Below are positions 1 through 51,906 of a stretch of DNA of 51,906 bases, piece after piece (position 1 is the stretch's first letter; every line of letters starts with the position of its first letter). A program made the translations under genes and the position numbers. Origin of the DNA: Flavobacteria bacterium BBFL7 (lineage in GTDB: Bacteria > Bacteroidota > Bacteroidia > Flavobacteriales > Flavobacteriaceae); the NCBI GenBank assembly GCA_000153385.1, contig CH672374.1:828993-880898 (forward strand), written 5' to 3'. Below the pieces are notes generated by a model, which did no database searches, was not told the origin of the DNA, and saw only the letters and a program-made list of their open reading frames with translations.

Positions 1-47
1 TAACTCACCTGAAAAGAAAATGGAATTCTTATCCACCTCTTCTTCAT
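1..47 (-). CDS. Start of a further downstream gene, cut by the window edge
   Basis: An ATG overlaps the TGA stop of the preceding leftward gene as ATGA, and the frame stays open to the window edge (about 15 codons, beginning MKKRWIRIPFSF). The four-base overlap is the usual sign of translational coupling, so this is probably the next gene of the same operon. The product is too short to identify. It may be a chance open frame, although the exact stop/start overlap argues for a real start. Confidence 0.45.
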   Translation of the reverse strand, partial: MKKRWIRIPFSFQVS

Positions 48-1006
48 CCCACATGTTGTTTCATGGCGTTTAAAACATCTGCAGTGTTTTGTTCGTCTTC
101 TATTATATAACTCCTATCTTCAATGATACCATCTGATACATCTGTCTCGTTGTTGGAATCTTTAGTATCATTTGCAGATTCAGACACGATAATCACCATA
201 GGTTGTTTAACCTTATTCTCACGTGGCAATTGACTTTCTTGTAATGCTCGTGCTTTCTTTAAAGAATCTTTTCTTCGTTTAGTTTGTAAGGCAACTTCTT
301 GTGCCCTCAACCTTTCTAACTCTAGTTTTTGCTCTTTAACCTTTTTTAAAGAATCTTTACGTTTATTGTAATCTTTATTAACAGCATCTGACATTGTGGT
401 ATAACCACCTGTAGACTGATTGAGTCTAGCACGTCTAGAGTTTTTACGTGCTTTATGCGCGGCTTGTTTTTGAGTATCGGCAACATCATCATATTCTACC
501 GTGATATCTTCTTTTTCAAAGATATCTTTAATACGCTGTTTATATTGCTTCAGTTTTTCTACTCGAGCGTTATAAATCTTTAATTCTTTAGCCTCTTGAA
601 CTGGATCACGATATAATATAGAAGGTCCATCTTCATCACATGAACCGGCATAACTAACAATCTTAGTCACGTTATTAATCACAATACACAAATCGTCTAT
701 TTCAGATTTACCTTTAATAACAAATTTTGTAGAACGTTGAGTTTTCTCTTGAAAAGCAATTCCCAACACCATCACCTTACCATTACGAGATTGATATGAA
801 ATAAGTTGGGCGTCGATTTCAAAAGACTCTTTTAAAGTATCAAAAAACAAGAAAAGATCCTCTTTGCTACTATCACTATCTAATTTAAAAATCGTTTGAC
901 TCGAATCGTCAATGTTTTCAATAGAAACAGAACTTGCTTGCATATAATTACTTAATAACAAGACAACTGAAAGTAGGACTACTAATAACCTAGAATGCAT
1001 TTTCAC
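44..1006 (-). CDS. Secreted coiled-coil protein of unknown function (short paralogue)
   Basis: About 320 residues. A hydrophobic N-terminal segment (about residues 5-20) is a likely signal peptide. A globular domain follows (about 30-130) and contains the strand-like stretches ETDAQLISYQ-type and KVMVLGIAFQ-type seen in its neighbour. Residues about 140-260 are charged and helical, rich in Lys/Arg/Glu, with two copies of a KRxDSLKK-type segment. The N-terminal domain is recognisably related to that of the larger gene just upstream, so the two look like a tandem duplication. It resembles the short domain attached to some Flavobacterial M56-type peptidases, but this is a weak memory-based likeness. 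The frame can begin at GTG (1006) or at ATG six bases later, and the ATG is as plausible. Function unknown; probably periplasmic or envelope-attached. Confidence 0.75.
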   Translation of the reverse strand: MKMHSRLLVVLLSVVLLLSNYMQASSVSIENIDDSSQTIFKLDSDSSKEDLFLFFDTLKESFEIDAQLISYQSRNGKVMVLGIAFQEKTQRSTKFVIKGKSEIDDLCIVINNVTKIVSYAGSCDEDGPSILYRDPVQEAKELKIYNARVEKLKQYKQRIKDIFEKEDITVEYDDVADTQKQAAHKARKNSRRARLNQSTGGYTTMSDAVNKDYNKRKDSLKKVKEQKLELERLRAQEVALQTKRRKDSLKKARALQESQLPRENKVKQPMVIIVSESANDTKDSNNETDVSDGIIEDRSYIIEDEQNTADVLNAMKQHVG

Positions 1007-1123
1007 TTATATTTATTGGGGTTGTAAAAATACATACTCATTTAATTATATGATTATTAGAACTAAACTGGCAAGCGTAAATTCTATTAAATACATAAGA
1101 TATAAGGTAAACGGCATCTATTT

Positions 1124-2998
1124 TTACATTTCACTGACCTTTACTCGATTATTGCGCTCGTCAATTTCAATTAAAATAAGCAAAACAGAGTCTAACATAT
1201 TGAAAACAAATGATTCATCATCTATTCTAAAGACCATTTGATTCACATTTCCATTATCTGAATATTCTAATTCCAGTAATTCAGTGTCAAATTGATATTG
1301 GGCAATTTGTTGTAGGACATTTTTGATTTCGCTCGTAGAATAATTAGTCTCTATTTTAAAACTGTGCGTCACTTTGAACTCTTGTCCGTTGAGCTCATCA
1401 CTATTGATTCCAGCTCCTACTACTTTACCTTCTTCATCAATAAGTTGACCTTCTAAATTTTTAATGATAAGAAGGTTTTCAGTAAACTCATAAGTTGCCT
1501 CTATTTTATTGACAATCACTTTCCCACTTTGTGGAGCATCAATAAGCTCATCTTCAATCGTTAGTATTTTATTTCCAAAAGCATCATAAATAAATGTGCG
1601 GCCCATGTAAACTTTAAAACTACACTGTTCTGCATTAAATATAAGATAACCTTGTTCTATGATTCGATCTTCAAGAGCGACATAATCTAGCTCGTTTGCA
1701 TTAAGCATTAACTGTTTGCGAGAGTCAGATTGATCGAGTTCTTCCAGATAACGTTCTCGCTCATCAATCAATTGTTGTTCTTCTTTTAATCTTGCTGCTC
1801 TTCTCTTTTCCTCTTCAATTAATCGTTCCCTTTCTAATTGGGCATTAAGTTCATCTTGTAGAGCCTGACGCTCCATTGCTAATTTTTCAAGCTCTAATTC
1901 CCTTTCTAATTTTCTTAATTCTAGAGCTTCTTTTTCTTTTTTTACACGAGCGTTTTCTGCTTTTACTTGTTCTAATCGTTCAGCTTCTAATCTTTTACGA
2001 ACTCTTATCACCTCTCGCGCACGTTCTTTTTCTTCCTCTTTTAAACGTTGTGCTTCTTGCCTATCTAACTCTTCTTGAAGACGTCGTTGTTCTTGTCGCA
2101 TTTGTGCAGCAAGTCGTTCCTTTTCAAGCAAGGCTAATTGATGGCGTTCTTCTTGAGCTAGAGAATCTAGTCTAGCTGTTTCTAACGCTATTTGCTTTTT
2201 TTCTTCTTCTAATTTTGCAATACGAGCAGCTTCTTCTTTTTGTCTTCTAGCCAGCTGTCGATCACTTACCTCTTTCAGTTGTTGTTCTCTTTTTAAAGCT
2301 CTTTCTGCAATTAACTGTTCGTTCTTTAATTTATTCTCTTGTTGTTGGGCTTCTAATTTCTGTTTCCTGGCAAGTACATCAATTCTACGCTGCTCTTGTT
2401 GTTGTTTAACTCTTAGTCTAGCAGCTTCTATTTCTTTTTCAGCTTTTGCTTTACGTGCTGCAATTACCTCTTGAGCAGTCTGTCTGGAACTCACCTTTTC
2501 CTTTTCTTGTTTTTGAACCTTTTGCTCTTCTACGTCAGTAGAGTCTACCAATGCGCTATCATAAACTTGATTATATTGAGAGGCTTTTACTGGAGTTACT
2601 GCTTTAACAGCTTGTTCACAAGGCGCAAACTCAATTATACTATTTAAAGCAGGATTAAGAGTTAAACATATTTGATCGATACCATCTTTATTTTGTAGAT
2701 GTAATGGGAATGCGGTTCCATTTTGATCTGTCAATGTTAGTTCTAATAACACTATTATTCCACCATGACGTTTATATCCGTTCAACTTTGCTTTAACACC
2801 ATGGTTTAAAAAAAGCTCTTTAAAAAGATCAAAAATTTCTGTTCTTGTCGAACTTTTATCTATGCTGAAGGTAGCAATTTCTGTACTGGAGTGGATAGTA
2901 CGTACTATGTGTGCCGGTGTTTCCGCTTTCGCGAAAGCGTAAAACCCAACAAATAACACGATTACTAACAACTTCCATTTCCCTACAAATGAAGTCAT
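1124..2998 (-). CDS. Secreted protein with long charged coiled coil (large paralogue)
   Basis: 624 residues. The N-terminus is a signal peptide whose end, AFAKA (residues 21-25) followed by E, is a textbook signal peptidase I site (AKA) and is encoded by the genome-repeated palindrome. Residues about 30-110 match the N-terminal domain of the neighbouring 320-residue protein. Residues about 165-450 form an almost uninterrupted Glu/Lys/Arg/Gln-rich coiled coil. The C-terminal 170 residues are globular; the last about 80 (SFKIETNYSTSEIKNVL onward) look like a diverged second copy of the N-terminal domain. A spacer-rod with related domains at both ends suggests an envelope-spanning or scaffold protein, but I do not recognise a characterised family. 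It is the upstream gene of the leftward pair. Confidence 0.75.
   Translation of the reverse strand: MTSFVGKWKLLVIVLFVGFYAFAKAETPAHIVRTIHSSTEIATFSIDKSSTRTEIFDLFKELFLNHGVKAKLNGYKRHGGIIVLLELTLTDQNGTAFPLHLQNKDGIDQICLTLNPALNSIIEFAPCEQAVKAVTPVKASQYNQVYDSALVDSTDVEEQKVQKQEKEKVSSRQTAQEVIAARKAKAEKEIEAARLRVKQQQEQRRIDVLARKQKLEAQQQENKLKNEQLIAERALKREQQLKEVSDRQLARRQKEEAARIAKLEEEKKQIALETARLDSLAQEERHQLALLEKERLAAQMRQEQRRLQEELDRQEAQRLKEEEKERAREVIRVRKRLEAERLEQVKAENARVKKEKEALELRKLERELELEKLAMERQALQDELNAQLERERLIEEEKRRAARLKEEQQLIDERERYLEELDQSDSRKQLMLNANELDYVALEDRIIEQGYLIFNAEQCSFKVYMGRTFIYDAFGNKILTIEDELIDAPQSGKVIVNKIEATYEFTENLLIIKNLEGQLIDEEGKVVGAGINSDELNGQEFKVTHSFKIETNYSTSEIKNVLQQIAQYQFDTELLELEYSDNGNVNQMVFRIDDESFVFNMLDSVLLILIEIDERNNRVKVSEM
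2924..2939. repeat. Palindrome copy 1 (exact), inside a signal peptide
   Basis: Exact CGCTTTCGCGAAAGCG. In the leftward 624-residue protein it encodes AFAKA, which places Ala-Lys-Ala at the signal-peptide cleavage site. Confidence 0.95.
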
Positions 2999-3109
2999 TG
3001 TCGTTTAATTTATGACTCCTAAAGTAAACAATTAATTAAAAGGATTACCAATACTGTTTTTAAATTAGAAGAATCTACACAAATAGGCGCTAAATGACAT
3101 TAAAATAAT

Positions 3110-3139
3110 ATTGTCATTCCTATAAAGCGATTAACTTTG
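3110..3139 (+). promoter_or_regulatory. Bacteroidetes-type promoter of thrS
   Basis: A -7 box TAACTTTG (3132-3139) fits TAnnTTTG, with ATTG (3110-3113) 18 bases upstream in the -33 position. Transcription would begin about 3146, leaving a very short leader before the thrS ATG at 3160. Confidence 0.65.
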
Positions 3140-3159
3140 CAAGTTCATATTTTGTAGTT

Positions 3160-5106
3160 ATGATTAAAATTACATTGCCAGATGGCAGTATAAAAGAAAT
3201 GGAAAACGGCACCACACCTATGGATGTCGCGATGAGCATATCACAAGGACTTGCTCGCAATGTCATAAGCGCTAGCTTTAACGGGATTAAGGTAGAGACT
3301 AAAACACCACTTACAGAAGATGGTAGTTTAGTTCTCTTTACTTTTAGTAATCCTGAAGGTAAAGAAGCTTTCTGGCACTCAACATCTCACATCATGGCTC
3401 AGGCTATTGAAGAGTTGTTTCCTGGTGTTAGTTTAACAATTGGTCCTGCTATTGATAATGGGTTTTATTATGATATAGATTTTAAGGAACATTCTATATC
3501 AGAAAGTGATATCCCAAAGATAGAAGCGCGAATGCTTGAAATAGCACGTGGCAAACATGAGTTTACCATGCGCAGTGTTTCAAAGGCTGATGCTCTACAG
3601 TTTTATAAAGACCAGAACAATCCATATAAAGTAGAATTAATTGAAAACTTAACAGATGGTGAGATCACTTTCTGTGATCATGATACTTTTACAGATTTAT
3701 GTCGTGGTGGTCATATACCTAACACAGGAATAATTAAAGCAGTAAAAATTATGAGTATCGCTGGTGCATACTGGCGTGGTGATGAAAACAATCCACAACT
3801 TACTCGTATGTACGGTACTTCTTTTCCTAAACAAAAGGATCTTAAAGAATACCTAGAATTGCTAGAAGAGGCAAAAAAGCGTGACCATAGAAAATTAGGT
3901 AAAGAATTACAATTATTTACTTTTTCTCAACGTGTAGGGCAAGGTCTACCATTATGGTTACCTAAAGGAGCTGCATTACGTGAGCGATTAGAAGACTTTT
4001 TAAAGAAGGCACAAAAGAAAGCTGGATATGAAATGGTGGTTAGTCCACACATAGGTTCTAAAGAACTTTATGTTACATCTGGTCATTATGAGAAGTATGG
4101 AGCAGATTCTTTTCAACCTATAAAGACGCCAAGTGATGATGAGGAGTTTTTATTAAAACCTATGAACTGTCCACATCACTGTGAAATTTATAAAAGTTCT
4201 CAATGGTCATACAGAGACTTACCAAAGCGGTTTGCAGAGTTTGGTACCGTTTATCGATATGAACAAAGTGGAGAATTGCATGGACTAACACGTGTTAGAG
4301 GATTTACTCAAGATGATGCGCACATTTTTTGTATGCCAGAACAACTGGATAAAGAATTTAAAGCAGTTATAGATTTAGTACTCTATGTATTTGGCTCTTT
4401 AGGGTTTGAAAACTTTACAGCACAAGTAAGTATCCGTGATCCTAAGAAACCAGAAAAGTACATAGGTGACACTAAAAACTGGGAAATTGCAGAAAACGCG
4501 ATTATTAGTGCGGCAAAAGATAAAGGTCTTGATTATGTAATTGAAGAAGGTGAAGCAGCCTTTTATGGTCCTAAATTAGACTTTATGGTTAAAGATGCCC
4601 TAGGTCGCAGCTGGCAATTAGGAACTATACAAGTTGATTATAATTTACCAGAACGTTTTGACCTATGGTACAAAGGAGCTGATAATGAATCACATAGACC
4701 AGTAATGATCCATAGAGCACCATTTGGTAGTATGGAACGTTTTATAGCCATTTTATTAGAACATACAGGTGGAAACTTCCCATTATGGTTGATGCCAGAG
4801 CAGTGTACTATTCTGTCTCTCAGTGAGAAATATGAAAATTATGCTAAACAAGTGGCAAATTCGCTAGAAAATAACGAAATTCGCACAACGATTGATAATC
4901 GTGCCGAAACCATGGGTAAGAAAATCCGTGAAGCAGAAATGAATAAGTTGCCTTACATGTTGATTGTAGGAGAACAAGAAGAAAAAGACGGCACAATTTC
5001 TGTACGTAAACATGGTGGAGACGATTTAGGAAGCATGAGTGTTGAAACATTCAGCCAACTCATAAAAGATGAAATCGCCTCTACAATAAAAACATTTGAA
5101 GTTTAA
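3160..5106 (+). CDS. thrS: Threonine--tRNA ligase
   Basis: Charges tRNA-Thr with threonine in the cytoplasm. The 648-residue length is normal for the bacterial enzyme. An N-terminal TGS domain occupies about residues 1-62. The editing domain shows HSTSH (73-77) and the DLCRGGH motif (Cys181, His185), which match the E. coli editing residues that clear Ser-tRNA-Thr. The class II core follows, with the zinc ligand Cys337 in MNCPHHCEIY, motif 2 around FGTVYRYEQSGELHGL, and motif 3 in HRAPFGSMERF. The anticodon-binding domain forms the last about 110 residues. It is first in the conserved thrS-infC-rpmI-rplT order, and infC begins 16 bases after its stop. Confidence 0.98.
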   Translation: MIKITLPDGSIKEMENGTTPMDVAMSISQGLARNVISASFNGIKVETKTPLTEDGSLVLFTFSNPEGKEAFWHSTSHIMAQAIEELFPGVSLTIGPAIDNGFYYDIDFKEHSISESDIPKIEARMLEIARGKHEFTMRSVSKADALQFYKDQNNPYKVELIENLTDGEITFCDHDTFTDLCRGGHIPNTGIIKAVKIMSIAGAYWRGDENNPQLTRMYGTSFPKQKDLKEYLELLEEAKKRDHRKLGKELQLFTFSQRVGQGLPLWLPKGAALRERLEDFLKKAQKKAGYEMVVSPHIGSKELYVTSGHYEKYGADSFQPIKTPSDDEEFLLKPMNCPHHCEIYKSSQWSYRDLPKRFAEFGTVYRYEQSGELHGLTRVRGFTQDDAHIFCMPEQLDKEFKAVIDLVLYVFGSLGFENFTAQVSIRDPKKPEKYIGDTKNWEIAENAIISAAKDKGLDYVIEEGEAAFYGPKLDFMVKDALGRSWQLGTIQVDYNLPERFDLWYKGADNESHRPVMIHRAPFGSMERFIAILLEHTGGNFPLWLMPEQCTILSLSEKYENYAKQVANSLENNEIRTTIDNRAETMGKKIREAEMNKLPYMLIVGEQEEKDGTISVRKHGGDDLGSMSVETFSQLIKDEIASTIKTFEV

Positions 5107-5122
5107 TTAAAATTATATAGCC

Positions 5123-5677
5123 ATAGCAATAAGAAGACGCAGAAGCCGCGGACCGGCTCGAATTATCAAAGAAGACAAGCACGCAATTAATGAAAAAATT
5201 CGTGCTAGAAAAGTACGCCTAGTAGGTGAAGGAGTTGAACCTCAAGTTTTAGACACCAGAGATGCGCTTGCAAAAGCACGTGAGATGGAGTTAGACCTTG
5301 TTGAAATTTCGCCTAAAGCAGATCCGCCGGTAGCAAAAATCATGGACTACAAAAAGTTTGTCTATGAGCAAAAGAAACGTGAAAAGGTGATGAAGGCAAA
5401 TGCCTCAAAAGTTGTCATCAAAGAAATCCGTTTTGGACCTAATACAGATGATCACGATTACGAGTTTAAAAGAAAACACGCTGAGAAGTTCCTTAAGGAA
5501 GGAGCTAAATTAAAAGCATATGTATTCTTTAAAGGTCGTTCTATTATCTATAAAGATCAAGGTGAAATTCTATTATTAAGACTTGCTCGTGACCTAGAAG
5601 AACTAGGAAAAGTTGAGCAAATGCCTAAACTAGAAGGAAAACGTATGAATATGTTTCTTGCACCTAAGAAAAAGTAG
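5123..5677 (+). CDS. infC: Translation initiation factor IF-3, predicted AUA start
   Basis: IF-3 binds the 30S subunit, prevents premature 50S joining and checks the start codon. The first in-frame ATG (5285) would remove the conserved N-terminal domain. Translation of the upstream bases gives the expected IF-3 start (IAIRRRR..., then [20 protein letters not shown]), and the frame is open only back to a TAA at 5108. There is no ATG, GTG or TTG between that stop and 5285. The best fit is ATA at 5123, giving MAIRRRR and 184 residues, the usual length; ATA at 5117 or 5129 is possible. Rare start codons in infC are known from E. coli (AUU), where they let IF-3 repress its own synthesis. The N- and C-terminal IF-3 domains are both complete (core [13 protein letters not shown], then the C-terminal basic domain). 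Confidence 0.93.
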
Positions 5678-5697
5678 GTAAATATCAATAAAAATAC

Positions 5698-5751
5698 TAT
5701 TTTTGCAGTCCTCAAAATGAGGGCTGTTTTATTTAAACAGCTTTCGGGCTG
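5698..5751 (+). promoter_or_regulatory. Possible promoter and hairpin leader before rpmI
   Basis: TATTTTTG (5698-5705) fits the -7 consensus, though I see no good TTTG 19-20 bases upstream. Two small hairpins follow: GCAGTCCTC-AAAA-TGAGGGCTG (about 5705-5726, with a T-rich run after it) and CAGC-TTTCGG-GCTG (5738-5751). They could be a leader controlling rpmI-rplT or a partial terminator after infC. This reading is inferred from sequence only. Confidence 0.45.
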
Positions 5752-5778
5752 AGAATGCGAGAATTAAAAAAGGAAATT

Positions 5779-5976
5779 ATGCCTAAAATGAAAACAAAAT
5801 CTAGTGCTAAGAAGCGTTTCAAGCTTACTGGTACTGGTAAGATCAAAAGAAAACACGCTTTTAAGAGTCACATCCTTACAAAGAAAAGTAAGAAGCGTAA
5901 ACTAGCTTTAACGCACGATGGACTTGTGCACAAAGCAGATGAAGACAATATCAAGTTACAGTTACGTCTTAAATAA
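5779..5976 (+). CDS. rpmI: 50S ribosomal protein L35
   Basis: A small basic protein of the large ribosomal subunit. The start at [18 protein letters not shown] gives 65 residues, the family's normal size. An upstream in-frame ATG at 5755 would add eight residues (MRELKKEI) that no L35 carries, and it lies within the leader. The conserved SAKKRFK and [18 protein letters not shown] segments are present. It sits between infC and rplT in the standard order. Confidence 0.97.
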
Positions 5977-6079
5977 GACCTCATTGTAAACCTTGATGGT
6001 TTATTAATTAATAAATAACCCAGTAGAAAGGCTTACCAAGAATTCTTTATGAATCGCCTCCTACTAAAAAATTAAAATT

Positions 6080-6424
6080 ATGCCTAGAGCTAAAAATAGA
6101 GTAGCGAGCAGAGCTCGCAGAAAAAGAGTGCTTAAACAAGCAAAAGGTTACTTCGGACGTCGTAAAAACGTATGGACAGTAGCAAAAAACGCAGTAGAGA
6201 AGGCAATGTCTTACTCTTACCGTGATAGAAGAAATAAGAAAAGAACTTTCCGCGCATTATGGATTACACGTATCAACGCTGGTGCACGTATGCATGGAAT
6301 GAGCTACTCACAGTTTATGGGAGCTGTTAAGAAGAATGATATCGAGTTAAATCGTAAAGTTCTTGCTGACTTAGCAATGAATCACCCAGAAGCTTTTGAA
6401 GCTGTTGTAAACAAAGTAAAATAA
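6080..6424 (+). CDS. rplT: 50S ribosomal protein L20
   Basis: Needed for early 50S assembly by binding 23S rRNA; in several bacteria it also represses rpmI-rplT translation. 114 residues, full length. The N-terminus [20 protein letters not shown] and the segment [16 protein letters not shown] are typical. The spacer after rpmI contains a small TAAACC/GGTTTA hairpin (5987-6003) that may belong to a leader, which is unproven. It is the last gene of the cluster, followed directly by a strong terminator. Confidence 0.98.
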
Positions 6425-6450
6425 TTTAGGTTTAACAACCTCTCGCAAAT

Positions 6451-6484
6451 AAAAAATCCCATCAGCAATGATGGGATTTTTTTT
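6451..6484 (+). terminator. Intrinsic terminator after rplT
   Basis: AAAATCCCATCA - GCAA - TGATGGGATTTT stem followed by a long T run. The A run on the other side lets it also serve the leftward gene that ends at 6512. Confidence 0.92.
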
Positions 6485-6511
6485 ATCTTTAAATAATAAC
6501 TATTAATAGTA

Positions 6512-7099
6512 TTACTTGTTCTCAGAAATGGTGTTCAACTCATCGATTTCCTTATTATACTTTTCCTGAGCTTTATGGTAATTACCTTTTTCAATTTCAT
6601 CCTTACGCGCCTTGTGAGCTTCTTCTAAAGTTTCAATATACTCCATTGTCACTTCTTTAAGCTCTTCACGCAAATCTTCATATTGCTCTGTTAATTCTTC
6701 AAGATCTTCCTTAAATTCTTTTTGATCGGTATCTCGTGCAATTAATTCTTTGTATTCCTTTTGAACATCTGCGACATCTTCTCTGATCTCCTCAGTATTT
6801 ACCCATGATGGCATAGTGTCGTCAAGTAACATGATATTTCGACCCATTTTAGAAACCAACATTTTAGTCTGTTCTAGATTTGCACCTTCTAATAAATACA
6901 TATGATTAGATAGCGTATTGAAACTGGTCCAGTTACTAACGCCTACAACACCTTCGTTATCTAGATCATCTGCAATTCCGTTAACATTGGTTTTAGCTCC
7001 TTGATTAATTCCTGGTAAAGGCTCATAAGACTGGGCATTTACTGCATTAATTGATAATAATCCTGCTATAGCTAGTGTGCTTAAAATTCTCTTCTTCAT
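6512..7099 (-). CDS. Secreted helical protein of unknown function
   Basis: 195 residues. The first about 22 residues form a signal peptide ending INAVNA (A-x-A cleavage site). Residues about 30-90 are weakly structured (QSYEPLPGINQGAK onward). Residues about 95-190 are strongly acidic and basic by turns and predicted helical or coiled coil (EEIREDVADVQKEYKELI, LEELTEQYEDLREELKEV). There are no cysteines in the mature part and no recognisable catalytic motif. It is a single gene with an AT-rich 196-base gap upstream and a shared bidirectional terminator downstream. Probably periplasmic; function not recognised. Confidence 0.75.
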   Translation of the reverse strand: MKKRILSTLAIAGLLSINAVNAQSYEPLPGINQGAKTNVNGIADDLDNEGVVGVSNWTSFNTLSNHMYLLEGANLEQTKMLVSKMGRNIMLLDDTMPSWVNTEEIREDVADVQKEYKELIARDTDQKEFKEDLEELTEQYEDLREELKEVTMEYIETLEEAHKARKDEIEKGNYHKAQEKYNKEIDELNTISENK

Positions 7100-7295
7100 T
7101 AGTCTAAATCTTTATATTAGTTATACATTGTTTATAAAACAAAGATAAAAGCCAGACCATATTATATAAAGTCAAGAAAACTAAGATTAATATAAAATAA
7201 AGTACTTTATTAACAAAAAAGCCATCAATATTAACCTATAAATACTTTTTTACTATAATATTCTTAAAATATTAAAAGTTGCGATTTTATTTTAA

Positions 7296-8288
7296 TCAGT
7301 TTAGATGATAGATACCTCCGATATTTAAGTTTATAAAATCTCCAGCACTCAATTGAGAGCTCAAATCCCAATTATTAAAATGATATGTAGCTCCTAAGTC
7401 CACTTTATAGCTATGCTGCGTTTCACTTAGAATACTGAGAACATCGTTTAAGGTTTGTAGAAAAATACCATCATCTCCACTTAATTCATAATCTATCCAG
7501 CTGCGATTATAAGCGACACCAGAACTAAATGTCCAATCGTTATAATCTTTACTACCTATTAATTGAAACAACACAGCATGAGCATCAACTAAAGACCCAT
7601 CAATTACTGCTAGTGGTGATGAATTATCATCTGATCGTAATTCATATGGATTGAACGATAAATTTAAATCAAATAAAGAATAACTGGTTAAAAATGCCAA
7701 CTCAACAGGACGTTCATCCTTGAATAAATATTGTGATAAATTATGTTTTACACCAATTCCATAAATTGCATAATCAGATTTATCAATTTTTATATTAGGT
7801 GAATATCTTAACAGAAGTTCTGTTTCTTGCCACAACCCTACTCCTACTTGTAAGAATGGGTATGCTAGAAATCCCGTATCGATACCTTCAAAAGCCTGAA
7901 ATTCATATAGGTCACCATCAATTGTAAAATCAAAAAAGGTACGTTGCTCACCACCTAATGTAGTAGGTATAGTTGTGGACTCGTCACCTCGTATGGTTAA
8001 ATTCAATAATTCATCATTATTGATATCAAAATTCTGTTTACTCGATGGAAAAACTAATGCATTAGCATGTAATGCAACGGTAATCTTATATTTATCTAAA
8101 GAATTTGCGCTATGATACCAACCAGCACTAGATTGCATCACAGAAGCTTCTGCCGCTGGCTGCACATATCGATCAGAGATTAGAAGCAAATCGGTAAGCA
8201 CATTTCCCAAGTCATTATTTTGGGATTTAGAAAATTCCGCTTTCGCGAAAGCGAAAACACAACAAAGAATAGTAACTTTAAATTTCAT
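7296..8288 (-). CDS. Outer-membrane beta-barrel protein, DUF6588-like
   Basis: 330 residues. The short signal peptide ends AFAKA|E (residues 13-17), again encoded by the repeated palindrome. The mature start (NNDLGNVLTDLLLISDRYVQPAAEA) resembles the beginning of DUF6588-type Flavobacterial proteins, where a helical lead is followed by alternating strands. The rest has repeated aromatic-ended amphipathic strands, and the protein ends in GGIYHLN, so an outer-membrane barrel is likely. The family name is from memory and is moderately certain; function unknown. It is divergent from the YbjQ-family gene 41 bases away. Confidence 0.7.
   Translation of the reverse strand: MKFKVTILCCVFAFAKAEFSKSQNNDLGNVLTDLLLISDRYVQPAAEASVMQSSAGWYHSANSLDKYKITVALHANALVFPSSKQNFDINNDELLNLTIRGDESTTIPTTLGGEQRTFFDFTIDGDLYEFQAFEGIDTGFLAYPFLQVGVGLWQETELLLRYSPNIKIDKSDYAIYGIGVKHNLSQYLFKDERPVELAFLTSYSLFDLNLSFNPYELRSDDNSSPLAVIDGSLVDAHAVLFQLIGSKDYNDWTFSSGVAYNRSWIDYELSGDDGIFLQTLNDVLSILSETQHSYKVDLGATYHFNNWDLSSQLSAGDFINLNIGGIYHLN
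8238..8253. repeat. Palindrome copy 2 (exact), inside a signal peptide
   Basis: Exact CGCTTTCGCGAAAGCG. It encodes AFAKA and so forms the A-K-A cleavage motif of the DUF6588-like protein. Confidence 0.95.
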
Positions 8289-8329
8289 AAGGCTGATAAT
8301 AAGCCCGTGAAAATAAATAAAAACAAATT

Positions 8330-8644
8330 ATGATAGTTTCAACAACTGATTTTATACCTGGAAAAGAAATAGAAGCCATTTTAGGAGTCGCTAGAGGCAG
8401 CACTGTTAGAGCCAGAAATGTAGGAAGTGATATTTTTGCAGGATTGAAAAATCTAGTTGGTGGCGAAATTGATGAATACACGAAACTACAAGCGCATAGT
8501 AGAGATCAGGCCATGCAGCGAATGGTAGATGACGCTAGAAACCTAGGTGCAGATGCAATTATCAACGTACGCCTTACATCTTCAATGGTAATGCAAGGCG
8601 CTAGTGAAATACTAGCTTATGGAACTGCAGTTAAAATAAAATAA
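8330..8644 (+). CDS. YbjQ/UPF0145 family protein
   Basis: 104 residues, the full length of this small pentamer-forming family, often labelled a heavy-metal-binding domain although a metal role is not established. Typical features are the start MIVSTTDFIPG, the central GLKNLVGGEIDEYTKL with following AHSRDQAMQRM, and GADAIINVRL in the last third. It has no signal peptide and so is cytoplasmic. A 42-codon membrane gene begins one base after its stop, which suggests co-translation. Confidence 0.9.
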   Translation: MIVSTTDFIPGKEIEAILGVARGSTVRARNVGSDIFAGLKNLVGGEIDEYTKLQAHSRDQAMQRMVDDARNLGADAIINVRLTSSMVMQGASEILAYGTAVKIK

Positions 8645-8645
8645 C

Positions 8646-8774
8646 ATGGCAACATTGTTTATAATGTTACTGTATTTATTAGGACTTGCTGCCTGTATAG
8701 GTATCGTTATTTATCTGATTATAAAAAGAATCGAGAATAAGGGTAATGAAGGTTTTGAAGAGCGCGACTGGTAA
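8646..8774 (+). CDS. Tiny single-pass membrane protein
   Basis: 42 codons beginning MATLFIMLLYLLGLAACIGI, with one long hydrophobic helix (about residues 3-26) followed by a charged tail KRIENKGNEGFEERDW. It starts one base after the YbjQ-family stop and so is very probably in the same transcript. The tight coupling and the clean helix-plus-charged-tail layout support a real gene. The function is not recognised; a small membrane partner for the YbjQ-like protein is a guess. Confidence 0.65.
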   Translation: MATLFIMLLYLLGLAACIGIVIYLIIKRIENKGNEGFEERDW

Positions 8775-8837
8775 TATAGAATCATTTAAAGAGCTATCAT
8801 TTAATAAACCTATTTTTGCATTTTAAAATTTGCTACT

Positions 8838-9518
8838 GTGCGCATAGATATCATTACCGTTTTACCAGAATTAATTAAAAGTCCATTTGAAGCTTCTATT
8901 CTTAAAAGAGCCATTGAGAAAGGGCTTGTAGAAGTACACATGCATGACTTAAGAAAATATGGCTTAAATAAATATAATCAAGTAGATGATTACCAATATG
9001 GTGGTGGTGCTGGCATGGTGATGATGATTGAACCATTAGATAAAATCATCACAGACCTAAAGAAAGAACGACAGTATGACGAAATCATATACATGACGCC
9101 AGATGGAGAAACTCTTAATCAAGGAATAGCAAATCACATTTCACTTAAAGAAAACTTAATGATTATCTGTGGACATTATAAAGGTATAGACCAAAGAGTA
9201 CGTGATATGTTTATCACAAAAGAAATTTCTATAGGTGATTATGTCCTAAGTGGTGGCGAATTAGGAGCAGCGGTTTTATGTGATTCGATCATAAGATTAA
9301 TTCCTGGCGTGATTAGTGATGAGACTAGTGCATTAACAGATAGTTTTCAAGATGGCCTTCTTGCTCCGCCAGTTTACACAAGACCAGCAGAATATAAAGG
9401 TCACAAAGTTCCAGACATTTTGTTGAGTGGTAATTTACCAGCAATAGATCAATGGAGAGAAGACCAAGCTATACAACGTACAAAGGATAGACGCCCAGAT
9501 CTTTTAAGCGATATTTAA
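8838..9518 (+). CDS. trmD: tRNA (guanine(37)-N1)-methyltransferase
   Basis: Uses S-adenosylmethionine to methylate G37 next to the anticodon, which prevents frameshifting. 226 residues, normal for the family. The start is GTG, and [12 protein letters not shown] is the conserved N-terminus. SPOUT-knot motifs are clear: [21 protein letters not shown] and [11 protein letters not shown], which form the trefoil cofactor pocket. The C-terminal domain that grips the tRNA is intact. TATTTTTG at 8811-8818 may be its -7 box. In many bacteria trmD lies beside rplS; here they are separated only by a small T9SS-tail gene. Confidence 0.97.
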
Positions 9519-9569
9519 CGTTTATTATTTCATAAAATGTTGTAGCTTTACTTTAATATGTAGACAAAC

Positions 9570-9929
9570 ATGAAACAACTTTTACTTTTTATATTTCTAA
9601 TAGTATTTATGAGCCCTGTTTTTACAGCATCGGCCACTGTAGATAATATTGTTGTTTCTAATCATTTTATAGACACTATTGAAGACGAGTTTACCTTATT
9701 AACAAATCCTGTAAAAAACGGAGTTCTTAAATTAAGAGTGAATCGCACTACGACAAAAAGTGTAGGCATCACTATTATTAATTCTTTAGGAGAACAGGTT
9801 TATAATGCAAAAAGTGGCTTAGATAAACAAGTGCTAGACTTTGATGTATCTAAACTAGCTGCAGGAATTTATTTCTTACGTATACAGAGCGACTCACATA
9901 GTACAGTTAAAAAACTAATTATACAGTAA
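9570..9929 (+). CDS. Minimal T9SS C-terminal sorting domain protein
   Basis: 119 residues. A signal peptide (about 1-22, ending TASA) is followed by only about 20 linker residues. The rest is a type A C-terminal sorting domain of the type IX secretion system (LLTNPVKNGVLKLRV, ITIINSLGEQVYNAKSG, VSKLAAGIYFLRIQS, VKKLIIQ). Such domains normally sit at the end of large secreted enzymes or adhesins and direct export across the outer membrane. Here there is almost no cargo. It could be a decayed secreted protein, or a stand-alone tail with its own role. It lies between trmD and rplS and shows no obvious promoter of its own. Confidence 0.85.
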   Translation: MKQLLLFIFLIVFMSPVFTASATVDNIVVSNHFIDTIEDEFTLLTNPVKNGVLKLRVNRTTTKSVGITIINSLGEQVYNAKSGLDKQVLDFDVSKLAAGIYFLRIQSDSHSTVKKLIIQ

Positions 9930-9961
9930 ATCGTTACGACTCATTTTTTTCCACAAAAACA

Positions 9962-10067
9962 TTTGTAACAGTAAAAGAAGTTTGTACTTTTGCAGCTCGT
10001 AAAAATTAACCTCTGACGATCTTCGTGAATGTTACTCTTTACATAAACATATTAATTCCCATTCAAC
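9962..10067 (+). promoter_or_regulatory. rplS promoter and leader
   Basis: TTTG (9962-9965), a 19-base spacer and TACTTTTG (9985-9992) form an almost ideal Bacteroidetes promoter. The leader from about 10000 to the ATG is near 70 bases, long enough for a structured element. Ribosomal-protein leaders for L19 have been described in Flavobacteria; whether this one matches that family cannot be judged by eye. Confidence 0.75.
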
Positions 10068-10421
10068 ATGGAACATTTAGTTAAGTTCGTACAAGACGAA
10101 TTCATTGAAAAAAAAGACTTCCCTAAATTTGGTGCCGGTGATACAATCACTGTGTATTATGAAATTAAAGAAGGTGATAAAAGCCGTACACAGTTTTTCC
10201 GTGGTGTTGTAATCCAAGTAAGAGGAACAGGTGCTACAAAAACTTTTACAATTAGAAAAATGAGTGGTAACATTGGTGTTGAGCGTATCTTCCCAATAAA
10301 CCTTCCAGCAATTCAAAAAATCGAATTGAACAAAGCAGGAGCTGTACGTAGAAAGCGTATTTATTACTTCCGTGAGCTTACTGGTAAGAAAGCACGTATC
10401 AAAGAAGCACGTAGAAAATAA
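10068..10421 (+). CDS. rplS: 50S ribosomal protein L19
   Basis: A large-subunit protein at the 30S/50S interface. 117 residues, complete. The conserved elements FGAGDTITVYYEIKEGDKSRTQ, FRGVVIQ, TFTIRK, GVERIFPINLPAIQKIE and AVRRKRIYYFRELTGKKARIKE are all present. It has its own promoter and leader and an immediate terminator, so it is transcribed as a single gene. Confidence 0.98.
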   Translation: MEHLVKFVQDEFIEKKDFPKFGAGDTITVYYEIKEGDKSRTQFFRGVVIQVRGTGATKTFTIRKMSGNIGVERIFPINLPAIQKIELNKAGAVRRKRIYYFRELTGKKARIKEARRK

Positions 10422-10443
10422 TCTACTGCACTTTATTATATTG

Positions 10444-10474
10444 AAAAGCTGTCCTATGGATAGCTTTTTTTTTT
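10444..10474 (+). terminator. Intrinsic terminator after rplS
   Basis: Stem AAAAGCTGTCC / GGATAGCTTTT (one G-T wobble) with a TAT loop, followed by a run of T. Confidence 0.9.
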
Positions 10475-10577
10475 ACAAATACTTTTAGTTTTTACTCCTT
10501 TTTTAGATTCCTTTAGAATCTTTAGATATGAAGTAATGAAAAAGATAGTTTTAACAACTAAGCTTATGATAATAAGG

Positions 10578-10636
10578 TTTTAAATAAGCCGACTAACTAT
10601 TATATTTGCGAGACGTCTCAAAATCGATATTTGAGA
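10578..10636 (+). promoter_or_regulatory. icd promoter with inverted repeats at the transcript start
   Basis: TATATTTG (10601-10608) fits the -7 box, with TTTT (10578-10581) about 19 bases upstream as a weak -33. A perfect palindrome GAGACGTCTC (10610-10619) falls at or near the start of transcription, and a second inverted repeat TCTCAAA...TTTGAGA (10616-10636) overlaps it. This could be an operator or a 5' mRNA hairpin. Further upstream, AGATTC-CTTTA-GAATCT (about 10506-10522) is another small inverted repeat. Confidence 0.5.
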
Positions 10637-10664
10637 ATTATTACTAATTAAAAAATTACACTAA

Positions 10665-12884
<2,220 letters not shown>

Positions 12885-12904
12885 CTTCATTTATATATTA
12901 TTAT

Positions 12905-12940
12905 TAAGTCCTGGTTGAATATCAATCAGGACTTTTTTTA
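12905..12940 (+). terminator. Intrinsic terminator after icd
   Basis: A 13-bp stem AAGTCCTGGTTGA / TCAATCAGGACTT (one wobble) with an ATA loop, followed by seven T. Confidence 0.93.
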
Positions 12941-13041
12941 TACCTGTATTTTGAAACAATTGAGAACTTAAAACTGACAGTTCAGTAATTATTAATGCAT
13001 CATTAGATCTTACCTATCTATCTTTAATAAAAACAAAACCT

Positions 13042-13443
13042 ATGTTACTTTTTACCAGTTCTTATAATTTTCTAATGTATTTACACTTAAGTACTGTCGT
13101 TCCCTGTATATTTTTAGGAGCATACTTACTCTTTTTTAGGAAAGGAAATACACTACATAAAGTTTTAGGTAAAATTTATATGACCTTAATGATGATTACT
13201 GCGATCGTTTCTCTGTTTTTACCAGCATTGGTAGGACCACAATTTTTAAATCATTTTGGATGGATTCATTTGTTTAGTTTTTTGACACTTTACTCTATCC
13301 CTACTGCACTAATTGCGATAAAAAAGGGCAAAGTGCGCAAGCATAAAATTAAGATGATCATGCTTTATGTAGGTGCCATAATGATCGCAGGCGGTTTTAC
13401 TTTAGTACCTGGCAGATACTTACATGGTGTATTCTTTGGATGA
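13042..13443 (+). CDS. DUF2306-type membrane protein
   Basis: 133 residues with four hydrophobic segments (about 12-32, 47-65, 72-92, 104-124). The layout fits the DUF2306 family of small four-helix membrane proteins: HLSTVVPCIFLGAYLLFFRKG, the HKVLGKIYMTLM segment and a later RKHKIKMIMLY before the last helix. Histidines at helix ends recall haem-binding membrane proteins, but no activity is established for the family. It is a single gene in the rightward direction, facing the leftward envelope operon; a palindrome copy lies in the short gap. Confidence 0.8.
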   Translation: MLLFTSSYNFLMYLHLSTVVPCIFLGAYLLFFRKGNTLHKVLGKIYMTLMMITAIVSLFLPALVGPQFLNHFGWIHLFSFLTLYSIPTALIAIKKGKVRKHKIKMIMLYVGAIMIAGGFTLVPGRYLHGVFFG

Positions 13444-13454
13444 TTGTTTTATAT

Positions 13455-13470
13455 CGCTTTCGCGAAAGCG
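13455..13470. repeat. Palindrome copy 3 (exact), between convergent genes
   Basis: Exact CGCTTTCGCGAAAGCG in the 30-base gap between the DUF2306 gene and the Omp85-like gene. Only three bases separate it from the latter's stop. There is no adjacent T run, so it is not an ordinary terminator. Confidence 0.95.
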
Positions 13471-13473
13471 TCA

Positions 13474-14730
13474 TTAAAAATACTGACCTATTCCAAAAAC
13501 AAATCCTTGAGTTGAACCAGGCGTGATACCTATTCCATAATCAATACGGAGAATCGCATTAAAGATACGTTTATGCATGAATCGCACACCTAATCCTGGA
13601 TAAACACGCACATTATTGGAATTAGTAAAATCTCTAAAAGAACCTCCTGGATTGCGCCATGTTCCAGCGTCTATAAAGGCATTTCCTTGTAATACAAACC
13701 AATCCTTATCGATAATGCTATGTCTGTATTCTGTATTTATGACAACAGATCCTGTTCCACGATCGATTAAATTTCCAACACCACGCACATTTAAATTATT
13801 ATCCACCGCAAATGGTGCAAATGGTGACTCATCATTTGTAGCCAGACCTAATGTTAATCTAGTAGCCCAATTTCCTCGTTTCTTTATTCTTTTAAAATAA
13901 GTTAAATCATTTCTAACGATTAAAAAACTAGGTAGGGTTCTATTCGTACTTTCTACATATTGTGCGTTGAACATATTTCTAAAACCTTCACTGTATTGAT
14001 AATAAAAATCTACACCATTAAATTCGTAAATAAACTTTAATAAATGCTTATCAACATCGAGGTTTAATGGTGCTTGATTACTGATAGCACCAGATTTATA
14101 ATCATATTTTTCTGTGAATAGACTAAAGCCTAATTCTACTCTATTTTTAAGGTTGAATTGGTAAAGACCAGAAAGCTCAATAGAATTATTATTATACCTA
14201 TATAAAGCAGTGCCTTCATTAAAAAATACGGGCTCTTCAGTAGTCAAGTTTTGATAATTAACAGCTAGACCTATATGTTTATTGAATAAATAAGGTGCTC
14301 GTATTCCTGCGCCATAAGAATCATAAATGTCTCTTAGGTAATGGCCACCTATAGAAATACCACGTCCTAAGGCATTAAATTCTGCCAGACCGATACGATA
14401 AGCCACTTCATCATCATTTGTGGTATAAAAATTAAAAGATGGTATGATGGTGAAATTTTCTTCTACGCCATAGACTATCTTATATCCTTGATTAGTTTGA
14501 TGAACTTGATAATATGCATGGGCAATTCCTGCTTCTCGTTTAAGGCGCAAGACATCACTCTTAAGTGTAAGGCTATCTAATGATTGCCCTATTTTAAGAT
14601 CAATTAGTGATGTAATATAGCCTGTTTTAGTCCTTTTATTATCTTGAATAACGATCTCGCTTATCACTTGTGATAAAGCATAGGGTGCTATGATCAGTAA
14701 TAAAAACAAAGTGGTCAGTTGTGTCCTCAT
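13474..14730 (-). CDS. Omp85/BamA-superfamily outer-membrane protein (short)
   Basis: 418 residues. A signal peptide (1-20, ending ALS) precedes a segment of about 80 residues with one POTRA-like fold (ISEIVIQDNKRTKTGYITSLI, then LKSDVLRLKREAGIAHAYYQV). A 16-strand-type barrel follows and ends in PGSTQGFVFGIGQYF, with the terminal aromatic expected for barrel insertion. The conserved barrel-core Omp85 signature region around NNLNVRGVGNLIDRGTGSVVINTEYRH is present. BamA itself has five POTRA domains and is about twice as long, so this is a smaller relative, perhaps a translocase of unknown cargo. It is the last gene of the three-gene leftward operon, two bases after its partner. Confidence 0.85.
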   Translation of the reverse strand: MRTQLTTLFLLLIIAPYALSQVISEIVIQDNKRTKTGYITSLIDLKIGQSLDSLTLKSDVLRLKREAGIAHAYYQVHQTNQGYKIVYGVEENFTIIPSFNFYTTNDDEVAYRIGLAEFNALGRGISIGGHYLRDIYDSYGAGIRAPYLFNKHIGLAVNYQNLTTEEPVFFNEGTALYRYNNNSIELSGLYQFNLKNRVELGFSLFTEKYDYKSGAISNQAPLNLDVDKHLLKFIYEFNGVDFYYQYSEGFRNMFNAQYVESTNRTLPSFLIVRNDLTYFKRIKKRGNWATRLTLGLATNDESPFAPFAVDNNLNVRGVGNLIDRGTGSVVINTEYRHSIIDKDWFVLQGNAFIDAGTWRNPGGSFRDFTNSNNVRVYPGLGVRFMHKRIFNAILRIDYGIGITPGSTQGFVFGIGQYF

Positions 14731-14732
14731 AT

Positions 14733-15638
14733 TTACTTTACAAATCGCAGACCTATATTAAAGGTTTGGCCTAGTCCTGTATCATTACCTCTTATAAAAT
14801 TAGTGTATAAGGATTCGATATTAAGTTCATCTGTCAGTTGATACTTAACTCCAGTCCCTATGGCGGTAAAATCTTGAGTAAAGTTATTCCCTAAATCAAT
14901 ACGCTGTGAATGTTGTGCCAGTGCAAGTACTGTAAATTTAGAAGATGGGAAATAACTTAGAAACACGCCAGGAGTAAGATTTAAACTGTTATTGGCAAAG
15001 CTCTTATCTTCATCACCAAAGTTGAATTCAGAGTTAAGTTCTCCGAAGATTTGCCATTTATTACCGTCAAAAGTGTAATCATAAAAAAGTCTATTTTGCC
15101 AAGTAAAACCATTTTGATCTAAAAAGACTCCATTATTATTATTGACAGGAGCAAAATCTTCTGACTCATTATCTACAAGCGGAATGAAAAGGGAGCTTTG
15201 AATCGAGAAATTATTAAGTCTTGAAAAAGGCACAAATTTTACGGATGGTGCAATAGAGGTAAGACCTGATCGAGCAGTACCATATTCACCATCAAATGAG
15301 AAAACGTCCAGAGCAGACCTATCTGCAACCACGTTACTGCGTGCTTCCAGAATCAATCCTATATTCCATCTTTTATTTTCACCAATACCTGTATAAGCTT
15401 CTAAGGTTGATGTAAAAAAGGTTTGTCTATTTTCTCTTCCATTAGAAAATGTACTTCTAATTTGAGTATATAAATTATTAAACCACTTAATATCATACTG
15501 TCCTTTACCTATTAATTTTGAAGGTGTTAATGTTTGAATAACCGAGCCTTTAGGCTCATCATTCATATTCTCTTGCGCCGAAGTTGCTAATCCTAATATT
15601 AAGGCTACTAGAACAAAAATGGGATGGATTGATTTCAT
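14733..15638 (-). CDS. Outer-membrane beta-barrel protein of unknown function
   Basis: 301 residues with a signal peptide (1-21, ending TSA). The mature protein is made of repeated amphipathic strands with aromatic ends (RQTFFTSTLEAYTGIGENKRW, WNIGLILEARSN, WQNRLFYDYTFDGNKW, LNLTPGVFLSYFPSS, FTAIGTGVKYQL) and closes with FNIGLRFVK, typical of a 12-14-strand outer-membrane barrel. I recognise no specific family beyond a general transporter-like barrel. It is flanked by a DUF547 gene (28-base gap) and the Omp85-like gene (two-base gap), so all three are almost certainly co-transcribed. Confidence 0.75.
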   Translation of the reverse strand: MKSIHPIFVLVALILGLATSAQENMNDEPKGSVIQTLTPSKLIGKGQYDIKWFNNLYTQIRSTFSNGRENRQTFFTSTLEAYTGIGENKRWNIGLILEARSNVVADRSALDVFSFDGEYGTARSGLTSIAPSVKFVPFSRLNNFSIQSSLFIPLVDNESEDFAPVNNNNGVFLDQNGFTWQNRLFYDYTFDGNKWQIFGELNSEFNFGDEDKSFANNSLNLTPGVFLSYFPSSKFTVLALAQHSQRIDLGNNFTQDFTAIGTGVKYQLTDELNIESLYTNFIRGNDTGLGQTFNIGLRFVK

Positions 15639-15666
15639 GGGAATAGATACTTTTATGTTTGATTAA

Positions 15667-16374
15667 TTATTGTTTATTTACTTTCCAGTTATAGGTATAA
15701 AAAGAAAGTTTGGCGTTTTCTGGAAGAGCTTGCTTCCTGTATTTCGATATAAATTCTAGTATGCTTTTTCCTGAAGCTGTAAAGTCTTCTTGATACCATT
15801 CAAAGATTTGTGATACTGCTACCCTATTTTTCTTAATTTGTATAAATTGATCGTCATTTAAAGCTTTAATAGTTTGCTGTTCTAATTGCTTTTCTAATGT
15901 CGCCGGACGATATACCTGATTGATTAAAGGTGGACAACCTAGGGCACCACAAACTAATACAAAATGAAAACGTGCATCATGGAATGTGGCTCTAAGCTTT
16001 TTATTTTCTATATCATTCAATGTCAATGACTCTCCTGCTACCTTGCGCTTTATAAAATCAAAAAAACCATTCTTGTCAAGTGGTGACGACAGTTTATCAT
16101 CTACAATACCTTTTATTACATATAGATTGTAAGCATTAATATAAAAGGCTTGATAATCTAAAGAATTTGATTGATCAACTTGTGCGTCTTCAATCATGCC
16201 TATCAATTTATTTAGTTGAGATGGCTCTTTTGATATTGATTCATAATCAACTAAACCATTTTTCACATGAGTGTGCAAAAACATGTTGGCCTCATTATAA
16301 AAATTATCATTCCCTTTACTTGTGGCAGATATTGTTAAACTAATAAAGAATAGTATGGTGAGTATTTTTCTCAT
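15667..16374 (-). CDS. Periplasmic DUF547 protein
   Basis: 235 residues with a cleavable signal peptide (1-19). The DUF547 hallmarks are present: VDYESI, YQAFYINAYNLYVIKGIVDD with the conserved Asn-Ala-Tyr-Asn, LTLNDIENKKLRATFHDARFHFVLVCGALGCPPL (Cys and His in the conserved block), and a C-terminal segment ending FEWYQEDF. The fold is related to papain/transglutaminase-like proteins in some predictions, but no reaction is proven. It is the first gene of the envelope operon with two outer-membrane barrels, so a role in envelope assembly or polymer handling is a reasonable inference only. Confidence 0.87.
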   Translation of the reverse strand: MRKILTILFFISLTISATSKGNDNFYNEANMFLHTHVKNGLVDYESISKEPSQLNKLIGMIEDAQVDQSNSLDYQAFYINAYNLYVIKGIVDDKLSSPLDKNGFFDFIKRKVAGESLTLNDIENKKLRATFHDARFHFVLVCGALGCPPLINQVYRPATLEKQLEQQTIKALNDDQFIQIKKNRVAVSQIFEWYQEDFTASGKSILEFISKYRKQALPENAKLSFYTYNWKVNKQ

Positions 16375-16465
16375 AACAGATTTATTATTAAATATTTATA
16401 TATCAAATGTAAATCGCGGTTTAGGCTTGTAATTTTATGATAGTGCCTAATTGGTGTTATATTAT

Positions 16466-16496
16466 TCCCGATAGGTATGGGACATTTATCCCGATA
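16466..16496 (-). promoter_or_regulatory. Paired direct repeat upstream of the DUF547 operon
   Basis: On the leftward strand TATCGGGA occurs twice, 23 bases apart, about 90-120 bases before the DUF547 start. Two direct repeats about two helical turns apart resemble response-regulator sites of the LytTR kind. No -7 box was clear. Confidence 0.35.
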
Positions 16497-16584
16497 TATA
16501 ATGACAAACTTATGAGTCTAAGATTTCAATAAAGTTTCAAACTGTTAACTAAAGTATCACGGTACTAACTTCATCGAATTAGCT

Positions 16585-16614
16585 CATAAAAAAAGCGACC
16601 CGATTGGGTCGCTT
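16585..16614 (-). terminator. Terminator of the small membrane gene
   Basis: Perfect stem AAGCGACCC-AATC-GGGTCGCTT on the leftward strand followed by seven T. Confidence 0.92.
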
Positions 16615-16634
16615 ATATCAATTGATGTAAATTT

Positions 16635-16862
16635 TTATTCTATATCCTTCTCTAAGTGATGATCTTGATAACCATCTTTAAAAGTTAGAGTTGTAGAATA
16701 ATCATCTCTTAGTACCAAATAAACAGATACGATTAAAGAAGCCTGACCTAATACTACTAATGAAAATATCCATTTAAAAGTTACATTAAAAGATGATAAA
16801 ATCGTTACTAGGACTAAAAATGCAGTGGTAAAAATCACCCAATGTATTGCTTTGTTTTTCAT
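16635..16862 (-). CDS. Small two-helix membrane protein
   Basis: 75 residues. Two hydrophobic helices (about 8-26 and 31-51) are joined by a short turn, and a charged cytoplasmic-looking tail (DDYSTTLTFKDGYQDHHLEKDIE) follows. No family recognised. It has its own strong terminator 20 bases downstream and a gap of 83 bases to the next leftward gene upstream, so it may be its own unit or follow the UlaG-like gene. Confidence 0.65.
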   Translation of the reverse strand: MKNKAIHWVIFTTAFLVLVTILSSFNVTFKWIFSLVVLGQASLIVSVYLVLRDDYSTTLTFKDGYQDHHLEKDIE

Positions 16863-16945
16863 GCTATTTAATTTGTTTAAAATTAAATAGTTACCTGTAA
16901 AACGCTTGTTAATGTTTAACTAATTTATTAATAAATTAAACAAAA

Positions 16946-17725
16946 CTAGTTTAGATACCACTCCAATTGATTCACTTGTATATCGCTATTTCCTGTATTC
17001 ACTAATTTTTTAAACTTAATCACATCAGCTTTACCTTCAGTTCCTCTATAGTGATAAGGATAAACTTCAACTGGTGCAAAGTCAAGAACAGCGTCTGCTG
17101 CACTTTCTACCGTCATAGTGTATGGTAAGTTCATACAAACAAAGGCTTTATCAATTCCTTGAAGCGCTCTCATCTCAGGAATATCTTCTGTATCACCAGA
17201 TATGTACACTTTATAATCATTTTTTTCAATTACATATCCGTTACCTCTTCCTTTTTCATGAAACTTAAGACGTTCTTCTGTGAGGTTATACATAGGTATT
17301 GCAGTCACTTTAAAACCGTCGAAACTTGTAGATTGATCATTATGTATCACCTCAGCATCACTTTGATCTTCTTTTATTTTTTCATTAACGGCTTCAGGCA
17401 CGATTAATAAAGACCCTTCACTTCTTATTCCATTTAATGTTTCTAAATTGAGATGATCACTATGTATGTCTGTTATTAATATAACATCTTCTTCTGGCAT
17501 GTTTTTAAAAGCTTCTATTCCTCCTACTGGATCAATATAAAATACTTTATCATCCCATTTCATCGCAAAGGTCGCATGAGAAATTGGCATTATTTCTATT
17601 TTAGGTTGGTAACTCTCAGTAGAAACAACCTCATTTGGCACTATTGATTCTACTTCTTTGGTGGTTTCGTTTTTACAGCTTACCAGCAGAGCAATAAGAC
17701 TGATCGATAGTATAATATTTTTCAT
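16946..17725 (-). CDS. UlaG-like metallo-beta-lactamase-fold lipoprotein
   Basis: 259 residues. The start MKNIILSISLIALLVSCKN has a lipobox (LLVSC), so the protein is probably lipid-anchored in the periplasm or outer membrane. The fold is the single-domain hydrolase type: ISHATFAMKW, FYIDPVGG, ITDIHSDHLNLETL (the HxxxDH-type metal motif, here with Ser-Asp-His), YISGDTEDIPEM with the metal-bridging Asp, and a late YPYHYRG histidine. UlaG itself is a cytoplasmic ascorbate-6-phosphate lactonase, so the lipoprotein form must act on another substrate. A truncated palindrome copy lies just upstream. Confidence 0.85.
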   Translation of the reverse strand: MKNIILSISLIALLVSCKNETTKEVESIVPNEVVSTESYQPKIEIMPISHATFAMKWDDKVFYIDPVGGIEAFKNMPEEDVILITDIHSDHLNLETLNGIRSEGSLLIVPEAVNEKIKEDQSDAEVIHNDQSTSFDGFKVTAIPMYNLTEERLKFHEKGRGNGYVIEKNDYKVYISGDTEDIPEMRALQGIDKAFVCMNLPYTMTVESAADAVLDFAPVEVYPYHYRGTEGKADVIKFKKLVNTGNSDIQVNQLEWYLN

Positions 17726-18046
17726 AAATACAATTGTTTTAAGGTTTAAATTTCGCGAAAGCGATATCCATTACCAACCAATTAAGATGGATTTATCACA
17801 ATCAATTTAAGACAGATTAAATAGAGATAGTAAAATTTTAACCTTAAGTTAAAATATAAATACATCTTTTAGCTCATTGGTTATGAATCAATTAAACAAC
17901 TCAATAAACATTTAATTAAAACTCTTAACCATTGAGTAACGAGCAGGTCTATATAGATTACAAACGCTTAAAGATTCATTGATTTAGATTTTTAAATATT
18001 GCTGAACGGTCCAATTACTTTTGACGTAACTATAAAACTCTACTTC
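17726..18046. other. 321-base divergent intergenic region with two inverted repeats
   Basis: No gene seen. It holds a partial palindrome copy (17751-17763) near the leftward gene. It also holds ATTTTAAC-CTTAA-GTTAAAAT (17835-17855) and a wide inverted repeat, CTCATTGGTTA (17873-17883) against TAACCATTGAG (17926-17936), one mismatch in 11, 42 bases apart. These may be operators for the PhoX-like gene. I could not pick a clean -7 box. Confidence 0.5.
17751..17763. repeat. Palindrome copy (truncated)
   Basis: TTTCGCGAAAGCG: the core and right arm match, while the left CGC is replaced by AAA. Confidence 0.8.
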
Positions 18047-19516
18047 ATGAAAACAAAATACTTACTTTTTACAGCTTCCTTAATGACTCTATTGACTAGT
18101 TGTAACAATGATGATGACAACGCAACAAATGGTGCTCAAGGAAAGGATATTGTATTACAATCTCACTCTACAACACCTAACTTTCTTAAGACAACATCTT
18201 CTTTTAGCAATGTAGATGTCTATCCTATTCTCTCTAGTGCAGATCAATTACCAGACACTCCTAATTTTATCTATGGATCAATGGCAGACGGAGCTGGTTT
18301 AATGTACAATCAACAAGATGATAATTTTATGTTGATCAATAACATAGAGGCAGATTATTCTATTGCTCGTATCACGTTAGACAAAACATTTAAGCCTATT
18401 GCAGGAGAATATATTCTTAATTCAGACGCCACTGCAGCTACAGCACAATGTTCAGGTTCTTTAATTACACAAGAAGAGCATGGTTTTGGCCCATTATATT
18501 TATCTGGTGGTGAATGGGGCGGCGCATCTAAAGGTGTTTTTGTGACTGAACCTTTCAAGCCTAGTTCTTCTCGTACTACTCCAGAGATTCTTACAGCAAT
18601 GGGACAATGGAGTACAGAAAATGCTGTCGCTATAGGAAAGGATGCTTATGATGATCAAACAGTAGTTTTTATAGGTGATGATCATTCAGATAACAGCACT
18701 CCATCAGGCCAACTTGGTATGTACGTAGGTGATCGTGGTGATTTATATAGTGGTAAACTATATGGATTAAAAGTAAATACCGCTGGAATCAACTTTGAAG
18801 TAGATATGGTAGAAGGACAAACATATGATGCAGAATTTGTAGAACTGAATCAAAGAAATATCGATTTACTTGATGCTGAAGCAAAACAAAAAGGAGTTAT
18901 GGGATTCTCTAGATTAGAAGACATCGACTGGAGAAGAGGTAGCGACGACAATCAAAGAGAAATATATTTTGCAGTTACAGGACGACTTAAAGCAGATTTA
19001 GTAGGTAAAGGATCTCTTTATGGTAGAATTTATAAAGTAGAACTTAATGAAAACGACCCTACAGGTCCTGCAAAAATCACTTGTGTATTAGATGGTGATA
19101 AGCAAGGCGGAAAAGCATGGGGCTTTCATAGTCCAGACAACATTTTAGTAACTGAAAACTATGCTTATATCCAAGAAGATCCTAATGGGTATTTTGATGA
19201 TGCTGCAAGAACACACTATGCTAGATTATATCAATATAATTTAAATACAGGAGAATTAAAGACTGTGTTAGAATGTGATCAAGTAGCTGCAGCTGCAGCT
19301 GGTATAGGTACAGAAAACAGTATTTGGGAAATTACAGGTATGATAGACATATCAGAAACGATAGGAGTTGATAACACTTTTTTAATCATCACTCAAAACC
19401 ATGGATGGGAACCAGCAGATGGCAGTGCCTTTACAGATCCTACTGCGGTAACTGATGTTGCATCAAGCCGCAAAGAAGGTAGTATGATGTATGTAATATC
19501 TGGTTTAGAAAGATAA
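18047..19516 (+). CDS. PhoX-like (DUF839) lipoprotein
   Basis: 489 residues from ATG 18047 (MKTKYLLFTASLMTLLTSCNN, lipobox LLTSC). An in-frame TTG 48 bases upstream would hide the signal peptide, so it is rejected. The body looks like a beta-propeller of the alkaline phosphatase PhoX / DUF839 type: a GWGPLYL-like early blade (HGFGPLYLSGGEWGG), VVFIGDDHSD, and MGFSRLEDIDWRRGS, which corresponds to the FxRxED segment lined with Ca/Fe ligands in PhoX. Repeated acidic turns suit calcium binding. PhoX enzymes release phosphate from organic esters using iron and calcium, but the exact substrate here is not proven. The next gene starts one base after its stop. Confidence 0.65.
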   Translation: MKTKYLLFTASLMTLLTSCNNDDDNATNGAQGKDIVLQSHSTTPNFLKTTSSFSNVDVYPILSSADQLPDTPNFIYGSMADGAGLMYNQQDDNFMLINNIEADYSIARITLDKTFKPIAGEYILNSDATAATAQCSGSLITQEEHGFGPLYLSGGEWGGASKGVFVTEPFKPSSSRTTPEILTAMGQWSTENAVAIGKDAYDDQTVVFIGDDHSDNSTPSGQLGMYVGDRGDLYSGKLYGLKVNTAGINFEVDMVEGQTYDAEFVELNQRNIDLLDAEAKQKGVMGFSRLEDIDWRRGSDDNQREIYFAVTGRLKADLVGKGSLYGRIYKVELNENDPTGPAKITCVLDGDKQGGKAWGFHSPDNILVTENYAYIQEDPNGYFDDAARTHYARLYQYNLNTGELKTVLECDQVAAAAAGIGTENSIWEITGMIDISETIGVDNTFLIITQNHGWEPADGSAFTDPTAVTDVASSRKEGSMMYVISGLER

Positions 19517-19517
19517 T

Positions 19518-21326
19518 ATGAATATATCTAATATACACATCAATAAGACCTGCCTCATAGCAGGTCTTATTTTGTTATTAAGCTCATGTAAGCAAAGTCA
19601 GAAATATAATAGTCCTAAACCTTTAAATGTAAATCAAACTTTACAGGACTTATATCTTCAAGACTTAAAAGAATGTAAACAATATGTACTACAACTTTCA
19701 TCAACTAGTCACCATGACTCTTTAGAACACTATTATAGCGAAGCGAGAAATTCGTTTAAAAGGATTGAGCCTTTACTATCTTTTCAAGACCTTAATAATT
19801 ATAACTTTTTAAATGCACCTAATATTCTTAAAGTAGAAGAAGAAGATTTAACAGATATTAAAATAAATGAGCCACATAGTTTTCAAACTTTAGAAGAATT
19901 AATATTTACAGATCAACTAGATATCAAGTCCATTCATAAAACCTCTAATATCATTGCATCTAGATTAGAATTATTAAGTAAAAACACAGACTTAAGTCAC
20001 TATCAACCATATCATATTTTATGGATAGTCCGTAAACAAATTGTCCGTACAGCAACAACTGGCGTTACTGGATTTGATTCACCAGTATTAGAAAGCAGTT
20101 TACAGGATGCGGTTATCGCTCTTGCGAAAACGGAACAAATACTATCTTTATACTCCTCAAATTTCAAGGAAAATGAATTAAAAGAATCTTGGAAACATCA
20201 CTTTCAAAAAGCGTATCTTTCTTTACAATCAACTGATTTTAATAACTTCAATAGATATCAATTCATCACAGATCATATTGATCCTATGTTGAAATTATGG
20301 AAGGCAACAACAAAAGATTGGGATGTTCATTTCCCTTTAGAATTAGCTTTGAAAAATAATGCTAGTAGTTTATTTTCAAAAGAAACTTTATCAATAAGCT
20401 ATTTTTCAAACACAACTAATCGTTCTATAGATAATTCACAAATCGAACTAGGTAAAAGACTATTTCATGACACAAACTTATCTACCGGTGGAGCAATTAG
20501 TTGTGCGACATGTCATATTGAAAAACTAGCATTTACAGATGGTAAAGTAAAGCCTAATGGACTGACTCGTAATAGTCCTACCTTAACTTACAGTGCTTAT
20601 CAGCAAGGATTTTTTTATGACAAAAGATCTGGTAGTTTAGAAGGACAAATTGTCTCTGTCATTAATAATACTAATGAATTTCATTCAGACTTAGAGAACT
20701 TCACTAAAACTATTGAAACAGATTCTAGTTATGTAAATCAATTTACAGCTTCTTATCAACAACCCATAAATCAACAATCTGTAAGAAGAGCTATTGCAGA
20801 TTATGTAAGGTCGTTAAACGAATGGGATTCTAAATGGGATAAAAATATTAATGGTGAACTAGATAATCTTACAGCATCAGAGATCAATGGATTCAATCTT
20901 TTCAATGGTAAAGCAAAATGCGCCACTTGTCATTTTGCGCCAGTTTTTAATGGTACCGTGCCACCAGATTATATCAATACCGAAATGGAACATCTAGGTG
21001 TTCCAGAAATAGCCGTAATTTCTAATGGTCGTATCGATCCAGATTTAGGAAGGTTTGACGTTTTCAAAACAGAGAATAGAAAACACTTTTTTAAAACTCC
21101 TACTATACGTAATATTGAACTAACCGCTCCATATATGCATAATGGTGTGTATCAAACTTTAGAAGAAGTTGTTGATTTTTATAACCGTGGTGGTGGTTAT
21201 GGAATCGGTATTATTGATCAAGAATATCAAACACTACCTACTGAACCATTAAACTTATCACAAGAAGAGATGGATGACATCATTAATTTTATGAAGACGC
21301 TTACTGATGCTCGGTTTATCGATTAG
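19518..21326 (+). CDS. Di-heme cytochrome c peroxidase (MauG/CcpA-like) with N-terminal helical domain
   Basis: 602 residues. A lipobox (LLLSSCKQ, Cys24) indicates a lipoprotein. Residues about 35-290 are all-helical and recall imelysin/EfeO-type domains (HSFQTLEELIF; GVTGFDSPVL). Residues about 300-600 form the di-heme peroxidase unit, with heme sites SCATCH (Cys329, Cys332, His333) and KCATCH (Cys468, Cys471, His472), plus the conserved KTPTIRNIELTAPYMHNGVYQTLEEVVDFYN block. The family reduces peroxide or performs long-range oxidations in the periplasm. Its start codons contain a terminator-like hairpin (see that entry). Pairing with a PhoX-like gene suggests a joint role, possibly around iron or phosphate, which is inference. 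A degenerate palindrome copy encodes ALAKT near residue 202. Confidence 0.9.
   Translation: MNISNIHINKTCLIAGLILLLSSCKQSQKYNSPKPLNVNQTLQDLYLQDLKECKQYVLQLSSTSHHDSLEHYYSEARNSFKRIEPLLSFQDLNNYNFLNAPNILKVEEEDLTDIKINEPHSFQTLEELIFTDQLDIKSIHKTSNIIASRLELLSKNTDLSHYQPYHILWIVRKQIVRTATTGVTGFDSPVLESSLQDAVIALAKTEQILSLYSSNFKENELKESWKHHFQKAYLSLQSTDFNNFNRYQFITDHIDPMLKLWKATTKDWDVHFPLELALKNNASSLFSKETLSISYFSNTTNRSIDNSQIELGKRLFHDTNLSTGGAISCATCHIEKLAFTDGKVKPNGLTRNSPTLTYSAYQQGFFYDKRSGSLEGQIVSVINNTNEFHSDLENFTKTIETDSSYVNQFTASYQQPINQQSVRRAIADYVRSLNEWDSKWDKNINGELDNLTASEINGFNLFNGKAKCATCHFAPVFNGTVPPDYINTEMEHLGVPEIAVISNGRIDPDLGRFDVFKTENRKHFFKTPTIRNIELTAPYMHNGVYQTLEEVVDFYNRGGGYGIGIIDQEYQTLPTEPLNLSQEEMDDIINFMKTLTDARFID
19542..19571 (+). 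terminator. Terminator-like hairpin inside the signal-peptide codons of the peroxidase gene
   Basis: Perfect 12-bp stem AATAAGACCTGC / GCAGGTCTTATT with a 6-base loop CTCATA, then a T-rich stretch TTGTTATT. It begins 26 bases after the PhoX-like stop and lies wholly within the next coding sequence. RNA polymerase would pause or stop here unless ribosomes cover the hairpin. Confidence 0.8.
20117..20132. repeat. Palindrome copy (degenerate)
   Basis: CGCTCTTGCGAAAACG matches the palindrome at 13 of 16 bases and sits in the AFAKA-type frame (ALAKT). It could be a decayed copy or chance. Confidence 0.4.
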
Positions 21327-21333
21327 TTTATAA

Positions 21334-22344
21334 TTAAGGCAAATCATTGACAAAGTTAGCAAGTGCTTTACCTACTTGATTAGGGTAACCGTAAATAGGA
21401 GCTGCCTCGCAAATATGGATATATCGAGGCATCTCATCACTTACTTCTAGTATTTCTTTAACCGTTTTGCGCAATCTTTCTATTGAAAACCCAATAGGAG
21501 ATTGTGCACTAGACGGAAAATTAGCAACCACATCCATATCTATTTCAAGACCATAATTAGTAGAATCTATATGATCCAAGGCAAGTTGAATATCTTCGGC
21601 TATATTCATATAATCATACTGGTATGCTGTATAGGATAGTCTTAGATCATCATGTAAAATATCTCGCATTGGTTTACTCAAGTAATTCTCTTGTAAACCG
21701 ATCATAAAATAATTACGCAAATAACCGTATTCTAATGCATGAGAAAAGCCATTACCGCTGTGTCTTCCATTAGCAACTCTTAAATCGGTATGTGCGTCGA
21801 TGTTAATGACATCTATACCATTAAAAGCTTTTAAAATAGGATAACAGTTATTGTGTCCACCACCTATTACGATAGGTAATTTCCCTAAGTCTTTTATCTC
21901 TTTGACAATAGTTGAGACGCGTTGATCTATCATTTGAACTGCCTCACTTAGTTGAATTCTTTCTGTGTGATTATTTGCATTGAGTGATTGACACTCATCC
22001 ATTAAATCATTTAAGATCACATGGCCTAAAACACAAAAACGACCAGCGTCATTATTTGAATGATGTTGCAAATTGAGGAAAGAAGATAAAAAGGCATCCC
22101 AAGCCTGTGCGGCTCCTGCCCTACCTAAGTTAGCTCGCACACCTATATCTTCTGGGATTCCTATAATGACATAATCTGATGGAGATTGTTTTAATTCAGC
22201 TAGACTGGTACAACTATCTACAGCTTGTGCAAATGTAGTTGAATCATCTTCTGACTCAACACCAGTAAAATCAATAATAGAAGCTCTTTTACTGTTATAA
22301 GAAAGAAGTTCTTCTCTCGTCGCAAAGTGAAAATAATTCATCAT
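21334..22344 (-). CDS. hutG: Formimidoylglutamase / ureohydrolase-family protein
   Basis: Probably hydrolyses N-formimino-glutamate to glutamate and formamide, the last step of one histidine-degradation route. 336 residues from the Met-Met at 22344/22341 (MMNYFHFATREELLSY). A longer frame would run back over the neighbouring gene and lacks support. Ureohydrolase manganese motifs are clear: GGGHNN, NIDAHTDLR and GLEIDMDVV. It is the third gene of the leftward hutI - VOC - hutG set, ten bases after the VOC gene. Other arginase-fold activities (agmatinase, arginase) are possible, but the hut context favours HutG. hutH and hutU are not in the window. Confidence 0.85.
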   Translation of the reverse strand: MMNYFHFATREELLSYNSKRASIIDFTGVESEDDSTTFAQAVDSCTSLAELKQSPSDYVIIGIPEDIGVRANLGRAGAAQAWDAFLSSFLNLQHHSNNDAGRFCVLGHVILNDLMDECQSLNANNHTERIQLSEAVQMIDQRVSTIVKEIKDLGKLPIVIGGGHNNCYPILKAFNGIDVINIDAHTDLRVANGRHSGNGFSHALEYGYLRNYFMIGLQENYLSKPMRDILHDDLRLSYTAYQYDYMNIAEDIQLALDHIDSTNYGLEIDMDVVANFPSSAQSPIGFSIERLRKTVKEILEVSDEMPRYIHICEAAPIYGYPNQVGKALANFVNDLP

Positions 22345-22354
22345 AACTATTACT

Positions 22355-22732
22355 TTAATTAATTCTCCATGGTGGATTAAGTCTATTCTCGCCAGCATGA
22401 TAAAGAATGATCAAATTCCCATCCATATCTTTTAATCTAGCTTCTCGCCATAACCACGGTTGGTCTTTAGGTTTCATGTAAAACTCTATTCCTAATTCAA
22501 TTAGATCTTCAACTTTCTGATCAAGGTCTTCACATTCAAAATAAACATAAATACCTGCACCTTTAGGCAATTCATCCGTTAAATGAATAGAAAAAGTTGA
22601 CTTACCATCTGGACATTCAAATCTTGCATAATGTGGTAAAGACTTAACAATAAGTTTTAATCCTAACTTTTCATAAAAAGGAATAGATCTTTCTAAATCT
22701 AACGACGGAACAGTGACCTGATTTAAATTCAT
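22355..22732 (-). CDS. Glyoxalase/VOC-superfamily protein
   Basis: 125 residues with the vicinal-oxygen-chelate fold: MNLNQVTVPSLDLERSIPFYEKLGLKLIVK at the start, ARFECPDGKSTFSIHL in the middle, and KDMDGNLIILYHAG with the usual metal-side residues near the end. Such proteins include glyoxalase I, dioxygenases and antibiotic-binding proteins; the substrate cannot be told from this sequence. It is wedged between hutI (two-base gap) and hutG (ten-base gap), so it is expressed with histidine degradation and may act on an intermediate. Confidence 0.85.
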   Translation of the reverse strand: MNLNQVTVPSLDLERSIPFYEKLGLKLIVKSLPHYARFECPDGKSTFSIHLTDELPKGAGIYVYFECEDLDQKVEDLIELGIEFYMKPKDQPWLWREARLKDMDGNLIILYHAGENRLNPPWRIN

Positions 22733-22734
22733 CT

Positions 22735-23976
22735 TTAATCCTGTATGTGATGTCCATTTACTAATACCTTATCTATAATTGAGTGACCAAAATGATATGG
22801 AACTGCTGCAATCGAATCTATATCTTTAAAAAATAATAAATGAGCTTTTTTACCTCTTGATATACTACCTAGCTCATTTTGTAATCCCATGGCATGTGCT
22901 GCATTAACAGTCATTGCATTAAATGCACGTTGAGGCGTCATTTTCATTTTTATACAAGCGAGAGAAAACACAAAATTCATGTTCCCAGATGGTGTACTAC
23001 CTGGGTTATAATCTGTTGCTAGTGCTACGGCTATATTTTTTTCAATCATCTCATTAACCGGTGCATAATCTAGTCCTAAGAAAAAAGAACAGCTAGGTAA
23101 TGCTGTCGCGATTGTATTTGAATCAGCAAGGGATTCATAATCTGCAGTCGTCATTACTTCTAGATGGTCGACACTTACTGCTCCAGCCTGAACAGCAGCC
23201 TCTATCGCTCCTATCGCATTAAATTGATTCACATGCACTTTAGCCTTTAATCCATATGCACTTCCTGCTTCAATGACGCGCAACATTTCATCTACTGTAA
23301 AATAATTTTTCTCACAAAAGACGTCGATGTAATCGGCTAGATTTTCTTTACCTATCACAGGCAACATTTCATTTACAATTAAATCTAGGTAGCCTTTTCT
23401 ATCTTCTTTATATGCAACCGGAATAGCATGCGCACCCAGAAATGTTGCTTTAATCGGTATATAATTTTCACTTTTCAGTCTCTTGATGACACGCAAAATT
23501 TTAAGTTCGCTTTCTACATTTAAGCCATAACCACTTTTAATTTCAACAGCTGTCGTACCCATCGAAATCAATTGGTCCAGACGATTTTGAGCTTGTTCGT
23601 AAAGAATTTCTTCACTCATGTCTGCGAGTTTTGCAGCGCTATTTAAAATTCCACCACCACGTGCAGCAATTTCTTCATAAGATAATCCATGAATACGATC
23701 TTCAAACTCTTTCTCACGAGTCGCTGCAAATACTAGATGTGTATGAGAATCCACATAACCAGGCGCGATAATTTGATTTTCACAATTGTATACTTCTTCT
23801 GCTGGATGTGGATGTAAATTATCCATAGAGCCATAGTCGACTATACGACCATCTTCAACATATAAATAAGCATTTTTAATAGAAGGCAGCTCATCCATGG
23901 CAGCACCTCTTAATGGCTCATTTGTATGCTCTCGCACTTGAACCAGTTCTTTAATGTAAGTAAATAATATAGACAT
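22735..23976 (-). CDS. hutI: Imidazolonepropionase
   Basis: Opens the imidazolone ring of 4-imidazolone-5-propanoate to N-formimino-L-glutamate, step three of histidine degradation. 413 residues, normal length. The amidohydrolase fold shows IIAPGYVDSHTHLVFA with the metal pair His78/His80, RGGGILNSA, GTTAVEIKSGYGL, KATFLGAHAIP, KVHVNQFNAIG, VDHLEVM, and the final metal aspartate in ALATDYNPGSTP. First gene of the leftward operon; its start is about 115 bases from the divergent trans-sulfuration gene. Confidence 0.95.
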   Translation of the reverse strand: MSILFTYIKELVQVREHTNEPLRGAAMDELPSIKNAYLYVEDGRIVDYGSMDNLHPHPAEEVYNCENQIIAPGYVDSHTHLVFAATREKEFEDRIHGLSYEEIAARGGGILNSAAKLADMSEEILYEQAQNRLDQLISMGTTAVEIKSGYGLNVESELKILRVIKRLKSENYIPIKATFLGAHAIPVAYKEDRKGYLDLIVNEMLPVIGKENLADYIDVFCEKNYFTVDEMLRVIEAGSAYGLKAKVHVNQFNAIGAIEAAVQAGAVSVDHLEVMTTADYESLADSNTIATALPSCSFFLGLDYAPVNEMIEKNIAVALATDYNPGSTPSGNMNFVFSLACIKMKMTPQRAFNAMTVNAAHAMGLQNELGSISRGKKAHLLFFKDIDSIAAVPYHFGHSIIDKVLVNGHHIQD

Positions 23977-24090
23977 AACGTGAAGATAGTATTTTTAATA
24001 AGCTCTTTAAAAACTATATACAAAGGTGGTAAAACTTGAGAAAAACTTAACACAATTATTCGGTAACTTGGACTGCTTAAAAAAACAGAT

Positions 24091-25254
24091 ATGAGCTCAA
24101 AAAAAAGACCCGTTAATACTATTTGTGTTCACGCAGGAAATTTAGAAGATGAAAAATATGGTGGCGCTACATCACCTATTTATACATCAACGGCTTACGA
24201 TTACCGTGGCGAAGGCACTAATCTATATCCACGATACTTCAATACACCTAATCAAGTTGCCTTAGGTCAAAAGATAGCTGCTCTAGAAAACTGTGAGGCT
24301 GGACTTATTTTCGGTAGTGGTATGGCAGCCATCAGTGCTGTGTTTATGGCGTTCTTAAAAACGGGCGACCATATTATTTTACAACGTGCCATCTATGGTG
24401 GCACCTCTCATTTTGTAGATGCTGAATTTTCAAATTTAGGTATTGAATATTCCTTTGTAGAACAAATTAATAGTGAATCACTTAAAGCTCATCTCAAAGA
24501 AAATACTAAGATGATTTACATAGAAACTCCTAGCAATCCACTATTAGAAGTAGTAGATATGACGGTGGTTTCCGCTTTCGCGAAAGCGAACTCTCTAATA
24601 AGCGTTATCGATAATACATTTGCTTCACCTATTAACCAGAATCCTGCAGATTTTGGTATCGACATCATCGTACACAGTGCGACAAAATATCTAGGTGGTC
24701 ACAGTGATATTTGTGCTGGTACCGTAAGTAGTTCACAAAAACACATGGATCAAATATGGAAAACGGCCAAAAATTATGGTGGTAGTTTAAGTGATCAAAC
24801 CGTGTGGTTATTAGAACGCAGTATAAAAACACTAGGTCTAAGAGTTAAACGACAAAATCGCAACGCAAAAAAACTAGCTCGGTTTCTAGAGAAACATCCA
24901 TCTATTAAAAAAGTGAATTATCCTGGTCTGAAATCGCATCCGGATTATAAAATTGCCAAAGCGCAAATGCATGGATATGGCGGTATGTTGTCATTTGAAT
25001 TTAAAGAATCGATTAATCACAATCGTTTCTTAGAAGAATTACAGGTTATTAAAGTAGCATTAAGTTTAGCTGGTGTAGAAAGTACTATTCTCGCTCCTAC
25101 TGAGACTTCACATTCACTATTAACACCTCAACAACGCAAGGATCAAGGTATCACAGATCAGTTATTACGTTTCTCTGTAGGTATTGAAGAAGTAAGCAGT
25201 CTTATAGAAGATATTGAGCGCGCCATGGAGAAAAGCCGTAAAATTGCAAAATGA
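24091..25254 (+). CDS. Trans-sulfuration PLP enzyme (cystathionine gamma-synthase/lyase family)
   Basis: 387 residues, full length for the Cys/Met-metabolism PLP family, which makes or breaks cystathionine, or cleaves methionine. The PLP lysine is Lys199 in HSATKYLGGHSD. Other family marks are ENCEAGLIFGSGMAAISAV, AIYGGTSHF, IETPSNPLLEVVD, VIDNTFASP and, near the end, RFSVGIEEVSSLIEDIE. The sequence alone does not separate synthase, lyase and methionine gamma-lyase. Residues 161-165 (SAFAK) are written by a palindrome copy with no change in length relative to what the family shows. Its stop overlaps the bshB1 start (ATGA), so the two are co-translated, which links it to cysteine and bacillithiol metabolism. 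Confidence 0.92.
   Translation: MSSKKRPVNTICVHAGNLEDEKYGGATSPIYTSTAYDYRGEGTNLYPRYFNTPNQVALGQKIAALENCEAGLIFGSGMAAISAVFMAFLKTGDHIILQRAIYGGTSHFVDAEFSNLGIEYSFVEQINSESLKAHLKENTKMIYIETPSNPLLEVVDMTVVSAFAKANSLISVIDNTFASPINQNPADFGIDIIVHSATKYLGGHSDICAGTVSSSQKHMDQIWKTAKNYGGSLSDQTVWLLERSIKTLGLRVKRQNRNAKKLARFLEKHPSIKKVNYPGLKSHPDYKIAKAQMHGYGGMLSFEFKESINHNRFLEELQVIKVALSLAGVESTILAPTETSHSLLTPQQRKDQGITDQLLRFSVGIEEVSSLIEDIERAMEKSRKIAK
24573..24588. repeat. Palindrome copy 4 (exact), inside a coding region
   Basis: Exact CGCTTTCGCGAAAGCG, encoding AFAKA in the trans-sulfuration enzyme just before the LISVIDNTF strand. Confidence 0.95.
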
Positions 25255-25979
25255 TGAATAACTTAAAACTCGACATACTCGCTATAGGCGCACATCCTGA
25301 CGATGTAGAATTAAGCTGTGCAGGCGTTCTTGCAAAAGAGGCAGCAAACGGTAAGATAACCGGAATACTGGATCTTACACGTGGTGAATTAGGCACGCGT
25401 GGTACTGCAGACATACGTGATCAAGAAGCTGCGGCAGCCGCAAAAATATTAGGAGTATCTGTAAGAGAGAATCTAGGTTTCCGTGATGGATTCTTTGTTA
25501 ATGATGAACAGCACCAGTTACAGATTATTAAAATCATACGAAAGTACAGACCCGAAATTGTGTTGTGTAATGCCATTTATGATCGTCATCCGGATCATGG
25601 AATGGGATCGGAACTGACAAGTAAGAGCTGTTTTTTATCTGGACTACGTAAAATCGAAACAAAACTAGAAGGACAAATTCAAGAAGCCTGGAGACCTAAA
25701 CACGTCTATCATTATATACAATGGCAAGATATGGAACCAGATATCCTAATCGATATAACGGGTCATCTAGACACAAAAATAAAATCTGTAGCAGCTTATA
25801 GCTCACAGTTTTACGACCCTAATTCTAAAGAACCTGAGACACCGATAAGTAATAAAAATTTCTTTGATTCTATAAAATATAGAGCTGCAAATTTAGGTCG
25901 CTATCTAGGCACAGAACACGCCGAAGGATTTAAGTCAGAACGCTATCCTGGAGTAAATAGCATATTTGATCTAAAATAA
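25251..25979 (+). CDS. bshB1: Bacillithiol biosynthesis deacetylase BshB1
   Basis: Removes the acetyl group from GlcNAc-malate to give GlcN-malate, the second step of bacillithiol synthesis. 242 residues. The zinc-dependent LmbE-like fold shows IGAHPDDVELSCAG (His15, Asp17, Asp18), LTRGELGTRGTADIRDQEA, LGFRDGFF and NAIYDRHPDHGMGS. The C-terminal SQFYDP and YLGTEHAEGFK are typical of BshB1 rather than other LmbE proteins. The ATG overlaps the upstream TGA; a second ATG follows directly at 25254. Bacillithiol replaces glutathione in many Bacteroidetes, and pairing with a trans-sulfuration enzyme fits its need for cysteine. Confidence 0.94.
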   Translation: MMNNLKLDILAIGAHPDDVELSCAGVLAKEAANGKITGILDLTRGELGTRGTADIRDQEAAAAAKILGVSVRENLGFRDGFFVNDEQHQLQIIKIIRKYRPEIVLCNAIYDRHPDHGMGSELTSKSCFLSGLRKIETKLEGQIQEAWRPKHVYHYIQWQDMEPDILIDITGHLDTKIKSVAAYSSQFYDPNSKEPETPISNKNFFDSIKYRAANLGRYLGTEHAEGFKSERYPGVNSIFDLK

Positions 25980-25993
25980 TTTTTATAAAGTGT

Positions 25994-26022
25994 TTTGAAT
26001 ATTCAGAAATGTATTAAATTTG
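25994..26022 (+). promoter_or_regulatory. tRNA-His promoter
   Basis: TTTG (25994-25997) and TAAATTTG (26015-26022), spaced 17 bases, about 65 bases before the mature tRNA. The transcribed leader contains an AGTGG...CCACT hairpin. Confidence 0.6.
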
Positions 26023-26087
26023 CATCCGCTTAACGGCGCAGTGGTTGAATTCTTGAGATCCACTTTAATAAAACTCACATTGATATG

Positions 26088-26161
26088 GTGGTTGTAGCTC
26101 AGTTGGTTAGAGCGCTGGTTTGTGGTGCCGGAAGTCGCGGGTTCGAATCCCGTCTTCCACC
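26088..26161 (+). tRNA. tRNA-His (GTG)
   Basis: Cloverleaf read by eye: acceptor GTGGTTG / CTTCCAC, D stem GCTC/GAGC, anticodon stem CTGGT/GCCGG with loop TTGTGGT (anticodon GTG at 26122-26124), T arm GCGGG-TTCGAAT-CCCGT. The extra G of tRNA-His (position -1) is the G at 26087, opposite the discriminator C at 26161. The CCA end is not encoded. Acceptor pairs 5 and 6 read U-U. Confidence 0.95.
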
Positions 26162-26164
26162 CTT

Positions 26165-26197
26165 AAAAGGTCTTAGTTTTACTAAGACCTTTTTTTA
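26165..26197 (+). terminator. Terminator after tRNA-His
   Basis: Stem AAAAGGTCTTAGT / ACTAAGACCTTTT with a TTT loop and a T run. It also lies at the end of the leftward apt gene and can act both ways. Confidence 0.92.
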
Positions 26198-26208
26198 TGC
26201 CTTAATTT

Positions 26209-26730
26209 TTAATAGTGAAGTACTGATGCGATCTTATAATCTTTAATTTTTTCGCGGCCATTAATAAAGTCTAGTTCAATAACAAAGTTAAAACCTTCTA
26301 CTTTCCCACCAGCTTTTTGAATGATTTGAGCTGCGGCTATTGCAGTGCCGCCAGTAGCCAACACATCATCGTGTATCAATACACAATCACCAGGTGAAAT
26401 TGCATTTTCCTGTAGTTCTAGAGTATCTGTACCATATTCTAGCTCATACTTTTGTGAAATAATGGCTCCAGGTAATTTGCCAGGCTTACGCAACATTACA
26501 AATTTTGCGTTGAGTGCATCTGCTAGTAGCATTCCAAAAAGAAAGCCTCTAGATTCAATACCTACTACCACATCAATAGTTTGACCTCTAAAGTCTCTAA
26601 CGAGTAGTTCTGTGGTGATGGATCTCGCTTTCGCGGAAGCGAGTAATGGAGAAATATCCTTAAAAACAATTCCTTCTTTAGGGAAATCTGGGATGTCGTG
26701 TATGTGGGATTCTATAAATTCATTATTCAT
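26209..26730 (-). CDS. apt: Adenine phosphoribosyltransferase
   Basis: Salvages adenine with PRPP to AMP. 173 residues, full length. It shows FKDISPLLA at the flexible N-terminal region, VVGIESRGFLFG, LRKPGKLPG, the YELEYGTDTLEL block, and the PRPP loop CVLIHDDVLATGGTA. Residues ASAKA (about 31-35), just after SPLL, come from a one-mismatch palindrome copy in a region that is variable in the family. It is a single gene divergent from the DUF4139 gene. Confidence 0.97.
   Translation of the reverse strand: MNNEFIESHIHDIPDFPKEGIVFKDISPLLASAKARSITTELLVRDFRGQTIDVVVGIESRGFLFGMLLADALNAKFVMLRKPGKLPGAIISQKYELEYGTDTLELQENAISPGDCVLIHDDVLATGGTAIAAAQIIQKAGGKVEGFNFVIELDFINGREKIKDYKIASVLHY
26626..26641. 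repeat. Palindrome copy 5 (one mismatch), inside apt
   Basis: CGCTTTCGCGGAAGCG, 15 of 16 bases. It encodes ASAKA in the leftward frame. Confidence 0.9.
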
Positions 26731-26789
26731 TTTCTAAAAGTAAGAAGTTACTTTTATTTTATCTTTAAATTTGAGTCAAACATTTCACT

Positions 26790-28646
26790 ATGAGAATTCT
26801 TTTTATCACCATACTGCTTTCCTCATTTTTAGTCCATAGTCAGGATTTAAAAACAGCATCTACTATTAATGAAGTTACCTTATACCTACAAGGTGCTCGT
26901 ATAGAACGTACTGCTAGTATAGAATTGAAAAAAGGCACCCATGAGATTAAATTAAGTGATTTATCACCCGACATTGATGAGGCCAGTATCAATATTACAG
27001 ATCTAGACGGAATGAGACTTAACGGACTTTCTTACAGCGCTACTGCATTAGAAAAGAAAGAAACTAGCAATAATATTAAAGCACTAGACGCTCAAATTGC
27101 AGAGGTAAAAGATGAGATAGGTAAATTAAATGCACTTAATAGTGGTCTGGACCAGGAGAGATTACTATTAGAAAGCAATCGCAGTCTTAACAGTAAAGAT
27201 ACCGGATTGAGCCTTGCACAAATTAAAGAATTTGGTTCTTATTACCGTACCAGATTTGCTGCTATTATTAATGAGCGCAATGCAAATAATGAGGCTATTA
27301 CTAAAGCGAGCGAGCAACTGAATAAGTTGAATATCGAAAAGCAGAAGCTTAATCCTGAGGCTAATGAACGTCGAGGAACAATAACGTTAAAAGTCATCAC
27401 ACCATCAACACGTCGCTACTCGATTAACTTTAGTTATAATGTATATAGCGCTGGATGGGTACCTATTTATGATATCACGGCACAAGGCACTGATGACAAA
27501 ATAAATCTCGCTTTTAAAGCCCAAGCTTATCAAGCTACTGGTACAGACTGGAATAATGTAAAATTAAAGATATCAACTGGTGATCCTCAAATGGATAACC
27601 AGATGCCGCAACTAGAAACAAAACGTCTAGGTTTTGTAAGTAGGAACTACAACGCAAGAGCAACGGGTAGAAGTAATAAACGATATAATCCATTAGTCAA
27701 AACTATAAATGGTAAAGTGACTGATAATTCTGGCGAACCTGTATTGGGAGCAACGGTATTAATAAAAGGAACCTCTATAGCAACAACTACCGATTTTGAT
27801 GGTAATTATAGTATTAATGCAGAGGATGGCGAAGTACTAGTGATTAGTTATGCTGGCTATACACCTCAAGAAACACCTATATATGCTTCCAACATCAATG
27901 TAACTATGGAAGAATCATTAGATGCAGTTGTAGTTTCAGCCTATCGTACTGTAAAGAAAAGTAGATTTGATTATGATGCTGAAGAGGTTGAAGTAGATGA
28001 TTATGTACCAGCTGTAGTTGAAGACATTGAAGAGAATATAGCATCGCGCACCTTTAATTTATCACAGCTTTACTCAATACCTAGTACGGGAGAATCTACA
28101 GATATAGAAATATCAAATAATAATGTTGATGCTGCATATGCTTATTATGCTGCTCCAGTAATTAATGAAAATGTGTTTCTGACCGCTACTCTTTCTAATT
28201 GGGAATCATTGAATTTAATACCTGGAGAAGCAAATGTTTATTTTGAAGATGCATTTATAGGTAAAATATATTTTGACACTGATACCACTAAAGAAGAGTT
28301 GGTAGTAGGCTTAGGTGTTGATCCACAGATAAGCGTTAAGCGCGAAGATAAACGAGATTTCAAAGCAAAATCTTTCTTTGGCAACAACCGTATCGTTTCT
28401 AAAAATTATGAAATTATTTTAAAAAATAATCGTAATAAAACAGTGATGGTTAAACTGCAAGATCGTGTACCAATAAGTGGCAATAGTGAGATTAAAGTAG
28501 ATGAAGTGGAAACGGGAACGGCACAAGTCGATAAAGAAACTCAAATTTTAACTTGGGAAATCAACTTAGGTAGTGGTAGTCAGGTTCAAGAACGTTTTTC
28601 TTATCGCGTTAAGTATCCTAAAAGGAGGCGAATCAATCTAGAGTAA
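26790..28646 (+). CDS. DUF4139 protein with an inserted carboxypeptidase-regulatory-like domain
   Basis: 618 residues. A signal peptide (1-17) is followed by the DUF4140 N-terminal region (TINEVTLYLQGARIERTASIEL), a coiled coil (about 85-190) and the DUF4139 beta-rich domain (SYNVYSAGWVPIYDITAQG, YQATGTDWNNVKLKISTGDP). Between its early and late parts lies an inserted about 85-residue domain (about 308-392: INGKVTDNSGEPVLGATVLIKG...DFDGNYSI...VLVISYAGY). This is the same type of domain that leads SusC/TonB-dependent receptors. The second half of DUF4139 resumes at about residue 460 (FLTATLSNWESLNLIPGEANVYFED) and ends LTWEINLGSGSQVQERFSY. Probably periplasmic; role unknown. Confidence 0.88.
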   Translation: MRILFITILLSSFLVHSQDLKTASTINEVTLYLQGARIERTASIELKKGTHEIKLSDLSPDIDEASINITDLDGMRLNGLSYSATALEKKETSNNIKALDAQIAEVKDEIGKLNALNSGLDQERLLLESNRSLNSKDTGLSLAQIKEFGSYYRTRFAAIINERNANNEAITKASEQLNKLNIEKQKLNPEANERRGTITLKVITPSTRRYSINFSYNVYSAGWVPIYDITAQGTDDKINLAFKAQAYQATGTDWNNVKLKISTGDPQMDNQMPQLETKRLGFVSRNYNARATGRSNKRYNPLVKTINGKVTDNSGEPVLGATVLIKGTSIATTTDFDGNYSINAEDGEVLVISYAGYTPQETPIYASNINVTMEESLDAVVVSAYRTVKKSRFDYDAEEVEVDDYVPAVVEDIEENIASRTFNLSQLYSIPSTGESTDIEISNNNVDAAYAYYAAPVINENVFLTATLSNWESLNLIPGEANVYFEDAFIGKIYFDTDTTKEELVVGLGVDPQISVKREDKRDFKAKSFFGNNRIVSKNYEIILKNNRNKTVMVKLQDRVPISGNSEIKVDEVETGTAQVDKETQILTWEINLGSGSQVQERFSYRVKYPKRRRINLE

Positions 28647-28674
28647 AATTTAATTAAATTATTATTGATTCTGC

Positions 28675-28706
28675 TTTGCTGCAATTGAACAAAAAGTATA
28701 TATTTG
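28675..28706 (+). promoter_or_regulatory. tRNA-Arg promoter
   Basis: TTTG (28675-28678), a 20-base spacer, TATATTTG (28699-28706); transcription would begin about 28 bases before the tRNA. Confidence 0.72.
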
Positions 28707-28740
28707 CAGCCGCTAAGGCGTTAAGCTGGACGTGATACTA

Positions 28741-28814
28741 GGCCTCGTGGCGCAACTGAATAGCGCACTTGATTACGGCTCAAGAGGTTACAGGTTTGAA
28801 TCCTGTCGAGGTCA
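28741..28814 (+). tRNA. tRNA-Arg (ACG)
   Basis: Acceptor GGCCTCG / CGAGGTC, D stem GCGC/GCGC, anticodon stem CTTGA/TCAAG with loop TTACGGC (anticodon ACG, 28775-28777; the A is expected to be deaminated to inosine), T arm ACAGG-TTTGAAT-CCTGT, discriminator A. CCA is not encoded. Confidence 0.96.
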
Positions 28815-28825
28815 CTAGATATAAC

Positions 28826-28856
28826 AAGGGTTTCAAGAAATTGAGACCCTTTTTTA
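28826..28856 (+). terminator. Terminator after tRNA-Arg
   Basis: Stem AAGGGTTTCA / TGAGACCCTT (one wobble), loop AGAAAT, followed by a T run. Confidence 0.88.
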
Positions 28857-28954
28857 TGCTCTAAATTTTAGCATAATTAATAAAAAATGGAATCATCACA
28901 AATTGTAACAATCCCATTTCAAGGTTTTGCAGTTATTATTTTAAAAATCAATGA

Positions 28955-30373
28955 CTATCTCCATCCACCACCAAGAGCTTCATATAAATCTACAATAGAA
29001 ACTAGCTGCTGTAATTGGCTGTCTATAATATTAAGTTCGGCATTTAAAGCGCTTTCTCTTGCTGTTAATAAGTCTAAGTAGTTAGCGTAACCATTTTTAA
29101 GTAACTCGTTAGAATTGGCTTCGGCTGTACGTAAAGCTTCCACTTCATTTTTTCTAAAGTCGAACTTTTTAGTTTCAGCTTTATAAGTATATAACGCATT
29201 TGATACTTCACTTCCTGCTACTAACAAAGTCTTTTTAAACTCGAGTAAAGCTTGTTCTTGTTGTGCAAGCGCTACTTCTTTTTGAGTTTTAATTTTTCTT
29301 TGATTAAAAATAGGTTGCGTTAATCCGCCAATAAGATTAGCAAATAATGAATTCGCATTCAATAATTTATCTAATTCTAAGCTTTGAAATCCTCCTGAGG
29401 CTGTTAGAGTTAACGACGGATAAAAATTACTTCTAGCCACATTAGTCAACTCAAAAGAATTTATTAAACCATACTCTGCAGCCATAACATCTGGTCTGTT
29501 ACTTAATAATGTTGCAGGAACACCTAAAACAATATCTTGATCTATATTTTGAATATCTAAACTGCTTCTTTCAAAAGTTTGAGGTGATTTTCCTAATAAA
29601 ATACTTAGCGTATTTTCAGTTTTAAAAATAGCAACTTCAATATCTACTTGTAAAGCTCGTGCACTGTTGTATTGTGCGATATTTTGGTCTACTGCAACTT
29701 GTGTTACTTGTCCAGCATCTTTTAAAGCTTTAATTGTCGTAACACTACTATCTCTAGTTACAATAGTTTGTTTAGTTACTTCTAATTGCGCATCTAAAGC
29801 TAATAAATTGTAATAGGTATTTGCAATGCTAGATACCAGCTGCGTTTTTACTGCTTGATGTCCTGCGACACTTTGCAAATAAGCTGCTCGTGTTGCACGT
29901 TTATTGCTTCTAATTTTCCCCCAAATATCTGCTTCCCAAGATAAATCTGCAGTAATATCGTAAGTATCTAAACCACCACTAAAAATTGAACCAAATTGGC
30001 TGTTTTCAGAAAACTCTTGACGTGTATAATTAGCTCCAACGTTTACAGATGGTAAATAACCTGCTTTACCTTGCTTTGCATAAGCTTGTGCTGCTAAAAT
30101 TTGCTGCAAAGCAATACGTACATCCATATTATTCTGAAGACCTTCTTCTATATATTGTTGAAGGTATTGGTCTGTAAATAAATTTTTCCAAGACACATCT
30201 GCAATAGATATGCTATCTGTAGGTAAATTATCGGTTCTGTAAAGTGCTTGCGTTTCAGCATCTATATCTGGTCTCACATAATCTTGAGCTACAAAACAAC
30301 TTTGTAGTGTTAATGCAACAACTAGTATTAATGCGCCTTTACTAAAGTTTCTATGTTTTAATATTGATTTCAT
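28955..30373 (-). CDS. TolC-like outer-membrane efflux lipoprotein (NodT type)
   Basis: 472 residues from MKSILKHRNFSKGALIL; an earlier in-frame start would overlap the permease gene. The lipobox (LTLQSC) fits NodT-type factors that are lipid-anchored. Two OEP repeats are visible, with long helices (NMDVRIALQQILAAQAYAKQ; LEFKKTLLVAGSEVSNALYTYKAE) and the strand motif LSWEADIWGKIRSNKRA that is diagnostic of the family (WEADLWG). NRPDVMAAEYGL starts the second repeat. It forms the exit duct for the RND pump encoded just upstream and is the last gene of the regulator - adaptor - permease - duct operon. Confidence 0.95.
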   Translation of the reverse strand: MKSILKHRNFSKGALILVVALTLQSCFVAQDYVRPDIDAETQALYRTDNLPTDSISIADVSWKNLFTDQYLQQYIEEGLQNNMDVRIALQQILAAQAYAKQGKAGYLPSVNVGANYTRQEFSENSQFGSIFSGGLDTYDITADLSWEADIWGKIRSNKRATRAAYLQSVAGHQAVKTQLVSSIANTYYNLLALDAQLEVTKQTIVTRDSSVTTIKALKDAGQVTQVAVDQNIAQYNSARALQVDIEVAIFKTENTLSILLGKSPQTFERSSLDIQNIDQDIVLGVPATLLSNRPDVMAAEYGLINSFELTNVARSNFYPSLTLTASGGFQSLELDKLLNANSLFANLIGGLTQPIFNQRKIKTQKEVALAQQEQALLEFKKTLLVAGSEVSNALYTYKAETKKFDFRKNEVEALRTAEANSNELLKNGYANYLDLLTARESALNAELNIIDSQLQQLVSIVDLYEALGGGWR

Positions 30374-30377
30374 TGTT

Positions 30378-33300
30378 TTAGTCTTCAATAGTTTGTACTG
30401 CTGGTTTACCCGAAACTTTTTCTTGTAACCATTGGAATAATATAAATAAGATTGGAATAACAAATACTCCTAGAATAGTACCAATTAACATTCCTCCTGC
30501 TGCTCCAGAACCAATCGAGTTGTTTCCTTCAGATCCAACACCTTTTGCTAATGCTAATGGCATTAAACCTAAAATAAAAGCGAACGAAGTCATTAAAATT
30601 GGACGCAAACGCGATTTGGCTCCATGGATTGCTGCATCTACAATACTCTCGCCATTTTTTCGTCTGGCTAAGGCAAACTCGACAATAAGTATGGCATTTT
30701 TGGCCAATAGACCAATAAGCATGATTAAGGCAATTTGGAAATATATGTTGTTTTCTAGTCCTAAAAACTTAGTCGATATATAAGCTCCAAAGACACCAAA
30801 TGGTAATGAGAATATTACAGCAAATGGTAATAAGTAACTTTCGTATTGTGCACTTAATAAAAAGTATACAAACAGAATACTAAGTATAAATATAAACGTC
30901 GTTTGGTTTCCTGCATTAACTTCTTCACGTGTTAAACCAGAATAAGCCACTGTATAATTACTAGGTAATTTTGCAACTTCTTCTTCAATAACTCTAATGG
31001 CATCACCTGTACTAAAACCTTCGTTTGTAGCACCAGAAATCATAGTAGAATTAAATAAGTTGAAACGCGTTACCGACTGTGGTCCATACACACGCTCTAA
31101 GGTTACAAACTGTGTAATTGGCGTCATCTCGCCAGAATCTGTTCTTACATACATGCTATTTAAAGCGTTTTCATCTGCTCTATCTTCTGGTAAAGCTTGA
31201 ATGTATACTCTAAATTGTTTTCCGAATCTAGAGAAATCCGAAGCATAAATTCCACCTATATAACCTTGTAATGTTGAAAATATACTACTTACAGATACAC
31301 CTTTTTCTTTAGCTAATGGCACATTGACTTCCATTTCATATTGCGGATAACTTGTACTAAAAGATGATGTTGCATATTTAATTTCTGGATGACTCATTAA
31401 AGCCATAGAAAAATCTTTATTGGCTTGATCTAAATCTGTAAACTCACCACCGAACTTATCTAATAAGTTAATTTCAAAACCTGCTGAGTTACCAAAACCA
31501 CGTATACTTGGAGGCGAAAAGAATATAATATTGGCATCAGGTATTCCTGCTGCTACACCAAATAGCTTTCCTGTTATCGCTTCCGCGGAAAGTGAAGCTT
31601 CTTCACGTTCATCCCAGTTTTTAAGTTTTATAATACCAAAACTATAATTACTACCTGCACCACTAATTAAACTTCTACCTTTAATAAAGTTTACAGCTTC
31701 AATACCTTCAATATTTTCAATTTGAGCGTATAGTTTTCTTGATACAGCATCTGTTCTATCTAACGATGCTCCAGGAGGTAATTCGATATTAGCAAATACA
31801 ATTCCTCTATCTTCATTAGGTACAAAACCTGTTGGAGTTGTTGTTGAAGCCCAGTAAATACCAACTACTGCAATGATTAATAGTAATACCGAAACAAACT
31901 TTCTTTTGTATAAAAACTGAAGTGATTTTCCATACTTTTCAATAGTTGCATTAAAGCCACGATTAAATAATGTATAAAAACGTTTTAATGGTCCTTTTCC
32001 TTTTAACTCTTCATCATCTTTATGTTCTTTTAATAATAAAGCACATAATGCTGGACTTAAGGTTAAGGCATTTACTGCCGAAATTAAAATGGCAATAATT
32101 AAGGTCACACCAAATTGCTCGTAAAATACTCCTGTTGGTCCAGTTACAAAGGTCACAGGAATAAATACTGCTGCCATAACTAATGTAATAGAAATAATGG
32201 CACCAGAAATTTCATTCATGGCAGTAATGGTTGCCTTTTTCGGGTTGTGTTCGCCTTCATCCATTTTAGCATGGACAGCTTCCACGACAACTATGGCATC
32301 ATCTACTACAATACCAATAGCAAGTACTAAGGCAAATAGCGTTAATAAGTTAATAGAATACCCAAAAACATTCAAGAAAAAGAAGGTACCAATAATAGAT
32401 ACTGGTACTGCAATTGCAGGAATTAATGTAGAACGGAAATCTTGTAAAAATATAAATACTACTAAGAATACCAGTAAAAAGGCTTCTAATAAAGTAGTTA
32501 TTACTTTATCTATCGACGCATTTAAGAATAAACTTGTGTCGTATGGTACAAATATGTCTAAGCCTTCTGGAAGATCTGCTTTTACATCTTCTAAAGTAGA
32601 CTTAATATTTTCAATAATTTCTTGTGCGTTAGATCCTTTAGTTTGGAAGATTCCCATAAAAACTGCAGGATTACCCATACTCATGGCATTGGATGCGTAA
32701 GATTGTGCATCTAACTCGATAGTTGCGACATCTTTTAAACGTAAAAACTCTCCGTTTCCTAGGGCTTTTATAACAATATCACTGTATTGCGCTTCGTCTT
32801 TAAAACGACCACTATAGGTTAAAGCATATGAAAATGATTCTCCATTATTCTCACCTAAGGATCCAGCAGCTGCTTCTAAGTTTTGTTCAGCTAAAGCTGC
32901 AGTTATATCTGAAGGAATTAAGTTATAAGACGCTAATTTCTCTGGATTTAACCAAATACGCATCGCGTAATCTTGTTGCGAGAATACACTAACATCTCCA
33001 ACACCACTAATACGTTGCATTGCTGGAATAACGTTAATTTTTAAGTAATTTTGAATGAATGTAGCGTCGTAATTTTCACTTTCAGAATACATGGAAATAA
33101 ACATCAACGCACTGGTTTCTTGCTTTTGTGTTACAACTCCTGTTTGGGTTACCTCTGATGGTAATAATGGTGTCGCTCTAGCCACACGGTTTTGAACGTT
33201 TACTGCAGCAATATCTGCATCTGTTTCTTGATCAAAATATACTGTAATTTCTGCTGTACCTGTATTTGACGCTGTAGAGGTAATGTACGTCATACCTTCA

Positions 33301-33515
33301 ACACCATTAATTTGCTCTTCAATAGGTACAATAACACTCTCTAAAACGGTTTCTGCATTGGCACCTGTATAGTTTGCAGTTACTTTAATTGTTGGTGGCG
33401 CAATATCTGGATATTCCTCTATTGGTAAGGTAGTTATACTAATAACACCTAGCATAACTATGATAATAGAGATTACTGTCGAAAGCACTGGTCTTTCAAT
33501 AAATGTTTTTAACAT
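30378..33515 (-). CDS. RND multidrug efflux permease (AcrB/HAE1 type)
   Basis: 1045 residues, full length. An inner-membrane proton-driven pump that works as a trimer. The start MLKTFIERPVLSTVISIIIVMLGV and the large periplasmic loops are typical of HAE1 transporters. The proton-relay aspartates lie in LALVLAIGIVVDDAIVVVEAVHAKM (Asp-Asp), and the matching second-half membrane block contains YLLPFAVIFSLPFGVFGAY and RLRPILMTSFAFILGLMPLA. It lies between its adaptor (22-base gap) and outer-membrane duct (4-base gap to the predicted start). Substrates cannot be told from sequence; drugs, bile-like detergents or algal compounds are possible. Confidence 0.97.
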   Translation of the reverse strand: MLKTFIERPVLSTVISIIIVMLGVISITTLPIEEYPDIAPPTIKVTANYTGANAETVLESVIVPIEEQINGVEGMTYITSTASNTGTAEITVYFDQETDADIAAVNVQNRVARATPLLPSEVTQTGVVTQKQETSALMFISMYSESENYDATFIQNYLKINVIPAMQRISGVGDVSVFSQQDYAMRIWLNPEKLASYNLIPSDITAALAEQNLEAAAGSLGENNGESFSYALTYSGRFKDEAQYSDIVIKALGNGEFLRLKDVATIELDAQSYASNAMSMGNPAVFMGIFQTKGSNAQEIIENIKSTLEDVKADLPEGLDIFVPYDTSLFLNASIDKVITTLLEAFLLVFLVVFIFLQDFRSTLIPAIAVPVSIIGTFFFLNVFGYSINLLTLFALVLAIGIVVDDAIVVVEAVHAKMDEGEHNPKKATITAMNEISGAIISITLVMAAVFIPVTFVTGPTGVFYEQFGVTLIIAILISAVNALTLSPALCALLLKEHKDDEELKGKGPLKRFYTLFNRGFNATIEKYGKSLQFLYKRKFVSVLLLIIAVVGIYWASTTTPTGFVPNEDRGIVFANIELPPGASLDRTDAVSRKLYAQIENIEGIEAVNFIKGRSLISGAGSNYSFGIIKLKNWDEREEASLSAEAITGKLFGVAAGIPDANIIFFSPPSIRGFGNSAGFEINLLDKFGGEFTDLDQANKDFSMALMSHPEIKYATSSFSTSYPQYEMEVNVPLAKEKGVSVSSIFSTLQGYIGGIYASDFSRFGKQFRVYIQALPEDRADENALNSMYVRTDSGEMTPITQFVTLERVYGPQSVTRFNLFNSTMISGATNEGFSTGDAIRVIEEEVAKLPSNYTVAYSGLTREEVNAGNQTTFIFILSILFVYFLLSAQYESYLLPFAVIFSLPFGVFGAYISTKFLGLENNIYFQIALIMLIGLLAKNAILIVEFALARRKNGESIVDAAIHGAKSRLRPILMTSFAFILGLMPLALAKGVGSEGNNSIGSGAAGGMLIGTILGVFVIPILFILFQWLQEKVSGKPAVQTIED

Positions 33516-33537
33516 GATAAATATGTTTGGTGGTTAT

Positions 33538-34668
33538 TTAATTTCTAAATAATGTTGCAACCGGTTTAATAGCTTCTTCAAAAGAAGTGTCTTGAGGCGC
33601 AATTGCCATTCCGTTTTTTAATTTTCCGATACCTGAGATTACAATTTTATCGCTAGGCTCTAAACCAGACTCTACAACATATAAATTATCGACTGTGCCT
33701 TGCACTTTTAAAATAGAAGTTTCCACTTTATTGTCTGCTCCTAACTTAAAAATCATAATATTACCTTGCTGCTCGAAAGTTGCAGTTTGTGGCACAACAA
33801 TAGCGTCTTTATATTCTATTGGGAATTTAATTTTACCACTGTTTCCGTTGGTTAAAATTTCGTTTGGATTATCAAAAGCAGCTCTAATTTGAATCGTTCC
33901 AGTGCTTTGGTTAATTTGTCCTGTACTGGTTTGAATACGACCTTTTTCAGAATACTCTTTTCCGTTAGCTAAAACTAAAGTTAAGTCAGGCGAATTCTTG
34001 ATACGCTCTGCTTTATTTTGACCTTTAGAGCGTTGTAAATGATCTATATATTGTGCTTCGTTAAAACTAAAAAAAGCATATACCTCATCTATTTGACTCA
34101 CTGTTGTTAATGGTGTAGCATCACTAGGGCTTATTAAAGCGCCTTCTCTAAAATTAATAGCGCCAACAAAACCATCTATTGGACTTTTAATTGTCGCGTA
34201 ACCAATATTTGCAGTTACTCCACTATAATTAGCTTTAGCTTGAGCTAAATTGGCTTTAGCAGTTTCTAATTGTACTGGACTAATAATATTTTTTTCTACT
34301 AAAGGAATTAGTTTATCAACCTCAACTTGTGCCACATTTACTTGCGCTTTTGCTGCACCTGCATCTTGGCTTAACGATTGTGTTTCTAGTTTAAATAAGG
34401 TTTGTCCTTTACGTACTTTTTGTCCTTCGTCTACATAAACTTTTTCTACATATCCCGAAGTTTTTGCTCTTACATCACTATTAACTTTACCTTCTATAGT
34501 TGTAGGATACTCCGTAAAACCAGTAACGGTTTTACTTTGTAATTGTACTACAGGATAAGGTGATGGAGCAGCCTCAGAAAGAGTCTTTGGTTGTGCCTTA
34601 TCACCACAACTTAATACTCCTATAGATATGCTAAGTATGATAACTGTGTTTCTTATTCTCTTCATCAT
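33538..34668 (-). CDS. RND efflux periplasmic adaptor (membrane fusion protein), lipoprotein
   Basis: 376 residues. The signal MMKRIRNTVIILSISIGVLSCGDK has a lipobox. The order is as in AcrA: a first half of the lipoyl-like domain (VRAKTSGYVEKVYVDEGQKVRKGQTLFKLE), a helical hairpin (about 95-150), the second lipoyl half (ATIKSPIDGFVGAINFREGALI), a beta-barrel and a membrane-proximal domain. It bridges the permease to the TolC-like duct. It starts 14 bases after the regulator, so the whole set shares one transcript. Confidence 0.95.
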   Translation of the reverse strand: MMKRIRNTVIILSISIGVLSCGDKAQPKTLSEAAPSPYPVVQLQSKTVTGFTEYPTTIEGKVNSDVRAKTSGYVEKVYVDEGQKVRKGQTLFKLETQSLSQDAGAAKAQVNVAQVEVDKLIPLVEKNIISPVQLETAKANLAQAKANYSGVTANIGYATIKSPIDGFVGAINFREGALISPSDATPLTTVSQIDEVYAFFSFNEAQYIDHLQRSKGQNKAERIKNSPDLTLVLANGKEYSEKGRIQTSTGQINQSTGTIQIRAAFDNPNEILTNGNSGKIKFPIEYKDAIVVPQTATFEQQGNIMIFKLGADNKVETSILKVQGTVDNLYVVESGLEPSDKIVISGIGKLKNGMAIAPQDTSFEEAIKPVATLFRN

Positions 34669-34682
34669 TTTGGTTTGATTAT

Positions 34683-35183
34683 TTAAAAATCGAATTTTTG
34701 GTCTTTTATTTTTTTTCTTATATCCTTCATAGAGTCAGTAGCTCCGTCAATGAACTTGATGTAATCATCATGAAAAGTTAAATCGAACTTCTCTTCTGTT
34801 TTTTTTCCTTTGTGATCATTGATAGACTCTTTGTAACTTTTGATCTCAAGATGCAATTCCCTAACTTCTTGCCACTCATTAATTAAATCATCAATATGTT
34901 GCATAACTGAACCTTTGTTAATCACAAAATATTTTTTGCGATCTCCAGTTTTAGTGAAATACTCAATCTTATTAAGATCTTGTAAATGATTTAAATGAGT
35001 AGAAATAGTACTTTTACTTGCACAAAGTATTGTTACCATTTCATCAAACGTAGTTCCCTTTTTCCCAGTCAAAATCACATAAGCTAAAATACGTGCGGCA
35101 ACCGGAGCTAATTGCTCTCTATTTTCTAAATGAACACCTAGTTTTTCCACTAGTCTCATTTTCTCATTACATATTTCTTCCAT
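34683..35183 (-). CDS. MarR/GbsR-family transcriptional regulator
   Basis: 166 residues. The winged-helix region (about 20-105) carries LAPVAARILAYVILTGKKGTTFDEMV, then the recognition helix ASKSTISTHLNHLQDLNKIEYF and a wing (TKTGDRKKYFVI). A helical C-terminal part (about 110-165) is likely to give dimerisation. It is closest to the GbsR/PadR-like set of MarR relatives common in Bacteroidetes. First gene of the efflux operon, and an inverted repeat overlaps its own promoter, so autorepression with derepression of the pump is likely. This regulation is inferred. Confidence 0.92.
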   Translation of the reverse strand: MEEICNEKMRLVEKLGVHLENREQLAPVAARILAYVILTGKKGTTFDEMVTILCASKSTISTHLNHLQDLNKIEYFTKTGDRKKYFVINKGSVMQHIDDLINEWQEVRELHLEIKSYKESINDHKGKKTEEKFDLTFHDDYIKFIDGATDSMKDIRKKIKDQKFDF

Positions 35184-35206
35184 AATTTATTTCTATTACA
35201 AGAATT

Positions 35207-35234
35207 TGTGATATCACTATTCATGTGATTACAC
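35207..35234. promoter_or_regulatory. Two TGTGAT-type elements in the efflux regulator leader
   Basis: GTGATATCAC (35208-35217) is a perfect 10-base palindrome. TGTGATATCAC and TGTGATTACAC occur 17 bases apart between the -7 box and the regulator's start codon. They may be a second protein-binding site. Confidence 0.35.
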
Positions 35235-35238
35235 CATG

Positions 35239-35281
35239 CAAATATACAAGTAGTTCGGAACCAACCGAACTTAACGAAGTT
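35239..35281 (-). promoter_or_regulatory. Promoter and operator of the efflux operon
   Basis: On the leftward strand the -7 box TATATTTG occupies 35246-35239. The inverted repeat AGTTCGG-AACCAA-CCGAACT (35252-35271) fills the spacer and reaches the -33 position, where a bound repressor would exclude RNA polymerase. A second inverted repeat AACTT-AACG-AAGTT (35268-35281) overlaps its outer arm. Confidence 0.75.
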
Positions 35282-35514
35282 AAAAATTGTTAAAGAAATT
35301 TATTTTCATTTTGCCGACATATAATCTTCAAAATTGAAGATTATAATTATCAAATTAATACTGATCATATAGCAATATTGACAATATGATATCTTCTTAA
35401 GTCAGTAAAACCAGTGAATCGGGATATTTTTCCCCCTAATACTGTACTATCTATGATTAATTTGAAAATAAAAAATCAACTATTTAAGGTAATTTCATAT
35501 TCTAAATCAGTCAT

Positions 35515-37809
35515 ATGAAAAAGTTACTTCTTATTCTACTTATAATTTTAAACTTCAGCTGCAATGAAGAACAAAATAATGTTTCGGACACAGTTGTTAA
35601 GAATATAGAAGATTTACAAAACGCGATCGAAAATGCTCAACCTGGAGATGAGATCATTTTATCAAATGGCGTATGGAAAAATTCACAAATTAAATTTCAT
35701 GCAACAGGAACTGAAGAAGAACCTATAACTTTAAGAGCAGAAACACCAGGAAAAGTGACTTTAGAAGGTGAATCTGTGTTAAAAATAAGTGGTGAACATC
35801 TAGTTGTAAAGAATCTTTATTTCAAAAATGGCTACACACCAGATGAGGCCGTAATCATTTTTAGAAATAGTCCAGATTCAATTGCTTACAACTGTCGTGT
35901 TACGGGAACAGTAATTGAAGATTTCACACAGTTAGACAGACATAGGAAGGATCATTGGGTAGAGTTTTATGGACAACATAATGAATTAGACCATTCTTAT
36001 ATCGCTGGAAAATCAAATGAAGGCCCAACCGTAAAAGTTTATTTAAATGATAATAGGCATATTAATAACTATCATAAAATTCACGATAATTATTTCGGAC
36101 CACGTCCTAGAAAAGGTGGCCCTAAGGCAGAGACTATGCAATTAGGAGCTAGTATGACTTCTATGACGCCTTCCTATACTCAGGTAACTAACAACCTTTT
36201 TGAAAAATGTAATGGTGAGGTTGAAATCATATCTAGCAAGTCTAATTTCAACAACTTCAGTAACAATGTATTTTTAGAAAGTGAAGGATCTGTAGTCACG
36301 CGTCATGGCAATTATGCTACTATTAGTGGTAATTTATTCATTGCAAATGATAATCCATACGTAGGCGGAATTAGAGTTATTAACACTGGTCACTGGATTA
36401 CCAATAATTATTTCTATGGATTGAAAGGTCAGGAATTCCGTGCTGCACTTGCTGTGATGAACGGTATCCCTAAATCACCACTAAATAGATACAATCAAGT
36501 TACGGATGCGGTAATAGCCCACAATAGTTGGATCAATTGTGAGCAACCTATTCACTTTTCTGTAGGTGTTAACCTTGATCAGGCAGAGGTGTTGCCTCCA
36601 TCTGAAATAAGATCGGCTAGACCTGAAAGAGTCATTTTCGCAAATAACTTTGTGTATAATGACAAGTTCACGTCCTACCCAATCAAGGCTTATGATAAAA
36701 TCGACGGTATTAAATTCAAGAGCAACTTGATGGTAAGTAATCAGACTATGGATTCTGATAGAAATGATTTTAAATTACAATCAGTAGCTGACTTTATAGG
36801 TGATGAAATGTTTTTTGCACCAAATTATGATGGTAAGCTTTATCAAGGTTTTAACTTTGAGTCCATCGATACGGACTTACTAGGTAAAAGTAGAGCTGAA
36901 AATCAAAATCATGTTGGAGCTATTATTCCGCCGGTGGATCCTACAGTAGCGAAAGTAGATTTTGCTAAATATGGAGCTTCTTGGTTTACTCCTTATAAAG
37001 GAAATCAAGATATCCAAACCCACGTTGTTTCTAACTCTAGCGAACTTATCGCCGCTATTGAAAAAGCAAATTCTGAGGATATTATTACCATCAATGCCGG
37101 AACCTATCTCATCGACAAAACCATACCTCTATCAAAAGAACTTACCTTACGTGGAGCAAATGATAAAGCAACAATTCAATTTGATGCCTTAGAAACTGGT
37201 TTCTTAATGCAACCTAAAGGAATATTACGTATAGAAAAATTGAATATTTTGGGAACGCCAGAACAAGACCTTTTCAATACGCTAGATGAGAACATGTCTA
37301 TGGCTTATGGAATACATTTAAAAAATGTTAGTGTTTCAAATTTTAAATCAGTTATAGATGCCTCAAAAAGCTCATTTGCAGATGAGATTATAATTAATAA
37401 CTCTCAATTTAAGGATTGTATAAATGGTTTTTTACTCGATAAAGAAACAGATGATAAAGGAGATTACAATGTAGAATTTTTGACGGTTACTAATTCAGTT
37501 TTTGAAAATATATCCAATGAAGTGATTGATTTCTATCGTGGTGGTTATGATGAATCTACGATAGGTGGAGTTTTACATTTTGCAGATAATTCTGTTACTA
37601 ACTCAGGTGCCCAAGATAGTGATGAGATACTAATCAACACTCGTGGTATTATCAATGTAACCATGCAAGGCAATCAATTCAAAAACAATAAGACAAAGCT
37701 CACGGCAGTACTTTGGGGTGCCAAAGGACAACAACCTATTAATAATACCATTATCAATTCCGGAGATATTAAAGTAGTTGAAAATATAGCTTTAAAACTA
37801 GTTTATTAA
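35515..37809 (+). CDS. Alginate lyase, polysaccharide lyase family 6, two-domain lipoprotein
   Basis: 764 residues. Lipoprotein signal MKKLLLILLIILNFSC. The first parallel beta-helix domain (about 25-440) is PL6: GDEIILSNGVWKNSQIKF, NELDHSYIAGKSNEGPT, and catalytic Lys241 and Arg262 in EVEIISSKS and VVTRHGN. The 21-residue spacing is the same as in chondroitinase B and AlyGC. A second beta-helix domain (about 490-760, beginning VVSNSSELIAAIEKANSEDIITI) gives the AlyGC-like double-domain length. The family cleaves alginate, or dermatan in chondroitinase B, by beta-elimination; alginate is favoured by the facing PL17 operon. Rightward, converging on that operon over a shared terminator. Confidence 0.93.
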   Translation: MKKLLLILLIILNFSCNEEQNNVSDTVVKNIEDLQNAIENAQPGDEIILSNGVWKNSQIKFHATGTEEEPITLRAETPGKVTLEGESVLKISGEHLVVKNLYFKNGYTPDEAVIIFRNSPDSIAYNCRVTGTVIEDFTQLDRHRKDHWVEFYGQHNELDHSYIAGKSNEGPTVKVYLNDNRHINNYHKIHDNYFGPRPRKGGPKAETMQLGASMTSMTPSYTQVTNNLFEKCNGEVEIISSKSNFNNFSNNVFLESEGSVVTRHGNYATISGNLFIANDNPYVGGIRVINTGHWITNNYFYGLKGQEFRAALAVMNGIPKSPLNRYNQVTDAVIAHNSWINCEQPIHFSVGVNLDQAEVLPPSEIRSARPERVIFANNFVYNDKFTSYPIKAYDKIDGIKFKSNLMVSNQTMDSDRNDFKLQSVADFIGDEMFFAPNYDGKLYQGFNFESIDTDLLGKSRAENQNHVGAIIPPVDPTVAKVDFAKYGASWFTPYKGNQDIQTHVVSNSSELIAAIEKANSEDIITINAGTYLIDKTIPLSKELTLRGANDKATIQFDALETGFLMQPKGILRIEKLNILGTPEQDLFNTLDENMSMAYGIHLKNVSVSNFKSVIDASKSSFADEIIINNSQFKDCINGFLLDKETDDKGDYNVEFLTVTNSVFENISNEVIDFYRGGYDESTIGGVLHFADNSVTNSGAQDSDEILINTRGIINVTMQGNQFKNNKTKLTAVLWGAKGQQPINNTIINSGDIKVVENIALKLVY

Positions 37810-37829
37810 ATACTCACATTCCGACATAA

Positions 37830-37860
37830 AAAAAACCTGATATCTCTATCAGGTTTTTTA
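37830..37860. terminator. Bidirectional terminator between PL6 and the alginate operon
   Basis: AAAAAACCTGATA-TCTC-TATCAGGTTTTTTA. The A run on one side and T run on the other allow use by both converging units. Confidence 0.93.
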
Positions 37861-37884
37861 TTTGTAAATAGGCTAATTCATTGA

Positions 37885-38640
37885 CTAGCTAAAAGCTAAT
37901 CCACCATTAATATCAATGTTAGTACCTGTAATATATGCACTTTTATCAGTAGCTAGATAGACTACTAAATCTGCAACATCTTCTGCATATCCTTGACGTC
38001 TTAAAGGAGCCATACCAGCTACTTTAGTACGTACCTCATCTGGAGTAAAATCATCGTGAAATTTTGTTGCGATCATACCAGGTGCAACTGCATTTACACG
38101 TATTCCATCTGGACCAAATTCTTTTGCCCAGCCTCTTGTAAGAGTCATGATAGCACCTTTGGCCGCTGCATAAAGTGTAGCACCACCACCACCACCATCG
38201 CGGCCAGCAAGTGAAGATAGATTGATGATAGAACCGCCATCACCCATTAAAGGTCTAATAGCTTGAGTTACAAAAAATGTAGATTTGTAATTAAGATTTA
38301 CTAATAGATCAAAGAATTCTTCATCTACCTCTTCTGTTTTCTTTCTAGCTACTAATCCTCCAGTATTGTTAACTAAAACATGTACCTCATCACCATAGGC
38401 AGCAACGGTAGCATCCTTAAGTTTATGAACACCAGCCATGGTTGTTAAATCTGCTTGTACGATCGTGCATGATCCACCAGCATCTTCAATCATTTTTTTA
38501 GTTTCCTCTGCTTTACTAGCACTGCTGTTGTAATTGATTACAACCTTAGCACCTTCGGCAGCTAGCTCTATTGATATAGATCGCCCTATATCACGTGCAC
38601 CACCAGTAACTACAGCAACCTTATCCTTAAGTTTACTCAT
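37885..38640 (-). CDS. SDR-family reductase, probable DEH reductase (copy A)
   Basis: 251 residues, a classical short-chain dehydrogenase. It has the nucleotide-binding TGGARDIGRS, NNTGG, catalytic Ser142/143, Tyr157 and Lys161 (YAAAK), and the IRVNAVAPGMI segment. The NTGGLVARK and SSLAGRDGGGGG pieces look like the Flavobacterial reductases that convert 4-deoxy-L-erythro-5-hexoseulose uronate (DEH, from alginate) to 2-keto-3-deoxygluconate. No acidic residue follows the second beta strand (VVINYNSS), which is compatible with NADPH. Last gene of the PL17 operon, 18 bases after its sister. The DEH assignment rests on context and recalled similarity. Confidence 0.85.
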   Translation of the reverse strand: MSKLKDKVAVVTGGARDIGRSISIELAAEGAKVVINYNSSASKAEETKKMIEDAGGSCTIVQADLTTMAGVHKLKDATVAAYGDEVHVLVNNTGGLVARKKTEEVDEEFFDLLVNLNYKSTFFVTQAIRPLMGDGGSIINLSSLAGRDGGGGGATLYAAAKGAIMTLTRGWAKEFGPDGIRVNAVAPGMIATKFHDDFTPDEVRTKVAGMAPLRRQGYAEDVADLVVYLATDKSAYITGTNIDINGGLAFS

Positions 38641-38658
38641 TTTATGATAGTTATTATA

Positions 38659-39420
38659 TTAAATACCTAATGCCTGTCCACCACCTATCTGAATCGTTTC
38701 AGCAGTAATGAATGATGCATCTTTACTAGCTAGAAATGATACAACACCGGCAACATCTTCTGGCTGACCTAGTCTACCTAATAAAATATTATTTGCCCAT
38801 GAAGCAAAGACCTCTGGTTTAGTAGATTTAATTTGTGAATGGAAAGGAGTATCTATCGTTCCTGGAGATACCGCATTAACTCTGATTCCATATTCTGCTA
38901 GATCTTTTGCAAGAGCTCTAGTAATCGCATGAACACCAGCCTTAGAAGTTCCATAAATACCAGCACCAGGTCCACCTGCATTCCAAGCAGCATTTGACGT
39001 ATAGTTTATAATAGAAGGATGCTCTCCACTTTTAAGAAATGGAATAGCTGCTCTAGAGGCAAAAAACACTGAATCTAAATTTAGCGCCATTACTTTTCTA
39101 TAAAACTCAGTTGTCATTTCTTCAAAACGAGATCTTCCACCTAGTCCACCAGCATTATTTACAAGTGTATCAATTCTACCATATTTTTCTCCTATAGCAG
39201 TGATATTTTTTGAAACAGCATTTTCATCCGTAACATCAAACCCCATATACTCAGCATCAACGCCAGCTTCCTTAAGCTCTGCCACTCTTGCTGCACCAGC
39301 ATCGTTATCGATACCGTTTAATACAACAGTGTAACCATCGTGTCCTAATCTTTTTGCTACTTCAAAGCCTATTCCACCAGTTGCACCAGTTATAACAGCT
39401 ACTTTACCTTTATTACTCAT
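38659..39420 (-). CDS. SDR-family reductase, probable DEH reductase (copy B)
   Basis: 253 residues, a classical short-chain dehydrogenase with TGATGGIGF, NNAGGLGGRSR, Ser142, Tyr156 and Lys160 (YGTSK) and IRVNAVSPGTIDTPFH. It is only moderately similar to the next gene, so this is not a recent duplication. It has Asp38 soon after the second strand (VVLNGIDND), a position that often favours NAD(H). It may thus be the NADH-using counterpart of copy A, or may reduce another sugar acid. Middle of the alginate operon, 27 bases after KdgF. Confidence 0.83.
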   Translation of the reverse strand: MSNKGKVAVITGATGGIGFEVAKRLGHDGYTVVLNGIDNDAGAARVAELKEAGVDAEYMGFDVTDENAVSKNITAIGEKYGRIDTLVNNAGGLGGRSRFEEMTTEFYRKVMALNLDSVFFASRAAIPFLKSGEHPSIINYTSNAAWNAGGPGAGIYGTSKAGVHAITRALAKDLAEYGIRVNAVSPGTIDTPFHSQIKSTKPEVFASWANNILLGRLGQPEDVAGVVSFLASKDASFITAETIQIGGGQALGI

Positions 39421-39447
39421 ATTATTAATTATTTACTATTTATGATT

Positions 39448-39828
39448 TTATTTATCTTCTTTATCTCCAAAATATGAAACGCCACTACCGTCTAGAAAAT
39501 CTTCTCGTACCGGTGCAAATACATCTATTAACATTCCTTCTTCTAGACATACTGCGCTATGCATTAAATTAGGTTCCATGTAAACACCATCGCCAGCTTT
39601 AACGATTTGTTTAACACCATCAATTTCAAATTCAAATTTACCTGCCGCAACATATGTTGTTTGAGTATGAAAATGTTGATGTGGTGCACCTTCCGCACCT
39701 TTTTCAAACTTAACCTGGACCATCATGATCTGGTTGTCATAGCCTAAAAATTTACGAGATACGCCACCTCCTAAATTTTCCCATTCCATTGGCTCTGTTA
39801 AAATGTATTTTTCGCTAAATCTTTTCAT
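39448..39828 (-). CDS. kdgF: KdgF-type cupin, unsaturated uronate ring-opening
   Basis: 126 residues, a single cupin. KdgF turns 4,5-unsaturated monouronates released by lyases into linear ketones. Metal-site residues expected from the family are visible: His50 and His52 (or His54) with Gln56 in PHQHFHTQTTY, His90 in NLMHSAV, and Asp102 in MLIDVFAP, the position of the catalytic aspartate reported for Yersinia KdgF. No signal peptide, so cytoplasmic or periplasmic leakage is not expected. Its start is one base from the PL17 stop, which links lyase and ring opening directly. Confidence 0.93.
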   Translation of the reverse strand: MKRFSEKYILTEPMEWENLGGGVSRKFLGYDNQIMMVQVKFEKGAEGAPHQHFHTQTTYVAAGKFEFEIDGVKQIVKAGDGVYMEPNLMHSAVCLEEGMLIDVFAPVREDFLDGSGVSYFGDKEDK

Positions 39829-39829
39829 G

Positions 39830-42037
39830 TTATAATTTAATTAATTGGTGTGGTCCTTCCCAACTATAGGATTTTCCGTTAAATGTTATACTATGATTTT
39901 TGTTATCACGCTTTCGCGAAAGCGTGTATAAATAAGTGTCTTCTCCTACTTTAAAACTTAACACATCATAATCGCCTTGTTGCTCATGCGTCAATTCTGA
40001 AAAGGCAGATTTAGGAAAAGTTACCGTTTCCTGTATAGGGTTGAAGTAACCGTGAGGTTCTATTATGTTTACAAAAGTGTGGCTATTACTACCTGCAGGT
40101 TGTCTGATTAAGTACTGACGCTGCAGATTAAGGTTAAACTCTGGATCATTTGCACCAGTTTGAGTGATGAACAATTCTGTAGAAGGATCTGTAACGCTAG
40201 TGATACTATAAAATCGCTGAGCTTGTAAGAAGGTAAATTGAGAGTTTGTGCTGTTAGATTTAGGAGAACCTTTTGCAAGAACTTCTAGGTGATTGTACCC
40301 ATTATCAGTTCCTAAAACAGTTTTATTACCTGGCCTATTATAATCAAATTGTGTGTCGATGATATCACCGAAAAATGGATAGTTTAAATCCATTTGATGG
40401 CCAGTATTAGAATCCACATGATACAAATCAATTATAAATGGTCTATTTGTGATATCAGCATCATTAACCATGGTGATTGATCTCGATAATTTTGAACCAT
40501 CATATGCCATAGTATCTGCCGCTATAGTCACCTGTAAACGGTCAGTACTCATATCATTTTTCACTAGTTGAGATACGTGCTTTTCTGAGTATTTTACTTT
40601 ACCTCTATATTGTGATTTTTCATCCAGTACAAGAGCACCATGTGCAATAGTGTGTTGTGCATAGGTTTTATTTTCTGGCAGATATCTTCCACCTCTTTTA
40701 GTTTCTATATTCAAAAACCTTGCTGCACCATAATCCGGTATAATTTCATTCCCATGATCATAAACAGATAAACTTAATCTATCAAAGTGTCCATGTCCCA
40801 TTCCTTGAGTAGAAAATTTAAGAACTGCTTGTAACTGACCTGCTGTATTTTGCGGGCTGCGCATTAATGATAGGCCACCACTATTACCTTCTACACCATC
40901 TGCAATAAACATACTAGGTCTTTCATAAAAATCTTCAGTACTATCATCAATCGCATTTGCAGCAATGGCACCAGCATCAGTTAATGATATTTTATTCATC
41001 ATTTTAATTACTGGTAGCAATGAAGCGTCTTTATACTGTTTATAAGCGATATTAGTTGCAAAAACTACCTCATCACTTTCCCAAGTTTTACTCTTAATGG
41101 CATCATTGATAGGATAAAAACGACCTTGCTCATCTGTAAGTTGTAATAATGTGGTAACTGCCTTTTTCAAAATACCATCACGATGCTCAAAAATTTTCAC
41201 ATCTGGACGATTATTCTCAATCGCCTCTGCAAATGCTATAAAAGGTAAAATAGCATAACGATGATAGTAAGGTCCTTCACTATAAAACCCATCGCTAGAG
41301 AATAAATGATCTAATTGCGCTATAAAACCTGTTTTACCATCTTTATTACTTCCGTAAATAGAACGGTCTATCATATCGTCATCACCCAAAACCATCCCAG
41401 TCATTCCTACCGCAGCAACAGACCATGTCCCGTGATTGTGAATCTTATTAAAGACATCATAACTATCGACGCTTAAGAACTTTGCCATAGGGCGCAATAA
41501 GTCGTTTTCAATTTTCACACGCTCATTGTCAGTCATATATTCACGTGTCATGTCATAGGCTTGTATCATGTAAAAAAGCGTTACCGCTTCATTAAGGCCT
41601 TGCCAGTATAATTTACCACCTGGATGATTCTCTTTATCCTTAGGATGCATTCCTAAGGTAGGATACATATTAGCATATCCATCAAACATTTCTTTAATGT
41701 AGGATAATTTTTTATCCGTTGGATTTATGTTATATGAAATTGCAACTCGATATAATTCTGCATAATTTCTCTTATGCTTTTCATGTGAGTATCCACCACC
41801 AGCATCTACTGGTTGAGGTATAACTACCGGTTCATTTAGTATGGCTTCAACTTTACTCTCTAAATCTTCTGTAGCTAGATTTACAATCTCATTATCTGAA
41901 TTTTTAAATGAGTCTATTCCCGAAGCTGACAATAGCAGCTTGCTAGTTGAATTTGAAGAGTCTACAGTTGTTTGCTTTTGCTCACAAGCTGTAAAAGTGA
42001 TAATTAATACGGCAAGAAATATAATTCTTTGAAGCAT
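39830..42037 (-). CDS. Exo-oligoalginate lyase, polysaccharide lyase family 17, lipoprotein
   Basis: 735 residues from MLQRIIFLAVLIITFTACEQ (lipobox TFTAC); an upstream in-frame start would bury this signal. The N-terminal alpha/alpha toroid (about 55-390) has Asn201-His202 in IHNHGTW and Tyr258 in EGPYYHRY, the same residues and numbers reported for the PL17 enzyme Alg17C. The C-terminal heparinase II/III beta-sheet domain (about 400-735) contains MGHGHFDRLSLSVYDHG. The enzyme trims alginate oligomers to unsaturated monomer, completing work begun by PL6. First gene of the operon with KdgF and two reductases. A palindrome copy encodes LSRKR close to the C-terminus. Confidence 0.95.
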   Translation of the reverse strand: MLQRIIFLAVLIITFTACEQKQTTVDSSNSTSKLLLSASGIDSFKNSDNEIVNLATEDLESKVEAILNEPVVIPQPVDAGGGYSHEKHKRNYAELYRVAISYNINPTDKKLSYIKEMFDGYANMYPTLGMHPKDKENHPGGKLYWQGLNEAVTLFYMIQAYDMTREYMTDNERVKIENDLLRPMAKFLSVDSYDVFNKIHNHGTWSVAAVGMTGMVLGDDDMIDRSIYGSNKDGKTGFIAQLDHLFSSDGFYSEGPYYHRYAILPFIAFAEAIENNRPDVKIFEHRDGILKKAVTTLLQLTDEQGRFYPINDAIKSKTWESDEVVFATNIAYKQYKDASLLPVIKMMNKISLTDAGAIAANAIDDSTEDFYERPSMFIADGVEGNSGGLSLMRSPQNTAGQLQAVLKFSTQGMGHGHFDRLSLSVYDHGNEIIPDYGAARFLNIETKRGGRYLPENKTYAQHTIAHGALVLDEKSQYRGKVKYSEKHVSQLVKNDMSTDRLQVTIAADTMAYDGSKLSRSITMVNDADITNRPFIIDLYHVDSNTGHQMDLNYPFFGDIIDTQFDYNRPGNKTVLGTDNGYNHLEVLAKGSPKSNSTNSQFTFLQAQRFYSITSVTDPSTELFITQTGANDPEFNLNLQRQYLIRQPAGSNSHTFVNIIEPHGYFNPIQETVTFPKSAFSELTHEQQGDYDVLSFKVGEDTYLYTLSRKRDNKNHSITFNGKSYSWEGPHQLIKL
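39907..39926. repeat. Palindrome copy 6 (exact, extended to 20 bases) in PL17
   Basis: CACGCTTTCGCGAAAGCGTG is a perfect 20-base palindrome. It is read in a third frame (LSRKR) near the PL17 C-terminus. Confidence 0.95.
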
Positions 42038-42087
42038 AAATCCATTAAGTTTAAAAGATAAAACGATAGAAATCAGCCTTATCATAA

Positions 42088-42101
42088 ATTGGTTAACCAA
42101 T
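42088..42101 (-). promoter_or_regulatory. Candidate GntR/FadR-type operator of the alginate operon
   Basis: ATTGGTTAACCAAT is a perfect 14-base palindrome 51 bases before the PL17 start. TGGT-TA-ACCA is the form bound by FadR-like GntR regulators, which often control uronate genes. No GntR gene is in the window. Confidence 0.6.
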
Positions 42102-42198
42102 CTGGTTGCCCAAATTAAAGGATTTCACAGTGGAATTGCAAATCAATAGCCTGTTTTGTTTGAACAATCTGATAAATAAGGTAGTATTTTTAAGAATA

Positions 42199-42214
42199 TG
42201 CTTTCGCGAAAGCG
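42199..42214. repeat. Palindrome copy 7 (one mismatch), intergenic
   Basis: TGCTTTCGCGAAAGCG, 15 of 16, shortly after the stop of the EamA transporter and before the PL17 promoter region. Confidence 0.92.
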
Positions 42215-42227
42215 TAAAATGGATTCT

Positions 42228-43079
42228 CTAAGAGCTCTGTTTAGACTTGTATAAAATATTAAGTACTAAACCAGTAATTACTAATGCAATTCCTAATACC
42301 GACCAAAGAGTATACACCTCTAAGAACCATAAAACACCAATGATTACAGTAAATATGACCTCTAAATATTTTAATGGTGCTACTTGATTAGTCGATGCTA
42401 TTTGAAATGATTTGGTCATAAATAACTGACCTATAAAGCCCACTACACCTAATCCTAACAATAAAAGCCACTCATTGCCTACCGGTGTTTTCCAATCGTT
42501 AAGGGCTAGTATTCCTCCTAAAATAGTCCCAATAATCATAAAATAATTGATGATGACCATAGGATGATCTTGTTTCCCAATTTTAGAGATCACAACGAAT
42601 ACCAGTCCCATACACAATGCCGATGTTAGAACTAATAATAATCCTATAACACTCGATGTGCCATCAAAACCTTGCAGTACAAAAACTCCTGCTAGCGCCA
42701 TGAGAAAGAACATCCATTGCCATGGTTTTATAGTTTCTTTGAGCCATATTACTGCAAATATTGCTGCAAATACTGGTGACATATATCTTAATGTCACCGC
42801 TGTACCAACTGGTAAATATTTTAATGACATAAAAAATAAAATAAGAGAAACGGCTCCTATAACGCCACGTGCAATTAGTAAGGTGCGTTTATTACCTAGT
42901 AATGGTATCTTTTTAAAGATTAAATAAGGCATGGTAAATATTAAAGTACCTAGTGATCGAAAAAATACTTTTACATAAGCACTAAATCCATCAAGATATT
43001 TAACAACTCCATTCATTACTGCAAAAGCTAGAGTGCTTAACAGCATGAAAATAATAGCTTTTTTAAGGTCTGCCTTCAT
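42228..43079 (-). CDS. EamA/DMT-family transporter
   Basis: 283 residues from ATG 43079 (MKADLKKAIIFMLLSTLAFAV); an in-frame TTG four codons upstream is less likely. Ten hydrophobic helices in two EamA repeats (about 5-130 and 145-275), each with the usual short loops. KYLPVGTAVTLRYMSPVFAA and NQVAPLKYLEVIFTVIIGVLWF are characteristic repeat ends. The family exports or imports small metabolites in the inner membrane. It sits between the alginate operon and the GH2 gene in the same direction, but has sizeable gaps on both sides (190 and 89 bases), so its link to sugar use is only positional. Confidence 0.9.
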   Translation of the reverse strand: MKADLKKAIIFMLLSTLAFAVMNGVVKYLDGFSAYVKVFFRSLGTLIFTMPYLIFKKIPLLGNKRTLLIARGVIGAVSLILFFMSLKYLPVGTAVTLRYMSPVFAAIFAVIWLKETIKPWQWMFFLMALAGVFVLQGFDGTSSVIGLLLVLTSALCMGLVFVVISKIGKQDHPMVIINYFMIIGTILGGILALNDWKTPVGNEWLLLLGLGVVGFIGQLFMTKSFQIASTNQVAPLKYLEVIFTVIIGVLWFLEVYTLWSVLGIALVITGLVLNILYKSKQSS

Positions 43080-43168
43080 ATAGAATTGCAAAGATGAGTT
43101 TTTACTTTAAGAAACAATAAATCCTAACCAATAATACTTAGGTTGAATATAATTATCTATAACAATTT

Positions 43169-45580
43169 CTAGTCGATTACTAAATATGTTCCTTTAAAAC
43201 TCTGATTCAACACCATTACCTCTAGAGGTGCACCGCTAGTATCTCTTATTGCTTCTATAGAGGCTCGACCGTTTGCCATTCTAATTGATTCACTTCCTGT
43301 AGGAGTTCCTAAACTTTTCATGGTTGCACCACCAGACAAAGCTTGAAAGTACACGCGATCTTCATAATCTAAACAACGTAAACCATCGCTATCTTTTGCT
43401 ATAGCTGTGATCAAATAATTACCATTATCAAGTTTTTTAGATTCTAGAATTAGTTTTTTGGCTTTACCATTTTTTGTAAATCTATAATTCACTTCTAATT
43501 CATCTATAACTTCTTTACCCTTTGCAGTTTTTCCTACTGCTATCATAGAATTTTTTCCTTCTTTAAAATCCACCAACCATGTTAATCCAGATGCGGGAAA
43601 TTTTGAAATATCTTTACTCTTTGTTCCCAGAGATTTACCGTTCATGAAAAACTCAACCTCTGGTGCGTTAGAATATACGCTGATTTCTCTTTTAGTTCCT
43701 TTAGGACCTTGACGTTCTGTCCAGGTATGTGATTCTATCCATGCAAATGGTTCATTACTCCAGTAACTTTTAAAGACATAATAAGCATCTTTGGGATTAT
43801 TATCACGATCTACTAATCCTTTCTGGTTGATATATGGAATGTCATTTTCTGGTCGTAGTGGTGTCCCAAAATCTTTAAATGCCCATTGTGCATTACCTAT
43901 AAAGGTAGAATCCGTTTCTGAGATTCTTAAATGCCAGTCAAATAAATCGACCATATAGTTCTCACTCCAGTCGCCTATTTGAGCAATATTTGCGACATCT
44001 GTCTGTACAATGGCTTCTTCCCAACCATCGGCTTTAATTTCTCCTTCACCAGTGATTGGGTTTTCTGTATGACGGCCTAAATGACTGCTACCACCATATT
44101 CTGTATGGATAAAATGCTTGTATTGCGCTTTATATTGATCAATAGCTTTTTGGTAGCTTTTATAACTTCCAGAATACCATCCAGACCAAATAGAAGGAGA
44201 AAACACATCTACTATATCTGCTCCTTCGTAATACTTTCTGATAGCGGTTACTCGTGACGGATCCATTTCGTGTGCTAAATCATTAAGTGATTGTAAATAC
44301 TTGTTCATATTTACTGTATTATCACCATCTTCAAAATCTGGTAACCAATACATTTCATTTCCTAATGACCAAAAAACTATACTGGGATGATTATAGTTTT
44401 GATTGATGATTTCTTTCATCATGTTTGTTGTGTTCTTTTTCCAGGTATCATTACCTAAACCACCACGGCACCATGGCAATTCATCCCAAACTATTAGTCC
44501 TAGCTCATCACAAGCTTTATAAACTTCTGGATCTTGTGGATAATGTGCTAGTCTTACAAAATTAGTTCCCATGCCTTTTATAAGTTCTATATCTGCACGG
44601 TGCTGTTCATTACTCATGGCCGCTCCTACTCCAGCGTGTTCTTCATGTCTGTGAGTTCCTCTTAATAATAGACGTTCTCCATTTAAATAAAACGCGCCAT
44701 GATCTTTAAATTCAAACCAGCGTAATCCCACTTTTTCCTCGGTTTGATCAATGATTTTATCGCCGTTTTTAATAGTTGTAGTTAAGGTATAAAGGTTAGG
44801 AGTTTTGGTACTCCAAAGCTCTGGGAATGCGATATTTTCAAATGATAGACTCGTGAATTTATCAGTTCCAACGGCTTCAGTCATTTTAACCGATTTACCT
44901 GTCGGTGATGTTAGTTCACAATCTACTATAAACTCTTTTGGAAGCGCTGAAGTTTCCACATTAATAAGTACGCTAGCATTTTCTGCAGAAACTGTTGGTG
45001 TAACTTTTACTCTATCAATATGTGTTTCAGGTAAAGTTAATAACCATACATCTCTTGTGATACCACCATAAATAAAGAAATCACTTTTTTGAGAAGGAAT
45101 CACTTCTGGATCATAGCTGTTATCTGCTCTAACTAATACTTCATTACTTCCTGCTTTTACTACATCTGTAATATCTACTGTAAAACCTATGTAACCACCT
45201 ATATGACCACCTACCTTTGTTCCGTTCACATATACTTCAGAAACGATGTTTACTCCTTCAAAATAAAGTTCATAAACGGCATTATCAGCAATAGTTTCTA
45301 TATTCAAATCTTTCTTATACCAGCTAGAACTACGTCTATAACCTGGATTTAAATCTGTCGCATCCAGCGCATTCCATGTATGTGGTAGGTTTATAGAATG
45401 CCATCCTTCCATTAATATGGCTTCATTCAAATCTTGTGTAGGATGCTCTAGATATTGCCAGTCTTGATTAATATTAGTCTTAGACCTTTCAACTTTAGCG
45501 GTTGATATCCTTGACATATCTGAGTCACAGCTGGCTGTAATCACAAATATGAGTACCCAAAGTTTCAAAAAATGATTCAT
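43169..45580 (-). CDS. Glycoside hydrolase family 2 lipoprotein (beta-galactosidase/glucuronidase-like)
   Basis: 803 residues. Lipoprotein signal ending ITASC. Sugar-binding jelly-roll domain about 35-185 (INLPHTWNALDATD, YGGITRDVWL), immunoglobulin-like domain about 190-290, TIM barrel about 295-590. The acid/base Glu409 is in WSLGNEMYW and the nucleophile Glu494 in HTEYGG. The C-terminal about 200 residues are further beta domains of the kind called DUF4982. GH2 releases terminal beta-galactose, glucuronate, mannose or related sugars; which one is not readable by eye. It follows GH88 at 21 bases and so shares its transcript. Confidence 0.93.
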   Translation of the reverse strand: MNHFLKLWVLIFVITASCDSDMSRISTAKVERSKTNINQDWQYLEHPTQDLNEAILMEGWHSINLPHTWNALDATDLNPGYRRSSSWYKKDLNIETIADNAVYELYFEGVNIVSEVYVNGTKVGGHIGGYIGFTVDITDVVKAGSNEVLVRADNSYDPEVIPSQKSDFFIYGGITRDVWLLTLPETHIDRVKVTPTVSAENASVLINVETSALPKEFIVDCELTSPTGKSVKMTEAVGTDKFTSLSFENIAFPELWSTKTPNLYTLTTTIKNGDKIIDQTEEKVGLRWFEFKDHGAFYLNGERLLLRGTHRHEEHAGVGAAMSNEQHRADIELIKGMGTNFVRLAHYPQDPEVYKACDELGLIVWDELPWCRGGLGNDTWKKNTTNMMKEIINQNYNHPSIVFWSLGNEMYWLPDFEDGDNTVNMNKYLQSLNDLAHEMDPSRVTAIRKYYEGADIVDVFSPSIWSGWYSGSYKSYQKAIDQYKAQYKHFIHTEYGGSSHLGRHTENPITGEGEIKADGWEEAIVQTDVANIAQIGDWSENYMVDLFDWHLRISETDSTFIGNAQWAFKDFGTPLRPENDIPYINQKGLVDRDNNPKDAYYVFKSYWSNEPFAWIESHTWTERQGPKGTKREISVYSNAPEVEFFMNGKSLGTKSKDISKFPASGLTWLVDFKEGKNSMIAVGKTAKGKEVIDELEVNYRFTKNGKAKKLILESKKLDNGNYLITAIAKDSDGLRCLDYEDRVYFQALSGGATMKSLGTPTGSESIRMANGRASIEAIRDTSGAPLEVMVLNQSFKGTYLVID

Positions 45581-45601
45581 AAAGTAGTTTTAAAATGAAA
45601 A

Positions 45602-46780
45602 TTATTGATTCAGTTCTTGTAAGCGCAACATCAATTCAAGGAAATAATAGTCTCCATAAATGATAGGTTCATCCATTTCTGATCTTTTGGACCAATCACC
45701 AGAGCTGTGTTGAAGTATAAAAGGAATCTCTAGGTCAACTGGTAGGATATATTCCTCAGACTTTAAACTATTCAATACTTTCCTACTATAATTAATGTAA
45801 TCTTGCTTATCCGTGTAACCATAAAGCTCTACCAAAGCCGATGCCACTATAGCAGCTGCTGATACATCTCTGGGTTCTTCTGGAATACGTGGAGCATCAA
45901 AATCCCAATATGGTATACCGTCTGCAGGTAAATTTTTATGATTAATAAAGAAGTTTGCAGTTGCCTGTGCTTGTTTTAAATAATCTTGGTTTTTGGTATA
46001 TCGATAAGCCATAGTATATCCATAAATGGCCCAACCTTGTCCACGAGCCCATGCAGACTCATTGCTATAACCTTGGTGAGTTACACGATCTTTGACATTA
46101 CCATTAATCGTGTCATATACCACCACATGTACCGTACTGTCGTCTGGTCTAAAATGATTTCTTAATGTAGTATTAGCATGTTTTACTGCTAATTTATGAA
46201 AGGTAGAATCGCCCGATAATTTAGTCGCTTCAAAAAGTAGTTCAAGATTCATCATATTATCTATAATGACTGGAAATTCCCATTCGTCTGCCCTAAAATC
46301 CCAAGATCTTATAGATTGTACATTAGGATTAAATCGTGTAGCTAGGGTTCGGGCACTTTCTATTAGAATATTTTTATACTTCTCGTTTCCTGTACGATTG
46401 TATCCTAAACCAAAACTGTTGTAGACTTTGAAACCCATGTCGTGAGTTCCATCGTTATACTTTTCCTTCTCAATAAAGGCTGTCCATTTTATGGCGCTTT
46501 CGCGAAAGCGAGATTCTCCAGTAACATCACTTAACATCCACAAGTTTCCAGCATAAAATCCACTAGTCCAATCTTTGGATGGTTTCTTAAGTATCTGTTT
46601 AGTTTCTTGATTGTAGCTTCTAGGGAAAGATAAAGAGTCTATTGGGTATTTGTGTATCTCTTCATACCGTTGTGTGAGCAAATATTCTGTTTTAGAAGTG
46701 CTATTCTCATTAGCTGTATTACATGATAGTACGATTATTAAAAGCCCTAAAGCAATGAGAAATCTATTAATTAAATACAT
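45602..46780 (-). CDS. Glycoside hydrolase family 88, unsaturated glucuronyl hydrolase, lipoprotein
   Basis: 392 residues with lipobox LIIVLSC. An alpha/alpha-barrel enzyme that hydrates the double bond of 4,5-unsaturated uronic acids left by lyases and so frees them from oligomers. The two aspartates of the family fit as Asp114 (GTHDMGF) and Asp174 (VIIDNMMNLELLF), 60 apart. ESAWARGQGWAIYGYTMAY and DVSAAAIVASALVELYG are typical blocks. Residues RFRES (91-95) are written by a palindrome copy. It lies after the susD terminator and before GH2. It needs a lyase-made substrate, yet no lyase is encoded in this unit itself. Confidence 0.93.
   Translation of the reverse strand: MYLINRFLIALGLLIIVLSCNTANENSTSKTEYLLTQRYEEIHKYPIDSLSFPRSYNQETKQILKKPSKDWTSGFYAGNLWMLSDVTGESRFRESAIKWTAFIEKEKYNDGTHDMGFKVYNSFGLGYNRTGNEKYKNILIESARTLATRFNPNVQSIRSWDFRADEWEFPVIIDNMMNLELLFEATKLSGDSTFHKLAVKHANTTLRNHFRPDDSTVHVVVYDTINGNVKDRVTHQGYSNESAWARGQGWAIYGYTMAYRYTKNQDYLKQAQATANFFINHKNLPADGIPYWDFDAPRIPEEPRDVSAAAIVASALVELYGYTDKQDYINYSRKVLNSLKSEEYILPVDLEIPFILQHSSGDWSKRSEMDEPIIYGDYYFLELMLRLQELNQ
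46495..46510. repeat. Palindrome copy 8 (exact) inside GH88
   Basis: Exact CGCTTTCGCGAAAGCG, read as RFRES in the leftward GH88 frame, a surface-like region after SDVTGES. Confidence 0.95.
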
Positions 46781-46904
46781 AGATGAATTCCTTTTTATAA
46801 ATGATAAGAATAGTTTTAAAATAGGACTGTCATAAGTGCCTATTCTCAGTTACTTAAATGTACTACAATCAAAATATTTCAAGATTCAAATATAGGTATA
46901 CAAA

Positions 46905-46933
46905 AATCCCAGCAACTTAAAGTTACTGGGATT
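46905..46933 (-). terminator. Terminator between susD and GH88
   Basis: Leftward stem AATCCCAGTAACTT / AAGTTGCTGGGATT (one wobble) followed by TTTTTG. It would make susCD transcripts more abundant than the downstream enzyme genes. Confidence 0.85.
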
Positions 46934-46957
46934 AAAGCAGTTGGCTATTTCAACTTT

Positions 46958-48505
46958 TTAATATCCTGGATTCTGAGGCAATAAATTTGGATTTCTATCT
47001 AATTCATCTGCCGGTAATGGCATCAAATAATCAGTAGGGGAAAAGTCAGCCTTTGCACCTTCTAATCCTGATGCGCCAAATACAGAAGTTCCTAATTCTC
47101 TACGTACGATATCATACCATCTTTTACCTTCAAAAGCTAGTTCAAATCTACGTTCTTCTAATACGTCTGCTGCAGTTACCACATAGTTCATAGGTAAATC
47201 TGCAGGCTCAGCGCTAGGAGCCACGGTAGTTGTTACACCAGCAACCAGAGTAGTTCCTCCCATTCTTGCTCTAGTTCTAACGCGATTCATATAATTTAAT
47301 GCAGCAGTATTATTACTTATTTCTACAGCTGCTTCTGCAGCAATTAAAAGTACCTCTGCATAACGTAACATAGAATAATTATGGCTAGTTGCTCTAGCAT
47401 TACCACGAGCAAAAGGTCCTGGATAACGAGTATACTTTGCTATATAAGGTCTGTTTTTTGCAAACTGGTGTCCACTTGCTGTGAAATTAGTATAGAACTC
47501 CAAGTTACCATTGATACTTGCTCCATCATCCATACTTACTGCACGTCTATAATCTAAAGCTTCCCATGTATCATAAACCGCAAAAGAAGGTACAGCTACA
47601 GACCAGCCACCACCAGAATTTCTATCATCTCCTCTAATACCTGTCATAGGTGCGATTTGATCATAAGCATTATTAGGTGCTTCAAAATTATTATAATCTA
47701 AAGCAAATATTGGCTCTGGTGAAGCATCTATAACATCTGCATTAAATAAATTTTGAAAGTCAGTATCTAAATCATATCCATATAAACCTTCATTCATAAT
47801 TACTTCTGATGCTTCATCAAAAGCTTTTTGGAACATAGCTGTATCATTATTACCTGCCATTGTTAAATAAACTAAAGCTAAATAAGAACTTGCTGCTCCT
47901 TTAGATGGTATAGAACGTGTAACTTGAGTATCTGGCAACCATTCTTTTGCGTACTCTAAGTCTGCTATAATATTCTCATAAACTTGAGAAGCTGCAGTTT
48001 TACCGATCGTAGCATCAGCTGTCGTTGCTGGTTGATCTAAATATGGCACATCACCAAATTGTCTCACTAAATGAAAGTAATAGAAAGCTCTTATAAAACG
48101 AGCTTGTGCTATTATCGGGTTTTTAATATCCTCATCTGCTGCAACATCATTAGCTCCAACAATAGCTTGATTTGCTGCAGCAATTCCTTGATAGGTTTTA
48201 GGCCAAAACTCACTAATCATCCCGTTGTTTCCAAGGGTAGTTAATTCATTCATTTCCATTCTTCTAGTTTCATTAGAAGCAAGGTCCACCATATCTGAAC
48301 GTAACATTAGCGCTACAGAAAGTTTTCTTCCCCAGAACTTTTCGTTAATGGCATGAGTGTAAGCTCCATTAACAGCAGTTTGAATATCTTGAGGAGACTG
48401 GAAGAAACCATCTGGAGACAATCGCCCTACAGGATCCTCTTCTAAGTCCGAACATCCCATTATTGATACTCCTATCAACAACAGTAATAATTTATATGTT
48501 TTCAT
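46958..48505 (-). CDS. susD-like: SusD/RagB-family glycan-binding lipoprotein
   Basis: 515 residues. Lipoprotein signal ending SIMGC. SusD proteins sit on the outside of the outer membrane, bind a glycan, and cap a SusC transporter. N-terminal TPR-like helices (about 25-250; IAQARFIRAFYYFHLVRQFGDVPY is the family's strongest signature) are followed by the variable ligand-binding region and the C-terminal LRYAEVLLIAAEAAVEI and LEERRFELAFEGKRWYDIVR blocks. It lies 30 bases after susC. Ligand specificity cannot be read from the sequence; the GH88/GH2 neighbours point to a uronate-containing polymer. Confidence 0.95.
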   Translation of the reverse strand: MKTYKLLLLLIGVSIMGCSDLEEDPVGRLSPDGFFQSPQDIQTAVNGAYTHAINEKFWGRKLSVALMLRSDMVDLASNETRRMEMNELTTLGNNGMISEFWPKTYQGIAAANQAIVGANDVAADEDIKNPIIAQARFIRAFYYFHLVRQFGDVPYLDQPATTADATIGKTAASQVYENIIADLEYAKEWLPDTQVTRSIPSKGAASSYLALVYLTMAGNNDTAMFQKAFDEASEVIMNEGLYGYDLDTDFQNLFNADVIDASPEPIFALDYNNFEAPNNAYDQIAPMTGIRGDDRNSGGGWSVAVPSFAVYDTWEALDYRRAVSMDDGASINGNLEFYTNFTASGHQFAKNRPYIAKYTRYPGPFARGNARATSHNYSMLRYAEVLLIAAEAAVEISNNTAALNYMNRVRTRARMGGTTLVAGVTTTVAPSAEPADLPMNYVVTAADVLEERRFELAFEGKRWYDIVRRELGTSVFGASGLEGAKADFSPTDYLMPLPADELDRNPNLLPQNPGY

Positions 48506-48535
48506 AGTTATATAGTTTACGATTATTATTTTTTA

Positions 48536-51500
48536 TTAAAATGTTGCACTAAGGCTAAATGTTACCGTACGAGAAGTTGGATAATTACCAAAATCAAAAC
48601 CTCTAATAGTATTTCTCTTAGCGTTATTCACACCACCACCACCAAAGTAGCTTGCTTCAGGATCTAAACCAGAATAATCTGTAATAGTTAGTAAGTTTTG
48701 TGCACTTACAGATAGTCTTAAACGCTCTAAACGAAGTTTAGTTAAAAAGTCAGCAGGAACATTATAACCTAAGGCTACGTTTTTAAGTCTTATATAACTA
48801 CCGTCCTCTACAAAACGAGAGGATATTTCTCTATTACTATTATTACCAACACGTGGCACATTAGTTTCGGTGTTGGAAGGAGTCCAAGCATTGTTAAAAT
48901 TATCAACCGTTGTATTTGCGTCTCCATTAACAAGTTGAACATTAGTTAAGTTAAAAATATCTCCACCTTGTGATCCTTGGAAGAAAATACTTAAATCAAA
49001 GTCTTTATAACTAAAGTTATTTGTAAATCCAAAAGTATAATCTGGATTAGGATTACCTATCGTCGTTCTATCTTCTTCTGTAATATCACCACTATTATCG
49101 ATATCTCTAAATAAAGGATCTCCTGCTACACCACCAGCCAATGTTGCTGTACCAGCAGGTAAAGCTCCACCTTGGTAAACACCTGCATAATCATAACCCC
49201 AGAAAAGACCAACTTCTTCACCTACTCTTAGGATAGTACTTTGATCATGACTAAAATAACTAGGTGTTCCATCTGCAAAAACGTCTGCATCATTAATCAA
49301 TGCAACAACTTTGTTCTTATTGAATGAGATATTAAAATTAGTCGTCCAAGAGAAATTTTCATTACTAATGTTTCTCGAAGTTAATGCTAATTCAAAACCT
49401 TTGTTATTAACCTCACCTAAATTAGTTAAGATACCATCATTCAAATAACCAAAATATTCAGGTATACCATTGTTTGCTAGAATTATATCCTTAGTATCAA
49501 TATTATAGTAATCTAATGAAAGAATAAACCTATTCTTTAATAAACCAACATCAAGTCCGATATTAGTTTGATAAGATGATTCCCATTTCAAATCTGGATT
49601 TGCAGGTTGATCAGGAGTCGCCGCACTAACAGTCTGTCCATTACTAGCTGCATACAAATCAGCATAACTAGATAATGATTGATATGGGCTTATAGAAGGA
49701 TTACCAGTAACACCATAACTAGCTCTAAGCTTCATGTTAGATATTGCGTCCACATTCTTTAAGAAATCTTCATTTGAGATTTTCCATCCAATAGCTGCAG
49801 ATGGGAAAATAGCATACTTTTCATTTTTTGCAAAGTTCGAGGCTCCATCTCTTCTTACAGTTGCAGTCAATAAATATTTATCATCCCAGTCAAAATTTGC
49901 TCTACCAAATTGAGATTGAATCTCAACCTCTGATAATGAAGAGCTAGAAGGTAATATAGTTAGAGCATTTCCTAAATTATAAAATGAGAAAGAATCTGAT
50001 AAGAATCCATTACCCGAAGCTGAAAAAGCTTCAGTCGTTGTTTTTTGATAAGATATACCACCTAATAAAGTAAGGTTACCTTTTCCTATTTCTCTTTTGT
50101 AAGTTAAATAGTTTTCATTTAAAAAACTTCTTTGTCTTGCATTTGTAATTGCTGCTCTACCACCAACAGCTCCAGCAGTAACTTCTAAAATTGAAGGGCT
50201 AAAGGTTCCTCGTTTATTTGTTTCACTACTTAATCCTACGGTAGTTTTGAATTCTAATCCTTTTACAATTTCATAATTACCATAAAAGTTTGCTCTGAAA
50301 TTATCCTCTTTAGTTTCGTCCACACGCTCTGTAGCAATAGCAAATGGATTGTCTACTAAATCCCCTACTGTGTTTCCAGAATTATATGTTCCATCATCAT
50401 TAAAAACAGGCTGATCTGGAGCATAGCGCATTGCTAAAGAAATAACATCATCTCCACCACCACCGATACCACCAGATCCAGTAGATTGTGTCGAAACACC
50501 ATTTTTAGTTCCTAAGCTACCAAATAAGTTTAAACCCAATTTAAGTTTGTCACTTACCTGTGCATCAATATTTGATAGGAATGTAATTCTTTCAAAATCT
50601 GAGTTAATTACTATACCTTCTTGATCAAAGTAATTTGCTGAAGCATAGAAGTTAATTTTATCCGATCCACCGGAAAAAGAAAATTGATGTGTTTTTGTAC
50701 TTCCAGTAGTATAAATTAAATCTTGCCAATCCGTATTTGCAGTACCTTGAGGATAAGGAGTTGTGTTCCCGTTATTAGCTCTAATTTGCGTTTGATAAGC
50801 TGCAAATTGATCTGCATTTAACAAATCCAATTCATTGGTTGTATTTTGAATCGAGTAATTAGTATTGTATTCAACGACCAGCTTCCCATTTCTACCTTTC
50901 TTAGTAGTTACCAAGACAACACCATTAGAACCTCGAGATCCATATATGGCAGTTGCTGAAGCATCCTTTAATATTTCCATAGATTCAATATCTGCAGCCT
51001 GAGGCATGGTTGCTCCCATAAATCCATCAACTACAATTAATGGAGAACTACTAGCATTAATAGAGGTATTACCTCTTATCTGAATACTAATTGGAGCTCC
51101 AGGTTCTCCACCATTATTAGATTGTACTACAACACCAGCTGCTCTACCTTGTAAAGCTTGGGCTGCATCTAATACAGGAAATGCACTTAACTCTTTGCTA
51201 GAGACAGAAGAAACAGAACCTGTAATATCACTTTTCTTCACACCACCATAACCTACAACTACAATTTGATCTAATAAGGCAAGGTCCTCCTTTAAAGTTA
51301 CATTAATTACGGATTGATTATTAACGGGCATCTCAATGGTTGCATAACCTACATAACTATATACAATAGTGGCAGCGGCTGCATCAGCAACATTAATAGT
51401 GTAATTACCATCAATATCAGTAGTTGTTGCACTAGAGCTTCCTTTAATAAGAACTGTCACTCCTAAAAGTGGCTCGGTTTGTTCATCGACCACCTTTCCT

Positions 51501-51595
51501 GTAACTGTTGTTTGCGCATATGAAAACATGGCAAATAACATACAGCCTAAAAAGGTGCTGATATTTAAAAACTTGTTGGGGTTAGTTTTTTGCAT
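48536..51595 (-). CDS. susC-like: SusC/RagA-family TonB-dependent outer-membrane transporter
   Basis: 1019 residues, full length. A signal peptide (about 1-28) is followed by the carboxypeptidase-regulatory-like domain (VTGKVVDEQTEPLLGVTVLI, about 30-110) and the TonB-box-like start (LDQIVVVGYG). The plug contains the SusC signature (AAQALQGRAAGVVVQSNNG, IQIRGNTSINASSSPLIVVDG, ATAIYGSRGSNGVVLVTTKKG). A 22-strand barrel ends GNYPTSRTVTFSLSATF. It imports oligosaccharides using TonB energy, with SusD as lid. First gene of the second polysaccharide unit; its upstream region holds a palindrome and then the end of an AraC-type gene. Confidence 0.97.
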   Translation of the reverse strand: MQKTNPNKFLNISTFLGCMLFAMFSYAQTTVTGKVVDEQTEPLLGVTVLIKGSSSATTTDIDGNYTINVADAAAATIVYSYVGYATIEMPVNNQSVINVTLKEDLALLDQIVVVGYGGVKKSDITGSVSSVSSKELSAFPVLDAAQALQGRAAGVVVQSNNGGEPGAPISIQIRGNTSINASSSPLIVVDGFMGATMPQAADIESMEILKDASATAIYGSRGSNGVVLVTTKKGRNGKLVVEYNTNYSIQNTTNELDLLNADQFAAYQTQIRANNGNTTPYPQGTANTDWQDLIYTTGSTKTHQFSFSGGSDKINFYASANYFDQEGIVINSDFERITFLSNIDAQVSDKLKLGLNLFGSLGTKNGVSTQSTGSGGIGGGGDDVISLAMRYAPDQPVFNDDGTYNSGNTVGDLVDNPFAIATERVDETKEDNFRANFYGNYEIVKGLEFKTTVGLSSETNKRGTFSPSILEVTAGAVGGRAAITNARQRSFLNENYLTYKREIGKGNLTLLGGISYQKTTTEAFSASGNGFLSDSFSFYNLGNALTILPSSSSLSEVEIQSQFGRANFDWDDKYLLTATVRRDGASNFAKNEKYAIFPSAAIGWKISNEDFLKNVDAISNMKLRASYGVTGNPSISPYQSLSSYADLYAASNGQTVSAATPDQPANPDLKWESSYQTNIGLDVGLLKNRFILSLDYYNIDTKDIILANNGIPEYFGYLNDGILTNLGEVNNKGFELALTSRNISNENFSWTTNFNISFNKNKVVALINDADVFADGTPSYFSHDQSTILRVGEEVGLFWGYDYAGVYQGGALPAGTATLAGGVAGDPLFRDIDNSGDITEEDRTTIGNPNPDYTFGFTNNFSYKDFDLSIFFQGSQGGDIFNLTNVQLVNGDANTTVDNFNNAWTPSNTETNVPRVGNNSNREISSRFVEDGSYIRLKNVALGYNVPADFLTKLRLERLRLSVSAQNLLTITDYSGLDPEASYFGGGGVNNAKRNTIRGFDFGNYPTSRTVTFSLSATF

Positions 51596-51651
51596 AAGAG
51601 AAAAATTAGAAAATTAGTTTAAAGTTATACACCTGAAAAAACAGCTAAATC

Positions 51652-51663
51652 GTTTTCGAAAAC
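51652..51663. promoter_or_regulatory. Palindrome upstream of susC
   Basis: GTTTTCGAAAAC is a perfect 12-base palindrome 57 bases before the susC start. ATATCGATAT (51676-51685) is a second, shorter one. Either may be a regulator site; -7/-33 boxes were not clear. Confidence 0.4.
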
Positions 51664-51740
51664 TTGAACACGAATATATCGATATTTCAGATTGTTAAAA
51701 TTAGCTTAACACTAACAACTAAAAATTCAAAAAAGGGTAT

Positions 51741-51771
51741 AAAAAAATCCCGAATTCATTAAAAACGGGAC
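51741..51771 (-). terminator. Terminator after the AraC-type gene
   Basis: Leftward TCCCG - 13-base loop - CGGGA followed by seven T, 30 bases after the stop. The stem is short, so strength is uncertain. Confidence 0.6.
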
Positions 51772-51801
51772 TTTCAAAGGGTAATTTGTTAAAATAAGAT
51801 T

Positions 51802-51906
51802 CTAGACAGAGAATTTTTTAGAATAAACTGAAGGTGTCTCACCATACACTTTTTGGAAGCATTTACTAAAATATTTCGGGTTTCTAAATCCAACTTTATA
51901 GCTTAC
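51802..51906 (-). CDS. C-terminal end of an AraC-family regulator (possibly a hybrid two-component system)
   Basis: Only the last 34 codons are inside the window. They read [20 protein letters not shown], then [14 protein letters not shown] and a TAG stop, which is the second helix-turn-helix of AraC/XylS proteins (G-F-x-N-P-x-Y-F-S-K-x-F, then Y-G-x-T-P-S). In Bacteroidetes such ends belong either to simple AraC activators or to hybrid two-component sensors placed beside susCD, where they sense the glycan. The upstream part decides which, and it is outside the window. Confidence 0.88.

Follow-up and report, generated by a model that had tools for sequence, protein, structure and literature searches.

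The known DNA uptake sequences (DUS and USS), which let a few bacteria pick out self DNA, have a length of about 9-12 bp and lack symmetry, the DUS being read by the pilin ComP, and we know of no palindromic example. Noc/parS and SlmA sites are palindromes of 12-16 bp, those of Noc and parS with TTTC..GAAA arms; such sites number in the tens and are depleted at the terminus. As far as the available text of the cited sources goes, uptake sequences are described in two proteobacterial families, the Pasteurellaceae and the Neisseriaceae (PMC7811141, PMC2397512). Within that text, the USS consists of a core plus AT tracts at a density of about one per kb and uptake profiles in H. influenzae are reported to flatten with long DNA (PMC7811141), DUS alignments show 97% identity compared with 85% around them (PMC2397512) and DUS dialects exist between genera (PMC3630211). 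HIP1 (GCGATCGC) of cyanobacteria, a word of 8 bp occurring about once per kb, is tied in the part of its source available to short methyltransferase sites (PMC4390886).

In the window analysed here (the whole stretch of 51,906 nt), which at 34.6% GC agrees with the AT-rich genome described in the original prediction, the 16-bp palindrome CGCTTTCGCGAAAGCG occurs in six exact copies, and the coordinates predicted for these and for two one-mismatch copies are all correct. When up to three mismatches are allowed, 10 matches are found compared with 0.03 expected (100 shuffles), which bears out the claim of a recurrence beyond chance; all are recorded without a strand. Three exact copies, at 2924..2939 (in ORF 1124-2998(-), close to the ORF start), 8238..8253 (in ORF 7296-8288(-), DUF6588, again close to the start) and 13455..13470 (in the gap separating the convergent ORFs 13042-13443(+) and 13474-14730(-)), have intact orthologues in 3/3 near relatives (G011, G001 and G016), and in G006, G022, G002 and G010 a copy lies downstream of the same gene as the last of these. 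The exact copy at 24573..24588, which is read as SAFAKA in ORF 24091-25254(+) (a Cys/Met metabolism PLP enzyme), is matched by the 14-mer in 14/14 of the genus orthologues found in the sampled stretches, its own included. The remaining exact palindromes, at 39909..39924 (in the 3' end of ORF 39830-42100(-), alginate lyase/heparinase-like) and 46495..46510 (in ORF 45602-46780(-), GH88-like), are intact in G011 and G001, with one mismatch in G016, and in G011 and G016, with no alignment in G001, respectively. The one-mismatch copies are found at 26626..26641 (CGCTTTCGCGGAAGCG, in ORF 26209-26730(-)) and at 42199..42214 (TGCTTTCGCGAAAGCG, intergenic), the latter with the core 14-mer intact, not retained in G011, carrying one more mismatch in G016 and without alignment in G001. 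The truncated copy predicted at 17751 is present, its full extent being 17748..17763 (AAATTTCGCGAAAGCG, intergenic, truncated or decayed, with three mismatches), and a further three-mismatch copy is added at 20117..20132 (CGCTCTTGCGAAAACG, in ORF 19518-21326(+), MauG-like); at the codons of the added copy the 14-mer core is intact in six more distant relatives and absent in the near relatives G011 and G016, so that it is most simply a decayed site.

The palindrome is in great excess over chance genome-wide, a property of DUS and USS: the 3.10 Mb genome contains 423 exact copies of CGCTTTCGCGAAAGCG, compared with 0 of the reversed-word control, and the 12-mer occurs 65 times in 400 kb, compared with 0.013 expected under a second-order Markov model. 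This genome-wide count, together with the presence of the word in 23/23 genus genomes at 180-737 copies each, settles in favour of the original prediction the question of whether the repeat is limited to the window or at chance level. The genus is probably Nonlabens, a name based on a rhodopsin of G019, which aligns without difference over 272 residues to PDB 5fjg, an entry whose source we take to be Nonlabens marinus. Density is about one copy per 3-14 kb. The 14-mer core is also abundant in a Dokdonia sp. (905 copies) and in two genomes of other genera, one of which may be Dokdonia, compared with 0-19 copies in each of 391 other genomes of the family. Among 80 listed loci (L001-L080, up to 22 kb, not all flavobacterial), a look for other repeated long palindromes finds a 14-mer palindrome present at least three times only in that of Dokdonia, L015, which carries the motif; an exception among these loci is one from Neisseria with paired DUS-like words.

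At orthologous places the motif is, as judged from the alignments, better conserved than its surroundings, as are DUS and USS. Core identity amounts to 97-99.6% versus 84-89% in the surroundings, all 138 third-codon-position cells within the motif are identical across species (flanks 606/820), and the exact 14-mer is retained in 14/15, 17/18 and 17/19 cases, compared with fractions of 0.30, 0.19 and 0.20 for random 14-mers. Copies are orthologous in four species, in blocks of 80-92% identity whose alignments run through the motif without a 16-bp gap, and in two genes orthologous copies extend across more distant species.

Also shared with DUS and USS is a spacing more even than random. Copies avoid one another, with 4 neighbour pairs less than 1 kb apart compared with 75 expected, or 4 compared with 74 among the 359 sites that remain when stretch L147 is left out. 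As controls, 504 eight-mers of like abundance were used, one of which, TTCGCGAA, is a sub-word of the motif and was set aside; TTCGCGAA has a minimum spacing of 730, a CV of 0.67 and a short fraction of 0.015-0.016, versus best values of 713, 0.77 and 0.107, from three different words, among the 503 others. In Dokdonia sp. the CV is 0.48 over 160 kb, and neighbour avoidance is weaker (6 pairs less than 1 kb apart versus 17.6 expected). Copies lie both within and between genes, as predicted, though by no means evenly split: by a simple ORF rule, 24/65 sites in a 400 kb sample are intergenic, compared with 8.6% of the DNA, and three well-conserved genes (75-91% protein identity) in 16 relatives contain 0 copies versus about 11 expected. 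As to rarity in recently acquired DNA, another trait of DUS and USS, AT-richer stretches hold fewer sites (rho 0.41, p 0.008), and interval length varies with GC (rho -0.27, p 0.03); the depletion at low GC is partial, with two of the 7 stretches below 38% GC holding 5 and 6 copies. In the two sampled chromosomes copies are found all along the sequence, with no dip in density seen at the terminus; the chromosome also has motif-free stretches of 15-29 kb.

According to the flank profile of the copies, in which those of related species are not independent and the score was measured on its own training copies, the core lies within about 50 bp of symmetric, weakly conserved sequence, the weak flank motif extending 18 bp to each side of the core, with T-rich tracts spaced about one helical turn, comparable to the core and AT tracts of the USS. 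On both strands the 5' approach is T/G-rich, and the downstream flank is A-rich rather than T-rich. An intrinsic terminator was considered and rejected, given the missing T run downstream and the 41/65 sites inside genes. One-mismatch 14-mers are scarce, with 58 versus 408 exact copies, three of the latter (which also underlie the flank profile) being counted twice where stretches L147 and L196 of G020 share 8 kb. Of 436 occurrences of TTCGCGAA in 1.97 Mb, 432 are TTTCGCGAAA, and TCGCGA is found 174 times outside the motif, the expectation being 26.5 per 400 kb of the genome that holds the window. The motif is not a short asymmetric word, a usual but not strictly defining trait of DUS and USS, and we call it DUS/USS-like rather than a member because it is a perfect palindrome with both flanks symmetric.

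Some phage contigs also carry the motif, with 2-5 copies in each of at least eight viral records, all eight chosen for holding it; an integrase is seen in one of the three motif-bearing records whose proteins were scanned. The complete Nonlabens phages P12024S and P12024L, whose host strain lies outside the comparison, contain 0 copies even with two mismatches allowed. The lifestyle of these two phages is deduced from annotation only. In Pasteurellaceae, the available part of the source states, lysogenising phages accumulate USS and other phages do not (PMC6776037).

We consider it probable (roughly 0.6) that the palindrome serves as a sequence of the DNA uptake type, working like a DUS or USS in a new, palindromic form. 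An uptake or recombination sequence was the last-named role in the original prediction, and it is the one that best fits the distribution; the function itself is deduced from that fit. The transformation machinery would have a receptor, probably dimeric in view of the symmetry of its site, with a preference for fragments carrying GCTTTCGCGAAAGC in its T/G-rich approach; DNA released by relatives would be preferentially taken up and then recombined, uptake would therefore favour motif alleles, and this molecular drive would build, keep and space the copies. Competence genes are present on the evidence of ComEC, a family found in 23/23 genus genomes, which lends weak support because it is also found in 10/14 control genomes. 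DUF5689 is found in 22/23 genus genomes and adjoins a CarboxypepD_reg protein in 3/3 loci where both were scanned, in the order of the essential pair of Riemerella anatipestifer. In the available text on that species, such a gene pair is essential for transformation, its homologues are widespread in the family and pilus homologues are lacking (PMC8459023), and R. columbina, of the same family, is described in part of another source as preferring its own DNA (PMC7965970). Against uptake, the family-wide range of the gene-pair homologues includes genomes that are motif-free by present counts. We infer reading of the motif in uptake, a part for the DUF5689 and CarboxypepD_reg pair, a dimeric receptor, and drive, not another benefit, as what maintains the sites. 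More tentatively, and with less than even confidence, this may be a self-DNA uptake code beyond the Proteobacteria. Nonlabens, Dokdonia and their close relatives would then have an outer-membrane receptor that is dimeric and works without a pilus, perhaps formed by DUF5689 and CarboxypepD_reg; it would read the symmetric site of 50 bp, and the hundreds of evenly spaced palindromes in the genomes and their resident phages would be due to its bias alone.

Conservation and even spacing would follow from a chromosome-organising site as well, which weighs against uptake. Such a site, bound by a dimeric protein of nucleoid-associated, loop-anchor or nucleoid-occlusion type, is the main rival, albeit an unlikely one. 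Sites less than about 1 kb apart would then be redundant and lost, with each isolated site kept by selection, in accordance with the perfect palindrome, its symmetric 50-bp frame, the site-by-site conservation and the copies throughout two sampled chromosomes. However, the terminus dip expected from Noc and SlmA sites is missing, copies in phage contigs are not predicted by this role alone, and, as an argument rather than a test, weak selection per site could hardly build hundreds of near-invariant 14-mers. Terminus-excluded nucleoid occlusion is rejected on the same absence of a dip in the two sampled chromosomes, as are ParB/Noc sites, for which the canonical parS word is also retained (1-2 times in 23/23 genomes), usually with one ParB (a single ParB_N protein in 20/23). 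The predicted chromosome-domain mark is a possible role, though no terminus dip is seen in the two sampled chromosomes.

A by-product of the HIP kind, in which the palindrome arises and persists through an orphan methyltransferase or biased repair, would account for a GC-rich palindrome in an AT-rich genome and has a precedent in the similar behaviour of HIP1, as far as the available text describes it (PMC4390886), but is rendered improbable by the length of 14-16 bp, the few one-mismatch 14-mers, the flank motif and the finding that no core of methylase size is strongly enriched beyond the motif. Chi words are short, have a polarity and do not exclude one another. A Chi-like recombination hot spot that can be read in either direction and is entered through T/G-rich DNA agrees with the T/G-rich 5' approach on both strands; for a palindrome without polarity that avoids its neighbours, it is nonetheless quite improbable. 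A mark protecting DNA from a restriction-like host defence would explain copies chromosome-wide and in some phage contigs, but the two motif-free Nonlabens phages (with the reservation on their host strain) and the motif-free chromosome stretches make an obligatory mark unlikely, and the role as a whole is very improbable. Least credible is a link to a mobile element (REP/RAYT, IS or MITE), as its remnant or its target: the motif is repeated, palindromic and interspersed, and in one diverged intergenic gap motif-less species are also shorter (insertion and deletion being indistinguishable there), but orthologous copies without a 16-bp gap contradict it as the main source, as does mutual avoidance. 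REP/RAYT is rejected, since no Y1_Tnp match is found in 6/23 genus genomes with hundreds of copies (one 86% complete), and together with the orthology of sites between species this upholds the earlier view that the repeat is neither a transposon nor a REP cluster.

If the uptake role is true, the palindrome would be the first tag of its kind that we could trace in the phylum, a convergent Bacteroidota case within a family in which the transformation machine that has been studied lacks a recognisable pilus; it would test whether a bias in uptake is enough by itself to write long motifs into a genome by the hundred, and it would offer a handle on a DNA receptor yet to be found. If the palindrome is instead an organising site, it would be the first chromosome-wide site of that kind in the phylum known to us. 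Under either reading the word might serve genetics as a tag for transformation, and it is a fingerprint by which DNA that has lived in these hosts could be known.

Compared with Noc/parS and SlmA sites, the motif is likewise palindromic; unlike them, it has 423 copies and no terminus depletion in two sampled chromosomes. With HIP1 it shares the character of an iterated GC-rich palindrome, and the likeness that had been proposed holds as a resemblance only, since the word is 14-16 bp long, occurs once per 3-14 kb and has no strongly enriched shorter core outside it. Like the DUS of Neisseriaceae, as described in the accessible text, it shows an identity gap between core and surroundings, and it may share their core-genome bias (PMC2397512); unlike the DUS it is symmetric, and the studied relative Riemerella is, within the text available, without pilus homologues (PMC8459023). 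Another close counterpart is the USS of Pasteurellaceae, which, within the limits of the sources cited above, similarly combines many copies, an invariant core, weak AT-rich flanks and a relatively even distribution with high conservation in permissive places; the USS is also rare in acquired DNA and accumulates in lysogenic phages, traits that the motif may share. The present motif differs in being a perfect palindrome of 14-16 bp with symmetric flanks, at one per 3-14 kb, in the Bacteroidota, with uptake as its probable role.

In the window, the six exact and two one-mismatch copies of the palindrome CGCTTTCGCGAAAGCG listed in the original prediction are all borne out, with 10 matches found (against 0.03 expected) when up to three mismatches are allowed. 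The count over the whole genome for which that prediction called gave 423 exact copies in 3,103,424 bases, of which the window is C2:828993-880898, and none of a reversed control word, while the corresponding count in relatives gave 180–737 exact copies in every one of the 23 genomes of the genus. A 400-kb sample of the BBFL7 genome (C2:480001-880000, with 11,013 bases masked) contains 47 exact 16-mers and 21 one-mismatch forms; in 16 of these 21 the mismatch falls on the first or last base, which makes GCTTTCGCGAAAGC, a 14-mer, the strict core. Its inner 12-mer occurs 65 times in this sample, where a second-order Markov model predicts 0.013, and TTCGCGAA (68 copies) is no commoner than TTTCGCGAAA (68 copies).

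Aligned and symmetrised flanks of 408 copies of the 14-mer in 1.97 Mb of DNA from the genus (three counted twice; 406 with full flanks) reveal a symmetric frame that extends some 18 bp outwards from either end of the 16-mer. In the strand entering the palindrome, C falls to 2–13% at positions -3 to -18 from a background of about 19%, with a preference for T at -2, -3 and -9 to -13, for A at -4 and, weakly, for G at -14 and -15. A positive flank score, trained on the same copies, is found for both flanks in 344 of the 406, for one flank in 58 and for neither in 4, compared with 23% of random flanks. The frame is similar in a Dokdonia sp. (50 copies) and in G260, a motif-rich genome of the family that may itself be Dokdonia (19 copies), and weaker in G244 (44.5% GC, 12 copies), which keeps the 14-mer. 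Palindrome and frame together are a large symmetric site. A hairpin terminator was considered and rejected, as it would be followed by T, where the palindrome is followed by A.

The copies avoid one another. Of 364 sites in 1.57 Mb of other stretches from the genus, neighbours are less than 1 kb apart in only 4 cases, where 75 are expected, and less than 1.5 kb apart in 16, where 107 are expected, the two closest pairs being at 75 and 260 bp. For three unbroken series (60, 64 and 96 intervals), such a scarcity of short intervals did not arise in any of 20,000 random placements. Intervals in Dokdonia sp., measured over 160 kb, have a coefficient of variation of 0.48 (about 0.98 for random placement), with 6 pairs below 1 kb against 17.6 expected. 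Forty 20-kb samples of two complete chromosomes contain 0–7 copies each (mean 4.8, variance 2.8), and no dip half-way from the origin, as placed presumptively by its parS word, was seen in them. Samples below 38% GC hold 5, 6, 0, 2, 2, 3 and 1 copies, so that likely islands are on average genuinely depleted of the motif, though not all of them are; long intervals in BBFL7 are slightly richer in AT (GC 0.335 versus 0.347). The genomes G014, G018 and G019 encode, besides the usual ParB (about 300 aa), extra ParB_N proteins with open frames of 602–616 aa.

As originally described, copies lie both within and between genes, with 24 of 65 sites in the 400-kb sample being intergenic, although intergenic DNA makes up only 8.6% by a simple ORF rule. 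Genic copies are read as AFAK (21), FRES (10) or LSRK (10) and are more frequent near gene ends. Around the isocitrate dehydrogenase gene in 16 relatives, none of 68 copies falls in three well-conserved genes (75–91% protein identity; one or two of these genes are missing from two of the 16 stretches), where about 11 would be expected. The window also carries probable polysaccharide utilisation genes at 39830-48505 (alginate lyase/heparinase-like, GH2-like, GH88-like and SusD-like).

In alignments of about 100 kb with three relatives, whose overall identity is 85–87%, the exact 14-mer is retained at 14 of 15, 17 of 18 and 17 of 19 sites, compared with 30%, 19% and 20% of random 14-mers. With cells pooled over the three related genomes, and therefore not independent, third codon positions at genic sites are identical in 138 of 138 core cells versus 606 of 820 in the flanks, and intergenic sites in 104 of 112 versus 590 of 680, the latter not significant alone (p 0.09). 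The copy in a Cys/Met enzyme gene (24573) is present as the 14-mer in all 14 orthologues found. A MauG-like gene (window position 20117) carries it in six distant relatives and a point-changed form in BBFL7, G011 and G016, most simply read as loss by substitution in these three genomes; near-matches also occur in intergenic gaps. No 16-bp gap at the motif was seen across aligned orthologous sites, the alignment of one diverged gap before the isocitrate dehydrogenase gene being too poor to show whether an insertion or a deletion took place. Six of the 23 genus genomes yielded no Y1 transposase, the enzyme of REP systems.

Across 59 genomes, BBFL7 included (23 of the genus, 13 of other genera of the family, 23 of other families of the order), the exact 16-mer is found outside the genus in one of the 13 (4 copies) and in none of the 23 from other families. 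Among 397 family genomes, the 14-mer is abundant only in the genus (four of four sampled, 551–664 copies), in G244 (genus g209, 408) and in G260 (genus g225, 857), with 0 to 19 copies in the remaining 391; the Dokdonia sp. genome (L015/G193) has 905. The genus is most likely Nonlabens, given that a rhodopsin of its member G019 matches PDB 5fjg, which we take to be the N. marinus chloride pump, without any difference across 272 aligned residues. Microbial rhodopsins are encoded in 17 of the 23 genus genomes, up to three in each, and none was found in BBFL7.

The low counts outside motif-rich genera are due in part to one shared region. Stretches L150-L159, from six otherwise nearly motif-free genomes (G122, G131, G145, G155, G188 and G033), bear 1–4 palindromes each and align mutually in long pieces at about 70–97% identity; a stretch of G137 (L169) showed no alignment to them. 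The genes of L150, the sole annotated stretch, encode RND efflux pumps, P-type ATPases, a multicopper oxidase and an ArsP permease, which, with the mutual alignment, suggests a heavy-metal/copper resistance region common to several flavobacterial genera. This looks like DNA formerly resident in a motif-bearing host that then moved on, and its palindromes may be a fingerprint of such transfer.

No report of the palindrome or three sub-words was found in the open-access literature, subscription papers and preprints lying outside this scope, so that prior notice is possible; nor was this word reported among the matches listed for iterated palindromes, Nonlabens or Dokdonia palindromes, or Bacteroidetes uptake sequences. 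The main texts of a HIP study (PMC4390886) and of a 569-genome survey of spaced motifs (PMC5217627) mention, respectively, neither Flavobacteria nor Bacteroidetes, and none of CGCGAAA, Dokdonia or Bacteroidetes. Other repeated words were met with: a palindrome, GTTCCACGTGGAAC, twice in 20 kb of another flavobacterial genus (L162, G028:C1:1-20000), which may be either a parS variant or a repeated word of its own; the non-palindromic TTGATGATAAAA at 7 places in 22 kb of Tenacibaculum and AAAAACCGGTGC, with overlapping words, at 6 places in 20 kb of Carboxylicivirga (loci L044 and L072); and, in a Neisseria locus (L056), 3 copies of a palindrome, CCGTCTGCAGACGG, made of paired DUS-like words, which served incidentally as a positive control for the repeat scan.

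The palindrome might be a mark without which DNA does not survive in the cell. The phage pattern speaks against this, as the complete Nonlabens phages P12024S and P12024L (the phage genomes themselves, rather than their host strain) contain no copy even with two mismatches; their annotation names no integrase. Of 85 matches scored among those listed in viral contigs, 20 show flanks that fall within the range seen in the genus, 19 of these in contigs of about 35–42% GC, other AT-rich contigs among the matches listed being without such flanks. Eight viral records picked for the motif hold 2–5 copies in 12–40 kb, and ten proteins from three of these records include one integrase, tape-measure and head-protease matches, three matches of unknown function only and four without a match. 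In Pasteurellaceae, USS are described as accumulating in lysogenising phages and not in others (PMC6776037), with which the present pattern agrees, in a small and biased sample.

Natural transformation occurs in the family, and Riemerella columbina, one of its members, is described as preferring its own DNA; the words that the authors tallied there were no longer than 10 bp, and they listed A/T-rich ones (PMC7965970). Transformation of R. anatipestifer is described as requiring both a DUF5689 protein and a CarboxypepD_reg protein of the outer membrane, with no pilus homologues found (PMC8459023). ComEC is present in all 23 genus genomes and DUF5689 in 22, the sole miss being 77% complete; in all three loci scanned for both genes (G000, G019 and G020), the DUF5689 gene comes immediately downstream of one for a CarboxypepD_reg protein of 942–947 residues, the pair being adjoined in G000 and G019 by an exonuclease/endonuclease/phosphatase-family gene. 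On the grounds of these genes, of transformation in the family and of its uptake-like habits, we propose that the palindrome is an uptake code: a putative symmetric receptor would read it during DNA uptake, and the presumed uptake bias would spread copies through genomes by molecular drive. Since this gene pair is described as common among members of the family (PMC8459023), it does not by itself explain why the motif is confined to a few genera. An architectural protein at the sites would also give the even spacing and the conservation of the copies.

As regards the proposed uptake code, we know of no uptake word that is like a palindrome. USS are described as having weak AT tracts beside a strict core and as being spread relatively evenly (PMC7811141), and DUS as conserved (97% versus 85%) where the core genome is permissive (PMC2397512). 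Compared with these systems, the copy density of the palindrome is lower. The palindrome shares with them the strict core, the weak AT-tract flanks, the even spread and the conservation.
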